This document shows positions 1-64,000 of a stretch of DNA of 64,000 nt, in pieces (positions within the stretch are counted from its first letter, which is position 1; every line of letters begins with the position of its first letter). The position numbers and the translations under genes were made by a program. This DNA comes from Tribonema minus. Taxonomy: Eukaryota > Sar > Xanthophyceae > Tribonematales > Tribonemataceae. The notes beneath the pieces are model-generated. The model saw nothing but the letters and a program-made list of their open reading frames with translations. It was not told the origin of the DNA and did not search any database. The stretch is taken from positions 434,001 to 498,000 of the forward strand of contig JAFCMP010000535.1 of NCBI GenBank assembly GCA_017506865.1, written 5' to 3'.

Positions 1-217
1 TGTAGACGTACACCCCCCTCTTCTCCAGCACCCTCGTCCCCAGGCTCGTGAACGCGAAGTGGAAGGCGCTCAGCAGCAGCATGAAGTCAAACTTGTCCAC
101 GCTCGCCAGGTACTTGTTGAGCATGACCACCCCCACCACGCTCACCACATTGCCCACGACGCCTGCCAGCACCACGGGGTCCGCCAGCCCGGCCACAGGC
201 TTCACCTCGCTGCCCAT
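1..217 (-). CDS. Partial DMT-superfamily transporter, first coding exon
   Basis: Read on the minus strand from the ATG at 217, this exon codes about 72 residues and runs off the left edge. It opens MGSEVKPVAGLADP and continues with a hydrophobic helix containing NVVSVVGVVMLNKYL, then FDFMLLLSAFHFAFTSLG. The asparagine-lysine pair in the first membrane helix and the following FHFAFTSLG helix resemble the start of nucleotide-sugar/triose-phosphate translocator-like proteins (SLC35E type), which exchange sugar phosphates or nucleotide sugars across plastid, Golgi or ER membranes. A stop lies in frame just upstream, which supports this ATG. Only the first two helices are visible, so substrate and membrane cannot be told. 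Confidence 0.55.
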   Translation of the reverse strand, partial: MGSEVKPVAGLADPVVLAGVVGNVVSVVGVVMLNKYLASVDKFDFMLLLSAFHFAFTSLGTRVLEKRGVYVY

Positions 218-2021
218 GATGGCCACCGCTGCGCTAGTGTGCTGCCACTAGTCGAGGTTGAGGTGCACGGTCAAATGGTTTGACCGGATCAGTGGCGCGA
301 CCCTCTCTACCTAAGCTAGTGACTTGACCACGCTGGTTTGCTGTCGGGTGGTCTGCTGCTGCCGCTGAAGCCCACCGTAAGATCGTCACAACGCAAGCTA
401 CAGCAAGGACAGGAAGAGCGACAGCAGAGAGATCGTCTTTTTCTTCGGTAAAACCGAGTTGAAGTTTAAAAAAATGTTTGTGCCGGGGGGAGTCACTCCC
501 CGTGAACAGTGAGACTGGCGACACGAGGTGTCCTTTCACGGGCAGCAACACATGGCGAGGTGTCCTTCTGACCTGGCTCGGCAGCAACACGATCAGCTGC
601 GGCGACCTCACTCATTACAGCAGGCACACCAGCAGCAGCAGCACGTAGCTTGATCATGCCTCCCTGTTGCAGTTGTTCCAGCAAATCAGCGGATCGTGAA
701 TGAGTGCAAGAGAATGGAGGCACTCCTGGTCCGTGTGATGGAGCTAACCAACCCACCCGCCAATGCCCTGCCATATGGGCGACGCCCGCAGTGCCAACCA
801 CGCCAGACTACCGCACCGCTGGCCTCACCGGGGGAGGGGTGCTTTCATGGTGCCGACGCGGTTGCAGGCCTCACGTACCTCATCACGGTAAGCTTGCACA
901 CACACTATTGAAGTTCAATCCAACGAGCTGACACATGAACAACAGCTTGTGTTCCATTAGCAGAATGCTGACATTGGCCCTCAATGCCTCTCTGCACAGG
1001 CTGGTAACTGCCCGGGCATCGTGGACGGTCAAGCCCCCATCGTGGCCCCCAATGCGCAGCCGAATGAGCGTGTCAAGTTTCTGGCGGTGGAACATGTTGG
1101 CTGCATCCACGAGTTTCTGGCCATCGCCGGCGGTCCCGGCGGTGGCAGGTTTGTGGTGGAACATGTTGGCTGCATCCACGAGTTTCTGGCCACCGCTGGC
1201 AGTCCCGGCGGTGGCAGGTTTGTGGCTGCCGCGGGACCGCCAGCGGTGGCCAGGAACTCTTGGATGCAGCGAACATGTTCCACCGCCAGAAACTTGACGC
1301 GCTCATTCAGGTAGGCCGTGCACTATGATACTTGAAGGGGGGTTGGAAAGTGGAGACTATGAACAAGGCCGCAGAGCGCGCAGTGTATACACACAGGCAA
1401 TGACAAGCTTTCAAGAACGCGTGCATGCATCCACAGCAGGTGCAAACATGCACGCTCGCAGACACAGAATGGTGGGGAACTGGCTAGTGCTGCTGCACGC
1501 ACCCGGTTGTCCTCATATTCATGTCGTCAATGACCAGGAGCGATGACCAACACGCAGAGCGATTTTCAGATCCTCGCGGTGGTGCGAGGACTAGCAGTCT
1601 CGTTCTGCGCAGAAAGACTGGAACAGTCCTTGAACGGCGAAAATCAGCCAGTTAGCCTCGTGCGTGCAGCTGTGTGCTGATAAAAAAACAGAAGACGCTA
1701 TGCTGCTGCTCAGGATCGATGTGTGAATGATGCAAGAGATTGCAGAAGTAAAGCTGTGCATCAAGCTGGCAAGACTCAGCAACGAGAGCAACAGAAACGT
1801 GGGCAAGGCTGGCGGCATACAGCAATGGTAGAAAAAAACTGGCGGCATACAGCAATGGTAGACTTCTTTTTGAGGTTTCATTCGTTGGATGCTGAGCATC
1901 GACATTTCACGGCAGGAGCACGAATATGGCTGCATGGAGCACCAAGCGCACACACCGCTCAACCAGCAGCGCTCTCTGACTCCGATGGTTAGAGGTGTAG
2001 GCGTCCATCCCCTCGCAGGCA
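218..2021. other. Intergenic stretch between the transporter and the mS23-like gene
   Basis: This lies upstream of the transporter ATG and downstream of the stop of the 14-exon gene; both genes point left. I see no convincing reading frame with splice sites. It contains the inverted/direct duplication at 1,061-1,308 and a 27-bp direct repeat containing GGCGGCATACAGCAATGGTA near 1,811 and 1,840. Confidence 0.5.
1061..1308. repeat. Local inverted duplication with an internal direct repeat
   Basis: A segment of about 66 bases at 1,061-1,128 recurs in reverse complement at about 1,243-1,308 (GGCGGTGGAACATGTT on one arm, AACATGTTCCACCGCC on the other). Between them, 1,087-1,150 is repeated directly from 1,156 with a 69-base period. 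The unit could fold into a long hairpin. No coding role is evident. Confidence 0.75.
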
Positions 2022-5000
2022 TCAGAACCGCAGGCTCTGCTTCCTGGACATCTTCTGAGGCTGCTGCGCGGTCGATTGCTGGAACCTCTCCGTCTGCGCC
2101 TTGTCGAAGGCCAGCTGCGCGGCCTCGCGAGCGAGGCGCGCCTCGCGCCGCCGCCGCCGCGCGCGCTGGAACTCGAGCTCGTCCTCCTTGAGCGCCGTGG
2201 CCTCCGCATCGTACTTGGCCTTGCGGGCCTGCGCAGCGGAGAGCGCGAGCGCAGCAGCGCATGCGTGAGATTCAAAGTCAGTTCTGCTGTGTGGGGGAAC
2301 GCAGTCACAGTGGCGGCTTCATCACTCGCACTGCGCGGACTTGGACGCTCCATCGTTGTGGCATCCCCACTTTAGCCTGCGCGTGCTTGCATACTTTCCT
2401 GCATCTGCAGACCATACTTCAATACGGCACCTCAAGGTATCTTATGCGGCCTTGCTGCGTTGATGTCTGCGATGAGCACACATTACCGATGCCTGTGGCG
2501 CATTGCACAGCAGGCCTTGTTGGTTCGTACTTCTACATCGTTCGCGACTCGTGGCTGAACACAACAACCCTTGCTCCCCTGTTCCTGAGGCGCGACTCGC
2601 TGCCCTGTCGCCACATGTCAAGGCCACCCGCAAACCCCGCTTTGTACAGCGAAGCCGCATTAGTTGAGAGCTTTCTACTGTAGTTGATACTCACATCTCT
2701 CACTTCTCGCCTTGACAGCACCCGGACACCCGGTCACGATACGCCAGTCGTGCATCTGCCACGGACCGCAGTTTGGGGGAGCTATGTGACTTGATCATGA
2801 ACTTCAACTTGTAATAAATGACTTGATTGTGAACTTCAACTTACCGGGTTGGCCTCCAGCTCCGCCGCCATGACGCGCTCAAAGTAGGTGCTCTTGCCGA
2901 AATTTTCGATCTGAGCGGGCACGTCTTCATGAACTTCAACATGTAAAAAATGACTTGTGAACTTCAACTTACCGGGTTGGCCTCCAGCTCCGCCGCCATG
3001 ACGCGCTCAAAGTAGGTGCTCTTGCCGAAGTTGTCGATCTGAGCAGGCACGTCTTCATGAACTTCAACATGTAATAAATGATTTGTGAACTTGAACTTAC
3101 TGATTGGCCGCCAGCTCTGCCGCCATGACGCGCTCAAAGTAGGTGCTCTTGCCGAAATTTTCGATCTAAGCGGGCACGTCTTCATGAACTTCAACATGTG
3201 ATAAATGACTTGTGAACTTCAACATACCGGGTTGGCCTGCAGCTCCGCCGCCATGACGCGCTCGAAGTAGGTGTTCTTGCCGAAGTTGTCGATCTGAGCA
3301 GGCACGTCTTCGAGCTGCGGCGCGGTTAGAGCGACAACAAAGACGAGAAGTGAGCGTTTGCGTACGGCGTCTGCGCCCCGTTTGCGGCATGCATGCACGA
3401 ACATTCAGGGTGAATGTTCTTCGAGCTGCGGCGCGGCCACAGCGACGACAAAGATGAAGTGAGCGTTCGCGTACGGCGTCCGCGTCTCCTTGGCGGCATG
3501 CATGCACGAACATTCACGTGAACGTTCAAAGACTCTTTTGGGCTGCGGCGCGGCCACAGCGCAGCAACGCAGACGAGAAGTGAGGGTTCGCATTTCACCT
3601 GCTGCGGCCCTTTGGCGGCAATGCATGCGTGAACGTTCATTCACGTGAACAATAACGTGAGCTGCGCCCCCTGAAGCGCTCATCGACGCGCAGAAATTAC
3701 TGTGCAGCGCCGACATGATCACACCCTCTGAAAGGGGGACAGGGGGGGGGGCACCGCCCAGGCTGTCCGCCTGTATGCGCAGCTGCGGAGTACGAGGCAA
3801 CGCGTCACCTGTCGATGCACGGCGCTGCTGCCGTCAGTTGAACTCGCAGGGGGCGCCCCGCACTTATGGCGCCGGACCTGACAGCACGAGTTCTTCAAAG
3901 CATTCACGGCTTGTGTTTCTTGACTGAAAGCGAATGCACACTTGCTGGAGGGCTGCCTGCGAGAACTGCTGCGATTGTGAGGAAGTGGAGCTGCGCAGGG
4001 CGCTCAAGTATTAGATGTGCGTATACATCTACTTATATATATACTTCTATATGCCGCTGTGCCACCCAAAGCTGTCACACTGTCGTCACAGTTGCAGACC
4101 TGCTGCGAATTGTGAGCAGCGGAGCGTTGCAGGGCGCTGTTGAGCAATAGATGTGTATGTATATGTAGATACATGCCGCAGTTTGCACCGAAGCTTGCGC
4201 ACAATTCTGAACCAGTTGCAGTAAAGTCCCAGTAGCAGTACATGACACCGCAAACGTTGCAAGATGCGCTCCTCGCTTGGACACAAAACGTGCAGACATT
4301 CCCACATCCTTCGCACGCACAAACACCCCACTTCTGCTGTTACAGCGCGCCAAAGCAGCGCATCTGGCAGAAACGGACGCCGCCAGTGCGCAGAGCAAAA
4401 CAGAAAATGGCACTCCGAAGTATATGCATTTGACTCACGTGGGCCTAGAACAGAGGTCGTCACCAACGCGCCAAGCAACAAATGTCGAAGTACACATGTA
4501 CCGCTTGAAGTACGCGGGAGGCGACTCACTTGACCCAGCCGAATCGCGCGCATCTCCCGGAAGGCCGTACAGCAGCACATCTGGCAGAAACAGGCGTCAC
4601 CAGTGTGCAGAGCAAGCAACACAACAATGGTACTCCCAAAGTGCAAGTATATGCATTTGACTCACATTACCCAGCCGAATCGCGCGCATCTCCTCGAAGG
4701 CCGTTGCGGCAGTAGCCTCGTCCAAACGACGCGCCTTCCTGGCAGCGTTCAGCAACACCCTCTCAATGGGGTTCTGTGCGAATGCGTACAAGAATGGGGG
4801 GGGGGGGGGGCTGTCAGAGCCATTTGGGGTACCATGAAGAAGGCCGTGGGAAGGGGGAGGAGTTTCGGGCATGCCTCAGCAGAAGCCCCCGCCACTGTGC
4901 TCCCGGGGTAGGGAGGTGGGTGTGTTGCAGAGGTTACTGTTGAGACTCGTCGTCGTTCCACATGGGCGCACAGGCGCGCCTTGGCAATGTTGAAGTATGT

Positions 5001-8000
5001 GGATGGATGCGCGAGGTGTGCCGCTGCCTGCCTTCCGAGGATCAAGAGGCGCGACGTGGGCTTTGAGCGCGCGACAGCAGGAGCGGAGCGTGTGAGCAGT
5101 GCGGTTGCTGTGATGCAACTTCTAGCTTGAGGTATGCAGACGCGAGGTGACGCGGCGGCACATATGCAAGCGCCCCGCCTCATCCTGCGGCACGCAGCGC
5201 GCTGGTGCAGCTGTACGCAGACAAAGACCCCCGCCGGTCCCCACTGGTGCGCGAAGATGGGCCAACACTAATCCTAGCCCCCTAACCCTACACCGAAACC
5301 CCGCGCGCGCGCGCAGTCGGCGGTCTGCAACAGCGCGCCCAAACGCGCGTGCACGCCTCCGCGTAGCGCACCAGCAATGCCATCGCACGATGCGCAGCGC
5401 AACGAGCACCCGCGCCGGGGCGCAGACGGCGCCAGCTGTGCGCGACGCGGAGCCCTGCCGTGCAGCAATTGGAAGGCGCACACGCACATGCGTGCATGCG
5501 CACGCGCCGCGAGGCCGCGCGCTCGCTTCCGCAAGATCGCGGCTTCTCTAGGTGCTGCTCGCTTCCGCGCGATCGGGATTGAATTGAGCAGGGTCATGGA
5601 CGGCACGAGCGCAGCGCGATGCCCCCCCCCCCCCGCCCCCCCCCCGCAAGAAAATCCACAGGCCCTGCAGCAGCAGCACGCATAGGATGGAAATATGCAT
5701 TCGCTTGCAGCTAACCACTCCTTGTCGCGTGGAGCTCTACGATCTTTTGATTCGTTTCAGTGGAAAAGATGCATTCGCGGCGGGGAGCGCGCGCGCGCGC
5801 ACGCACCATGAGTTCGCGCTTGCGCAGCTCGGCGCGCGTGCGCGCGCGCGCGTCGGTCTCCTTCAGGTACTCCACGTCGCGCGCCAGCTCCATGCGCGCC
5901 TGCTGCTGGGCGCCGCCGGGTATGCCTGTGCGCGCGGACGCGGGCGGGCGGGCGGCTCAAGTGAGCTTATTGATATAGTAATAGTGGTAGTAGATGTCTC
6001 GAAGAATGCTATACATGGAGAGCGTGCGGGTTGCCGCATGCGTGCTGCGCAGCGGCGCAAGAGTGAGCCTGTTACTTGTTGAGGAAGTATTGTTGAAGTG
6101 CGGCACGGTCAGCGCCGAGCGCCGCCAATTGACGCTGCATCACGCGGTGCATGATAGGGTTTCCGCTCCTCAAGCGGAAGGAAATAGAGTACAAGTCTGG
6201 CACGCGCGGGCGGCGCGGCCGGGCCAGCGTCGAAAGCCGCTGAAATATGCACCTTCATCTTGACGGTTCGTGATCATACATGATAGGCATGCTAGGGGTT
6301 CCGCTCCTCAAGCGGAGGTGAATGGAGCACAGGTCTGGCATGCGTCCAGGCACCCTGCGCTAGACTCTGGCGGCGGCAAACGCGGTCGGTCGCATAGGGA
6401 CGCAAGCCTGTACGCATTCTTGGCTCACTCCTGAGTCTGCCGCATTTATCAGGCGCACGACCGAGAGACACACAATACTTCTTCATGCCCCTCAGCAGAC
6501 ATGAATTCGTTTGAGCCAGCGGCCTTGCGCTCCCGGGTACTGCTGCGGGGGGCGGGCGGGGGCGGCGTCGCTGTTGAGCGCTGCTGCTCACGTACATTGC
6601 GACAAAGACACACAGACACCGTGTGATGGCGCCTCTACAATGCACCACCTGGCATGGCCACCTCAGCTTCGTTGGGCCCTGCTGAGGGAATCAAGAGGAA
6701 GTACATGGGGGCTCCCGTGTCCAGCTGCTTCAACTTGAAGTTCATGAGCGAGCACATGCGAGTTCACGATGTGGCACCGGCGCATGACAAGTAGGGTTAG
6801 GGTGAGAGATGAACAATCAGGGGCTTGGATTCGAGTCGTCAGGTAGCTGAGGCGAGCATCACCGCTCACAGTTTCTGCAGGTGCAGCAGGTGCCTTGCAT
6901 GTTGCAGAGGAACCATGTCGGCACCCTGCTTCACTACCGCCGTTCACCGGCATGCGGACGCGTTGTACACACCTTTGAGTACCCCGTGCACGAGTGTTGC
7001 CCCCCCGCACCAGCCCTCGAAACCCTCTGTGCCGATGTGACCAACTGCGAGGAACGTTAGACTACCCAGAAGAATACACAATGTGCATATGTGCATGCCG
7101 TCATCACAGATCTACGGCCACCATTTGTCGGGCTTGTGACGGATGAAGGTGCAGCCGTGCAGTCTGGCAGCGGCTGCGCCACTGAGCACGGCGGAAACGA
7201 GCCGAGCGCACCGCTGTCAGTACGGCCCACTCACTTGCGTACGCCCAGTTGTTGTCCGGCTCGCTTTCGCTTTTGCTCTGCTCCTCCTTCCCCTCTCCCT
7301 CCTCCCGCTCCCTCTCCTCCCCCTTCCCCTCCCCCTGCGCCTCCAGCTCCCCCTCCCCTTGGGCCTTCGCGCCGCCGCCGCCGCCGCCGCCGCCGCCCCT
7401 GGTGCGCGCCCCGTGCCTGTACGGGTAGAAGCGGATGCCCGCGACGCTGCTCTCGAGGCTCACGTCCGGGTTCTCCGCGCCGTTCTCCTTCCCCTCCACC
7501 GCGAGGTCCGGCTGCGGCCACGGCGACGGCGTCTGCAGCCTGCGCGGCGGCGGCGGCAGCGGCGGCGGCAGCGGCGGCGGCGGCGGCGCGGCGCGCGGCG
7601 GCGGGAGGGCCACGCGTCAGCAGGGAGGGCGTGGGTGTGCGGGACTGGATGCGCTCCGGCGATGCGTCTCACAGTTGGTGACATGTGTGTTTGTGCATGT
7701 GTGTGTGGGGGGGGTGATGCAGGGTTAACCCTACTTCTGACCCTAACCCTAATGCCCTAGAATCGTCGCGTGCGCCCCTTCCCGGGCTGCGCGGCGTGCG
7801 CCCGGAAAGGGGCCTCCTCGATGTCAGTTTGCATGCGCTGCGAGGGGGCTGTTGGGGTAACGATTCGTGGCAGAAGAGGGCAGCCCAACCTCAACACTTT
7901 CAAGGCAACCCTAGCCCGAGTTCAACTCTGCAGACGCAGCGGCGTCCGCGCCCCGTGCGGCGGCACCTGCAGACTGTGCTGGCCTCAGGCGAAGATGAAT

Positions 8001-11000
8001 TCGGAGCATGCTCAACGGCGCCTGCGCACACACTGCGCCGCGGAATCGATGCCACCAGCATCCGCGGTCGCTATGGGGGCCGCATCAGTGCTAGAGAACT
8101 CGCTGCTCTGCACGCGGTGCATTGGTCAACGGCGCCTCGCAGCGGCCGTGCGCCTCGGCGCACGCTTGACCCGTGCGCTGCGCGCGTTTGGCGCAGATAT
8201 TCAAGGAAGAGTAGAAAAATACTACTTCAAAAGTGAACGTTTTTCACACAGGATCGCGGCAACGAGTGCAGCGCGTTTCACGCCGCTGTCGATGCCGCCG
8301 GCGCTTCTCGCACGCGACGTGCGGCGCAGGCGCGGGCGGCAGGCCGGCTGCACGCGCGAGGAGAATCACAAGCTCTCGCAGCACCGCTCCGCGACTGCGC
8401 GCGAGGTCGCGCGGGCGGCTGCGGTACGACCCTGCTATGGATCTGTTTGTTGGCTGTTTTGCTGGCTTTGCGGGATAGCAGGCAGGGCGCCAACAGCAGA
8501 GAGCCGTGCAACGCCGCAGCGGATGAAGTGCTGCGGTACGAGCCGTGCAACGGCGGGGCGGGTGAGGCGCAGTTAGACCCTAGCCCTAGCCCTGAGTAGA
8601 TCTGGGAGCTTCGGGAAGGGCGCGGCGCGCGCGCAACCATGCATCGCCCCGCGCGCACCGCGACGGCGCGCAGGGACCGACGTGGCGATGCTCAGCAGCT
8701 CCCTCCGGCCGCTCCGCAGAGCACAGGGGTGCTCCCTTCCTCAACGGCAGATGACATCTCCGACGCAGCACTCACTTTTAGAGTCGATACAATATATCGA
8801 ATCAATATTTAATTCGATTGCTTTTTTCAGAAAAGGCAACACGGGTGGTAGAAAATGGACAAAGAACAATAAGCAGGATGTTTTTGTCAAGTTGACAGAA
8901 GAAGCCAACGTGACGGCGTGTGCGCGCGCGCGCACCTGTGCAGGCGTATGCCCGGCAGCAGCTCCATCTTGGCCAGGTGCACCTCCCACACGAGTTCGTC
9001 CGCGCTGCGTGTGTGTTGGGGGGGCGGGGGGGGGGCGGCACCAAAGCGGCAGCGAGCGCAGCAGAGATATGAAGTTAACATTGAAGTTGAACCTATAAAG
9101 TTGAAGTAGGGGGGGCGCCCGTGAGCTCTCGGTTCGCCAAGAGCGGCGGCACGGTGAGGGTGATTGCTTCGCCAACAGTGCCGGAGTTTGTCCTCACTAC
9201 GTGGCTTCGATCCGACCCTCCAGAAACCCCAATGCTAACCTTAATACAACAGGTTGATGCGCTGCGTCTCCGAGCCGCGAGAAGCCGATGGCTCAGGCAC
9301 ACCGTGCGCAGCGCTGCCGATACAATCACGCTGCGAGTGTAGCTCTCGGTCAGCAACGCATCTCAGACCACGCGCGGCACTACCGATGCAAGTACGCTCT
9401 TATGCTCCCAATCAGCAATGCGTCTCAGCGCTCAGCAGCGGCCGTTGGAAAAAAGAAGAAGACGCGAACCGCTTCGCACGCCACGGTGAGAGCCATGAAC
9501 CCAAAGCAATGGCAGCGCGCAATGCGCCGCATGTCACTTCTGTCAACTCTGCCTACCGGCTATTGCCTCTACTGCAGCTGTGCCTGACCCTCGTTGGCTG
9601 CCTGTCAGCACGAGGTGTGATTTGGCACGCTACCGGCTTCCCCCGGGGGCATGCAAAAAAGCACCCGTTCTGCGCCTTGTTTACAAGAGCCACCGCCATG
9701 GGAGAGGGAGACGCACCGCCATGCACTCTCAAAGACGGATGATCTGGTTCAACTTCTAGTTCAAGTGCCTCAACTTCTACCTCACGTGAATGCATGAGCA
9801 TGCACCGCAACGCAAACTCTGAGAAACGTGCATGCGGGCAGGCGTTTTTGGCCCTTTACCCGGCCCTTTGCGTCTAACCGTAACCCAAATGTAACCTTGT
9901 GATGAGTGCGTGCATGCATACACTGCGGGGCCTGACATGATCAGCCGTGCTCGGTGCACTCCATGCCTGACAAAACATATCAACGCACAACATTACACTC
10001 GCCGTCATGCAAGGGTTGAGAACAGCGCGGCCAGGCAAACAGGTCTGTGCAAACGCGGTCGACGCTGGGGCGTCGCGTGCTAGCAGAGGCGTGCGAATTG
10101 ACAGACGGGTCTGCAAGTACGAAAGTACGAACTATAAAGTGCAGACTAAAAAGCGTGTACGAAAGTGTGGATACGTACTCTCCCTCCTGCGCGGCCTTGT
10201 TGAGCTCGAGCGAGACCTGGTCCTTGTCCATGCACTCGCTGCACAAGCGCAAGCACGGCAGCACACAGCAGAACGCACGCAACAGAGCAGTCCGGAAAAA
10301 AACAACGTCAGCATGTAGGGCAGGGCGGCAGAGAGCTCAGCACAAGTTGCGATGTCACACAGCGGGTTTGCGGTGTTGACATAGTCACAGAGAGGTCATT
10401 GTTGATGCCCTCGCTGCACGCGCGCGCGAGCGCAGGCAGGCAGCACGCAAGCGGCAGGCGCGCAGCGGGGCAGTCCAAACGTCGTCATGTCAGCATGCAG
10501 GGCGGCAGAGAGCTCAGCCAGCGTTGCGATGTCACACAGCAGGGTGGTGATGTCGACACAGTCATAGAGGTCATTGTTGGTGCACTCGCTGCACGCGTGC
10601 TCGCACACGCAAGCAGCACGCAGCGGAACGCACACAGCAGAGCAGTCCGAACATTATTGTGTCAGCACGCAGGGCGGCAGAGAGCTCAGCGAGCGCTGCG
10701 ATGTCACACAGCAGGTGCACGATGTCAACATCGTCGAGCAGTAATTAACAATGCGAGTACTGCACACGCTGTGCGCGCACAGCGGCGCCCACGCAGCGGA
10801 GCGTACGCAGCAGCGCAGTCCAAAATAGTCGTGTCAGCACGCAGGGCAGCAGTATCACACAGCAGGTTTGCGATGTGAACATCGTCGGAGCAGTCATTAT
10901 CGATGCGCGTGCTGCACACGCAGCGGAGCGCACGCAGCAGCGCAGTCGGAGCGCTGTCACATGAGCACGCAGGGCACCAGAGAGCTCGGATCGCGCTGCA

Positions 11001-14000
11001 ACTTGTCACACAGCGGACGTGCGCGGTTGACATGGCCTACACACTGGTGGCATGCGCAAATCGCCTAACCCTAACCCCGCCCCTGACTGTTTCAAAGCCA
11101 ACGCGGCACGTTACAGCACACGAAAGCCAACGCGGCACATTACAGCACACGCCACTGCTCAGGAATTTGTTGCGGAATACGCTATGTGCTGCCAGCGGTG
11201 ACTGCGCTGTGGTCGCGCCGTTAACTGGCCAAAGATGTTCATGCGCCACAATGGCTGCTTCATGAAACACATGCGGCCAGCGGTCAGCGTGAGCCACGAC
11301 TTGATGTGAGCCTTGCCTTCCTAACCCTCACCCCACCCATAAGCACAATGAGCGAAGCTTGACATGCCGCATGCGCCGCCGGTCACCCGCGCAGCAGCAG
11401 TGCGCTTCACTGGTATACATCAACCCTAACCCTAACCCTACGCACAGCGCAGGCCAGCAGTGCACGCACGTGCGCAGTCCTACCGGCTACCCTCCCCTCT
11501 AACCCCAAGCTGCTCCGCAACGACTACACCTGACCAGTTGCCAACCGCGCCTGCCCCTCAGCTTTAGACCCCTGAACCCAAACCTAACCCAGCCCCTGAA
11601 CCCTACACCAGCCCCCCCCACCTCCCACCCCCCCCATGCAAAGCCCGCGTGTGCGCACCGTTAACGCTGACCCTAAACCCTAAAAATCCCCAAACCCCTA
11701 AACCTAAGCCCCAAGTGAGTGCGTGCCACGCCTCCGCGCACGTGCTGCCCGGCTTACGTCAAAGACTAACCCTAATGTTGACCCTAACCCTCACCTCAGG
11801 GAAACGGCACGTGTCAGGCACAGCTCACCACAGCGCTAACCCTACTGGTCCTTACCCCAACCCTAATTCCACACACCGCAGAATCCACAAAGAGAGCTGC
11901 GCGCGCTCGTCCACCGGCCACGTGTAGACCCCAACCCTAATTTTAACCCTAACCGTGATGGTAAACCTTGTCCTAATCCTACCAACCCTAATTTTACTCA
12001 ACGCAGGATTTAAGACGTGTAGACCCTAACCCTAACTTTAAACTAGCCCCAAACATGATTTCACTCACCTCAGTATCCACGAAGAGAGCTGCGCGCGCTC
12101 GTCCACCGGCCACTTGTAGACCCTAACCCTAACCCTAACCCTCACCCTGACGCTAACCCAAACCCCAATCATAACCCTACTTAGTCCTAACCCTAACCCT
12201 AGGTCTACTCACCGCAGGATCCACGACGAAAGCTGCGCGCGCTCGTCCACTGGCCACTTGTAGGCCTTGGGGTTCTCGCGCACGCGCCGCGACCACGCCT
12301 GCGCTCGGCATACGTGCACACGATGAGTACAGTCGTGCGCGTACATGCTGAGTACGCAAGCTCAGAGTGCGCACGCGAAAGCAGGCTTGGCGCCATCGGG
12401 AACTGGTGTCAGCACATGCGTGTATGCGAGATGTGTATACACTGATGGAAAAAGCGCTTCGTGTTCTTGAACAACACACCACATGCACACGCACAAGTAT
12501 ATCGCATACACACGCACGTGTACATGCATATATTTGTGACCTCGGTGCAGCGCACATGGGGCGTGACTGCTCCTGTCGGGGACCTCCTCGGCACACGAGG
12601 TGCGGCGCACTAACAACGTACCATCAACACCATCAGCGCCTCTGCCCGCACGCCGCTGACGCTCCTGCCTCTGAAGCTTCACCTTCCCAAACTGCCCATC
12701 GAGCAGCACGTACAATTGCAACACGGTGCTGACACACGCATAGATGGTCACCGCGTGCGCGTTCTGCCCTGCGCAGCGTTCACTTGTCGATCGCACCGCC
12801 TTTCAACAACGGGGAATAACTTCAAGTCAGATCCAGAAAACTTGAAGTCAGAACCTGTTGAACATACACACCTCCCATCTCAAAGTGATGATCACATCCT
12901 CTCAACTTCAACTATAACCTCAACCCTTGGGGGCGTCTCTCTGACCTGGTGCTGAACGACCCAGTCGGGGTCGCCGAACCGGTACCGCAGGAACACCCTG
13001 CCCATGTGCAAAATTGAGCCTGCGGAGGGGCAGCAGCAGCAGCAGCAATAGTGCTCAGCAACCAGTACAGCATCGCTCAGCAAACAGTACAGCATCGTTC
13101 AGCAACAGGTGCAGCATCGCTCGGCATCCAGTACAGCATCGCTCAACAACCAGTACAGCATCGCCGAGCGATCAGTACAGCATCGCTCAGCGACCAGTAC
13201 AGCATTGCTCAGTACCCAGTACAGCATCGCCCAGCAACCAGTGCAGCAGCGCTCAGCGATCAGCGCAGCATCGCTCAAAATTCAGCGCAGCATCGCTGAG
13301 CGACCAGTACAGCAGTGCTCAGCAACCAGTACAGCATCGCTCAGCAACCAGTTTAGCATCACTCAGCGATCAGTACAGCATCGCCCAGTAGTCGGCGCAG
13401 CAGTGCTCCACCAGTGCAGCTACTTGCAGCTGTGGCGGTCGGTGCGCACACAGGCGAGAGGGCTGCACGGGGTCACGCGACGAGTCGCGAGCCGGTGTTG
13501 AGCATCATCGCCTTGCGCGCCGGGCGGGGGGTCTACGTGCAGCAATGAATCGTGCACGTCTTTTCGTGGTTCAGTTCTGAGCACAAGGTGGTATGGGTAT
13601 GTATGTATGCATATGGTACGCGTTGTGTGTTTCCAAAGGATGGTCAGCGCTCTACTCTAATGTGATGCAGCCCCTCTTTCAGCTCTACACTGCCTCTGGC
13701 ATCATCCCCTGCGTGATTAACATTGAAGGTTTTCTGCTTGTCATGTCGTGCACACGGGGGAGAACTGTGTAGCCTGGTGTGGACAGGCCCCCATGGCACC
13801 TACTTGCAGCCCTGACCCTGGTCCTCCGCCTAACCCCCCCTAGGAGGACGCATCTGGAGACAGCGCATGCCGCAGCGATCAGATTGGCTGCGTCCTAACC
13901 TTGTTTGTGACACAGTATCTATTCCCAATCTGACCCTAGGATGGTGGCGTGCGCACCTGGCTAACCCTACGTGTAACCCGGAACCTAGCCCCGACCCTTA

Positions 14001-17000
14001 CCCTAACCCTGAAACGGTGGGCTTCCGTACCTGAGAACACAGGGGCAGCATGCGCAGCAGCACCTGACAACAGTTGAGCGCCTGCAGCGTAGCGGCAGTG
14101 CGGATGCAGTTGGCCTAAACCTAGTCTACATGTCGCACTGACCCCAGCCCTACAAAACAACTTGAGAGGGCGCCACGCTGCAGCTTCCCCAGACACCTCC
14201 GCCTTCGAGTACGAGTAAAAAAAAAACTGGCACCTGGGAACAGCGCGTGCAGGAGCGACTGGGCATCCGCCTCGATCTCCTCCATGGTGCCGTCTTGCAG
14301 CGACCGCGCCGCCTGCGCACGCGGAGGACACGAGACGCATGACAGCAGGCACGTAAAACCACTTTCAATTTTTTAGCAAGTATCAAGCGAGCGTCAACTA
14401 GAAGCAAATGACGAATTCTAAGAAAACAAGTTTTTGCCACCGGCGGCATGGCAGGTGGGAGATGCGTGACACAGGGGTGCAAACTTATCTCAAACTACAG
14501 ATGGAAGTTCGGGTGGCACGTCAACTTCACCGCGCCACGCCGGCAGCCGCGCGGTCGCGTCCGCTTCCGCCGCGGCGATGCAGTGCGGCGGCGGCAGCGA
14601 CGCGCGCGGAGCGCGGGCGCGCTGGCTTTGCGGTCATGGACGATGGCAACAACAGGCAAGACGCCCCCGCAGTGCACCTAACGCATGCATGGCGACGAGG
14701 AAAAGTCACTCGACATGCGTGGTGTTGTATGCGAAGAGATGCGGTGGCGCGTGTAGCTGCCTGCTCATCGCTGCAGCGCGTGACGGCGCGCGCGCGCGCT
14801 CAGCGCCGCTGCGCCGCACGGTTGCGCTTCACACCCCAGCTGGTGCGAGTGCGCATACTTGAGAGCATACAACAATGACCTGTGCGCGCCTGGAGGCACT
14901 CATCCGTGTAGAGGTAGGTAGCGCTGCCTTGAGGTACATAGGTATGTGCCACACAAAGGAAGCACACACGGTATCGTCGCATAGCCTACGTACCTTGAGC
15001 TGCTCGTCCGTGTAGCGCATGACGTCGACCATGAGCCACCTGAGCAGCGCTGCCTTGGGGGGGTCCTCCCACAGCTCGTACGGCTTCTCGGCCATGAAAT
15101 CCTTCCACTCCAGCAGGCGCTGCGCGGAGAGCGGGGGGGGGGGAGGGGGGGCAGCAGCGGTCAGGTGAGGAGTCAGCAGCGCTCCGACGAATACGTTCCG
15201 CAGCGCTCGCATGTTTGCGCGCGATTGCGGGCGTAGGATTAGGGTTAGGGTTGGCGTGGACCCGCGGGAGCCCTGGCATCCGTTCCGACTTGTGCCGTCA
15301 ATGCCATGGTTGCAGGCGCCACTCAGCCCCGCAGTATATATAATGCAAAGATTGCATTCATAAAGGAAACAAAAAATTACACCACGCCTCGTCCGCCACG
15401 AACGCCGGGCTACTTGGACGCCGGAGCGGCGTCAGAGCACGCCTGGACAGTTCCTCGGACGATTTCGAACATGATACGCACATACTTTGGACGCCCCTGC
15501 TCCTTACCAGCATCGCAGCGACGGCGACGCGTCTCCATACTGTTCGCCGCTGCAAGCGCAAGAGCGACGCACACCATGCACACCGCCTCATCTGCGAGGA
15601 ACGCCGGCGCGGCGCCCGAGCCCGCTGGCAATGCTCCGAATACAATGCCCATGTACGTACACGGACGCCCCTGTTCCCTACCAGCGCCACAGCGACAGCC
15701 GCACGTCTCCATACTTCAAGTACATGCCTGCCGCAAGCGCAAGAGTGACGCACCATGTACACCGCCTCGTCCGCGAGGAACGCCGGCGCGGCGCCCGAGC
15801 CCGCTTGTAATGCTCCGAACACAATACACACGTACACGGACACCCCTCTCCCCTACCAGCACCACAACGACGAAGCATCTCCGTACTTCAAGTACACGCC
15901 TCTTCTGCTACCGCAAGAGTGACGCACCATGTACACGGCCTCGTCCGCGAGGAACGCCGGCGCGGCGCCCGTGCCCGCGACCGCGCGCGCGCTTTCAATG
16001 AGGCGCCTGTTGTCCAGCAGCTTGGCCTCCGCCTCCACGGACATCTCACGCTCGGCGGCCTCGTACGCGGCCTCGCGCTCCATGCCTGCGCGGAGCGCGC
16101 CAGGGTTGAAGATCAGAGTTGAAGTAGAAGGTGAAGTATGAGCACACGCGTTGAGGTGGGTCTGGTGACGTCCGCGTCAGCGCCGCCAGCACGCGTGCAT
16201 GCGTACGCATGTGTGCGCAGTAGCCTGCAGCGCGCTCCTGACACACTGGCACTGGAGTTGAAGATCAGAGTTGAAGTACGAGAGAGCACAGCGGTGGGCG
16301 CGTCTGGTGACGTCCGCGTCGGCGCCGATTCACACGCGGATGCGTAAGCATGCATACGTACAGTACGCTGCAGCACGGTCCTGACACAGCGGCGCCGGAG
16401 TTGAACATCAGAGCTGAAGTATGAGCGAGCACACGCGCGTTGGGCGCATCCGGTGACGTGCGCGCCAGCGCCGCCAGCACACATGGAGGCGTACGCGCAT
16501 GCATACGTACAGCACGCTGCAGCGCAGTCCTGGTCCTGACACGCGCGCGCGCCGCGCACCTTGCTGCATGAACCGCAGCTGGCGGCACGCGAACTGGAAG
16601 GACAGCGAGGCGGTCGCGTGCGGGCCCTGCGACAGGGGCTCCGCCATGACGTGCGGGTTGCGCTGCAGGTGCTCCGCAACGAGCTCATCCGTCGGGAACA
16701 CGATGCGCTGCGGCGGAGAGAGAAGCAGGGGAGGCCGCGGCAGCGGGGACGGGATGGCATCGGGTGAGTTCGAGTCAGACTCGGTGGACACAGAGTGAGT
16801 CAGATTCGGCTGAACCGGAGCGCCTCGAGAAATGAGAAGGCACGTTGAATCAGCACGTGTGCATGGGGATGGGGGGGGGGGGTGGCGCCCTTAACCTTGT
16901 CATGGGCTCAGCTGTTGTGTGCTGTGCTGTGATGTGATGTCATGTTCATGTACGAGTGTGCGGAGCTATGAGTTCAGGTGCATTCGCATGTAAATCTGGT

Positions 17001-18389
17001 GTAATGTACACGTATAATGTGTGCTACGCTGTGTTCTCATCTAGTCCCTGCATACGAATCTAGGGCTGCGCGTCAGGTCTTGAGGTCGTCGCTGTCTCCT
17101 CTTTGCGGGCGGCCAAGCGGCAGGAAAATGGGGCCAACAGTCTGCGAGATCCGCAAGGCCAACTGTCACACGGTGGCAGGTACATGTTAATCTGGTATTT
17201 CGCGGCCAACGCTTTGTCGGCTTGTGGTGCGGCACAGCAGCGGAAAGCACTGGAAGCAGGCAGCGCGACGGACTGGCAGCGGCCACGATATGGAGGAGCG
17301 CGACGCGCGGCGTTCTGGCTGCGCAGCACCCATTTCAGCGGCATTTTTCTGTGGAATGCACTGCAGTACTGCTGCAGCGCTCCCTCAATTCTTGCAGACT
17401 GGCCTCAGTGCTCAGCAAGGAGCTCACGCGCCCCAGCTCCGCGGTGAGTTGCGATGAGAGTACGTGGGGCAGCAGAGCAGGTGCGCAGGCAACGCCGCTC
17501 GTCGTGCACATCAGCTGGTGACGTGCCGCTGTGCTGTGCTGATGCGCGGCAGTCGTGTGCTGGCGCGTCGGTCAGATTGCCTTCACTGCAGCTGTACTGC
17601 TGTGCCACAACTGCGCTTTTCGCGGTTCCCTACGCGCGCTGCACTGGGTCGTGAGCATTCGCAGCTCAGCACGTGATAGAGCATCAACAAGTGAATTTGG
17701 ACGTAATGCCAAACTGGAACACCCGTGAACAACCGTCGGCAGTGCTAAGACTGCGGCGAGTCGTGCTGACATGCTCATATCCATGCCCAGTCTGACTGGG
17801 CAACAGTTTCATGTGATTCAGTCCGGCCCGCAACAAACTGGCAATGATGTGACGTGCAACCAAGATCAGCGTGATCAAGGGAGCACTCCACGTCAAGTTG
17901 ACAATTCTCATGTATGTCTCTGAAAACTGCACACACCCATAGGTCACACGCGCCATGTCCTCCGCATGCATCAGGCCCGGCCGCTCAGTGTTTGTATGAA
18001 TTTCGCGCATGGACAGTGACACACCTTTTGATAATGAAATGACCATGGCAGAGACAACACATTGACAACGACGAGCCTCAGCTCTTGAAGTCGACGAAGG
18101 GCTAAAAAAATTGCAGCTCACAGAGAGCAATACATGATGTCAGAGCTGTGAAGAATACTTCGTCTTTGAGTCGAGCATAGTTGACTTATGGCCTGAGTGG
18201 GCTTGCCTGTCTGTTGCTGCCGCAGCGAGGACCAGAAGTGAAGGGAGGCACCTCCAACGCCGCCGCGTACCAGGCGGGCTCCTCGATCGATCCACACTCC
18301 ACCATCTTCCTACAGCGCTCCAGGATGTTGCCCTGCTTTAACGCCACTTTGAAGCGCCGCCCCATCAAGCCTGTCATCCCTCGCCCCAT
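2022..18389 (-). CDS. 14-exon gene, putative mitochondrial ribosomal protein mS23 (extended)
   Basis: Exons in coding order: 18,389-18,207; 16,707-16,560; 16,085-15,928; 15,119-14,994; 14,312-14,234; 13,019-12,946; 12,298-12,213; 10,238-10,179; 9,004-8,936; 7,539-7,235; 5,925-5,807; 4,773-4,666; 3,314-3,228; 2,228-2,022. They total 1,809 bases (602 residues plus stop), every junction keeps phase, and all introns are GT-AG except intron 1, which is GC-AG. The N-terminus has the mS23/Rsm25 pattern: an Arg/Lys-rich start, EEPAWYAAALEVPP near residues 36-49, RIVFPTDELV at 62-71, and EREAAYEAAEREM near 113-125. mS23 is a small-subunit protein of the mitochondrial ribosome. The rest is unusual: charged helices, a glycine run and acidic stretch in exon 10, and a coiled-coil tail. 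The length far exceeds animal or yeast mS23. The exon model is strong; the family call is moderate and rests on motif memory. Confidence 0.6.
2820..3330. repeat. 128-bp tandem repeat carrying four copies of exon 13
   Basis: Four units with a period of 127-128 bases (donor edges near 2,841, 2,969, 3,097 and 3,224) each hold a copy of the exon that codes DNFGKSTYFERVMAAEL or a close variant, followed by a GT donor. The copy at 3,228-3,314 has the best acceptor and correct phase, so I used it in the gene model. The copy at about 3,100-3,180 has an in-frame stop. The two nearest the gene end keep open frames and a possible CAG acceptor. Confidence 0.8.
3315..3665. repeat. Tandem repeats in intron 12
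   Basis: Three diverged units of roughly 100 bases (from about 3,310, 3,420 and 3,538) each begin with a copy of the exon 13 acceptor region (CGAGCTGCGGCGCGG or similar) and end in a GCATGCATG-containing segment with a GAACATTCA or GAACGTTCA motif. They look like duplications of the exon 13 upstream edge. Confidence 0.65.
4340..4690. repeat. Partial duplications of the exon 12 edge in intron 12
   Basis: The donor-side end of exon 12 (CCCAGCCGAATCGCGCGCAT at 4,670) recurs at about 4,537-4,556, followed by a diverged copy of the next bases. The segments CATCTGGCAGAAACnGnCGnC with CAGTGnGCAGAGCAA recur at about 4,360 and 4,580. The pattern is a period of about 130-220 bases with decaying exon remnants. 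Confidence 0.55.
5926..7234. other. Intron 10 of the mS23-like gene
   Basis: A 1.3-kb intron with no supported coding exon. It contains a repeated segment (GGTTTCCGCTCCTCAAGCGGA near 6,158 and again near 6,296, about 138 bases apart) and a short GGGTTAGGGTGAG telomere-like motif near 6,793. Confidence 0.5.
7540..8935. other. Intron 9 of the mS23-like gene
   Basis: GC-rich intron sequence. It begins, in coding orientation, just inside exon 9 and ends at a GGC/GCC-rich tract before exon 10. It holds telomere-like CCCTAACCCTAA motifs near 7,740 and TAGCCCTAGCCCTGA near 8,580. Several long frames here are GC-driven and lack splice support. Confidence 0.5.
10239..11040. repeat. Tandem repeat of about 165 bp in intron 7, beside exon 8
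   Basis: About five diverged units share TCACACAGC, GGCAGAGAGCTCAG and CACTCGCTGCACGCG-type segments (visible near 10,230, 10,405, 10,580, 10,750 and 10,905). The first boundary includes GCACTCGCTGCACAAGC, the acceptor end of exon 8, so the array seems to have started as a duplication of that exon edge. No unit keeps a useful open frame. Confidence 0.75.
11060..12200. repeat. Interstitial telomere-like (CCCTAA) repeats with exon 7 fragments
   Basis: Degenerate CCCTAA/CCCTAACC strings recur over more than 1 kb of intron 7, densest at 11,424-11,442, 11,930-11,955 and 12,118-12,200. Embedded at about 11,877-11,930 and 12,070-12,121 are two partial copies of the donor end of exon 7 (GAGAGCTGCGCGCGCTCGTC). 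This is intron DNA, not a chromosome end, because exons follow on both sides. Confidence 0.8.
13045..13410. repeat. 21-bp minisatellite in intron 5
   Basis: About 17 copies of a unit like GCTCAGCAACCAGTACAGCAT run from about 13,050 to 13,410, next to the acceptor of exon 6 at 13,019. Translation gives Gln/Ser/Ala repeats in several frames. No frame has gene context, so I read this as an intronic minisatellite. Confidence 0.85.
13800..14060. repeat. Scattered telomere-like motifs and an exon 5 edge copy in intron 5
   Basis: CCCTGACCCTGG, CTAACCCTACG and CCCTTACCCTAACCCTGA motifs occur between 13,805 and 14,010. At about 14,029-14,065, GTACCTGAGAACACAGGGGC with GCAGCAGCACCTG is a short diverged copy of the exon 5 donor end (14,229-14,262). 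Confidence 0.45.
15370..15930. repeat. Tandem repeat of about 180 bp copying the end of exon 3
   Basis: Units starting near 15,381, 15,573, 15,752 and the true exon end at 15,926 (spacings 192, 179 and 174) carry CCTCGTCCGCGAGGAACGCCGGCGC-like sequence, the complement of the exon part that codes AAPAFLADEAVYM. The three extra copies sit in intron 3 and each still shows a GT donor-like edge. Confidence 0.8.
16100..16545. repeat. Tandem repeat of about 146 bp in intron 2
   Basis: Three units (from about 16,106, 16,258 and 16,398) share GTTGAAGATCAGAGTTGAAG, GACGTCCGCGTC and GCATGCGTACGCAT segments, ending close to the exon 2 donor at 16,560. It appears unrelated to the other intron repeats. 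Confidence 0.75.
16708..18206. other. Intron 1 of the mS23-like gene (GC-AG)
   Basis: The donor reads ACAG followed by GCAAGC and the acceptor CCGCCGCAG; phase 0 is kept. The intron holds an open frame at 17,684-18,130 (minus) with TWSAPLITLILV, which faintly recalls a membrane span of ABCC transporters, but there is no further support. The rest shows nothing I recognise. Confidence 0.55.
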
Positions 18390-20132
18390 GGCTGCCTGTC
18401 CTCGTGTTCAAAGCGTGGTACTTAGGTGTGCTAGCGATCCAGCTTTGCTGGCGCAGGTACGAAATGCGGCGGGCACCTCGCCGTCCTCGGTTATTGCAGT
18501 GTGGAGCCGCTGCGTCGTCTGCGACACACTACACACCCCACCTGTTTTCAGAAAACATGTGAACTTCAAGCCATACTCCAACTTCAAGTGTTTTTCCCTC
18601 GGCAGCGGCTTGTGCGCGGCGGTTGCCCAGACAGTGGCTGGAGGCAATCCGCGTGGGAGGTCGTCACCTGCTCGACGGCAGGAGGCAGACCGAGGAGCAG
18701 GTGGCACATCGAATCGGATCTTGCACCGCACATGCCACATGGCGTCGGCTACTTGTGTGCTCATGCAAAGCCCCAAATGCAGTGTGTGTGCTCATGCGAA
18801 GCCCAATTGCTGCCGTCGGCGACTGGTTGCGGCATCTGCGGATTCAAGATGTATACTTGGTCACCAGATCTTTTGCACATGAAAGGGAAAACGTGCTCAG
18901 ACTGCCTTGAACTTCGGTGGCACCGAGGACCATTGACACTGCACGGCCGTGTTCCAGCCTGTACTGAACTGTCATCAAGACATGCCTGCTTCGCTTGCAC
19001 TGCACGATCTTGGACTGGAAGGGCATGCAGTTTGCAAATGCACCATGCACTGACAGGACGCCGCCGTTGATTTGTCATCCGAACCAAACCTCGCGTCACG
19101 CTGCTGGCATCGACTGGAACAGCGGCTGTCTAAAAGAAGATCGCAAAGATCTGTTAAGCTTATGGTGAATAGCTCATACAAAATCAGCTGTGGCTCACAG
19201 GCGCCCGCAACGGTAAATGTTGCGGATTGCTTACACATGCCGCGTCACAATGCCATCCGATGAGGAGATCTGGTGATCGAGGTGACGAATCGCACTCTGC
19301 ATGACCGCGCACTCGCCGACGAGCTAGCGAAGAAGGGCCCCCAGCTGCGGGATGTGCGCTTTCGACGGCTGCAGCCCGGACGGAACACGCCATGCCCCCC
19401 CCCCCCCCCCCCCCCCCCCGCAGTCGTGGGAGGAGTTGACCACTTCCTCAAGGGTCAACATTTGGCGCGCGGTATACCTTGCCTTCTCTCCGACAGGGGA
19501 CAAGTATACCAGCCAGCTGCCCGACTTCAACGGCTTCTGCACCGCGTCGGAGGCGTGTCGCGTCCGGGCAGCAGCTGTCGGAAGCGCGCATGCAGCAGCT
19601 TGGGGCCCTGCTTCGCTAGCTCGTGGGCGAGTGCGCGGTCACGCCAGGTATATACATATTCCGCCACCTCGAGCACCTCAGAGATCTCCTCTGAGTCACC
19701 GGAAGATGCTTGTGTCACTGGCCCAGGTCTCGAAATCTGAGCGGCGAGCGTGCGCGGAGGCCTGGCTTCCTGCTGATGCAAGCTGGGAAGGAGGTGCTGC
19801 TGCCGCCGCCGCCGCCTCTGCTGCTTGCGCTGCATAGTCAGTGGCCTGCACACTCACAAGGCAGAATAGGTGAGAGAGCAGGAATAGCGTTCTCCCCGAT
19901 ATTTTTCGAGGATGGCATGACGACGCGGCATGTGCAAGTGATTTCTAGGGATGAAGTCACTGTAGTGTCTCCGTTTGCACATCGTGCAATACACCCTAAA
20001 TTGCAATAACTTTTGAAGTAGAACCCTGGTTTTCATTCTGTTTGGTGCATGGTACATGTCATTATGTCAGATAATGACGATGCAACAGCAGACAAGTTAT
20101 GTCATGCTGCGGATAATTAGAAAGCCTCAAAA
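18390..20132. other. Intergenic stretch upstream of the mS23-like gene
   Basis: I found no gene model here. It includes a local duplication at 18,765-18,800 (CTCATGCnAAGCCC twice), a poly-C tract of about 22 bases near 19,397, an inverted duplication at 19,273-19,665 and an open minus-strand frame (19,527-19,853) that looks like decayed coding sequence. Confidence 0.4.
19273..19665. repeat. Inverted duplication of about 107 bp
   Basis: The segment at 19,276-19,382 recurs in reverse complement at about 19,553-19,660 (core GCTTCGCTAGCTCGT on one arm, ACGAGCTAGCGAAG on the other), with roughly 15% difference. The arms flank a poly-C run and a short frame coding LVYLSPVGEKARYTARQML on the minus strand. 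It may be a decayed, rearranged exon. Confidence 0.65.
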
Positions 20133-20421
20133 AAGACTTTTTGTCAAGGAGTTGTCAATGCACTCAGCACTGTGCTCAGGCGGGGGGGAGGCAGATGTGT
20201 TGCGCAAGGCCTGGCTTGCCAAGCGTCAAACCCTCATTAAACTGAGCATGTCGTTGGCGCTGGAGTTGGCGGAGCGCATCATGGCGTACACATGCGGAGC
20301 GCGAATGCTGGGGTGTGTTGCGGTATGCAAGCTCCTAGGGCACAGTGCAGTCTAGGCTGCTGCATTGAAGCAAGCTTTTCGATTGCATAGGCAACCCGGC
20401 CTCCCTTGAGCCTTTATAAAT
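20133..20421 (+). mobile_element. 5'-truncated LINE copy (same family as 38,422-47,690)
   Basis: Plus-strand sequence from GACTTTTTGTCAAGGAG to CCTTTATAAAT matches the last 90-odd codons and the 3' untranslated end of the full-length LINE. The protein fragment reads VKELSMHSALCSGGG then RKAWLAKRQTLIKLSMSLA and ends CKLLGHSAV. It is about 290 bases long, so the reverse transcriptase is absent. The 3' end is about 13 bases shorter than in the other two copies, and I could not find a clear target duplication. Confidence 0.8.
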
Positions 20422-20509
20422 GCATTAATGCACGCTCACAAATCATGTACATGAACCTACAAATTTGAGGTTCAAAAGGAAGCTTGTTGAGGGTGTACTG
20501 GTGAAATTG

Positions 20510-20541
20510 ACTAGTGAAATTGATTAGTCAATTTCACTAGT
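20510..20541. repeat. Perfect hairpin, 14-bp arms
   Basis: ACTAGTGAAATTGA, a TTAG loop, then TCAATTTCACTAGT. A further GTGAAATTGACTAG copy lies immediately before it. It could be a miniature-element terminus or a cruciform-prone site; nothing nearby decides. Confidence 0.8.
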
Positions 20542-21602
20542 ACACTGACGCTCGGCACTGTGGGCAGTGCTCCACATGGCGTACTGGCCGTGTCATGACA
20601 CACATGGCAAAATCAAGGGGGGGGGGGGGGGCACATGGAGGAGGACGTAGGGGAGGATCCCGAGATGCCATTTGGTCGCGGCGGCGTTTGGGTGGTTGTC
20701 GTTGAGACACTTTCAGATTGTCGCACGACATTCAGATTCCGTACAGCAAGCTTCAAATTAGATGCCATTCATCTGTGGGCTTTTTAGCGCCCTGAGCGAG
20801 AATTAATATAAAGTACACTGACCATTCGTCCACAAACTGTGCCATACCAAGTGCAGCATGCAAGCACCTGCAGCGGCGCACATCACTGGCACACACTGCA
20901 ACCGCTGTGTTTGCGTCTGCCACGAGCTCAGTAATTCCTGCGGAGTAGGACTAAAGTACAGTAGGGGTGCTTAATGCTGGTGAATGAGCGGGGTGGCTCA
21001 TGTACAGTGACATCACATCAACAAGCCTGAAAAGTGCTTTCCGGCAACTGACGATGCGTGCAGGCAGGCACGGCCTGCCTTGGTGCTTGCACGTCACGGA
21101 AATTCATGTCATCTTGCGCTCAACAGAGTATATCACATGGAGGAGCATCAAATCACTCTCTCGCAGCTGTCTATGATGCGAAGGCATGCTTGCTTGGTTG
21201 ACAGCATCCCAGGCGTGCATGCATGCGTCTGCGCGTACATGTTGGGCGCCGGCACGTGTGCAAGCACTGCAAGTCACTTGTGATAAATGGAAATCACGCT
21301 GCTGGCAGATGTGCAGTTGGCGAAATCGTCTGCATCACAAGGGCAGCAACAATCACAAAAAACAAACACCATGTGTAGCTTCCACGTGGAATACCCGTCT
21401 GTTAAAACTTCAAGTTAAACTTGCAACCGCCCTCCGACTGCAAGCCCGAAAAAGCGCCTACACACTACCTGCCCTGAGGCCGTGCTGCGGTTCTCAGAGC
21501 AACAGAGGCGAGCACTTTCCCCTGTCATGCAAAAACCATTGGTCATATGCTACTGGTAAAACCTTACATGTGAGGACACAGAAGTGCAGGGACAGGGACA
21601 TG

Positions 21603-21750
21603 TACTACATGCAGCTCTATGCTGCCGCCGCGCTACTTGTTGAAGCAGCAGGGGCAACGACACACCCTGTCTGCAGTACTACATGCAGCTCTATGCTGCC
21701 GCCGCGCCACTTGTTGAAGCGGCAGGGGCAGCGACGAACTCTGTCTGCAG
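21603..21750 (+). repeat. 74-bp tandem duplication
   Basis: TACTACATGCAGCTCTATGC starts at 21,603 and again at 21,677; the two units differ at about six bases. The period is not a multiple of three. Confidence 0.85.
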
Positions 21751-21978
21751 CTGCAGAGTCAGGCGCGCATAAGAGCGGCATGTACACAGGACCACAATGA
21801 GTGTGTCCTCGTTGTCAGCTTAAGCAACTACAGGCATCACTGTGACTCGGAGCGACTGTCTGTACACCTGTCGCCACCCTCCAAACCGTTCTAACGACCC
21901 TTCAAACCAGCTACCGCTCTCGCCGACATCACACGCTGCAACACTGTGACAGTGGGCACGTCCACATTGACGGCTTTC

Positions 21979-23939
21979 TTAAGCGACCGGCGCACCAGAC
22001 TCGATGTCCTTGTGGCCAGTCATCATGCTGGTGTTGTGGTGGCCGGCGCCGGCGTAGCCTGTGGGCGGCAGCAGTGGTGTGGCAAGAGATGTGTGGGTCA
22101 GCATGTTCATGCTGATGCACTGGATGTTAGAGATGCCTATCGAGCACTTGAATTGGGCGAGCACGCAGTATAGGCACCTGCTCTATTGGGACTTGTGGAC
22201 TTGTATGTATGAAGGCCCAAGGGAGTCCGGGTTGCCTATGCACTCAGACAGTTTGTGTCAATGCAGCAGCCTAGTCTGCACTGCGCCTTAGAAGCTTTGA
22301 TACCGGCGCTGCAACACAGCCCAGCATTCGCGCTCCACGTGTGTACGCCATGATGCGCTCGCCAACTCCAACTCCCGCGCCAACGACATGCTCAGTTCAA
22401 TGAGGATCTGCCGCTTAGCTAGCCCGGCCTTGCGCAACACATCTGCCTTCCCCCCCCCTGAGCACAGTGCTGAGTGCATTGCCAACTCCTTGACAAAAAG
22501 TCTTGTCTGCTTGCCCAGCCGTCTGTATCACTGTTGCACAAAAGGCACAAAGGCCCAAGATGTCAAGGTGCCGGTGTGGTGCTTGACCTTCGCGTCCTCC
22601 CCCACCCCAGCAGCATAGCCATCTGTGTTCAAGGCATTCGTGTTGCCTGTCAGGTACGAGCTCGCTGTGGGTGCGCGAACACTTGTGTCTAGCACTATTC
22701 CCTTGTTGCGGTATGCACTGCTAAAGTGCAGACACCCTGGGACGATGACTGGGACTGATGGTAAGCCTGCCTGCATTGTACCTCCACTACGCCTAAGGGT
22801 ACACCCTCAGCAATTGCTCATGAGCAACAGCAGAAGTCCTCAATGGGAGACTGATGATAATGAGCCGGAAGAGCTGCTCACCTGGAGCGTACTTGGGCTT
22901 GTCCGCCATCATTATCAGAGTGTAGACCAGGAACTCGATGGTGGTGCTGATCATAAGGGCGGCAATGGCCTTAGTCTGTCACAGCACAACAGGCACCAAT
23001 GCGGCAGAGGCAGAGCAAACGAGGCAGCACTTGGTGAGAATTGAGGCTTATCATATGCCCCTAAGTGGGCACAAGCCAGCGCACATGCCGGCTTTTCCAG
23101 ACAGCAATGGCGCACAACGGCGTGGATGGTGCAAGTACAACAAGCGTGCAGTGATGGGGAGCTTGTGGTGAAGTGCCAACGTGCGGTGTGAACAGTGTCG
23201 GTGAACACACCTGCTTGCCGAGGCTGCTGCTGCCATTGGGAATAGAGCTGGCCAGAGCCTTGCAGGCAAAGCCAAATGCCAGGGCGAGCTGCAGAGCGCG
23301 ATGCGGCGACGGCAAGAGCGGGATGCGGCGATGGCAAGAACGTGAGGATAGATATGGGCAAAGATGAGCAAGTGCACAGGCTTATGACATAAAGCATTAC
23401 TACGTGAATGGGCCCAATTGTAGAGTGCTGGCTTGATCACCAATGCGCCGTACTTCAAGCAGAAGAAGCACTTGGGGTATGTGATGTGAGGGTGCTGCAT
23501 CGCTTGAACCAATGTGCACTTTGAAATGGACGAGCGGTCACTAAGGGCAATCGCGTTGTCTCACCAGAGCGAACGCTGGTAAGATTGTGCTCATCGATGT
23601 GAAGCGCGGCGAGTTGTACCCCAGCTTCTGGTGAGAGCTGTGAATCATCATGGTTGAGATGACCACCGCCAGAGCAACGGTCGAGGAGATGAGGGTCAGG
23701 ATGACCAGCAGCAGGCAGGCTGGGTTGGCGACGATGATGAGGGCCCTGATGTCGCCGTTGATGTAGCTGTTCATGACGCTCGCGCACAGCCCCAGCATCA
23801 CCACAAATAGCACAATCAGGAGTGGCCCCAGGATGAGAGTTGTCATATATCCCACTCCTTTCTTCGCCGTGCTGCTGGCGTTGTGCCTGTTGGTGGTGGT
23901 GCCGGTGGTGTTGGCTGGGACAGCTGAAGTGGTAGGCAT
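21979..23939 (-). CDS. Small tetraspan membrane protein, three exons
   Basis: Exon 1 is 23,939-23,565, exon 2 is 22,975-22,882 and exon 3 is 22,058-21,979. All junctions are GT-AG and the phases (0 then 1) join cleanly, giving 182 residues. The start is the ATG of MPTTSAVPANTT. A polar N-terminus of about 30 residues is followed by hydrophobic spans near 32-57 (LILGPLLIVLFVVMLGLCA), 65-97 (CLLLVILTLISSTVALAVV), and about 118-155 across the exon 1/2 join (including AALMISTTIEFLVYTLIMMA), which may be one long or two short spans. The tail YAGAGHHNTSMMTGHKDI is polar. The layout suggests a four-helix membrane protein of the MARVEL/tetraspan kind. I do not recognise a specific family. A LINE fragment sits in intron 2. 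Confidence 0.75.
22187..22756 (-). mobile_element. 5'-truncated LINE copy with target duplication, in intron 2
   Basis: The LINE proper is 22,194-22,749 on the minus strand and matches the C-terminal part and 3' end of the full LINE at 38,422-47,690 (GIVLDTSVRAPTASSYL is shared). It is flanked by TGGGACT at 22,187-22,193 and 22,750-22,756, a 7-bp target duplication. The reading frame is interrupted, for example by a TGA where the full element has a serine codon after FVPFVQ. It lies inside an intron of the tetraspan gene, on the same strand as the gene. Confidence 0.85.
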
Positions 23940-25030
23940 GGTGACGTGTGGTACTTGCTGAGGGCTGCAATGGTCGCGAGCCGCCGCCGTACCGCACACG
24001 CAATCACGAAGGCAAGACCGCAACGTGCAAACAGGCAACAGACAGGACAAGAATGCTGTGAGTCAGAGGGACAGAATCGTGTGACTGAGACATGCAGTCG
24101 TGGCGCTAGTAGAGAGGGCAAATGAGGCTGCTAAGGGCGCTGCTTTGGAGCCTTCAAATTGGCAAATTTGAACAAACGTAGAACATTTGTGCACAGCAGG
24201 GACTCAGCATGTGGATCACACTGATACAAAGGGTCCCGCAGCATTGTACTGCAGCTGTAAGGTGTGCTGATGCTCTGCGCGCCTCATCAAGGACAATTGC
24301 CTCTGAGGCGTATCGGAAATAGTGTGCTTGTTGAAGGGGGGGCCTGGCTGAGCTGCAGAGCACAGGAACTGCGCAGACGCATGGCAGCCTACCTCCCTAC
24401 GACTGCGCAAAGGAGGATCACACGTCTGACAGCTGGAAACGCACTGCGAGGCCTGCTTACAGCGTACTTTAACCTGTACCCTGCAAACAATCCAACTTCT
24501 AGATCCTTGCAAGCCAAGCTACTTTGCTCTAGCTACAGTGGCATTGAGCCTCGGGTTGCATGCACCTACACTTCTACCATCGAGTGCGACGGCTGCACAC
24601 ACGTGATGCGGTGGATTCCAAGTTTAGTGGCGAAGTTGAAGCATGTGCGCGGGCGGAGCGCGGGCGACGATAGGAGAGGATGTGCACGCACCTAAGCTTT
24701 GCAGTTGGGGGGTGAAGATCCGGCTGGCTCCTGGCGTGAAGTTGGCGCTGAGGATTGATAAGAGCGTGTGATTCTTTTGTGGGGCACGGGCACGTTCTTA
24801 GTTTTTACTTCATTCTTACTTCAAGTTGTGTGCGGAGCGGCCCAAAACGCGGAGGAGAGGAAGGCTGTGCCCGGCGCAGATCCGCAATAAGCGCTACGAA
24901 TCAGCAAGCTCCGTTTCGCACCTTCCCCCCTTGACCAATCGTAGGCCTTGAAATCCTTGCATGGTGACCCGTTTGGCGTTGTTCGAGCAGCTGCTGGGCG
25001 CTGTGATCCCGCTCGCCTCTAAAGCTTTGG
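23940..25030. other. Intergenic stretch left of the virus-like element
   Basis: Upstream region of the tetraspan gene. An open plus-strand frame at 24,264-24,695 codes 143 residues but has no recognisable motif or splice context. The rest is unassigned. Confidence 0.4.
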
Positions 25031-25138
25031 AAAGCGGTCAACCTGCAAAAGCACATTGCCGTAGGATGCATCAGCGATGAGCCTGGGATGCCACTCTACC
25101 ATTTACGTGGCAAGAGCCCCAATGGCTGCCCCCGCTGG
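25031..25138 (+). pseudogene. Host reading frame cut by the virus-like element (left part)
   Basis: The plus-strand frame reads KAVNLQKHIAVGCISDEPG then MPLYHLRGKSPNGCPRW up to the element edge; its continuation (RCFRGTSNIENYN) begins at 56,788 after the second copy of the GCTGG target. The pattern GCxSDxPGxPLY ... RCxRGTSxxE recalls a segment that recurs in repetitive, transposase-like eukaryotic proteins; I cannot name the family. A stop lies in frame shortly upstream (before 25,010), so this is either an exon or an already decayed copy. Confidence 0.55.
25134..25138. repeat. Target-site duplication GCTGG, left copy
   Basis: GCTGG directly precedes the terminal palindrome. The same five bases follow the right terminus at 56,783-56,787. 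The next outer base differs (C versus A), so the duplication is 5 bp. Confidence 0.85.
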
Positions 25139-25168
25139 TGCAGTGTAATGAAATTTCATTGCACTGCA
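25139..25168. repeat. Terminal palindrome, left (30 bp, one mismatched pair)
   Basis: TGCAGTGTAATGAAA followed by TTTCATTGCACTGCA. It starts exactly at the element edge. Compare the perfect version at 56,753-56,782. Confidence 0.92.
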
Positions 25169-25480
25169 CGCTACTCCCCTGGCCGTCTACTCCCGCGCCA
25201 GCTAGCCCCACGCGCAGGAGTGGCCGCGTCTACCCCCGCGAGAATTCCCGCCACCGCCTCCCCCAGCAGCAGCAGCAAGCACCGCCACCCCCCTCGAAGA
25301 AGGCTAGAGAAAGTTGTTGGTTGTAACAAGCAGGGAAGAGGGAACACAGGCACCCACCGCTGTCACCGTGAGAGGTGTAGACGCAGCTAGCACTGGTGCG
25401 CCAGCCACAGCTGCTCCTGCCGTCACAGCCAACACCGCCGCCATGCAACGACAAAGCCTGCTATTCTCTGCTGTTGTGAG
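25139..25480 (+). repeat. Left terminal inverted repeat of the PLV
   Basis: The outer 25,139-25,425 matches 56,782-56,493 in reverse complement with a few gaps (shared CGCTACTCCCCTG, CGTCTACTCCCGCGCCAGC and CGCGTCTACCCCCGCGAGAA). The inner part, 25,344-25,480, also matches a second right-hand copy at 55,783-55,915. The repeat opens with a 30-base near-perfect palindrome. Confidence 0.9.
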
Positions 25481-25521
25481 CAAATCAAAACTGACCTTGT
25501 ACCCGGGCCAGGGGCGATTTT

Positions 25522-26075
25522 GATTAATGCCTGATGTTGCTCTTTTGGCTGAACTCATGCTCTAGAGCCCATGACACAATGACAGTAGCACTTAATGATT
25601 AATGCCTGATGTTGCTCTTTTGGCTGAACTCATGCTCTAGAGGCCATGACACAATGACAGTAGCAATTAATGATTAATGCCTGATGTTGCTCTTTTGGCT
25701 GAACTCATGCTCTAGAGCCCATGACACAATGACAGTAGCAATTAATGATTAATGCCTGATGTTGCTCTTTTGGCTGAATTCATGCTCTAGAGCCCATGAC
25801 ACAATGACAGTAGCAATTAATAATTAATGCCTGATGTTGCTCTTTTGGCTGAACTCATGCTTTAGAGCCCATGACACAATGACAGTAGCAATTAATGATT
25901 AATGCCTGATGTTGCTCTTTGGCTGAACTCATGCTCTAGAGCCCATGACACAATGACAGTAGCAATTAATGATTAATGCCTGATGTTGCTCTTTTGGCTG
26001 AACTCATGCTTTAGAGCCCATGACACAATGACAGCAGGAATTAATGATTAATGCCTGTTGTTGCACTTTTGTCTT
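25522..26075 (+). repeat. 75-bp minisatellite, left subterminal array
   Basis: Seven full units start at 25,522, 25,597, 25,672, 25,747, 25,822, 25,897 and 25,971, with an eighth, partial and diverged unit from 26,046. The core is GATTAATGCCTGATGTTGC then GGCTGAACTCATGCTCTAGA. It is the reverse-complement relative of the array at 53,718-54,370, so the two arrays extend the inverted symmetry of the element. Confidence 0.95.
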
Positions 26076-26270
26076 GGATGTAATTTGACGTGGCGAAATG
26101 ATAGATGCATGCATGTGAAAAAAAACGGCGCAGTAGAGTGACACTTTTTCAGACCATTGTCTTTGTGCAAAATTGTTATTATAGGGAATGAACACCCGGT
26201 AAGAGCCCCGCAAAAAACTGGTCAGCTCTGGGGGCTCGAGCTAACTTGTAAGCTGTAAGCGAGACGACAG

Positions 26271-27410
26271 CTACTGGTCATCGTGGATGAGGGGCTTGAA
26301 CACTAGAGGGGGCACGTGAGTGGTGGTGCCATTGAAGAAGTTGGGTTGATTGGGCGGGTAGGGGGCGGGGTTGCGACGGAGGTTGACCTGCTCTTGGCGT
26401 GCTGCTGTCTGGCGCTCTTGTGTGGCTGTCGCCCTCGCCTCACGCTGGTCCACGACGTGCCTGGCCTCGTAGGCCCTGTCACGCCTGTCCTCTGCCCGCT
26501 GTCTGGCGACTCCTCTAGGAGGAGGGGCACCCAGCTGCCTCACGGAGATGAGCTGCTGTATGCTCGCGGGCAGTCTGCGGTCTACGGCTAGGGGGTCACG
26601 TGCAGGGGCTGCTGCTGCTGGTGCTGGTGCTGCTGCTGCTGCTGGCGCTGCTCTTCCACCTATGGGGATGTAATGGTCTGAGTTTGGATCGTTCATCTCC
26701 CTCACAAACTGTACCAGCCTATTCTTGGTGGGGACAACATCCTTGGGCGGTTTGTACGCCGTACTACCTATGCCGTAATCCTTCTGTTTTGACTTCTTAG
26801 CTTGGTCCCGTATGAACTGAACGAGTCTTCCCCTAGGTGCTGGTGCAGCGGGGGCTGGTGCTGCTGCTGCTGCTGCTGCGGGTGGGCCATCATTCACTAG
26901 TGCGGCAGCGCCATCCTGTATCGCCTGTTGTACGCTCGCTGGTAGGGCACGGTCAATTTCCAGAGGGTCGCGAGCGGGGGCCGGCGCAACAGGAGGCAGA
27001 GGTGGTGCTGCAGGGACAGGCTCTGGTGCGGCAGGAGCGGGCTCTGCTGCGGGCGGTGGGGCCGGTACAGGTGCAGATGGAGGTGGCACGGGTGGAGCAG
27101 GTGCTGGTGCAGGAACGGGGTTGGCCTGTCTCATAATCTCAGCAGCCCTCCTCGCTACTGCCTCGTGGTCTACATTGGGTGCGGGTACTCTAGCGGCGGC
27201 ACGTGCCGCCAGGTCATCCATAGGGAAATGAGTGGCCACTCGCTGGGCTGCATCACGCGTTATAGCCTCCACGTCTACAGCGGGGCGTGGAACGAATGGC
27301 TCATTAAGCCGCCTCAGCCTATCGTTCAGCGTCGCCTCCTGGTGAGCCATGCTAAGTTCGTCCAGCGGCGCCAGCCTACGGTCAGGTGGTGGGGGCAGCG
27401 GGGCATCCAC
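26271..27410 (-). CDS. PLV Pro/Ala-rich protein with repeated LPASxQQ module
   Basis: An open frame of 379 codons, rich in Pro and Ala. Two related modules occur: DPLEIDRALPASVQQAI and DPLAVDRRLPASIQQLI, each near a RLVQFIRD or RLVQFVRE segment, with low-complexity PAPAP linkers between. The C-terminal third is charged (RQRAEDRRDRAYEARHVVDQ) and probably helical. It follows the collagen-like frame on the same strand in the late-gene block and may be the remains of the same, now broken, structural gene. A virion or assembly role is inferred from position only; no domain is recognised. Confidence 0.5.
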   Translation of the reverse strand: MDAPLPPPPDRRLAPLDELSMAHQEATLNDRLRRLNEPFVPRPAVDVEAITRDAAQRVATHFPMDDLAARAAARVPAPNVDHEAVARRAAEIMRQANPVPAPAPAPPVPPPSAPVPAPPPAAEPAPAAPEPVPAAPPLPPVAPAPARDPLEIDRALPASVQQAIQDGAAALVNDGPPAAAAAAAPAPAAPAPRGRLVQFIRDQAKKSKQKDYGIGSTAYKPPKDVVPTKNRLVQFVREMNDPNSDHYIPIGGRAAPAAAAAPAPAAAAPARDPLAVDRRLPASIQQLISVRQLGAPPPRGVARQRAEDRRDRAYEARHVVDQREARATATQERQTAARQEQVNLRRNPAPYPPNQPNFFNGTTTHVPPLVFKPLIHDDQ

Positions 27411-27512
27411 TCCGTTTCTGCCTGGATCACCCGGCCTCCCAGGTGGACCAGCGATACTTCTACCAGCGGGACCACGTTCTCCGGGAGCACCATCATTCCC
27501 ATGTCAACCATC

Positions 27513-27923
27513 TCATCCCGGCGCGCCATCATTACCATTCCTTCCATGTCTTCCGTCTCTCCCTGGTGCGCCATCATTTCCACCGGGTCCCTGTGGCCCC
27601 TGGGGTCCCTGAGGTCCCTGGCCACCATCATTTCCACCGGGTCCCTGGGGTCCCTGAGGTCCACCGAGTCCCTGGGGTCCCTGAGGTCCACCGGGTTCCT
27701 GGGGTCCCTGAGGTCCACCGGGTCCCTGAGGACCAGTATCCCCGGGCTCACCTTTAGCTCCATCCAACCCACCAGGGCCCTGAGGTCCCTGTGGCCCATC
27801 AGGCCCTTGAGGCCCCTGAGGTCCCTGGCCACCATCTGCACCCGGTGCTCCCGGTGCACCCGGTGCACCATCAAGCTTGGCCTGGAAGTCCATCCATACC
27901 CGGGGGGGCCATAGGTCCCTCAC
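27513..27923 (-). pseudogene. PLV collagen-like (Gly-X-Y) protein remnant
   Basis: The frame is almost entirely Gly-X-Y triplets ([18 protein letters not shown] and similar), with Gln-Gly-Pro and Gly-Gly-Asn-Asp-Gly variants. Collagen-like repeats of this sort form trimeric triple helices, and in large DNA viruses and phages they decorate capsids or fibres. It lies between a basic N-terminal frame (27,871-28,134) and the Pro/Ala-rich frame (26,271-27,410) on the same strand; the three look like parts of one structural gene that has been broken. The bases form a GGTCCCTGG-type repeat. Confidence 0.7.
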
Positions 27924-28134
27924 GCTGGAAGGCTGCCATCATGGTAGCCAGAGTGAGGGCATCAACCCCAGAAGAGGCGGCACCAACTGGTGGAAACCCA
28001 TTAGGTGGAATGTAGGGACCACTCTTAGCCTCGGGGGCAACAACCTTTACAGAGACGTTAACAGTAGGCTTCTCCTTTTTGGCGGCGGTCTTCTTCTTCC
28101 TACGACGAATCACACGCTTCTTGGCCGGCGCCAT
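27871..28134 (-). CDS. PLV small basic protein, N-terminal to the collagen-like frame
   Basis: The likely start is [20 protein letters not shown] at 28,134; an ATG five codons upstream is also in frame. The first 25 residues are very basic, which suggests nucleic-acid contact or a packaging signal. Next comes a beta-like stretch ([13 protein letters not shown]) and a helix ([13 protein letters not shown]), and the frame ends in the first collagen-like triplets. A possible late promoter lies 12 bases upstream. Confidence 0.5.
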
Positions 28135-28145
28135 GGTTTGACTGT

Positions 28146-28165
28146 ACACCTACATTATTATTGAA
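28146..28165 (-). promoter_or_regulatory. Candidate late-promoter motif
   Basis: On the minus strand: AATAATGTAGGT, about 12 bases before the ATG at 28,134. Similar AT(G/A)TnGGT boxes precede the genes at 30,493, 30,934 and 36,588, and a looser AATGTGAGT precedes 32,783. Confidence 0.35.
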
Positions 28166-28964
28166 TATTAGGCAGTAGTTGCTTACGAATGAGGTCGACG
28201 AGCATAAACGAATGACGATCGAGAGTGTATAATCTGAAGAGGCGCTCGAATCCCTCGAAAGTAGTCATCCCTCCACACTCCTCGTAAAAGCTCCTAACCT
28301 CCTTGGCATCACCAGTACCAAACAGAATCAGGTGAGTACTGTTTTGGCGGAGTGCTCTAGGTATACCCGTCTTATGTGTCTGACAAAGCATCGCAATTGA
28401 CACGCCCGTGCCTTCTGCCACGTGGCGGCTTCTGAGCACAAGGTCAGGAAACGGATTCTTGTTACTTGTGCTAAAGATGGCAGAGTGCGAACAGTCATCG
28501 AGAATAAGAAGGGGGTGTGGCCTTACTGGTGTGGGGGGCTTGAAGCCACAACGCTCCAGTTTGTCCATATCGAACTGGGTGACTGTCTCCCCGTGAATGA
28601 ACTTCTTATAGGCCAGTTCCACTTCCAGGGCATCACGCCACGCCTCAGCATCGGCTTCACAGGTGGCCACCACATCCTTAAAAGCTTCATACACTGAAGG
28701 CGCTGTAATGTCCTCATACATCTTGTCGTGGTCTGGACGGAAGACCGTCTGGTACAGAACGTTGCTCTTGGCTGTTGGCGAAATAATGTACAGCTTAGTG
28801 CACGTTCCTTCGCGCCGAAGCTGCTGCACTAACAAGAGCGAGAGGTACGTTTTGCCGGCTGAAGTTTGGCCGATCACTGACAGAATGAAGGGGATACGAC
28901 TGATCCATTTGGATTCGACTGTCGGAAGGGTGGGGATGTTCGTCTTCAATCCGCGCAGGACCAT
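28158..28964 (-). CDS. PLV packaging ATPase (A32/FtsK-HerA type)
   Basis: 268 codons, near the usual length for PLV and virophage ATPases. The Walker A motif is VIGQTSAGKT near residue 32 and the Walker B is HPLLILDD near residue 150, followed by a polar sensor region (CQTHKTGIPRALRQNSTHLI) typical of the A32-like clade. These enzymes pump the genome into preformed capsids. The frame reads whole. It sits at the head of the minus-strand late block, beside the collagen-like gene and the capsid genes, as in other PLVs. Confidence 0.92.
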   Translation of the reverse strand: MVLRGLKTNIPTLPTVESKWISRIPFILSVIGQTSAGKTYLSLLLVQQLRREGTCTKLYIISPTAKSNVLYQTVFRPDHDKMYEDITAPSVYEAFKDVVATCEADAEAWRDALEVELAYKKFIHGETVTQFDMDKLERCGFKPPTPVRPHPLLILDDCSHSAIFSTSNKNPFPDLVLRSRHVAEGTGVSIAMLCQTHKTGIPRALRQNSTHLILFGTGDAKEVRSFYEECGGMTTFEGFERLFRLYTLDRHSFMLVDLIRKQLLPNIQ

Positions 28965-28973
28965 GTCACTTTA

Positions 28974-29399
28974 TTACACAAAGCTGATATTATACTTTTG
29001 CTTAACGCCATGTTGAACCCACGTATCCTCCAGTTCCTTGTGCTTGCCAGAGAGCGCTTCCACCTGAGTCCGGAGGGCCGAGATCTGGTCAAACAGCTCA
29101 TTCGCATCAACGTACTCGTACTCCTCCTCTGCTACGGCTGGTGGTGGGGCCACTGGTGCCTGCACATCTGGCGGTGGAGGCTCGTGTTCAGGCTCGGGCT
29201 CCTCTGGTTCGGGCTCTGCTTCGGGCTCGGGTTCTTCAGCAACTTCTGCTACCGGCTCTGGTTCAGGTGCTGGGGGTGGCTGGGCAGCCTTACCCTGTTT
29301 TGCCTCAATTGCTCGTTGACGGGCGGCGAGACAGCGCTGAAATGCTTGTTCCTGCTTCTCCGTGCGGGGTGCCTTGGGTTTGGTGCCGGGGTCCGACAT
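28974..29399 (-). CDS. PLV acidic coiled-coil protein
   Basis: 141 residues: a basic, Gln-rich N-terminal helix (EKQEQAFQRCLAARQRAIEA), a central Pro/Glu-rich spacer (EPEPEAEPEPEEPEPEHEPP), and a C-terminal coiled coil (ANELFDQISALRTQVEALSG). It starts at ATG 29,399 and runs away from the plus-strand gene at 29,437 with under 40 bases between. No family recognised; a structural or scaffold role is a guess from its place in the late block. Confidence 0.65.
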   Translation of the reverse strand: MSDPGTKPKAPRTEKQEQAFQRCLAARQRAIEAKQGKAAQPPPAPEPEPVAEVAEEPEPEAEPEPEEPEPEHEPPPPDVQAPVAPPPAVAEEEYEYVDANELFDQISALRTQVEALSGKHKELEDTWVQHGVKQKYNISFV

Positions 29400-29436
29400 G
29401 TGGCAGAAATAATGTTACCACAAGACACAGATAAAA

Positions 29437-29706
29437 ATGATTCAAGTTGGACTCGTGCCTTTCGAGCTCAGTAGGATACCCTTCGATTGGACCAGTATTC
29501 CATACGAGCAGCTGCAGGAAGCGGAGGCTAAGCTCAGGGCTAGTGGGCCCCAGCAAATGGCTGAACTGAAGGTGATCACTGAACAAATGTTGGCTGATAT
29601 GCAAAGGAAGCCTAATGAGCCAGTCGACCAGCCAGTCGACCCCTGTTTCGACCCCAGCCGCCCAGCCTCTCCCCCAGTCGATCAGCGTGTACCTCAGGGC
29701 GAGTGA
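29437..29706 (+). CDS. PLV small protein upstream of the penton gene
   Basis: 89 residues beginning MIQVGLVPFELSRIPFDW, with a helical middle (LQEAEAKLRASGPQQMAELK) and a Pro/Asp-rich tail. It overlaps the start of the next gene by 92 bases in another frame. The N-terminal pattern (PFELSRIPFDWTSIPYEQL) looks like a short interaction peptide. No family recognised. Confidence 0.55.
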   Translation: MIQVGLVPFELSRIPFDWTSIPYEQLQEAEAKLRASGPQQMAELKVITEQMLADMQRKPNEPVDQPVDPCFDPSRPASPPVDQRVPQGE

Positions 29707-30445
29707 TTCAATCTGTACTTCAGTGACGTACTACAATGACTGTACGTTCACCCTCCCTCGACCGATAGCAGCCCCCGATGGGTACAGCATCAATGTCGCA
29801 GTGCAGAGCATGTCCATAGCACACACGTTCGCCGTGGTGAACACGTATACAAACACGCTGGGGATAAATGGCGTGACGTACACAATCCCTAGTGGGAATT
29901 ACTCGGTCACTACTTTGACGGCGGCCGTGCGTAGCATTCTCCCTTCCGGGTACTCGTGTTCCTATTCCGATGTGACTCTCAAGTTTACAGTAACGGGATC
30001 AGCCTCATTTGCCATATCAGGGACCGCCTTAGAGCTACTAGGTATCACGGCGGCATCAGGTAGTGCTAGCTACACTAGCGATGGCACCATTAACTTGAAG
30101 GGGACGCAGTCGATCTTTGTGCTCACGCCGCTTAGAGGCGATGCGGTGGACACCAGGACTTCCGCCACTAGCAGTAGCTGCCAGTGTGTGTTGACTAGAG
30201 TCAATTGTAACGTGGCGCCGCTAGGAGTGTTGCACGTGGAGCCTACCCATCCGACCGGCCTCACCGTGTTTGACCCCGTGCTGTCCAGCGTGCGCATTCT
30301 GCTGACCGACGAACAGCCTGAGGATAGAGCCCTATTGACTAGTATCCCCTGGGACATGACCCAGGGCCTATCGATCCAGTTCAAATTCACGGGCCGGTAC
30401 CCCCTGAAACTGGAGGTGCCCACGGCCCTAGCAGCATTCAAATAG
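29615..30445 (+). CDS. PLV penton (minor capsid) protein, single jelly-roll
   Basis: 276 codons. After a Ser/Thr/Gln-rich tail of about 25 residues, the protein is almost all beta: SISVYLRASDS, CTFTLPRPIAAPDGYSINV, TLGINGVTYTIPSGNYSVTT, and near the end VRILLTDEQPEDRALL then PWDMTQGLSIQFKF. The YxVxxxTLxxAV pattern after GNYSV and the LTDExxE segment match what I know of PLV and virophage pentons. These plug the vertices of the icosahedral shell. It is placed just upstream of the major capsid gene. The frame reads whole; the exact start is uncertain because of the overlap with the preceding gene. Confidence 0.8.
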   Translation: MSQSTSQSTPVSTPAAQPLPQSISVYLRASDSICTSVTYYNDCTFTLPRPIAAPDGYSINVAVQSMSIAHTFAVVNTYTNTLGINGVTYTIPSGNYSVTTLTAAVRSILPSGYSCSYSDVTLKFTVTGSASFAISGTALELLGITAASGSASYTSDGTINLKGTQSIFVLTPLRGDAVDTRTSATSSSCQCVLTRVNCNVAPLGVLHVEPTHPTGLTVFDPVLSSVRILLTDEQPEDRALLTSIPWDMTQGLSIQFKFTGRYPLKLEVPTALAAFK

Positions 30446-30463
30446 AGACAATTCACAGAATTG

Positions 30464-30472
30464 AATATTGGT
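30464..30472 (+). promoter_or_regulatory. Candidate late-promoter motif
   Basis: AATATTGGT, about 20 bases before the ATG at 30,493. Confidence 0.3.
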
Positions 30473-30492
30473 TTACAGGAAACAAACACAAG

Positions 30493-30894
30493 ATGGCTGC
30501 TTTCCTCGGCCGCTTTTCTTCGATGATGCCAACCTTTCTGGGCGTCGCTTCTAAAGCTGGATCGTTTCTCGGGAGGGCTGCCCCTATGGTGGGTAACGCT
30601 CTTAATCGCGCCTCCGTGATGGCGCGAAACCCCCTTATCCAAGCGGCAGCAGGACGCGTTGGTGGGCAACGAGCACTTAATGTCATGAACAGCATTGCAG
30701 GCGGTGCTTCCAACCTGGGCTCGATGGCACATCAGCTGCCGGGTGCTGTGCACAATGTAGTCGCCGTGGGTGGGCAGGTGTATGGTGGTGTTAGGAATGC
30801 CTATGGTAATGTACAGCAGGCGGTGAACAGCCAGCAGGTGCAGGGCGCAAAGCAGACGCTGGCTTCACTCTATCAGCAAGCACGGGCAATTTGA
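30493..30894 (+). CDS. PLV small amphipathic virion-type protein
   Basis: 133 residues, Ala/Gly-rich, with hydrophobic amphipathic stretches (FLGVASKAGSFLGRAAPMVG, LPGAVHNVVAVGGQVYGGV) and a helical tail (VQGAKQTLASLYQQARAI). Proteins with this look (small, glycine-rich, membrane-active) sit between penton and major capsid genes in several PLVs and recall adenovirus pVI/pX in kind. Starts MAAFLGRFSSMM. AATATTGGT lies about 20 bases upstream, matching the proposed late box. Confidence 0.65.
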   Translation: MAAFLGRFSSMMPTFLGVASKAGSFLGRAAPMVGNALNRASVMARNPLIQAAAGRVGGQRALNVMNSIAGGASNLGSMAHQLPGAVHNVVAVGGQVYGGVRNAYGNVQQAVNSQQVQGAKQTLASLYQQARAI

Positions 30895-30895
30895 T

Positions 30896-30914
30896 GATTA
30901 TTATGTTGGTATTA
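30896..30914 (+). promoter_or_regulatory. Candidate late-promoter motif before the major capsid gene
   Basis: ATTATTATGTTGGTATTAT, ending about 19 bases before the ATG at 30,934, in the short gap after the preceding stop. Confidence 0.35.
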
Positions 30915-30933
30915 TATGTGAAACACAGCGATC

Positions 30934-32267
30934 ATGTCTGGAGCACTTCCCAAAAATTTGATGTTCCCGGCACTCGTCCAGAGTGGAGTTGCTGCTGCCT
31001 CGAAGACCAATATCATCTACCCTGTGGCCGGCGCTTCCAGCTACACGCCGGGCGGCCAGCTCGTGTTCGAAATCCCAGCGGGGGAGAAATGCTTGTGGCT
31101 TCAACCGGAGAACACTTTTCTATCTTTTAGTGTCACCGTTTCCGCGACTGTTGGCACGGGCAAGACTGCCTACTGGCATGCTTATCCTTGGGACTTCATT
31201 CGCAGTCTGGAGCTTTACGCCTCGTCAGGGAGCGTCTTGTGCGAGCAAATAACCAATTACGGATTAGTGCATAGTGTCTGCCGTGACTTGCAATCTGACA
31301 TTGCCAATGTCGAGACGTCAGATAGCCTGATGCTGGGAGCTGATGCCCTGAAGTACCGCATCCCCGCCAAGAACACCCTGGCCGCCGGATCCGCCTCCTC
31401 TAGCTTCACCTTTGCGATGCCTCTCATATCTGTAATCGGCTGTCTGAGCAGTGGTGGACAACACCTTCCTCTTCATGCGATGTCCAGTCCGCTTCGTCTT
31501 TCACTTCAGCTGAACACCGTCGCTGCTGCCATCGGTCTGTCCGGGGACGCCGCCGATGTCTCCGCTCTCACCTACACGGTGACCAACCCCGTGCTCTCCA
31601 CCTCCATGCTCACCCTCAGCTCGGAGGCCCAGACTCAGATTGATCAGATGACGGGTGGTGTGTACCAGTGGTCTGGGACTAGCTACCACACGTACCGCAC
31701 GACACACCCTGCCCAGCAGACTAGCAACACTATCAGTATTCCAGCGAGGTTCACATCCGTGCGTGCCATCATGACGGCGATCCGTCCGACCGCCCAGCTT
31801 GAGAGTTCCCTTGACACCTGTCCACCCTCCACCGTATCAAGAACTACCTGCTGACGGCACAGCATATGCTTGGTAGCCAGATGATCGACCCTCGGCCAGT
31901 TGATTGTTCCGGTACCGCCCTGGGCGAGTACCTCCAGCTGCGCAGGATCTTCTCCTCCGTCACCACGGAGACGCAGCCCACCCTCTTTGAGGTGACTGCC
32001 TTCTAGGAGCAGGCCATTCAGACTTGTGCTACTCAGGCGACCACGCAGAACAAGCTGGGCTGTTTCCTCATCGGTGCCCTCCTGCAGCCTTATGGCGCCG
32101 CGGTGCAGCTGACGCAGGGCATGAGCTCTGCTGCCACTAACTTTAGCCTGGAGCTCAAGTTCGACCCCGCCCAGGCGAGCAACATTGCTGCAGCAGCAAT
32201 AGATAGCATTGTTTCGGTGGACGCGGTCTGGAGCGTGGCTGGCGGCCAGATGACCGTGGCCTTTTGA
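30934..32267 (+). pseudogene. PLV major capsid protein, double jelly-roll (broken copy)
   Basis: The span equals about 445 codons, as expected for a PLV major capsid protein, which forms the trimeric double-jelly-roll capsomers. Visible traits: the start MSGALPKNLMFPAL, an early strand pair (PGGQLVFEIPAGEKCLWLQP), the aromatic core AYPWDFIRSLELYASSG, and SSSFTFAMPLISVIGCLSSG midway. Later sequence keeps capsid-like composition to the stop near 32,267. Neighbours (penton, amphipathic protein, ATPase) fit. This copy looks broken. Confidence 0.85.
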
Positions 32268-32351
32268 GGAACGTTTCTGGAACAGTCCGCATTCTCGCTT
32301 ACAGCTTACAAGTTAATGGCTGGAGCTCTAGACACTAATAAATTTTGAGTT

Positions 32352-32783
32352 TTAAAAAGTTTCAATTCTCTTTCCGTTACCAATTGCCTCCAGGTGCATC
32401 TGCACATTGTGCTCCACCACGGTGGCGGCATTCATGTTGACTGCCTCACGCCAACGCAGGTCCAGCCGTGAAGGTGGCCCGTCAAAGTAGATGACGCCTT
32501 CTGCTGGCGACTTGTCGTTGCAGCTGAAACTGGCCCAAGCATCAGGAGTGTACCCCGCACTGCCGGGCAGCGTTGTACAGGTGCTAACGTAGCGAGCCAT
32601 GCCCGTGCCCCTGATCTGCAGCAGCAGCTCGTCTGCGGACGCAGCATCCGAGTTGGGATCGATGGCACGGACGGTTGCTTTGTAGTTGCCGGGAGGAAGT
32701 TGGGGGATCTGCACAGTGTAGTCAGTAGCGGTCCCCGACTGGCGGTCACGACTGCGGATCTCTAGCGTAAAGTTTCCCGACAT
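32352..32783 (-). CDS. PLV conserved-type late protein, beta-rich
   Basis: 143 residues starting MSGNFTLEIRSRDRQSGTAT, then VQIPQLPPGNYKATVRAI, an internal Cys-containing loop (VSTCTTLPGSAGYT) and a strand-rich end (VVEHNVQMHLEAIGNGKRI). The opening resembles one penton-like strand order (LEIRSRDRxSG...YTVxIPxLPxGxY), so it could be a second minor capsid or vertex protein. It is convergent with the major capsid gene. The reading frame is whole. Confidence 0.55.
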   Translation of the reverse strand: MSGNFTLEIRSRDRQSGTATDYTVQIPQLPPGNYKATVRAIDPNSDAASADELLLQIRGTGMARYVSTCTTLPGSAGYTPDAWASFSCNDKSPAEGVIYFDGPPSRLDLRWREAVNMNAATVVEHNVQMHLEAIGNGKRIETF

Positions 32784-32796
32784 TGTTGCTTTGTGA

Positions 32797-32814
32797 ATAC
32801 ACTCACATTAAATT
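32797..32814 (-). promoter_or_regulatory. Candidate late-promoter motif
   Basis: Minus strand TTAATGTGAGTGTATT, 14 bases before the ATG at 32,783; a looser match to the AT(G/A)TnGGT box. Confidence 0.25.
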
Positions 32815-32872
32815 CAGCGCACAATCAGTCTCGTTGCGGCCGCTAATATCTCTGCCTTGTTGTAAAGCAAAA

Positions 32873-33034
32873 ATGGCCACGATCGACAACGACTTTGGGG
32901 TTGATATATCCCAAGTAGACCGTGGTCTACTCGCCTCCCTCTCTAAACCTAGTTTCGACAGACATGACCGAGCGTATCGCCTCAAACGCACAACTCCCTC
33001 GTTGGCGCGCAAGTTTCAACAGCACTTTCCCTAA
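32873..33034 (+). CDS. PLV small protein, 53 residues
   Basis: Begins MATIDNDFGVDISQVDRGLL and ends in a basic segment (LKRTTPSLARKFQQHF). An upstream ATG at 32,783 is in frame but would overlap the divergent gene and its promoter, so the inner ATG is preferred. No family recognised. It stops just before the fibre-like cluster. Confidence 0.45.
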   Translation: MATIDNDFGVDISQVDRGLLASLSKPSFDRHDRAYRLKRTTPSLARKFQQHFP

Positions 33035-33037
33035 GGC

Positions 33038-34691
33038 TTGTACAGAGGCGTGAACCCTAGCCTGAGCGTGGGCCGAAGCTTTACCAGGATGCGCACCATG
33101 TTGCTCAGCGACGTTGTCACCATGACGAACAAAACGCTCACTACCCCCACAATCACTACACCCACAATTACGGGCACCACGACAGCGGGGGCGGTGCAAG
33201 CACAGGGGGTGTGGGCCAATCGCAGTAATGCTACGGCCACTGGGGTCTTGCTGGCGGGCACTTTTACTACGTTTGCTATCTACGCTGCTTCCGCATCAGG
33301 AGGTGTCAATAGTATCGCGGGGGCAGCGGCGGGTACCATTGGCACAGTGACTGGTGCTGCTACACGCATCCGATGTGGCAACGCCTCCACTGCCGGGCTC
33401 ATTATTGAGAATTCTTCTGAGCTCGCGCTCTTATCCGTCAATTCACAATCAGGCAAACTCGTCATTCGTGGGCCTATTAATGGCGTGCGGGTGCACAAGA
33501 TTAGGCCCCACTATCACCCGTCTCCCCCGCAGAGACCCACCTCCCACGAGAATGAGGCCGGGTGTTACCAGAGTTCCACGCAAAGCGGTGCAGCGCCAGA
33601 AGCCCTCGATGCAACGAGACCTGAGCAGGCTAATGGTGAGAGAGAACAACCGTGTTTTGACGCTCGAGTCCGGCTGCATGGTGTCCAACATGCTGTATTT
33701 GCTGAACGCCTACGGAGGCGTGGTGATGCAGGTGACGCCACCAACAGTGCCCGTGCTCAGCACCAACCCCCTGACTTGGCCTACTCTCACTCTGGCACTA
33801 ACTGATGCTGCCACAGTTCCGGTCTGTGAAATTAGCCTAGGCCCCGATGGGGTTCTGCTCAATGGGTTCGACGTGCTGACCTGGATAAATGGGGCGCAGA
33901 TCAGCATTGATGGCCTGATCGCGGCCACCACTGCTCAGGGCGCTGTAAACCTAGTGCAGGCTGCAATGGCGGCGGCTGCGGCCGCAGAAACTGGGCTCGC
34001 GTCCCTCCTACCCCGTTTCGCCGGTTACGTGCCTGTGGGCGACTTTGCGACCGGAGCGGCACTGTCTACTGTGTGTAACGCCGAGACGATGTCAATGACC
34101 ATGGCAGATGTGGTGACTCTCGAAGCCGGGGGTTCATTCGTTTCATCCACAGGCTCACTCATTGAACGAGCAGTGAGTTGGATGCGAATCGCAGGGAACG
34201 TGACAGTTTCGGGTGTTTCGGAATTCGGATCAGAGGTAGTCCCCCTACTCGCACGAGGTATGAGGGATATCGACACTTCCACTCTAAATCCCGTCCTCGC
34301 CACCTTTGGTCCTTCCACGGCGCCCGCAGTGAGCGTGTACTACGATGGCTCGATAGCTGCCAGTCAAATCAAGGTCACTTCGGCCACCACAATTGACCTG
34401 GCTGCGGAAAACGTGGTCGCGTCCACGGTGAATGGGGTGCCCGTGAGTACACTGCTGAACCGCCCCCACCTGTCGCGAGCAGCAGCACTTGACCCTTTCG
34501 TAGTGACGCTCGGTGACCGGGTCACGAATTTGGAGAACGCCGACACAGGCCTGCCCAGTTACCTCTCGTGGGCCAACGACTATGGCAGTGCGACCATCAT
34601 GCCGATACTGGCCCCCTACACCGCGGAGTCTACGACACCCACTTTGAGCATCCAGCTGCTCGCAGCGAAACCCTACGCCGGCATACATTGA
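33038..34691 (+). pseudogene. PLV fibre-like gene cluster, first part (broken)
   Basis: Plus-strand frames here carry fibre-shaft features: a Thr-rich repeat (NKTLTTPTITTPTITG), Ala/Gly-rich beta stretches, VNGVPVSTLLNRPHLS near the end, and a probable N-terminal anchor region MVRENNRVLTLESGC. The NG(V/L)P...LNRP module recurs in the next gene. This kind of sequence (repeated beta-prism units with a peptidase- or trimerisation-like module) is common in virus and phage tail fibres that bind the host surface. The region looks broken at a few points. Confidence 0.55.
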
Positions 34692-34722
34692 GCTCGACGA
34701 CAAAGGGATTACCACTTCTGAT

Positions 34723-36555
34723 GTGGTCATCCCTGGCATGTACACCTCGCTCTTGAACTGGCACAATGACGTCAACTACGCCTTTACACAGGTAATGCCA
34801 AATGTGTACAAGGACTTGGATGCGATTGACACGAACATGTACGTGGCGAAGGCAGGTATCGCGGGGTTGTGGCCGGGGCTACGAATGGATGGTAACCCCG
34901 TGTTCAGCTTTCAGGATCCTATGCTGGACGCATTCGGTTTCGTAGGTGAGCTGATACAAGGCCAAGGCTACGTCACCCTTCCTGATGGGTTCGAGCAGGG
35001 GCTGGATATTGAACAGATGACATACGAGATGTGTGACGGCCTCCTAAAACTAGAGCCCGCGGGCAGTTACACGCCGGTGAACGCAGACCCCTTTGTGAGG
35101 ACCACGGCGGTCATTCGTGTCGCTGGGGACCTCAGTGTTCCCAGCATAAATGGCCTCCCAGCCGCAAACATGCTAAATCGGCCGGCCGCTCAGAGAACGT
35201 TTGTTCCCAAAACGAAGGAAAAGCGCTCGCTGGCCAGGCTACAGGAACGAGCCATCGTCACCATTGCCAGCACAGTCGCGGCCAGCAACACCATTGCCAG
35301 CACAGTCGCGGCCAGCAACAGGAGAGCAAAACCTGTTTTGGGGCGGGTGGCGGACAGGATCCTGCTCTCGTTGGCGACTCGGATCTCTGATAACACCCGG
35401 AAGGTGAAACCGGCGGCGGCAAGGGATTATGGAAAGGCAATTTCATCCCTTTCAGCACGCATCAGCGCCATCCCAGCCCCCACAACGACATCCGCATCCA
35501 AACCTACCTCCTCACGTGACTACGGCAGGCTTCTCGCCTCGGTGAATTCGCGCCTAAGTTCCATTGATACTGCAGCAGGCGTTTCCAACGTCTTCCGCAA
35601 GATCAAGTCCGTGGCCTCCAGGGCGCTAGATAGGGTGGTACAGGGCCTCAGCATCAACCTTTGGGCCACCGCCCACCGCGTCAAGCCCGCTGTGAGCAGG
35701 ACGGTGGATCGCGTTATTTCCAGCCTGAGCACTCGCATCTCCCAAAACACCCGGAGGATTAAGCCCGCGGTCTCGAGGAGCGTTGACCGGCTTCTAGCCA
35801 GGGCTGCAGCCGTGGCGGGGGGCACGTTCAGTGGCGATATCAACTGCAGAGTGGCCTGTGTGAACAAAGGAGGAGTCAATGGACAAGGTGGACTGAGCCT
35901 GTGGGGGTCGACCAAGAACGCAGCTTATGCCATGTACCTGGCTCAGCCGGGGGCAGGTAACAGTTGGTCGGCGGGCCTTGCTTGCACTGCACTCGCTGCT
36001 ATGACCAGTTACACTATGCGATTCCGAGTCAACAATTCCGATACATTTGGATTCTGTTTCGAGAACGATGCCGAGACGTTGTTTGGAGTGACGGGGCTGA
36101 GCAGGGACTGTTGGATAAAGGGAAAGACGACCCATGGGGGAGGAACCGCAGTAGGGAGATTCCTCGATATGCAGATTATGCCCTCCGTATACTACATCTC
36201 CACGACGAACGGGACGACGACGTATCAGGCCATCGCAGGCACCACCTTCACAGCCCTCGGAACCAGACTCCTGCTCCTGGACCAGTGTAACTTCCAGGGG
36301 GGCATGGCCGTCTCCGGCACAGCGCAAAACGTGTCCGTAAACATGCAGATCCGAAAGACCAGTGATAACTCCTACGTCAATGGCGGAGGGGCCATCATCA
36401 CCCACACCCGGTCCTACAGCTACTGCTACCAAATCTGTAGCAAGCTCACGGTAGTGGCCGGCACCAGCTACTACCTCGCGGCTCAGATTTCAGAAAACAC
36501 GACCGGTAGCTACATTGTGGACATCACGGAGACGCTGCTAACCCATTTTGTCTAG
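34723..36555 (+). CDS. PLV fibre-like protein with helical shaft and beta head
   Basis: A 610-codon open frame. The N-terminal part ends in SINGLPAANMLNRPAAQRTF, echoing the previous gene. Residues about 160-365 form a shaft of roughly 36-residue units (KPAAARDYGKAISSLSARIS, KPAVSRTVDRVISSLSTRIS, KPAVSRSVDRLLARA) with hydrophobic heptads, so a trimeric coiled coil is likely; TIASTVAASN is duplicated. The rest (from about CVNKGGVNGQGGLSLWGS) is a beta-rich head, probably the receptor-binding domain, with repeated aromatic strands (YSYCYQICSKLTVVAGTSYY). Host-surface attachment is inferred from this architecture. The true N-terminus may lie upstream. Confidence 0.65.
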   Translation: MVIPGMYTSLLNWHNDVNYAFTQVMPNVYKDLDAIDTNMYVAKAGIAGLWPGLRMDGNPVFSFQDPMLDAFGFVGELIQGQGYVTLPDGFEQGLDIEQMTYEMCDGLLKLEPAGSYTPVNADPFVRTTAVIRVAGDLSVPSINGLPAANMLNRPAAQRTFVPKTKEKRSLARLQERAIVTIASTVAASNTIASTVAASNRRAKPVLGRVADRILLSLATRISDNTRKVKPAAARDYGKAISSLSARISAIPAPTTTSASKPTSSRDYGRLLASVNSRLSSIDTAAGVSNVFRKIKSVASRALDRVVQGLSINLWATAHRVKPAVSRTVDRVISSLSTRISQNTRRIKPAVSRSVDRLLARAAAVAGGTFSGDINCRVACVNKGGVNGQGGLSLWGSTKNAAYAMYLAQPGAGNSWSAGLACTALAAMTSYTMRFRVNNSDTFGFCFENDAETLFGVTGLSRDCWIKGKTTHGGGTAVGRFLDMQIMPSVYYISTTNGTTTYQAIAGTTFTALGTRLLLLDQCNFQGGMAVSGTAQNVSVNMQIRKTSDNSYVNGGGAIITHTRSYSYCYQICSKLTVVAGTSYYLAAQISENTTGSYIVDITETLLTHFV

Positions 36556-36560
36556 ATTAA

Positions 36561-36570
36561 AATATTGGGT
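36561..36570 (+). promoter_or_regulatory. Candidate late-promoter motif
   Basis: AATATTGGGT, 17 bases before the ATG at 36,588. Confidence 0.3.
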
Positions 36571-36587
36571 CCTTATAAATTGAAAAA

Positions 36588-36941
36588 ATGGTGGCCATAG
36601 CGACTGCGATAAGTGCCAGTGGCTGCACGTACGCCTCGGGAGTCTTCAGTATCCCGTGGACGGCTCTGAACGCAATTACTTCTGTTGATGCCACTGCCGT
36701 GGACAGTTTTGAAGCCCTAATGTATGCTCTATCCCAGGTAATTCTGGAGAAACAGACCGCCGGGACATTCAGTGGTCCCACTTGTGGAGTCGAAGTGTCC
36801 AATGTTAGCGTCAGTTCGGGAACAGTCGAGGTGACCGCCAATACGCTCTCCCAGAGAACAATTGAGAGTATGCTACTTACATGGGATATGGGCTCATCTG
36901 CAACACCTTACCTCATCCCTGGTAGCGTCGTGTCGAGGTAA
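36588..36941 (+). CDS. PLV small beta-rich protein
   Basis: 117 residues starting MVAIATAISASGCTYASGVF, then helix LYALSQVILEKQTAG-type sequence (SFEALMYALSQVILEKQT) and a strand-rich end (VEVSNVSVSSGTVEVTANTL). The composition resembles a fibre chaperone or short head domain placed after the fibre gene. No family recognised. Confidence 0.5.
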   Translation: MVAIATAISASGCTYASGVFSIPWTALNAITSVDATAVDSFEALMYALSQVILEKQTAGTFSGPTCGVEVSNVSVSSGTVEVTANTLSQRTIESMLLTWDMGSSATPYLIPGSVVSR

Positions 36942-37003
36942 TTTTGATTTATTGCTGCTCAGAGTTTTCTTTGGGGCAAGCCGGCGGGGCTGGTTGGCGG
37001 GCT

Positions 37004-37442
37004 ATGGCTCACAACCCAAGCCAACAGCAGCAGCACCAGCAACACCACCAACAACCATGACCTTCTCCGAGGCCCAGAGGCGCGCCGTGAACACCTTCCT
37101 CGCCAACTACGTCATCCGCACCGACGTGAGCATCCACGTGCCCATCAACAATTCTTCGCTTACCTCACCCACGTGGCGCCCGCCTGCGACCTGTGTGCCA
37201 CCTGCGTCTTCCAGTACCTCGCCAACGAGAAGAGCATCCTCATCTCGGATGTGGACGGGGCGTGGGTACTCAAAGGGTACGCCCTCAAGCCTGACATCGG
37301 CGAGGTGGCTCGCTCAGGCCCTGACTGGCAGGAGGATGCCGAGGAGGAGAGCGACGGTAACGACACCGACACCACACAAGCTCCTAGCCCCCCTCCGCCC
37401 GCTCGCGCCGTTGCTGGCCGCCGTCGCCGCGCTAGGAGGTAG
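37004..37442 (+). pseudogene. PLV Cys-containing acidic protein remnant
   Basis: Overlapping plus-strand frames carry MTFSEAQRRAVNTFLANYVI at 37,057 and a C-terminal piece with PACDLCATCVFQYLANEKSI (a CxxCxxC cluster), then an acidic stretch (DAEEESDGNDTDTT) and an Arg-rich end. It may have been a small zinc-binding regulator. It looks broken and converges on the integrase gene. Confidence 0.4.
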
Positions 37443-37443
37443 C

Positions 37444-38413
37444 TTAGCCCTCTCCCACAGGCCGCCGTCTGTCCTTGTAACCGAAAGCCTTAGGGTCTTC
37501 TTGTTGGCCTCGTAACGGTATGCCGTTCTCGTCGCGCTCACCCTGGTAGGTTGTCACGAAATCCTTCTTGTCACCTACCTGGGGGCAGTAGAGCAGGCTT
37601 CCGCGCAGGAAGACTCTGCCTGGCCACTCGACCAGGCGAACAGTGTCATCTACCCCCTGGTCGTAGGCAACCATTGCCAATACATCACTATATGTCGGGG
37701 CGTGACTCGCCTTCCAACGACCCTGCTTCTTGACCTGGCGTATCCTATTATCAATGGCACTATATTCTATCCGTACCTTGTCTCCCTTCTTCAACTGCAC
37801 ATTGTACTTGGCGTTTGGATCACCTCCCTTTGCTGCCTGCTGCATGTTCTTGTACGCGACCTGGAGAACGTTGTTCGGTACCAGGGGATCTGCGAGGTCC
37901 CTTGGAGCGAAGGTCGTGATACTGTGCCTCGTCTGATTGTACAACTTCAAGATGTGCTTCAGGTCTGTCTGAAGTCCCCGGTGAATATTGTACTTGTCAT
38001 CTCCCCAATAACTGTGCAAAAGAAATTTCACCGTGCGAATAGCATTTTCCGCGCGGGCATTCCCAGTGGGAGTAGCCGCCAGGGAGTAGATGGCTTTAAT
38101 ACCGTTGCGCTGCAGGAAAGCAGTGTAAGCTGCTGACTTAAACAGATTGTCACTCCTGATAAATTTTGGTTTTTGAGGGAGAGAGTCCACCAGCTGCTGC
38201 AGGAAATCCACGTGCACGGTGGACTCCATAGTGTTCACTAGGGTCCCATAAAACATGTGAGTAAAGTTGTCTACTATTAGGAACAGATATTTCATGCGAA
38301 GCTGTTTGGCTACTCCCTCTACATCCTTGTTCTGCAGGTAGCCAAAGTCCACGCTCAATGTATAAATGGTGATTTGGGTATAGTCACACGCGACTTCTGG
38401 GACTTCTTTGTGG
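37444..38413 (-). pseudogene. PLV DDE (rve) integrase, catalytic part
   Basis: Carries the retrovirus-like integrase core: the first catalytic Asp in VDFGYLQNKDVEG or LIVDNFTHMFYG, the second in KFIRSDNLF, and the Glu in TPTGNARAENAIRTVKFLL, consistent with a D,D-35-E layout. A C-terminal chromodomain/SH3-like region follows (VQLKKGDKVRIEYSAIDN). This enzyme would insert the linear viral genome and make the 5-bp target duplication. A 9.3-kb LINE sits inside the gene; the N-terminal part lies at 47,699-48,083. Confidence 0.85.
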
Positions 38414-38421
38414 CCATGTAC
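38414..38421. repeat. LINE target-site duplication, left copy (CCATGTAC)
   Basis: CCATGTAC here and at 47,691-47,698 bracket the LINE exactly; both copies are identical, which fits a young insertion. Confidence 0.85.
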
Positions 38422-38499
38422 GTATGGACTTGTATTTATAAAGGCCCAAGGGAGGCCGGGTTGCCTATGCAATCGAAAAGCTTGCGTCAACGCAGCAGC

Positions 38500-41400
38500 C
38501 TAGTCTGCGCTGTGCCCTAGGAGTTTGGATACCGGCGCCGCAACACAGCCCAGCATTCGCGCTCCACGTGTGTATGCCATGACGCGCTCCGCCAACTCCC
38601 GCGCCAGCGATATGCTCAGCTCAATGTGGATCTGACGCTTAGCTAACCCGGCCTTGCGTAACACATCTGCCTTCCCCCCCCCTGAGCACAGTGCTGAGTG
38701 CATTGCCAACTCCTTAACAAAAAGGCTTGTCTGCTTGCCCAGCCGTCCGTACGACTCCTGCACGAATGGCACAAAAGCCCAAGATGACGTCAAGGTGCCG
38801 GTGTGGTGCTTGACCTTCGCGTCCTCCCCCACCCCAGCAGCATAGCCGTCCGTGTTCGAGGCATTTGTTTTGCCTGTCAGGTACGAGCTCGCTGTGGGTG
38901 CGCGCACACTTGTGTCTAGCACTATTCCCTTGTTACGGTATGCACTGCTAAAGTGCAGACACCCTGGGTCAATGACTGTGTCCGCCCGATACCCCGGTAC
39001 CTTGAAGACGCTAGCGTCCTCATTGCGGACAATAGAGACATGGTGCTGTCTCAAGATGCGCTGTAGGCACCGCTTTTGGGCAGTGTGTGTCGCGTTGTGC
39101 CCCCGTATGTGCTGGCTGGGGCAGCTGATCGCATGCGTGGAGGTGGGGCTCACGTCACTGCACCGCCATGGGCACACCTCGCCCTGTATGCCCCACCCGT
39201 CTATAAAGATCGCAACCATAATCATCGTGGCTGCTGCCATACTGGACATGGGCGCCGCACCCGGGCGGTCATTGGCAGCGGGTGGCACGCTCATCCACGC
39301 CATTGCCCCGGACGCACGCTGGCTGCGCAGCTGCGCCAGGACCCGCGCGCTAGCCTGTTGGCGGCGGCGGCTGGTGTCACGCAAGTCACCAATAAGTGTA
39401 GCCTGCGTCGGCTTGCCCACGGCACCAGCCGAGGCAGCCTCTAGGTCCTCCACCAGGCAGTCCTCGTATTGACGTCGAAGAACATTTGAAAGGCCGGCTT
39501 GTAGTCCGTGCGTGAAGTGACCGCGCCGGCGGCGGGGCACTACCTTTCTGCAGATCTCGTCAGCATAGGCCTCCCAGTCGTCGTCGTCGTCCTCCTGCCC
39601 GCCGCTGCAGCTGCTTTCTTCCGCGCTAGTTTGTGTTTTAGCGGGCGTGGAAGAGGCAGCCGCGGCAGCGGCTTGAGGGCCAGGTACGGTCGCCGCCGCA
39701 GCGGCCGCCTCGGCGCCAGGCACAATGCCGTGGGTGTGTGGGGCTGGCTCAGTGGTCCCCGTCTCCGTGACGGCAGTTGCGGCGTAGATCGCTTGCACCG
39801 CAGTGGGGAGCGTCGACGCTGCGGCCGTTGTATCCGCTGCCCACCGTAGCAACGATGCTGGGAGCTGCTCGGCCACAGCTGTGCGTGATTTTTCGCCGCC
39901 ATCAGCTGTCAGCGCTCGCGTAGAGCGTCGCACGGCCTCGATGATTGGCGGCAGTCCCTGGTCCTCGCGTATTGCGCATGAGTGCTGCGCGAACCAGGTG
40001 ACTGCGCCGTGTTCGTCAGTGCCGAGCCTCAGGGCCCCTGCTGCCACAGTGGCATGAATTATTGCAGGCCGCAGTGTTGTGCATGCCTGGGCCGTGTATG
40101 CGGCTGGTGCCAGTAGCCCCAAAAGCGGCATGCCCAGACCGCCTCGTCGCTCCGGCAACCGTGACGCCCGCAGTGGCACTGCGATGTCCGTGAGTTCTGG
40201 CGGGCCCAAGCGCGGCAATACCAGCACGCTGCCACTGCTGGCTACCTCATTGTCACCAGCAGTGCAGGCGGCCAGCAGGTGTGACTTCATGACTGCCGCG
40301 GTAGCGCAGCCGTGCAGGTGCAGCATGCGTTCAAGCGTCCATGCACAGAACCCGTCAAATGCGTGCAGCCATGTCTCACTCAAAGCCGTGTCAACGACCC
40401 GAGCTAAGAAGCCCATGCGCTTTGTCAGTGACCTGCGCAGAATGAATTGTGCTGCCTGTAGGTGATGCCGCGCCATCCCAGCTAGCTGCCACGACAATCG
40501 CCATGTCCCTGCGTCAACAAGATGCTTGCTCATGGCAGCATGCACATAGGCTGGGTGCCCTACCGGTACCCCGACCGACGTAAAGCCCTGACTGGATTCT
40601 GGCATGGTGGCGTCCACAAACGGTATGTCAAGGGCGCGCAGGCGTGCTCTGGCCGCTTCATCAAACACTGTGCCGCGCATGGCAATGGCCAGCGACTTGT
40701 CTGGTCGAACGCGTAGGCCCCCTGCCGCAAGCCGACGGATCACCTCTGCCACCCCAGCGGCCGCTGCATCGTCGAAGTAGGCAGCTTGCAGCACGTTGAG
40801 GTCATCCAGGAAAGCGCAGTGCGGGGCTGGCGGTTCCGCTGTGCTGTGGCCGTAGGCCGGCATACTGCCGGGCGTCGCACTCACTCCATCAGGGTAGAAG
40901 AGTAGGAATGCCGCTGCCACTGCAAAGTACAGCGGCCCTAGAGGGTCCCCTTGCTGGCACCCTAGGTGGGAGCAGATAATGCGAGCTTCACCGTTCACCT
41001 CCACTCGCATCTCTGGGGCAGTGTCACCACAGTATACGGACTCAAAGTGCGGGAGCAGCTCCGGACAGAAGAGCATAAGTCCCCGCACAATGGCGGCGCG
41101 ATCCACACTGTTAAATGCGTTCTCACAGTCCAGCTGGATTGTGGTGCCATACAGCTCGTGCCACACGCGCGCGCGCGCTGCCACATGCTCGACGCCAGAC
41201 CGGTATCCTACGCCAAACTGCGACATGGAGGCCAGCAGCCCCGATATTTTGCCCTTGACACCCCGTGCCGCTGTGGACCCGAGGAGTCTGCGCCAGACAC
41301 TGGAGCAGGCGATCGGACGCCGCTTCTGTCCTATGCCTGAGAGGGCCGCGGCGCGGAGAAGCCGTTGCGATTGCTCCGGCAGCAGTTCGGGCTCAACAAG

Positions 41401-44400
41401 CAGCGTCGTGAACACCTTGGCCAGGTGATGGGCGAATGCCGGTTCCATCACATCCGATTCTGAATCACCAGCTAGTCCTGGCGAGGCACTGCCCACGGGG
41501 CGGGTGGCTGCTTTCACTGGTGCACCAGGCCCAGCGGCCATCAAGAGGTGTTCATAGCGTAGGCCGTCCAGCCCTCCTGCCTTCCCCGCCCCTGCTGCGG
41601 ACAAGGTCGACAGTATGTCTGTCGCCTCCACCTCGAGGCGCCGTCCGGCTGCGCTGGCAGCATCCTCAGGCCTATCGCTGCGATCATGCGCCTGACCCGA
41701 TTCGAAGACGGGACTGCCGCTGCCAGCGGGCCCGGCGGTCGTTGCCACCCCTGCGCCGTGCAAGCAGTGCCGCCGGGCGTCGCGTACCAGGCCGCGCACT
41801 TGCTCCATTGGCGTATCGACTACCCCGGGCCGGGTGCCAGTTTCAGGGTGCTTTGCTGCCAGCACCTGTGCCGTGACCTCGTCTGCTGGGGCGCATGCTT
41901 CACGCGCCTCTAGTCGTGCGGCAGCCAGGCCTACCCCCCGTCGCTTGCCTGAGAGGGCAGCGCATGCTGTTTGCTGCCTGGAGTCAGCCTCCGTCCAGTC
42001 GGCATCGAAGTTCGTTTGTGCCGACGCCGTAGCTGCGTTGTTTGGTTTGGGGGCCCGCAGCGCCGCTGCTGCTGACAGCGTCTTTCTCAGTAGCTCCGCA
42101 AAGTCGCCAGACAGCAACGCTGCCAGCCGGGCCGCAGGCGGCATACCGGTTCCCTCCGGTTGCCTACCAAAGGCCATTGCTGCTAGCAGGTGCAGCAGCC
42201 TGTAGCCGCGCTGCACTAGAGTCTGAGAAACCTGATGAGCAAACGCCCCGGCACCATGGTGGAGGCGCACCCGTGCCGCCTCACGTGCACTGTCTGTGGC
42301 GTCCGCCAGTAGTCGTGTGGCGTGCTCCACTAGCCGTGCCCACTGGGTGCACTGCAGCTGAGTGCGGAAGGGGTTGGCAGTCGTGGTGAACCGTAGCAGC
42401 AGTAGATCCGCCTCATTGGTCTGGTCAAGTGCGTGGACGACCGAGGGCGTCGAGAGGTCCCAAGCCAGGGATGCTCGTGACTGGGGCTTTGAGGGCCTGC
42501 CACTGGTGGTGGTGGTCGGGGGGGGCGGTGACGCGGCATCGTCCGGCGGGTCCAAGTCCATGTCCGCCCATCCCACGGCCGTCCCGTGGGGGGGGCTGCT
42601 GTCCTGCAGCCTTAGGCTGTTAGACTGAGTGCGGCTGCCGGCGCTGCCAGGCGGTGCTGCAGCAGCTGCCGTTCGGCGCCGGCGTTGCGCGCCGGTTGCC
42701 GTGGCCGCCGGGCGTTTCTTGCTGGACTTTGAGTTGGCAGCGCCACTAGCCGGCACCGCCGGTGGCTTTGGAGGTGTCGCTGCGGCAGCCCCCGCCGCCG
42801 CGGCCGCGCCGTCGCTACCCGCACCCCCGCCCTCGGACTGGCCCGGGGGTACTGCCGGGCGTGCGCGCGTGGGGGCGCTTCCATTCCGTCGACACGTGTG
42901 GCATGGCGAGGTCAGCGCGCATTGCCTCTGCCCCGCGCTGGCTGACATATGGACCAGACCGCAGGCACCTGTGCATGCACTCAGCTTCCTTACCGCCCGT
43001 AGGAAGTCTTCTGCCGTGCAACCATACATGGTGCTCATCTCCTGCACACGCTTGGCATGGTGTGCCCCAGTGTTGCAGGTACTGCTGCCTGAAGGGGCAC
43101 GGTCACCGGATGGGTCGTGATCAACCTGCTGCCGGATGCCCTTGGCGTATGCTGCCGCCAGATTTTGCTGACAGTGTGATGTGCTCGCCTCAGGGTTCAG
43201 CATCGACCTCGTGCAGCTACCACCGTTGAAGTGGGCCACTACCGGTGCCATGCGGCTCGCAGCTGACAGTTTGCCTCGCTGTTTGCTGTCCTCTTTCTGA
43301 CCAAGCTGCCAAAATGCCAGTGTGCATAAAGGACACCTCAGTGGCTCAGGCTGCTGTGGCAACTGCAGCGCAGTACGGGGCTGTGTCCGACTCGGAGCCG
43401 TGATGTGGGTGCTGTTAGCTTGAGTGGTCGCCGACGCTGTCATAGTGGTTGGCAAGGGCGGAGCTGCCGCAGGGGCGACAAGCAGTTCAAAGTGTCCCAC
43501 ATTTGTATATAGCCCAGGCGGCGTCCACAGCACATCCAGATGGCAGTCAGGCTGAGCTGGAGTTGCCGGTGCGAATACCGCTGGCAGCCCCATCAGTTGT
43601 GCCAGCACCAGCCCTGTTGATTTTTGCGTGCTGCCAGTGGCCTGAGGCTCGGCCTGCCACACCGTCACCGAGACCGCGTAGACCGCTGCAACAATGGCCC
43701 ACACAGACAAACCGAGGGGCCGTCCCCACACGCCCTCTTCCTGTAGGCGTTGCAGCAGGAGCGTGTGCCCGCTGTCCGCGCTGTCCGTTTCATTTGTGCC
43801 GTACTCGATTGCGAGGCAGCGAGCGCGTGTCCCGTACGTGTCGAATTGTTCACGTGTACACGCAGGTTGGGCTGCTGCATGCGCGGTCAGTTGACGCATC
43901 GATGACATGCTGGCCCCTTGTTTGCCCGCCCCCTGCGTGACGTATGCCACCATCCCGTCCAGCAGTGCCTCTCGCATGGCAATCACCAGTGCTGGGGCCG
44001 GCAGTCCGTGCTCAACTGCGACGCTGTCTATGCCGTGTAGAGCTGTATGAATCAGGCAGTTGCCGTTGCCCACGTTGCTCACGGGGCGAAGCTCCCCACC
44101 ACGTGCTAGCGTCGCTGTGTTTTCCCCAAGCGCCTGTTTGTGGAGTGCCTGCAGGCCCGTGTGCCAAGTGGAAAAACCATAGTTGGTGGCTTTTGCCAGC
44201 GCGTCTTGCTGCTCCTCCACGGTGACTGTATGGCACACGGTTGAGGGTATCCGGGTCGCCACCGTCACGGTGGTGACCTTCGCCGGCCCGGATATTGGTG
44301 CTGAGGGGGCAGAGGCACCGCCCCTCGGCGGTGTGGTGGCTGGTGCCAGGGGTGCACGAGAATTGTCGCACTGGGCCTGTCGCTCCTGCGTCCGCCGTCT

Positions 44401-47381
44401 GTGTTTACCTCTGCGTCGACTGCGCTTTCCACTGGCAACCATAGCCGTGACAGGTGCTGTCTCGGTCATTGTTGCGTGGGTGCTGTTATCACCAGCCTGC
44501 GTTACGTCTGACTCACCACGTTTCCCGGCTGGCTGGCGAGGCGACCTGGCAACGACCGGTTCCCTAAGGGAGAGTTGGTCAAACACCGTTGCCAGGTCAT
44601 TACCTTCTTCTCGGAGGGAGAGCAAGCTGAACGTGACCGTCAGGTCATGCATCTGACTCACCAGCGGTGCGCAGGAAGTCCGGCCCAGCAGGGTCTGTGT
44701 TGCTGGCGCGTCGCTGGGCGCCGGCCGCATATGCAGTCGGCGTGACGTGCGGCAGGGTCCAAGCTTGGTACCCGTCGGCCAAGCGCAAAGCACCGTGACG
44801 CGTGCCCGATTGGGGGCAAGGGCCAGTGCACGTACCCTGCGCGCGAGTGCGCCAGCCGCCCCCAGCAGGCCTTGCCAGTGTGATCCCGTCGGGTCCCTGG
44901 GGCATTCGCTAGACTGAGCGCCCGCTGCGACAGCAGCTGCGGCACTGCCAGGTGTGCTGGGCACACGATCGTTGCTTGACATCGTTGCGCCGCTATCGCT
45001 AGCACGACTTTCGCCAGGCAGCACACCCATTGTGCTGCTCCGGGTCAGTCTCGGCAGCGGCGCATCTGCCACACCGTCCAACGTAGATGCATGGGCTTGC
45101 CTGGGGTCTACCCCCAGGTGCTCGCATCCGAGGAATTTGCGTATGGGACCACATTTGCTAGCGGCGGCGAGCAGCGCGGCTGTTGGCTTCAGGCTATTCC
45201 CCCCACCAACAGCTGCACCACCCGCTGCCGCCGCGCATGTCGTTGGTCGGGTGTGTATGTCAGCAATGTGATCATGGCCTGATGCACGGTCACAGCCTGA
45301 CAGTGTGCATGCTGTCGCGGCGACCGGGCCTGCGAGGCAGTCGGCGCAGCGCCACACGTCGCACTGGTCCAGGGCCCCTAGATCACCAGATGGTGTCGTG
45401 GCGCTTGCTGCTGTGCGTCTGATGAAGAGGTTGCCGCACCCGTCGCAGACCTGCTCTAGGCCGCCGTATATTGGTCGGTGGTCTAGGAAAAGCTGAACAT
45501 GCAGTTCTGCAAATTGCTTCCCTTTCCCTGTGTGGCGCGTGCGCTGGTGTGCACATGCGTGTGCCGCTGGGCAATTCTTTCCCGGGGCCCGAGGATTTGC
45601 TCGCACTATGAACTTGTCGCACATGCGGCAGTCCAGCCCCGGGATATTGACCTTCCGGTTGGCAGCGGGTGTCTTGGCGGGCGCCAAAACTGTCATAGCG
45701 GTGATGCCGGATATTGGGTGCCCGTTGCGACTGTTACCGTCAGAGGTGACGCTGCCGCCTGACAGAGAGGCGCCGCTGCCAGCTGGCTGCAAAGACCGGG
45801 ACGTGATTCGTCTCTGGTGACCCGCCGGCCCAGGTTCGCCAACTTCCATCGGTACAGGCATGGTCACGGTGACCGGCTTTGCCAGCGCACCGCCAGACTG
45901 TGGCTCTGGACGGGTGACGCTGCCAGTGCTTTGGGCGCTGGCGCGGCGCCGACCCCGCTGGGGTGCAGCCGCCCCACGTTCGCCGCCCGGTGCAGCAGCC
46001 GCTGCGGCCGCTGGTGCTGTTGTCACCATGTCTGCAGTACATGGGGTTTCCGCTGCGGTGACCTCCATCGGCTGAGGACCGGGATGCCACTGGGGAGAGG
46101 CGCCGCTGCTAGCTGGCTGCGAAGGCCGCGACGTGATCCGTCTCTGGTGACCCGCTGGCCCACTGGTAGGTTCGCCAACTTCCATCGGTACGGGCACGGT
46201 CGTGGTGACCGCCTTTGCCAGCGCACTCAGTTTGCCAGACGGCGACTCTGGGCGGTTGATGCTGCCAATGCTTCCGAGGCGTCCCAGGGGCGGCCCGGCG
46301 CTGGCGCCGCGACGCCGACCCCGCCGGGATGCAGCTGCCCCGCGTTGGCCATCTGATGCGGCAGCGCCTGCCGGCGGTTTTGGCACCATGTCTGCCGCAC
46401 GTGGCGTTGCCGCCGCCGTTAAGTCGGAGGTAACCTTGCGACCGCATGCAGCGGCGGCTGTGACAGTCGTCCGTGGCTGTGCAACCACCGGGTTGGCCGG
46501 TGCGGGCCCCGCCGCTGGTGCGGCAGTGGCAGCCGTCACTAAAGGCGTTTTCCGCCGCGAACGTCGTTTTGGCATTGGCGTTGTCGCTACTGGTGAATCC
46601 GGCGGCAGTGTCGCCCGACGGCGTTTATTTGCCGCTGGTGGCGGTAGTACCACCAAGCTCAGTACAATCATCGCTGCTGGCGGCAGTGCCTCCCGTAAAC
46701 TCGCCGCTTGAGACTCCGAGTCACTGGCAGGCTGATGCCGCGGGCGCTTCGTCTGTGAGCATCCCCTGTCACAGTGATTAGCGGCACCTGGGCTAGACAG
46801 ATGGCGGCGGCGCTTCTTGACGTGCGCGTGGCTGCCACTGCCCTGAGGCTCGTCCGAGTCGGCTGACGACAAGTGTAGTCTGCGCATGCTTCTGCACAGC
46901 TCTGCAACCTGACTGCACACTGGCACCTCTGGCATCGGCCGCGGTCTAGAGCTCTGGGCCATCAGCTGAGGTGGTGGCGGGCCGGGTATCGGTGGCGGGT
47001 CCGGTATCGGCGGCGGGCCCGGTATCGGCGGTGGGCCCGGTATCGGCGGCGGGCCCGGTATCGGCGGGGGGCCCGGTATCGGCGGCGGGCCCGGGATCGG
47101 CGGCGGGCCCGGGATCGGCGGCGGGCCCGGGATTGGCGGCGGGCCCGGGATCGGTGGCGGCGGCGGTATCACTAGGCGTACCCAACGGCCAACACCATGG
47201 CGGCGTCTGCGGCGTGTGTCAGATTGGCGTGCAGCTTTGACCTGCCACCACCACAAGCCAGTATTCAGCCCGTGGTTGCGCTGTTCCCGTTTGCGTTTCA
47301 GAGGTGACCCCTCCCCACGTGAGGCAGGGCTGGTAAGCCAGTGGAGAGCCATAGCTTTGAAAGGCGACTTTGAGGCGCGAG

Positions 47382-47412
<31 letters not shown>

Positions 47413-47442
47413 CAGGCTCGGTCTCGAATGCGCGGCTGCCAA
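38500..47442 (-). CDS. LINE polyprotein: OTU-like protease, reverse transcriptase, RLE endonuclease
   Basis: 2,980 uninterrupted codons. The listed ATG gives an eight-Phe run from the T tract, so the real start is probably MALHWLTSPASRGEG near 47,352. In order: PPPIPG repeats (about 93-155); low-complexity basic linkers; a Cys/His-rich region (about 603-730, GLDCRMCDKF, CDGCGNLF, CADC); an OTU-like cysteine protease (about 1,110-1,325) with VGNGNCLIHTALHG and a distal NVGHFELLVA; zinc fingers (LRCPLCTLAFW; near 1,490); reverse transcriptase (about 1,950-2,330) with GGLDGLRYEHLL, LDCENAFNSVDRAAIVRG, GCQQGDPLGPLYFAVA and active site FLDDLNVL; a C-x3-C-x8-H-x4-C knuckle (CPWRC...HAISC) near 2,757; and a restriction-like endonuclease end (YRADTVIDP, KGIVLDTSV). 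No AP-endonuclease seen. It would copy its RNA at nicked chromosomal DNA. Confidence 0.9.
46975..47170 (-). repeat. 21-bp coding minisatellite (PPPIPG) in the LINE
   Basis: About nine tandem units like GGGCCCGGTATCGGCGGC code a proline-rich run PPPIPGP near the LINE protein N-terminus. Units differ at silent sites. Confidence 0.85.
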
Positions 47443-47474
47443 CCGCGAATACTCCCCTGCACAACTATACCACT
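47382..47474 (-). repeat. tRNA-like (SINE-like) segment with T26 tail in the LINE 5' region
   Basis: On the minus strand, AGTGGTATAGTTGTGCAGGG resembles an A box, CGCGG-TTGGCAG-CCGCG is a perfect anticodon-like stem with a 7-base loop, and CATTCGAGACC resembles a B box; 26 T follow (A run at 47,382-47,407 on plus). The T-arm is too short for a working tRNA. It could be a SINE head or a pol III promoter serving the LINE. Confidence 0.55.
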
Positions 47475-47690
47475 TTCAGTTCAAGATCCCGTCCTGCTCT
47501 GGTGTATCTGTTGAGGTGCTTCTCCCGCCGTCGTGAAACGAGCGGTGGTGGAACGAGTCGGTGTGCTCAAGCTCTCTGCCTCTGACCAACACAAGGCAGC
47601 TGGGCTGAATGCAATGCTGTGCAATTCGTGTCCTTGCCGCTGCAGTGTCGTGGTCCTGTCGTGTCTGTGCGTGTGCTGAATGCAGTCAGT

Positions 47691-47698
47691 CCATGTAC
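47691..47698. repeat. LINE target-site duplication, right copy (CCATGTAC)
   Basis: Identical to 38,414-38,421. Confidence 0.85.
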
Positions 47699-48083
47699 TT
47701 TGACGATCATCATTTGTCCGCAAATAGCGGCGAACTTGGGATGCCGAAATTCCCACGTAACGTTCCTTAAGGTAACTCCAGAACCTGGTCATTCCCATAC
47801 TCGAGGGCATGTTAGACCACTCCTCCTCAAGGACGTAAAACACTTCAGGCTGCGTGAGCAAAATACGGTTTTTCCACGTGTACACGTCGTGCTCTTCATC
47901 GTAATTATAGGGCCCGCCTTTCTCTAGGGGAAAACGAGCTTTCAGGTCATTTGCATCGCGAATTTTCCACATGCTGAGAAAATTCAGCTTTCGCTGGAAC
48001 TCAAGGTCTCCAGCAGTGTTCTGATGCCTGCCCTCAAGCCCATCGGCGATTTCCTTTGATGCAGCTGCTGATTCTTCCGCCAT
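47699..48083 (-). pseudogene. PLV DDE integrase, N-terminal part
   Basis: Starts MAEESAAASKEIADGLEG. The sequence continues LEFQRKLNFLSMWKIRDAND, then a helix-turn region (VFYVLEEEWSNMPSSMGMTR, FWSYLKERYVGISASQVRRY) that matches the zinc-binding/HTH head usual before the catalytic core in PLV integrases (GIsxxxVxxFL pattern). The LINE at 38,422-47,690 separates it from the catalytic part. Transcribed away from the polymerase gene. Confidence 0.75.
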
Positions 48084-48320
48084 GATGTTTGTGTATTATC
48101 ACAAGGCACATAAAATAAAAACACATGGTCGAAATTGACACAAAAAATTGTTTTGCAGGAGTAAATGGATCCTTGGGCCCCAACACTCGTTCACCAGAGG
48201 CGCGCGAAATGCTTCAAACCCCCTAGTGGCGGCAAGAAGCTGAACATGCTTTACGCGTGCACCTCACAGGGTATGAGTGAAGACGTGTGTATAAAGATGG
48301 AGTGGGGCTCGCCAGTCCAT

Positions 48321-48666
48321 CCGACCAAAATCCGACCAATCCGACCAAAGCCCGACCAAAACGTTTCGTGCTTCACCGGCCCCCGGACGGCATCTGCCCT
48401 CGGTGGCGGCGGCGGCCCGACCAATCCGACCAATCCGACCAAAATATTACTCAAGGATCCTAATACATAAATAAGAATAGTTAGTAGCCTTCAAGGACTC
48501 GTTTCACTTTTCTTTTTTGATTTTTCATTTATCTTTTAATAATATTTGGTCGGATTGGTCGGATTGGTCGTAGAAATATAGTTAAGGAGGGCGAGAGGCG
48601 CCCGGCGGCCACAGGTCGAAAACATTTTGGTCGGGCTTTGGTCGGATTGGTCGGATTATGGTCGGG
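48321..48666. repeat. Nested inverted repeat of CCGACCAAT iterons around an AT-rich core
   Basis: Left outer block 48,321-48,362 (CCGACCAAAATCCGACCAAT and so on) is nearly the exact reverse complement of right outer block 48,625-48,666; left inner block 48,416-48,449 pairs with right inner block 48,541-48,572 (AATATTTGGTCGGATTGGTC). The 92 bases between, 48,449-48,541, are AT-rich. It lies between the diverging integrase and polymerase genes and fits a replication origin or a two-way promoter. Confidence 0.8.
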
Positions 48667-48856
48667 CTGCACCGCGGCAGGCGGCCAAACGTTCTCCGCG
48701 CCGCGAAGTCATGGGTGTCAGCCGTGAAATAAAATGTGTGTCTGCTGTGGACAAGGCATGGCGCTCCCCATCATTCCCCCGCAGCTGTCGCCTGTGGCCT
48801 AACTGGAACCGGTTAACGAGCGGATTTTGAATGATTTGCTTTAGAAAGGAAGGGAT

Positions 48857-49768
48857 GTGCTACAGGGCATATCTCAGACCTCAGTGAACCCCGAGCACAG
48901 AGGGCGCGACCTGGTGGCCATACTCCAGGCCTACAAGGAGAGGCCCATTAAGGGTGACTTCTATAGGACTGTCAAGTACCACTTCAGCAAGGGGCGGACG
49001 GAGGGACGGCTTACGGCAGAGGGAGTGACTCTACAGGGAGTGGATCGACCGATACGGCACGCCCTATCCCACGGGCGACTAAGGGATGTTGATGTGGTGA
49101 ATTGTCAGCCGACTCTGCTGTCACAGGCGCTGCAGCGATGCGGGCGTGAGTGCCCTGCCCTACTTGAATACGTGAGTGCCCGAGACTCCAAGCTTAAGGA
49201 GCTGGTGGAGCAGTACGGCCTGGAAAGAGATGACGCCAAAAACGTGTTCCTCAGAGCGATGTACGGAGGAGCATGTGTGACGAGGGACGGGCGGCGACTA
49301 GATGCGGACTTCTTGCTGCGCTTTAGCAAGGAAATGAGGGAACACATGAACTTTATTGCAGAGCAGTATCCCGAAACGTTCAAGTTATGCCAGCGGATGG
49401 GCAAGGACTATCCCGAATCGAGCTGCACGAGCATGATTGTGGGGGCCATTGAAAACGGTATTCTGCGTGTGATGGTGGAACTGGCCAAGGCACGCAAGAT
49501 GAAGATTGAAGTGCTAGCTTACGACGGCATGATGGTCAACCACATCCCCGAGGGGTTCCTGGAGGAAGTGGAACAGGCCATTGAGGAGCGCACGGGGTAT
49601 GCCGTGAAGTTGACGGAGAAGGAGATTCCGGAGTACGACCTGGAGGCTCTAAGGGCGCGGTATGTCAAATCGGAGCCGGCAGAGGAAGTGAAAGTGACTG
49701 GAAAGCGAAAGCGGAAGCGCGAGCCGATACCGCCCAAGTTGATTCCGGCAACGCCGTTGAACGGATGA
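48857..49768 (+). CDS. PLV TVpol-like DNA polymerase (family-A-like)
   Basis: 303 codons. Motifs that fit the transposon-virus polymerase found in PLVs and virophages: DVDVVNCQPTLLSQALQ (motif A-like Asp in a DxxNxxP setting), DDAKNVFLRAMYGGACV (O-helix-like motif B), and IEVLAYDGMMVNHIP (motif C-like Asp). The tail is basic (KVTGKRKRKREPIPPK). It would copy the viral genome. In related viruses TVpol and the SF3 helicase are one protein; here they are two frames (next at 49,892), which suggests damage. The start is uncertain because no promoter is recognised. Confidence 0.75.
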   Translation: MLQGISQTSVNPEHRGRDLVAILQAYKERPIKGDFYRTVKYHFSKGRTEGRLTAEGVTLQGVDRPIRHALSHGRLRDVDVVNCQPTLLSQALQRCGRECPALLEYVSARDSKLKELVEQYGLERDDAKNVFLRAMYGGACVTRDGRRLDADFLLRFSKEMREHMNFIAEQYPETFKLCQRMGKDYPESSCTSMIVGAIENGILRVMVELAKARKMKIEVLAYDGMMVNHIPEGFLEEVEQAIEERTGYAVKLTEKEIPEYDLEALRARYVKSEPAEEVKVTGKRKRKREPIPPKLIPATPLNG

Positions 49769-49891
49769 GACCATGGAACACTTGAAGGATGTGTGTGATG
49801 GCGACTTGGGAGTTGCTAGGGAGACTCCGAGGTTGCCAGGCTCAGGGGCGACAGCCTGAAGAACGTCTCGGGTGACGACAAGGATTCCGTC

Positions 49892-51337
49892 ATGTACCGA
49901 TACGACAGCAGCACCTGCCTGTGGCTGATTGCTGATACGGCGGACATTATGGTTTTCGACATTGCGGGTAGTGTGAGGCCTGAGGTCAGAGCCATTCTGG
50001 ATGCGCACGCCACCCGTATCGAGCACCTGGCCAAGCAATCTGCATCCGATGAGGCGCCGCCTTTGAGCAAGCAGGAGCAGGCTGAGCTGTACCTGTTTGG
50101 AAGGGCTGAGAAGGTGTGGCAGGAGCTGAGCAAGGCCTCTAAGTTGTGGGCGGTTATGCGACTGTTGTGCAACACGGTCAGGGATCAGGATTTCAAGAAG
50201 AAGCTGAATGCTGACCCTGAGGCCCTCAGCGTGCGCAACGGGGTGATCAATTTGAGAACGAAGGAGCTGAGGGCACGCACCAAGGAGGACCACATGACGT
50301 ACGCAATTGATTTCGATTACGATCCTGAGCACCCCGAAAAGCCGGAGTTGGTGGACATCATGAAGCAAATCACCTTGGCGAACATACTAGGTCGCACGGA
50401 CTACCTGGTGTATTTGCAACAGCTACTCGGCTACGGGTTGACAGCGTACGATAGGGAAGAGATCGTGGCCTTTTTGATAGGGAATGGAGCCAATGGGAAG
50501 GGCCTGATCAATCATTTCATGAAGCTGATACTGGGACCGCTTTTCTACAGCGCCGCTGCCGATCTAGTGCGGGCTAGCAAGCACGGCCGCGGCCCCGGAT
50601 CTGCGTGCTCCGATGTGATGAAGATGAAGGGGAAGCGCGTAGTATACATTGACGAGATGCCGGAGGGCCGCATCGACGAACAGCTCTTCACATCTCTGTC
50701 GGGAGGTGCGGATATTGCGGCGCGCGAGTTGCACGGGAAGCAGGAGGAGTTCCCCCCCACTCATCTTTTGATCATCAACAGCAACCACATGCCGGTGGTA
50801 AACCCGAGTCCCATGATCATTCGTCGCATCGCCGCCCTCCCCTTTGACGCCGAGTTCCGCTTGGAAGACGACGGCGATATAGAGATGCGTTACGACCCCG
50901 AGAACCCCTGTCAATTCAAGCGTGACAACTCCTTGAAGACAAGGATAAGCAACGGCTACCTGTGTGGGGCATTCCTGAGCTGGGCGGTGGATGGTGCCAG
51001 CACGTACTTGGAGGCTGGCAAGCTGCCCCCCAAACCAGAATGCTGTGCGGTGAAGTGTGACGACATCAAGATTGAGAACGACCGACTGGGCCAGTTCTTA
51101 GAAGAGACTCTCACTGTCACAATGAGGTGTATCGAGGCTGAGAGCGAGGAGTACAGTTGCGCATCGCTGCTTCTGAAGTACAATGCGTTCCGGAGGCCTC
51201 GTGCCATAATTAAGAAGCGGGATATGCAAGCTGAGATGGAGAAACGGGGTTTCCCGTATGAGAAGAGCGTGCGAGGCACGAGGGTTTGGGTATACAAGGG
51301 CATTAGGTATAACACCGAGGAATATCACGATTTTTAA
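49892..51337 (+). CDS. PLV superfamily 3 helicase (D5-like)
   Basis: 481 codons. An N-terminal D5-N-like region (DPEALSVRNGVINLRTKELR) leads to the SF3 ATPase: Walker A FLIGNGANGKGLI near residue 195, Walker B VVYIDEMPEGR near 250, and motif C HLLIINSNHMP near 300 with the following arginine pair (MIIRRIAALPF). A C-terminal winged-helix-like part follows (KRDMQAEMEKRGFPYEKSVR). It unwinds DNA for viral replication together with the polymerase just upstream. The frame reads well through to the stop. Confidence 0.9.
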   Translation: MYRYDSSTCLWLIADTADIMVFDIAGSVRPEVRAILDAHATRIEHLAKQSASDEAPPLSKQEQAELYLFGRAEKVWQELSKASKLWAVMRLLCNTVRDQDFKKKLNADPEALSVRNGVINLRTKELRARTKEDHMTYAIDFDYDPEHPEKPELVDIMKQITLANILGRTDYLVYLQQLLGYGLTAYDREEIVAFLIGNGANGKGLINHFMKLILGPLFYSAAADLVRASKHGRGPGSACSDVMKMKGKRVVYIDEMPEGRIDEQLFTSLSGGADIAARELHGKQEEFPPTHLLIINSNHMPVVNPSPMIIRRIAALPFDAEFRLEDDGDIEMRYDPENPCQFKRDNSLKTRISNGYLCGAFLSWAVDGASTYLEAGKLPPKPECCAVKCDDIKIENDRLGQFLEETLTVTMRCIEAESEEYSCASLLLKYNAFRRPRAIIKKRDMQAEMEKRGFPYEKSVRGTRVWVYKGIRYNTEEYHDF

Positions 51338-51498
51338 ATGACCTTTATTGAATTGTTCTTTTCCGAGAGCGTGCGCAAGATCTCAGGTCCGTATGCCCAT
51401 TGCAGTTGCTTGATGAGCTCATCTAGTAAAACATCTTCATCGCCGGGGTGGTTGCAGAACTTGCCGTGAGGGAACAGCTTTGTGTTGTACTTGGACTT

Positions 51499-51651
51499 CT
51501 ACACAATGTGGTGTACCTCTTTGGACTTGCGGAGGTGATTTAGCACTCCGTGCCTGGGCTCCTTGATCCCACATTTCTTGCCGCACACGGGGCACTCCCC
51601 CGAATTGACAATGGCGTGCAGTGCATCAAGCTCGGCCCTTGTTACCGCCAT
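51499..51651 (-). pseudogene. PLV small C2H2-like zinc-finger protein remnant
   Basis: Minus-strand frame of 50 codons from ATG 51,651: MAVTRAELDALHAIV, then CPVCGKKCGIKEPRHGVLNH, a Cys-x2-Cys...His layout like a single zinc finger. Related sequence seems to continue past the frame's end towards 51,340, so the gene is probably broken. It overlaps the upstream part of the GNAT gene's region on the other strand. Confidence 0.45.
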
Positions 51652-51741
51652 TTCAGTGTGAGCTACTATGAGACGACAATATTATTTTTGGTCCGTTTAC
51701 CGCACATACACCAAAACCGCGTTTGTGCTTGGCGATCTAAA

Positions 51742-52209
51742 ATGTGCACCTCAGGTAAGACACCCATGAGTTACATCGGGGCCGAGTGCAGGTTGCACCA
51801 GCACCGTGCGGTGCGCGACCAGTTGGAGAAGTTTCACAGGAGATTTGCCCGCGATGACCGCTGGGTCGAGACCCACAGTGCTTGGTTTGATGGCACAACG
51901 CAATGCGTGGTAGCGACAGGCGATGACAAGATCGTTGGGTACATGCTGCTCACTCCTAACTCGCGTGGCAGCAGCGTCACGTGCATTTACAACACCCTGG
52001 TGCGGAGGGGCATGCGCAGGCGTGGCATTTGTAGGGCGATGCTGAAGGTGGCGAAGGAGCACTTTCCACACCTGTGGAGCATGTGCAACATTCTAACAGC
52101 CCCCGTGTGGCTGAGACTGGGGGCCACTGTCAAGCCCAGACAGGGGTGTGGTGCAGAGTACGATTTGGAGATCATTACACGCACCAGAAAGCTAAGCACA
52201 GACCTGTGA
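51742..52209 (+). CDS. PLV GNAT-family acetyltransferase-like protein
   Basis: The likely start is ATG 51,742 (MCTSGKTPMSYIGAECRL), giving 155 residues; the frame is open further upstream. The GNAT core is visible: a strand with VVATGDDKIVGYMLLTP, then CIYNTLVRRGMRRRGICRAM (the acetyl-CoA-binding RxxGxGxA-type loop and helix) and LKVAKEHFPHLWSMCNI. GNATs move an acetyl group to amines or protein N-termini; in viruses the target is usually unknown. It sits between replication genes and the recombinase-like gene. The frame looks whole. Confidence 0.65.
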   Translation: MCTSGKTPMSYIGAECRLHQHRAVRDQLEKFHRRFARDDRWVETHSAWFDGTTQCVVATGDDKIVGYMLLTPNSRGSSVTCIYNTLVRRGMRRRGICRAMLKVAKEHFPHLWSMCNILTAPVWLRLGATVKPRQGCGAEYDLEIITRTRKLSTDL

Positions 52210-52232
52210 GTCACATGAAATGAAAGTCATAT

Positions 52233-53578
52233 TTACACAACAATGTCCACCCCCTTCTTCAGCAGCCTCATCAGGATCGCTTTCGATTCTGTGGGCAAGG
52301 CTGTGTTGTCTTTGATCAAATTCATGGCGTTACAGAACTGCTCCATCGACATACGCTCGGTGGCGGCAGAAGAGCCGCTGAACTCCCTGCGCTCCCGCGG
52401 TCCACGGCTGCGGACCACGGTGTCACGGCTGTCAGCTGTGCGCCTGCTCTGCCCGCTCTCGTCGCTGTCTGCCGCCTCGCTCGCTGCGGGTTCGCTACGG
52501 TTGGAGTCGTTCATGGTACGCTGTCTCTTTGCTGCTGGCTGCTCAGCATTGTTTTCATCGTTTACACCCTCCTCAGCAACCTCTTCCTCCATGAGCACGT
52601 CCCCATCTTCATCAAAGTGCTCATCCCCCATCTCAATCATCAAATGGTCGTAGTTGTCGTAGGCCGTGCGGATCTGAGCGTGGTGCAGGAACTCCCTGCC
52701 GTCGATAGCACCGTGCCGGGCCTTGGTCAGCTGCATCATGGCTGCATGGTGGAGGTAGCAAAGCTTGTGGGAGGTGGCCTTGATGCCGCGGGCGTTGGAG
52801 AAGGTGGCCAGCACAGGGCGGAAGTGGTTCTCATAGTCCACGCACCACTGCTCGAGCACAGGCAGCCTGGGCATGGCCTCGTTGATCTTCTCCGCCTTTT
52901 TCGAGTTGAGCTTGGGGCTCGACCACTGGGCGCGGAGCAGCTGAAACTTGTGGACGAAGGTGAGGGCAGGCACCATGATGGGCACACGCATCGCTTTGGG
53001 TGACTTGCCCTGCTTCTCCAGCCTGTCGACGATCACTCTGTGGACGCTGGTGTACTTGGGGTGGTTCAGCGCTGCATACACAGTGTTGACGTAGTGGATG
53101 ACCTCTCCGATGCGCAGGCCAGAGACGATCATGAGCGCTATGGCCAGCTCCACCATGTCGCAGGTGTCGGGCCCCTCCACTATGCCTTTGGCCCAGTTGA
53201 TGATGCTCAGCGTAACGGCCCAGGTGAACGGAACCTGCCGCAGTCTCTCTTGGCCTGATTCATTGCCGCCTCGTTGGCCCTGCGCTCTGCGTTGAGCACG
53301 GTGGCGTACCAGTGCTGGTGCAGCGGGTTGTTGGCCTCCTTGAGAGCGGTCATGGTGGTGGTGACTACGCCGGACAGGGTGCCGTCACCAAGCCCAAACT
53401 CCTCTCGGGCCCTTATCACCCACTGGTGCACCAGCTTGTTGACCTGCTCACGCGCATCAGGCTCGTTCAGCAACGCCTGGTTTAGGCCCAGGGCGTACTC
53501 CATGCAGCTGGCGGCGGCGTCTTTGATGGTCATGGCTCTGGGTGCTTTGGGTGTGGCTGTGCAGATGGGTTGTGACAT
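52233..53578 (-). pseudogene. PLV tyrosine recombinase / telomere-resolvase-like gene (broken copy)
   Basis: Minus-strand coding sequence begins MSQPICTATPKAPRAM at 53,578 and ends with GVDIVV at 52,233. Features of the tyrosine recombinase fold: MVELAIALMIVSGLRIGEVI (helix with the first catalytic Arg), a Lys-bearing hairpin (RLEKQGKSPKAMRVPIMVPA), ATSHKLCYLHHAAM (box II position), and REFLHHAQIRTAYDNYDHL (candidate His and Tyr nucleophile). The hairpin layout and HxxxxTAxxxY ending recall protelomerases (TelN/TelA). An acidic, Ser/Arg-rich tail follows. Together with the terminal palindromes, a role in resolving hairpin telomeres is attractive. The gene looks broken. Assignment rests on pattern, not alignment. 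Confidence 0.6.
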
Positions 53579-53717
53579 GGAGGTGCTGGCTGTTACTTTT
53601 GGGGCTAGATTATTCTGATCAGCCCTGAAGCATTTTTAAGATTCTTCTGAGCCATGATGATGTGTTCTGGGAGATACGTTATCATGGGACAACGAGTTCG
53701 TCCCACAAATGCAACGT

Positions 53718-54370
53718 GAGGCATTTAATTTAATCATTAATTGCTGCAATCATTGTGTCATGGGCTCTAGAGTACGAGTTCAGCCAGGCAGAGCAACACC
53801 AGGCATTAATTATTAATTGCTGCTGTCATTGCATAGGGTTCTCTATAGCATGAGTTCAATCAGACAGAGCAACACCAGGCATTAATCATTAATTGCTGCT
53901 GTCATTGCATAGGGTTCTCTAGAGCATGAGTTCAGCCAGACAGAGCAACACCACTGGGCCAGGCATTAATCATTAATTGCTGCTGTCATTGCATAGGGTT
54001 CTCTAGAGCATGAGTTCAGCCAGACAGAGCAACACCAGGCATTAATCATTAATTGCCGCTGTCATTGCATAGGGTTCTCTAGAGCATGAGTTCAGTCAGA
54101 CAGAGCATCACCAGGCATTAATTATTAATTGCTGCTGTCATTGCATAGGGTTCTCTAGAGCATGAGTTCAGTCAGACAGAGCATCACCAGGCATTAATTA
54201 ATTGCTGCTGTCATTGCATAGGGTTCTCTAGAGCATGAGTTCAGTCAGACAGAGCAACACAAGGCATTAATTATTAATTTCTACTGTCATTGCATAGGGT
54301 TCTCTAGAGCATGAGTTCAGTCAGACAGAGCAACAACAACAGGCATTAATCATTTATGGCAAATGTCATT
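53718..54370 (-). repeat. 76-bp minisatellite, right subterminal array
   Basis: About eight units start near 53,801, 53,877, 53,961, 54,037, 54,113, 54,189, 54,262 and 54,341, after a diverged first unit near 53,719. Core: AGGCATTAATCATTAATTGC then TCTAGAGCATGAGTTCAG. These are the reverse complement of the left array's unit with about 20% difference. One unit carries an 8-base insertion. Confidence 0.95.
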
Positions 54371-54428
54371 GCACCAATCGGCACACAGCACAAGCTCAGT
54401 CACCAAGTGCAATCACAGGTATTGATAT

Positions 54429-55070
54429 TTACATAATGTGGTTTTCGTAGCCCAAGTTGATTAGCTCCGTTTTCAGCTGGTCAATCTCCCCTTCAGCAAA
54501 GAACAATTTCTGCTGCAGCTCATCAAACTTGCGCTTCTCTCCAACTCCCGCTGGTTGTTCCTCAAGGTGCTGCACGGCTGCAATGAGCTCCGCCTTGGTC
54601 CACTTGGTCATTGGAATGTCGTCATCGATGAGGGCTTGGTACTCTCTGATGTCCACCGGGCGCCCAGAGCGCACCAGTACGTCGTGGCCTGGTGGCCATT
54701 CTGCATCTGGTTCACTAAAGCTCTGGGACCAAGAGTCACACTTCACACAGCCGAAACGCAGCTTGTTCAGCGCCGCTATTACGTCTCGCACAAGTTTACT
54801 GACGTAGATGGGGGAGTGGCCCTGCACAAACAGCTCGCATGCATGTGACTCTATCTTCTCGGTGGTGTGGTTGCCAGCCATGGAGCAGTGAACCTCGGTG
54901 TCGGAGGCCTTGTCCAATTTGGTGCTGCAAGCTCGCACACCCGAAATCGTGCGCACTCCTTGCACCACGTCTGCGGCATCCTTCTTCCTCGAAATGGTCA
55001 AACAAAGCTTCACTCGCTGGGCACGCTTGCCGGGGGGCACATGCAGGCTGCTACTCTTGCTCACTACCAT
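54429..55070 (-). CDS. PLV protein of unknown function with C-terminal coiled coil
   Basis: 213 residues starting MVVSKSSSLHVPPGKRAQRV. The middle holds a HACELFVQGHSPIYVSKLVR helix and a lone CVKC pair; the end is a coiled coil (KRKFDELQQKLFFAEGEIDQ). It lies outside the right minisatellite array but inside the terminal repeats, so it belongs to the element's right arm. No family recognised. The frame reads whole. Confidence 0.55.
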   Translation of the reverse strand: MVVSKSSSLHVPPGKRAQRVKLCLTISRKKDAADVVQGVRTISGVRACSTKLDKASDTEVHCSMAGNHTTEKIESHACELFVQGHSPIYVSKLVRDVIAALNKLRFGCVKCDSWSQSFSEPDAEWPPGHDVLVRSGRPVDIREYQALIDDDIPMTKWTKAELIAAVQHLEEQPAGVGEKRKFDELQQKLFFAEGEIDQLKTELINLGYENHIM

Positions 55071-55269
55071 TGGCTACTACCGCTGGCTGCAGCTGCTGCT
55101 ACTGTGGTTGTGGATGTGAGTGTGAGACTGTAGGGCTAGATGCTCTGGGCGTGGGTGAGTGCGGCAATAAAAAAGTGTGCTGCTCTGAATTTTTCTCAAA
55201 CGCCGCTTTTACCGTACGCGCTTGGTAGATGCATTCCCTTTCAGTCACAAACCCCAGGGCCTGCGTACC

Positions 55270-55650
55270 ATGACTCAGAGCTCCCTGACACTTGCTCTCA
55301 AGGAGAGGTACTACTCTGCAAAAAAGGAGGCCAAAACGGTTGCTGTTGTCAGCGAGAATACCAGCAACGCCGCTTGGCCAATTGCCTTTTCAAATCTGCA
55401 CAAGTTTAAGAAGCAACGCAAACTGTCATTCGCACAGGAGCGACAGCGCGGACTCGCAAACGTCGCCAAGAACCTCAAATACTGGCGATTTGCAGCAGTT
55501 GATCAGGGCAGCGATGAGGCCAAGACCACGCTAGAGAACAGCAGGAAGATCTGTGCCATATGCTGGCACCAGTATTTACCAAACCTTACTGTATGGCGCA
55601 TTGACGGCAAGCACAGGGTGTTCTGCCAACACTGCAGTGCCGGAAAATAA
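55270..55650 (+). CDS. PLV small protein with C-terminal zinc ribbon
   Basis: From MTQSSLTLALKERYYSAKKE (126 residues; an upstream in-frame ATG at 55,222 is possible). A basic helical middle (HKFKKQRKLSFAQERQRGL) is followed by a two-Cys-pair ribbon: KICAICWHQY and FCQHCSAGK at the very end. The build suggests a small transcription-factor-like or DNA-binding protein. Divergent from the gene at 54,429 with about 200 bases between. Confidence 0.6.
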   Translation: MTQSSLTLALKERYYSAKKEAKTVAVVSENTSNAAWPIAFSNLHKFKKQRKLSFAQERQRGLANVAKNLKYWRFAAVDQGSDEAKTTLENSRKICAICWHQYLPNLTVWRIDGKHRVFCQHCSAGK

Positions 55651-55782
55651 CGACTTCCTCAATTCCCCCACTCGCGGCACCCCTCATATGGTCTGCACGA
55701 ATGGTTGCCACATACGTAGTGACAGCGTGGTCTTTACTTGTTCTGTGAGCTTCTGCAGCGCTGGTTTTCATTTCACACACGC

Positions 55783-55915
55783 TCTCACAACAGCAGAGAA
55801 GGGCAGGCTTTGGCGTTGCATGGCGGCGGTGTTGTCTGTGACAGCAGGAGCAGCTGCGGCGGGCGCACCAGTGCTAGCCGCGTCTACACCTCTCACTGGG
55901 ACAGCGGTGGGTGCG
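55783..55915 (-). repeat. Second, inner copy of the terminal-repeat segment (right side)
   Basis: Reverse complement of 25,344-25,480 with over 85% identity (shared GAGAGGTGTAGACGC, CACCGCCGCCATGCAACG, AAAGCCTGC). Only the right end has this extra copy, separated from the outer right repeat by about 0.6 kb that holds the SMP-like gene. Confidence 0.85.
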
Positions 55916-56087
55916 TGTGCTATCAAAAAATAGAGCCCGTGCTGTTCCCCTTTAACACCTTGCACTGTTTATGTCACAGCAGTCTCGCCGCGAATAAACT
56001 TCGCCGCAACCCCCAAACTAAAGCGCACACATCACACACCACAGTACTGTCAGTACCAACCAACACCACAACACCACCAACGCAACC

Positions 56088-56255
56088 ATGCCCAAGTCGA
56101 CGCCGATGGACTCGGCCGCCGCCTCTCGCATCCAGTCTGCGACGGCCAAGGCTGGAGATGGCGGGGTGCCCAAGGGCAGCGTCGCCAGTCGCGCCCAGAG
56201 TGCCGCCGCCAACAACACCAACAACTCCGCCGCTGGTGCCTCCAAGGGCAAGTAG
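56088..56255 (+). CDS. Small SMP-like (LEA-type) protein in the right terminal region
   Basis: A 55-residue frame with a favourable start context (CAACCATGCCC). It reads MPKSTPMDSAAASRIQSATA then AKAGDGGVPKGSVASRAQSA and a Asn/Ala/Ser/Gly/Lys tail. The pattern SRIQSxxAKxGxGxVxKGSxxSRAQSAA matches my memory of SMP (seed maturation protein) repeats, LEA-like hydrophilic proteins found also in algae and fungi. It lies between the two right-hand copies of the terminal repeat and so travels with the PLV; it may be a captured host gene. The codons look intact. Confidence 0.55.
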   Translation: MPKSTPMDSAAASRIQSATAKAGDGGVPKGSVASRAQSAAANNTNNSAAGASKGK

Positions 56256-56492
56256 GCATGCAGTGGTACTGGGGGGGGGCATCAAGGAGAGCTTGTTGGT
56301 ATAGCCTCAGAAATACGGTGTTTGCAAGGTCCGGGTACGGTGGCTACTGAAAGGGGATAAATACTACTATTTCTTTCGTTGGTTGGCGGGGTCTCGCGCT
56401 GCTTGTTGCCTGCTGCTTGTTGCATGCTGCTTGTTGTATGCTCGTAAACCGCAGGCGGCGGTGGCGATGGCAGCAGTTGGCGGCGGCTTTGG

Positions 56493-56782
56493 CATTGGCA
56501 GCAGCAGCAGCGGTGGCGGGCGCACCAGGGCTAGACACATCTACATCTCACATAGGAGACAGCGGTGGGTGCCTGTGTTCATCCCAGCTGCCTCTCACAG
56601 CAACACCTTTCTCGTGCACTCTTCGAGGGTTAGACGCATCCTCTACTGCTGCTGTGGGGGTAGGCGGCGGCGGGATTTCTCGCGGGGGTAGACGCGTCCA
56701 CTCCTACGCGTGGGGCTGGCTGGCGCGGGAGTAGACGGTCAGGGGAGTAGCGTGCAGTGTAATGAAATTTCATTACACTGCA
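56493..56782 (-). repeat. Right terminal inverted repeat of the PLV
   Basis: Reverse complement of 25,139-25,425, about 6% different over the outer 120 bases and more gapped further in. Confidence 0.9.
56753..56782. repeat. Terminal palindrome, right (30 bp, perfect)
   Basis: TGCAGTGTAATGAAA followed directly by TTTCATTACACTGCA. It ends exactly at the element edge, before GCTGG. Confidence 0.95.
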
Positions 56783-56787
56783 GCTGG
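56783..56787. repeat. Target-site duplication GCTGG, right copy
   Basis: Matches 25,134-25,138. Confidence 0.85.
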
Positions 56788-56934
56788 CGGTGCTTCAGAG
56801 GTACAAGCAACATTGAGAACTACAATCTGCCCCCTGCGTGGCCTGCTTGCCAGCTACCGCAAATCTCTGCAGCTGACTCACTCTATGCTTCACGCATACA
56901 ACAATTGTCACGTCCTGCGCATGGCAGTTTATAG
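56788..56934 (+). pseudogene. Host reading frame cut by the virus-like element (right part)
   Basis: Continues the frame of 25,031-25,138: RCFRGTSNIENYNLPPAWPA and on to a stop at 56,932. The match in frame across the target duplication is the best evidence that both element ends are placed correctly. Confidence 0.55.
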
Positions 56935-56955
56935 ACGGTGAAACGGGCCCGCGAA

Positions 56956-57565
56956 GGTGAGCTCAAGGTGAGCGAGGTCAGCGCGGTGAGCGCGCCCAGC
57001 CGCATTCGTGGCGGCGGCTAGTAGGTGAGCGAGGTGAGCGAGGTGAGCGGGGCGAGAGGTGAGCAGGGTGAGCAGGGTGAGCGAGGTAAGCGAGATGAGC
57101 AGGGTGAGCGGGGTGAGCGAGGTGAGCGAGGTGAGCGAGGTGAGCACTGCAGGGTGAGCAGGGTGAGCGAGGTGAGCGAGGTGAGCGGGGTGAGCGAGGT
57201 GAGCGAGGTGAGCGGGGCGAGCGAGGTCACGGTGAGCAGGGTGAGCAGGGTGAGCGAGGTGAGCAGGGTGGGCGGGGTGAGCAGGGTGGGCGGGGTGAGC
57301 GAGGTGAGCGAGGTGAGCAGGGTGAGCGGGGGTGAGCAGGGTGAGCGAGGTGAGCGGGGTGAGCAGGGTCAGCGAGGTCAGCGAGGTCACCTCGCTCACC
57401 TCGCTCACCTCGCTGGCCTCGGATCACCCCGCTCACCTCGCTGACCACAGCTGGCCACGGTCACCACGCTCACCCGCTGCCCCTCGTCGACCTCGCTGCG
57501 CACATCATGCTCACCTCGGCCACCTCGGTCACCTCGCTCACCGCTGCTTGCCAGCTCACCTCGGG
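56956..57565. repeat. 9-bp satellite (GTGAGCGAG) that switches strand at 57,390
   Basis: From 56,956 to about 57,388 the plus strand is GGTGAGCGA/GGTGAGCAG units; from 57,391 to about 57,565 the complement (CTCGCTCAC) runs. The join (AGGTCACCTCGCT) is a palindrome centre. Translated frames are Ser-Glu-Val or Leu-Thr repeats without gene context. Confidence 0.9.
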
Positions 57566-57721
57566 CGTCGCACACGAAAACTTTGTGTTTTTTTCGCCAG
57601 ACCGTGTGCGTAAACGAGCATCATTACGGTGAGTTGGGATTCTAAGGTGACCTTTGCTCATCTCGCTCACCTTGCGCTCACCTGCGTGGCGAGCAGTCAC
57701 CGTCTATACTTGCTATTTCAG

Positions 57722-57874
57722 GGGTGGCTGTCTAGCAAGGGGTTTGTAGACACTGGAGAACGCACTGGGCTGGTGGCATCTGTGGCCATTAATCAATTGC
57801 AGCACCTCAAGTGCTCAACTGCGTTCAACTCGATTGTCATGTCATTGGTCCATGTCATTGCTCAACATTCTCAG
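57722..57874 (+). CDS. Candidate host exon
   Basis: Between a TTGCTATTTCAG acceptor and a CAG/GTGCAG donor, 51 codons in phase 0: GWLSSKGFVDTGERTGLVAS then VAINQLQHLKCSTAFNSIVM. Coding-like composition with splice edges; no family recognised. Which exons join it is unresolved. Confidence 0.35.
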
Positions 57875-58227
57875 GTGCAGTGACTGCCACTGAGTGCTTC
57901 GCATAGCTTTAGTCAGTGAGCGCTGCTACTGAATAATTTTTTCTTCGCTTCCGGCGCAATACCTGAAGCTGCAGCAGTGTGCTATCTGCAACGTCTTGAG
58001 TCTGAAGCTGTTGCTAGCTGTTCGCTGTCAATTTCAAAGCTGTCACACATGCAGTAGTAACAGGCCTTGTGAAGTTCAATTATAGATGTTGCACTCCACA
58101 AGCAACTGGTGATTGCGCCTCGTTCCATTTTGCTGTTTGCCTGCATCGGCACCTGGTTCAGCAGTGGCGGTGCTGTGCACAGCAGTGGGGGTCGCTAGCA
58201 TACACCTTGCAGGGCCTCTTCCCGCAG

Positions 58228-58406
58228 GTATTGCGGACACTCTTGCATCACCACCGGAGCCAGCTGCACTGGCTACGCATGGAGTGCAGCAATACACTCT
58301 CATGCAAGGTCTCAGCGGCTCAGCGGTGCTGCCATTCACTAGCATCGTCACCAAGGCTGAGAAGAACAAATTGGAGCGTGACTGGTCAGCATTTCTAGTG
58401 ACTCGG
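58228..58406 (+). CDS. Candidate host exon
   Basis: Acceptor CTTCCCGCAG, donor CGG/GTAAGC; 179 bases entering in phase 1. It reads IADTLASPPEPAALATHGVQ, ..., FTSIVTKAEKNKLERDWSAF. It may belong to the same gene as the candidate at 57,722, but the phases of the two do not join directly. Confidence 0.35.
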
Positions 58407-58589
58407 GTAAGCGATGCTGGATATCAAGGATCAGACTGCATAGTGGCCGCCCGACAGTAGCAGCGGTAAGCATGACAGTGGTCAGCAGATGATCAGCAGC
58501 AGTGCTAAGCGCAGGCCAGAGCAGCGCGTGTTACAGAGAGTGATGCGCTCACATAGGGTTGCAATCAGGGATTGGGTTAGGGTTTAAAT

Positions 58590-60130
58590 TGGGATATGAC
58601 GCTGTGCGTGTTTATGCCTGTTCAGACTCTGTCAGGTCCGTGCTCACTTGCCAACCGGTTGCCACCAACCGTGAGAATGCCGATACTTTTTTATAATCAT
58701 GAAAGCCCAAACCATGGATTGGGTACGTATCAGTACCGCGTAGGTGCGAGTTACACGAACCCGGTCGCGGTGGATTGTGTAACTGGCAATGGTCTCGAGG
58801 CGTACATGAATGCGCCGGGTTTTCAGCACGGCATCAAGCGAGAGCTGTCCCACACTCTTGACGGCCGTTGATTTGCAGGCAACGCTGCCTTGGTGCCGGC
58901 CGCCACCGCCTGGGGCACGCAAGATTTCAGTATCGCAGATCATCCGAGCTTAATCGTACCTTTGGAGGCACAGCCGATTTCGCAAATTTCGGGCCTCATA
59001 AGTGGTACCTTTACCATAGTCAACTCTACTTCGAAGTATGATATATCTGGACGTCGTGTATGCAACGACGCCCGTGACTGTGCACTGGCATGTGATCAGC
59101 AAGATCGAGATGGACGCTTTGTTTTCTGTGGACGCTAACATTGGCACCTGCACGGTGCGTTTCTGAACCACCAGGCATAGGGCGTGATTTTCATGTGGCT
59201 TCATTGGTAGAAATCAGATCATCTGTGACATCAGCGTTCGAAAGCCGTACACGCAAGTACACTGTGCACAGCAGGGACCGTGCGAGCGGTAGCGTCAGCA
59301 ACTATCAGGCATAACGAGTTAAGGAGTCACTCGGCGACTGGCTCGTCTCAGTGAAGGTAACGGCCTGCACGGCGCTCAACAACTCCGTTCTGGAGCTCCA
59401 AATGAGGGCGGGGGGCATTGCGCACTACAGCGGCCTTCGGGTGGTGCAGCGTTCTGACCAATGTCCCCGACTACAGTACAATGGAGGGCGCTTTAGTCAT
59501 GAGCAACGGCTTCAGGGGCCCCACAGAGGTGCGCTTGGTTGACACGGCTGCAGCAGGGGGTGAAAGTGTAGACCAGACCTGTCGACACAATTCCCAGAGC
59601 ACATACATCTGCTGTTTGCGCCTATTCAAGTGTTAATCTACCATCAGACTATAGAACGACTTGCAGCACTGCCACCCTGCACAATATTGATGTCTCATCT
59701 TCTAATGTCTCCAGTATTGCCGCATCGAAAGTAACGCCAGTCATGGTCAGGACTCAGGCAGACCTTTGTGTGCGATTCCAGCGCGGCGCCGCCATGCATC
59801 CGCAAATCGCGTATACACGCTCATGTCCAGCGGGGTCCTAACTAGTAGCATGCGCGGGAAGAACGCTTGTGACCCCTATCATAACCCGGGCATAACAGCT
59901 GCTGGTGCATGCAGCGATATATCAGCGGGTGGGGTCAACGATCGAGACCTGCCACGCTGATTACGTTTGCGTCACGATTGGGCCAAATCTTGCCATCGTT
60001 TGCGTCACGATTGGGCCAAATCATGCCATCGTTATGGGAATATATGTTAGCAGCAGCACTACGTCTACCCACCACTTCACTTCTTTGTTTTCAACGCGCG
60101 TTGAACGCGCTGAACTTCATGCCGGGCCCC
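58590..60130 (+). pseudogene. Decayed coding sequence of unknown origin
   Basis: Plus-strand frames change often but keep protein-like stretches: YTNPVAVDCVTGNGLEAYMN, IVPLEAQPISQISGLISGTF, and later EGALVMSNGFRGPTEVRLVD. The beta-rich flavour could be a decayed structural protein, but I see no diagnostic motif. A 33-base direct repeat (GCGTCACGATTGGGCCAAAT) lies at about 59,969 and 60,002. Confidence 0.3.
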
Positions 60131-62410
60131 TTGGCTACAATTTGGCCTAGATGGGCACGCCGACGCCGCCATCATCCTCTCCCAACAGGGCGTGCAGCAG
60201 GGCGACCCATTGGGGCCGCTGCTGTTCGCGCTGGCACTGCGCGGCACCATGGTGGCTGCCCGCGCCAAGTTCCCGCAACTGGCGCTTCCGGGCTACCTCG
60301 ATGACCTCACCATCATGACGCCCAGCTGTGACGCGCCGGTGCTCGGCCACGTTGGCCGCGCGTTCTGCTTCATACAACAGGCGCTGAGCGAGCTCAACAT
60401 TCAGGTAAACGTCACGAAATGCGCGGCGCTGGTGCCGGCCTCAGGCGGCGCCCGCGAGCGCGCCGCCGCCGTCTTTGCCGCCGCCAATGTCCCCGTACCA
60501 GTATGTGACGACGGCATCACGCTGATGGGGGTGCCGGTCGGCACCGAGGGCTTCGTGCGCGCGCAAGTGGCGGCGACCCTTCGTGCCCCCGGCACCGACC
60601 GCCTGGTTGCGGAGCTTGTGCAGATGGAGGATGTGCAGGCTGCCTTCTCCATTCTGCGTCTTGCCGTCCCCGCCCGCGCAGGGCATGTCTCGCGCAATAC
60701 AGCGCCATCCCTCACGCACGAGGAGCTACGGCGCTTCGACGCCATCACGCTAGCGGCCGTGGCCGCGCTGGCGCAGGAGCCATCGGCGGGTCTTACGCCG
60801 CCGGCCCACCAGGGCGCGCCGGCGGCGGGTGACGATTGCCGCGGCCCGCCGGCGGTTTCGGCGGCGGCGGCGCCGCCCTCTCTGTGGGCGGCGGCAGTGG
60901 CATGGGTACGCGGCGCCGACTGGGGTGGCGAGGCCCCAGTGACGCTACCAGCACATCAGCAGGTACGCGTGCATCTGCGGCTGGGGAGTGGTGGCTTTGG
61001 CGTGCTGGGCGCGGCGCCCCGTGCATGTGCCGCATTTGCTGCACGTTCCCTCGAGTGCATGGGGCCGGCACTGGCGGCATTTCCAGTCGCGGCACGCAGC
61101 CGCGTCCTAGAGCATGCCCGCTATGGCTTCACCTTCACCCAGATAGCTACCTGCCTGCAGCAGCTGCGCAGCGGCAGCGATGAGGCTGCAGCGGCCCTCG
61201 CACTGCTCCTGCCCACGGTCTGGTACCAGGACTGGCGCCAGGACGACGGCGCATGGCGGACGCTGCGCGATCTGCTGCAACGGGCAGGCGGAGCTGCGGG
61301 GCCGGGCATGCGGACTCGCGCCGGCGCGCGCCGCGCTGCTGCGCCAGCGGTGGCGCGCGAGCCAGGCTCTGCCCAGGCCCCGCCGGCCGCCGTGCTGCCG
61401 CGGCGTCAAGCGGCGCTATCACGGGTGCTAGACGCAGCGCTCGCCGCCACGCAGCTGCGTCGGCTTGAAGCAGCAAATGCGTTGGAAGCAGTCGCGGCGT
61501 GGCGCAGCGGCGCCTCTAAGGGGGCCATGGGTTTCTTGGCGCAATTGCCGAGCACTGACCCAGCGGAGACCATGTCCCCGCCGGAATTCCGCGAGACGCT
61601 GCGGCGCCACCTGGGCGTGGAGCGCCCCGCCCCCGCTGCGGCGCGGTGCCCCAAGTGCCATAGACCAGTGGACTCGGGTGCCCACCTGCGCCGCTGCACA
61701 CAAGGGCTTAACGTCACGCGACACAACTTGCTCGCAGACGCGCTCTTTCAGCTGCTCAAGCAGGTGGCCCACCTCCGCGGTCTCGACCGGGACACCCTTG
61801 CCCCCTTCCGCCGCTACGCGGCGCGCCACGGGTTCAACAAGTTCATGGACATCGTCTTTGGCAGCAACCAGGTCTGCCTTCCAGTCCCTAAAGTGCAGCC
61901 GAGCGCCGACGCGGTAGCAGCAGGCCGGTGCACTAAACTGCGCGGCGGCTTTGAAGTAGCTTGTTGCATAGACGTCACCATACGTGACAGCTCATGCCCC
62001 TCCCGCCTCCGTCAGGCTCAGGGGGCGCGCGCGATGTGCAGCGCGTGCTTGAATCGGCTTCGCAGGAAAAGATAGACACATACGTAGTCTCAGGGGCCCT
62101 GGACCCCACTACACACACCCTATTTTCCGCAGCCTTTGACCACTTCGGCGCCATGTCACGCGACACCCAAGCGCTGCTACACGCACTCGCCGAGCAGAGC
62201 TCGCAGGGCAGCTACAATTTTGCGCAGCGCGTTGCCTTCTGGCGCCGCCGCACCTCCCTCGCGCTACAGCGCGCGCTCACACGTGTCGTGATCGACAACT
62301 GGAACGCAGTCATTGCCCCTGATGGCGACGTCAGCGCTTACCGCCGCATCGCACTGTTGCAAGTGCCGCGGCCCTCGCCGGCCAGCGCCGAACCGCCGGC
62401 CCCTCCGTAG
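60130..62410 (+). mobile_element. 5'-truncated RLE-type LINE, second family
   Basis: The open frame from about 60,150 begins inside the reverse transcriptase (DGHADAAIILSQQGVQQGDP, LPGYLDDLTIMTPSC active site). It continues through a thumb-like region to a C-x2-C-x7-H-x4-C knuckle (CPKCHRPVDSGAHLRRC) and the endonuclease (VACCIDVTIRDSS). A frameshift in the G/C run near 62,020-62,030 moves the last part into another frame (RDVQRVLESASQEKIDTYVV ... AFWRRRTSLALQRALTRVVI), ending at 62,410. Unlike the LINE at 38,422, it has no trace of the OTU part, being truncated before it, and its sequence is clearly a different family. Ends and target duplication were not found. Confidence 0.8.
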
Positions 62411-62529
62411 ATTTAGTTATTGCAAGCCCGATTTATCGTGCGCGCAGCCCATGCGGTCCAGGACATAATATACAACTTCAAGGCACTCTGAACTACTACT
62501 ACTGATCGAACGACACGGACACGGCAGGC

Positions 62530-62565
<36 letters not shown>

Positions 62566-62948
62566 AGCAGCATTGCGCGCACAGTTCAGCCGCCATCATT
62601 GAGGGTCACGGTGGTACGATAGCATCCTCGGCAGGTAGCCGGTTCGTTGGAAAATGAAATTCGCTCATGACTCCGGCAGGCGTGCAGCGCCGACGGGAGG
62701 GTAAACATAGCTTGTGGTTGCATGTTCGTTCTGCAGATCATATCAGTCTGAGTAAATTTGCCCGGCGGTACTGGCCAAAAGTCATGTGCTGCATGCAAGA
62801 AGCCTCCTGATCAGGCAAAACAGCCGAGCTTCAGTTCTGTACGTTTGCTGCCAGCTGGGGGTACCCTCAAGCTGCCAGTGTTCGCTTCTACGTAGACAGG
62901 TCTGCCATCAAACACGGCAGGAAACTCTTTGGCTTTCGCTCGGCGGTC
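62411..62948. other. Intergenic stretch with (AGC)n
   Basis: Includes the LINE 3' flank and an AGC/GCA trinucleotide run at about 62,528-62,563. No gene seen. Confidence 0.5.
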
Positions 62949-63263
62949 ATGTCTGGCGGTGCTTCTGCTGCCTTTGAGGATGCAAGGGCGCGCTTGAACG
63001 AGAAAGACGAGGAGCTAACACGCGTCTACGGCGGTATTGCCAACTTGAAACGCGCTCTTGGAGTCGAGCCTTTTGCACCTGTCAACAAACGGCTCAGCTC
63101 TGAGGGGGCCGTGAAGGACGAGCTCAAGGAGCTGCAGGCAGCACGCGCCAATGTGGAGCAGCTGGTGTTGGTCTACATGCAGCGTGTCATGCTTTTGGAG
63201 CAGCAGCAGCAGCAGGATGGCGCAGGTGTGTTGTGCGGAGTGTATGACCTGTATGACCCGTAG
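62949..63263 (+). CDS. Small coiled-coil protein
   Basis: 104 residues from ATG 62,949: MSGGASAAFEDARARLNEKD, then a helical, heptad-rich body (KDELKELQAARANVEQLVLV) and a Gln run before GVYDLYDP. Likely one long coiled coil, perhaps a subunit of a cytoskeletal or prefoldin-like complex; no family recognised. A GCGCAG/GTGTGT donor inside the end could instead splice it onward. Confidence 0.5.
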   Translation: MSGGASAAFEDARARLNEKDEELTRVYGGIANLKRALGVEPFAPVNKRLSSEGAVKDELKELQAARANVEQLVLVYMQRVMLLEQQQQQDGAGVLCGVYDLYDP

Positions 63264-63746
63264 ACATATATGATCTGTCGATGCGTTTTGTGCTGGTGCG
63301 CTCTCTGGCAACTCGTTGCCAGTCTGTACGTTGAACGGCCGCTGCTCTCTGACGCTTCTCTTGATTCAGTATGTATTGCTATACAGTCAAGCGACATCCT
63401 AATATGTGCAAAGCAGTGTGAGTTTCATGTTTGCTTTCTTATACTTTCCTGTCTGCATTGGCACCATCACAAGCCACATCCGGCGCACGAAGCCCTGCTC
63501 GCTTGCGCCGCTGTAGTCATGCAACTGTTGTCACGCGGTGAGCACGGAAGTAGCTGGGATCTGCAGAAGCAGCTGGTGTTTCACTCACGATCAACTCTCA
63601 GACTGAAAGGCGCCTGTTGAACTGTGACTTAGCTGACAGTTGCAAAGTTGCAACGGGCAGTCAGCACATCTGTGAAGTCGTCCTTTGAGCATGAGCGCAT
63701 CAACCGCTGACAGCACCTTTGCCTTGGCTGGCGCTTGTGTATTCAG
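63264..63746. other. Stretch between the coiled-coil gene and the next exon candidate
   Basis: No supported gene; may be an intron if the two neighbours belong together. Confidence 0.4.
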
Positions 63747-63812
63747 GCCGTCAGCAAGGAGGAGCTCCTGCCCGTGGTGGTCTGGAAGTGCGGGCTGCCG
63801 ACGCTCAGCCAG
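63747..63812 (+). CDS. Candidate host exon
   Basis: Acceptor GTGTATTCAG, donor CAG/GTACGC; 22 codons in phase 0: AVSKEELLPVVVWKCGLPTL then SQ. Protein-like and cleanly bounded. The gene probably continues beyond the window. Confidence 0.4.
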
Positions 63813-64000
63813 GTACGCGTGAGTCTCTCCGTGCTGAGATGTTTTCCATGTCCGGATTTCCCACGAGCTTTGGTTGTGTCTCTGAGGTGATCTGTCTGAG
63901 CTGATAGCGGAGAATAAAGTGTGCTTGTTGTTTGACACGGTGCTGCAGCTGATGGCGCGGTGCATGATGCAGTGTTTGAATCTAGTAGATTGCAGCGTTC

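Follow-up and report, generated by a model that had tools for sequence, protein, structure and literature searches.

Organization of the element

The window analysed here is a stretch of 64,000 nt of the Tribonema minus genome (JAFCMP010000535.1) and harbors an element at 25,139-56,782 that is capped on both sides by 30-bp palindromes. The right terminal palindrome (56,753-56,782) is perfect, the left one (25,139-25,168) has a single unpaired position (8 of 15), and both stop exactly at a 5-bp target duplication, GCTGG, located at 25,134-25,138 and 56,783-56,787, as had been described in an earlier note on this DNA. The palindromes form the outermost part of terminal inverted repeats (25,139-25,275 and 56,646-56,782), whose arms, reported as 25,128-25,275 and 56,646-56,793, are 90% complementary, rising to 93% for the 137 bp that belong to the element. 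No copies of this repeat were found elsewhere. Further inward lie a 75-bp tandem array of 7.4 copies (25,521-26,071) and, near the opposite end, its inverted relative, a 76-bp array of 8.4 copies (53,730-54,373).

An A32-type packaging ATPase is encoded on the reverse strand at 28,158-28,964 (Pfam Pox_A32, 24.7 bits against a cutoff of 22.8, E 1.9e-5) and has 24 matches at 22 places across the host genome. It is followed on the forward strand by a 276-aa protein (29,615-30,445), conceivably a minor capsid protein, and a 306-aa protein (30,934-31,854), both with homologs in all four relatives described below, and on the reverse strand by a 143-aa protein (32,352-32,783) with homologs in three of the four. 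Two further forward-strand genes encode a 610-aa protein (34,723-36,555), a possible candidate capsid gene with homologs near other ATPase loci of polinton-like viruses (PLVs; C2, C290, C524 and C171), and a 117-aa protein (36,588-36,941) whose counterpart adjoins the integrase gene in C531 and lies near it in C57 and C146. In the right part of the element the forward strand carries genes for a 303-aa protein (48,857-49,768), conserved in C531, C154, C212 and the PLV pieces of C146 and C522, a D5-type primase-helicase (49,892-51,337; Pfam D5_N E 2.3e-11, PHROG DNA primase E 5e-47) and a GNAT acetyltransferase (51,550-52,209).

The earlier note had placed an ordinary DDE integrase next to a tyrosine-recombinase-like gene. 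An rve (DDE) integrase gene is indeed present on the reverse strand, but it is neither intact nor adjacent: its C-terminal part (37,444-38,413; Pfam rve E 2.7e-8) and its N-terminal part (47,692-48,083) flank a nested, non-viral reverse-transcriptase retrotransposon (RVT_1; 38,414-47,691, reverse strand) that interrupts the gene and whose matching stretches elsewhere are 98-100% identical. The giant open reading frame at 38,500-47,442 was rejected as a viral gene. A retrotransposon-borne rve domain has been warned of for other PLVs (excerpts of PMC12220804). For the element studied here this assignment was rejected as well, as relatives have both integrase parts 54 bp apart and copies of the retrotransposon at other places end at the start of the integrase homology. 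Homologs of the integrase are found in C531, C212, C57 and C146.

The A32-type ATPase, the rve integrase (split in the window copy), the D5-type primase-helicase, the terminal inverted repeats and the short duplication are features that the element shares with PLVs and Polintons/Mavericks. Polintons/Mavericks proper use a protein-primed DNA polymerase B, whereas no match to it at E≤1 was obtained in the 19 open reading frames of the window element scanned with Pfam, a scan that covers neither shorter nor spliced genes. Candidate reading frames for a double jelly-roll major capsid protein gave no meaningful sequence match in Pfam, PHROGs or the PDB. Scans of viral contigs with the resolvase-like protein (as single sequence and as alignment), the ATPase, the D5 protein, the strong algal resolvase, the integrase and the 276-aa protein returned no relatives, and all comparative evidence presented here comes from one algal genome.

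The telomere-resolvase-like protein

The tyrosine-recombinase-like gene at 52,233-53,578 is present as the earlier note had proposed, though not as a single open frame: on the reverse strand, the catalytic part (52,233-53,180) and the N-terminal part (53,207-53,578; sharing 34% identity over 115 aa with the N-terminal part in C212) lie in different frames. The sole Pfam match of the window gene at E≤1 is the telomere resolvase family ResT-TelK_cat (PF16684; E 7e-4, 19.6 bits; domain 1.9e-4, 21.5 bits), below the curated cutoff of 27. The value of 21.5 bits is the maximum of the PLV set; relatives score 12.4-16.1 bits in the three pieces matched, while three of the seven PLV pieces scanned gave no match, and one of these three has its best match in the unrelated family Evf (E 0.005). 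A genome-wide PF16684 search at E≤1 returned 52 places, none of them one of the five PLV genes. Because the PLV scores remain under the cutoff and the five genes are missing from this genome-wide listing, the product is named here, from its sequence, telomere-resolvase-like and is not filed as a member of PF16684.

In profile-profile comparisons the nearest enzyme class comprises the protelomerases of N15, phiKO2 and PY54 (TelN, TelK and Tel) together with TelA/ResT. Scores are 39-45 against protelomerases and 29.2 against ordinary integrases, the latter represented by a profile of three sequences, with maxima of 20-23 for shuffled controls; the hhalign alignment does not extend past the first half of the catalytic domain, with a best probability of 71%. 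The specificity controls lambda Int, P2 Int and Cre were assigned to Phage_integrase, with no hit to ResT-TelK_cat. No significant BLASTP similarity links the C531 protein to L033, a clear algal resolvase (E 1.3), a tblastn search of phages with the window protein gave nothing, PDB sequence searches gave nothing meaningful, and PHROGs and NCBIfam yielded chance-level matches only. The muzzle, stirrup and N domain of TelK were undetected in the PLV pieces scanned, with PY54 as comparison.

The R-K-R-H-Y set of the tyrosine recombinase/TopIB fold, presumably catalytic in the PLV proteins too, is recognizable by eye in alignment A1. The first arginine and the lysine (EKK/EKQ) are present in all four rows covering them, the second arginine in four of five (it is a cysteine in the window protein), and the histidine and the tyrosine in all five. 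The spacing from histidine to tyrosine is 10 residues in the PLV proteins vs 9 in TelN, the motifs of which were matched by eye, with hhalign support for the first half only.

Alternatively, a Xer- or Cre-like tyrosine recombinase might join or resolve the palindromes conservatively and thereby circularise or excise the element, no hairpins being formed and the rve integrase inserting ordinary linear DNA. The score of 29.2 against ordinary integrases exceeds the shuffled maximum of 21.7 for that comparison, and the PLV proteins contain an LRxGE motif, the usual tyrosine-recombinase form. Tyrosine recombinases are, moreover, common in other PLVs (PMC4642659, PMC12220804, both in part). On the other hand, Phage_integrase (PF00589) was not matched at E≤1 by any of the PLV pieces scanned, whereas a weak match was listed for L053, and we regard this alternative as unlikely.

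The window copy itself looks inactive, judged from its sequence, because a 9.3-kb retrotransposon sits inside the rve gene, the resolvase-like gene runs over two frames and an active-site arginine is replaced by cysteine. The element at 25,139-56,782 is probably a decayed member of a PLV family that pairs a telomere-resolvase-like enzyme with an rve-type integrase.

Relatives of the element

Four further proviruses with the resolvase-like gene are present in the same algal genome. In these five elements 9 of 10 ends carry a 30-bp TG...CA palindrome, the sequence of which differs from element to element. Terminal palindrome and gene co-occur in all five: four elements have the palindrome at both ends and C531 at one, its left palindrome being absent from the fetched stretch, and a relative with the gene and no palindrome was not encountered among the five. 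This co-occurrence and the profile comparisons above, both proposed as tests in the earlier note, favour its interpretation. Of the matched genes, the resolvase-like one always lies closest to an end of its element, at a distance of 0.5-3.2 kb to the palindrome there. At the six sites with both flanks read, an exact 5-bp repeat is found in four, whereas C154 matches in 4 of 5 bases and C212 shows no match.

The palindrome could also serve solely as the terminal recognition site of the rve integrase, as in many elements with terminal inverted repeats, the recombinase-like gene having another role. TG...CA, the terminal rule of retroviral-type integrases, is invariant across the 13 palindromes collected, and together with the 5-bp duplications it is consistent with rve chemistry; short duplications of 4-7 bp are on record for PLVs (in the parts of PMC7805220 and PMC12220804 concerned). 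Against this, 18 other PLV ATPase loci, the ends of which are unread, have no exact match to the terminal-palindrome class within 50 kb. Two of them, C57 and C146, were checked for a nearby integrase homolog and both have one; the 16 kb read there as a control, interior sequence that does not reach the ends, contains no TG...CA palindrome of the class, though one imperfect 48-nt palindrome in L041 lies inside a repeat array. Full internal symmetry would, in addition, be unnecessary for end recognition by an integrase, and we find this explanation improbable.

Symmetry of the palindromes

In the window and the fetched regions of the four relatives, 17 palindromes reach 24 nt or more with no more than one mismatch, 9 at element ends and 8 elsewhere, which is more than chance would give. 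Ten perfect palindromes with a length of 26 bp or more occur in 332,697 letters, nine of them TG...CA-class ends or solo sites and one unrelated; this sample consists of the window and loci L009-L041, which were picked for gene or pattern, so that the sampling is not free of bias. Calculation gives an expectation of about 0.0003 perfect 30-bp palindromes in as many letters. A palindrome at 20,510-20,541 of the window was set aside, as it is not bounded by TG...CA.

Among the 13 palindromes 9 of 15 positions vary while pairing is kept. A first shuffle test (61 of 63 inner cells paired, maximum of 48 in 20,000 shuffles) is weakened by the preselection of the palindromes as symmetric, the set having been found partly via its symmetry, and was replaced by the fairer pattern search in which only the outer arms are fixed. 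This search hit 15 places besides the known ends, four with 6 or 7 of 7 inner pairs and eleven with 0 to 3, compared with 0.02 places with 6-7 pairs expected by chance. A looser 10-base pattern is background, with 749 places vs 658 in the control, of which the first places only are listed.

The perfect palindromes have the symmetric centers GAATTC, GATATC or AAATTT. The central 6 bp are fully symmetric in 10 of the 13 palindromes and the innermost pair is unpaired in the other three, so that the five-element family possesses a putative palindromic target with a symmetric central 6 bp, linked to the enzyme by co-occurrence only. Protelomerase cuts lie 6 bp apart (PMC3558466, in part) and asymmetry between the cut sites is reported to inhibit hairpin formation (PMC11271964, in part); the symmetric centers hence fit hairpin formation. 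The Xer- or Cre-like alternative does not account for them readily, as an ordinary recombinase needs no symmetric center, yet the centers vary between elements and remain symmetric.

Four cells are unpaired among the 13 palindromes, three of them at the innermost pair, the tip of the putative hairpin, with a chance probability of about 0.001 for that position. Such a distribution would also suit self-priming hairpin ends of the parvovirus or poxvirus kind, which a nickase or a Holliday-junction enzyme would open and whose concatemers alone would be resolved by the tyrosine recombinase, and a D5-type primase-helicase is encoded. However, neither a nickase nor a Holliday-junction resolvase was matched in the 19 open reading frames scanned with Pfam, and a telomere resolvase would explain the ends through a gene already present; self-priming is very improbable.

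Solo palindromes

Two perfect solo palindromes are flanked by exact 5-bp repeats, ATCAA at C70 and AAAGC at C534. From their sequence they look like excision scars. The isolated near-palindromes C532:35974 and C5:355640 have no flanking repeat, and the latter was set aside for this reason. Solo palindromes with duplications require a reaction at the palindrome, contrary to end recognition by the integrase alone, whereas excision by an ordinary tyrosine recombinase would leave them as well. Telomere resolvases are reported to be able to fuse hairpins and to recombine telomere junctions (PMC11271964, in part).

Proposed mechanism

The reading we favour, and hold to be likely, is that of a PLV whose own resolvase makes its DNA hairpin-ended and in which the rve integrase would join the opened hairpins to the host; the five elements would thereby point to a small virus of eukaryotes whose chromosome ends are hairpins. 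Counted in its favour are the profile matches, the co-occurrence of gene and palindrome, the position of the gene near one end, the variable yet symmetric palindromes, the unpaired cells at the tip, the solo palindromes, the invariant TG...CA and the presence of a D5-type primase-helicase, with PolB unmatched as described above. The free genome would be linear and covalently closed by a hairpin at either end, with half a palindrome, 15 bp, in each hairpin. Once replicated, the joined ends would form full palindromes, which the resolvase would cut near the center and reseal as hairpins. For integration, the integrase may nick each hairpin at its base, 3′ of the conserved CA, and attach that 3′ end to the host DNA at positions staggered by 5 bp, whereupon fill-in synthesis would copy the unfolded hairpin. 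Such nicking and fill-in would leave a full palindrome at each end that terminates exactly at the duplication, as is seen.

For exit, the resolvase would act on both integrated palindromes and release hairpin-ended DNA, and a single palindrome between the duplications would be left by rejoining of the chromosomal hairpins or by recombination between the palindromes. More tentatively, a complete hairpin-in, hairpin-out cycle of a eukaryotic virus or transposon is conceivable, with DDE and telomere-resolvase chemistry combined at one site and complete resolvase sites as the integrated ends. In it, the rve integrase would open and insert hairpin telomeres, and the resolvase would later cut the same 30-bp palindromes, lift the genome out as hairpin-ended DNA and reseal the chromosome, leaving a one-palindrome scar between the target duplications.

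Comparison with known systems

The nearest eukaryotic precedent is provided by the phaeoviruses (EsV-1, FsV-158 and the Ectocarpus EVEc), likewise integrating dsDNA viruses of algae, which possess a telomere resolvase gene as well as an N15-like palindromic site showing fold-back reads (PMC13236599, in part). They differ in being giant and in having one internal telRL site, whereas the PLV palindromes are the element termini; furthermore, a separate tyrosine recombinase is considered to integrate and excise them by way of a circular form, while the PLV integrase is of the rve type (same excerpts). The targets of the phage enzymes are palindromic too (as annotated, 56 bp in N15 and 50 bp in phiKO2, compared with 30 bp in the PLVs), and N15 and phiARM81ld have a gene for a replication protein or primase nearby, as has the PLV. 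N15-type systems, however, are bacterial with one palindrome per circular form, and the PLV proteins are far diverged.

Published PLVs have rve integrases or tyrosine recombinases, and in the portions of PMC4642659, PMC7805220 and PMC12220804 concerned telomere resolvases and palindromic ends are unmentioned. The earlier note knew of no PLV in which telomere resolution is paired with DDE integration, and in the open-access literature no report of it was found. If true, the reading proposed here would widen the range of telomere resolvases, at present phages, a few bacteria and the giant phaeoviruses, to include PLVs, and would be a first case, as far as the open-access literature was searched, of DDE integration and telomere resolution at one terminal site. 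The solo palindromes would then constitute a readable genomic record of excision. Self-encoded hairpin telomeres would offer a testable answer to how small DNA viruses of eukaryotes that lack a protein-primed polymerase copy and protect their ends.

Ends and gene content of the window element

The polinton-like provirus spans positions 25,139–56,782 of the window and carries at each end a 30-bp palindrome, TGCAGTGTAATGAAATTTCATT[A/G]CACTGCA, outside which GCTGG borders the element on either side. The palindromic ends described in an earlier note are thus confirmed, the right one being perfect and the left one containing one unpaired position; together they cap an inverted repeat with arms that are 90% complementary. 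Pfam searches identify an A32-type ATPase (28,158–28,964), a D5-type primase-helicase (49,892–51,337), a GNAT acetyltransferase, an rve integrase (E 2.7e-8) in two parts around a retrotransposon, and a match to the telomere-resolvase domain ResT-TelK_cat (PF16684) at 52,233–53,180 (E 7e-4; 19.6 bits at a cutoff of 27). No major capsid gene of the element is identifiable by sequence; the ATPase, primase-helicase and integrase, together with the inverted repeats and the duplication, are the grounds for calling it polinton-like. Related, mutually inverted 75/76-bp tandem arrays lie near both ends (25521–26071 and 53730–54373) and are possibly origins or binding sites.

A 2,980-aa open reading frame (38,500–47,442) is assigned to a reverse-transcriptase retrotransposon because stretches of 38,414–47,691 recur elsewhere in the genome with 98–100% identity. 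The retrotransposon interrupts the integrase gene, the two parts of which are 54 bp apart in the related elements on contigs C531 and C212. Its copies are found in or near several of these proviruses (loci L013, L024, L025, L030, L031 and L032) and are 98–100% identical over kilobases; therefore, it has probably been active recently. The resolvase-like gene of the window occupies two frames, and alignment with four relatives places a cysteine at the HxxR arginine of its product. Judged from these lesions and from the split integrase, the window copy looks inactive.

Co-occurrence of the resolvase-like gene and terminal palindromes

The 158-Mb genome, in which the window contig is C532, gives 43 chlorophyll a/b-binding matches at E≤1e-10, from which the host is taken to be an alga. 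Searches of this genome reveal homologs of the resolvase-like protein at four further places, on C92, C212, C531 and C154, each accompanied by other window-element genes; a search started from the C531 protein recovers the same five elements. In the window and the four related regions, 17 palindromes reach 24 nt or more with no more than one mismatch, nine of them at element boundaries and eight elsewhere. In C92 both end palindromes (117,612–117,641 and 126,066–126,095) are perfect and flanked by the duplication GAATG. The C154 pair (123,532–123,561 and 142,668–142,697) is likewise perfect, with a duplication matching in four of five bases, and C212, which has no duplication, carries one palindrome with the innermost pair unpaired (95,497–95,526) and a perfect one (123,016–123,045). 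C531 contributes a perfect palindrome at 131,011–131,040; its other end was not found. The expected co-occurrence of gene and terminal palindrome is consequently borne out in all five gene-bearing elements, at nine of ten ends. In each of the five, the resolvase-like gene is the matched gene closest to one end, 0.5–3.2 kb from the palindrome, and in C154 it is broken up by retrotransposon sequence.

Although the C92 element (117612–126095) measures just 8.5 kb and contains nothing that matches the window ATPase, integrase or D5 proteins at E≤1e-3, it retains perfect palindromes, an exact duplication and the resolvase-like gene. This derivative perhaps moved in trans. At the C92, C154 and C531 ends, C-rich stretches and telomere-like motifs (for example ACCCTAGCCCTAGGGTT) occur up to about 150 bp from the palindromes; the ends of the window element and of C212 showed none.

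Searching with the window ATPase gives 24 matches spread over 22 places, and four of these places belong to gene-bearing elements. No exact match to the palindrome pattern, which covers this sequence class only, lies within 50 kb of any of the other 18, some of which could be duplicates of one another (scores are equal for C37/C469 and for C44/C75). At the PLV loci on C57 and C146, the 16 kb read represent element interior and do not reach the ends.

Relationship to telomere resolvases

Of seven resolvase-like pieces, four match ResT-TelK_cat (E 1.9e-4 to 0.12, no more than 21.5 bits); these four represent four of the five elements. None of the seven matches Phage_integrase at E≤1, and one has a match to Evf (E 0.005). 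The controls lambda Int, P2 Int and Cre behave in the opposite manner, matching Phage_integrase and not ResT-TelK_cat. In profile comparisons, the alignment of which spans just the first half of the domain, the score is 39.3 against six phage protelomerases (60 shuffles ≤20.8) and 41.2 and 45.3 against protelomerase sets with algal homologs added (60 shuffles each, ≤22.7 and ≤19.7), versus 29.2 for a set of three ordinary integrases (60 shuffles ≤21.7). The likeness to protelomerases thereby withstands the profile check. However, the enzyme is not classified as a telomere resolvase, because the genome-wide PF16684 search missed all five genes and BLASTP of the C531 protein against the clear algal resolvase L033 was not significant. 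It is a tyrosine-recombinase-like protein, nearer to telomere resolvases than to anything else tested.

Clear telomere-resolvase homologs do exist in the same genome, with 52 PF16684 matches; 12 of these reach E<1e-16 and lie in open frames 297–605 aa long. L033 (C179:525001–529000) matches 38 phage records in tblastn, many annotated as protelomerase (best E 8e-15), and adjoins a 404-aa open reading frame. The homolog L034 (C46:637001–641000) adjoins a UvrD-like helicase piece. A different PF16684 gene, L053 (C522:1641351–1642000; 28.7 bits, above the cutoff), is located with L035 in another PLV neighbourhood, where a 48857-type gene lies 2.7 kb away on its left and an ATPase about 6 kb away on its right; the ends of that element were not found.

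Symmetry of the palindromes and isolated copies

A comparison of 13 palindromes shows six invariant positions (TG.AGT.T) and nine variable ones, at which the partner base changes as well. Of the four unpaired cells, three fall on the innermost pair, where a hairpin would have its tip, and the fourth on position 8 at the left end of the window element. Since several palindromes had been found by seeking symmetry, a genome pattern fixing just the outer arms and leaving the inner pairs free provides a fair test. It occurs at 23 places (control 3), eight of which are known element ends. Among the remaining 15, those on C70, C534, C76 and at C532:35,974 possess six or seven of seven inner pairs and the other eleven zero to three, where chance predicts 0.02 places with six or more. 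A stricter pattern allowing up to three mismatches gives ten places genome-wide (control 0), including C468:421472–421501, known from the pattern match alone. Two further palindromes are of another kind: one of 32 nt with one mismatch at window 20510–20541, outside the element and not bounded by TG...CA, and a perfect one of 44 bp at C212:143169–143212 (L020) without relation to element ends.

Perfect 30-bp palindromes without an attached element are present at C70:157,457–157,486 and C534:494,580–494,609, with the exact 5-bp flanking repeats ATCAA and AAAGC, respectively. They look like insertion sites vacated by the element, one palindrome being left behind. No flanking repeat is observed at the near-perfect palindrome C532:35974–36003 or at C5:355,640, the latter being among the places listed for a looser pattern, so that two of these four isolated palindromes carry one, at chance odds of about 1 in 1,000 each. 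The palindrome at C76:221,001 probably marks an end of an element resembling that on C212.

Proposed mobility cycle

Protelomerases are described in PMC3558466 as cutting a palindrome 6 bp apart and refolding the strands into hairpins. Each end of a hairpin-ended genome would be half a palindrome on one continuous strand. The integrase would nick this strand after CA at the hairpin base and join the 3′ end to target DNA, and fill-in would then produce the observed arrangement, a complete palindrome that stops precisely at the duplication. Exit could proceed by hairpin fusion or recombination of telomere junctions, either of which would leave duplication-palindrome-duplication. Both activities are reported for telomere resolvases, and in TelA are restrained by the N-terminal domain (PMC11271964). 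The D5-type primase-helicase, present without a PolB match, would suit such ends, as hairpins require no protein primer.

According to PMC13236599, telomere resolvases are encoded by EsV-1, FsV-158 and Ectocarpus EVEs; the N15-like site of EVEc is internal, and integration is there attributed to a tyrosine recombinase distinct from the resolvase. For PLVs, PMC4642659, PMC10120064, PMC7805220, PMC10675990 and PMC12220804 describe integrases of the rve type or tyrosine recombinases. Within the open-access literature, most subscription papers being outside this scope, no paper was found on polinton-like with protelomerase or polinton with telomere resolvase; for virophages with a protelomerase, the phaeovirus paper and a survey of saline waters are listed. 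The earlier suggestion of a hairpin-ended virus integrating by DDE chemistry is supported as the best reading: a PLV with putative hairpin ends, a resolvase-like enzyme and an rve integrase. A new mobility cycle possibly underlies this element family.
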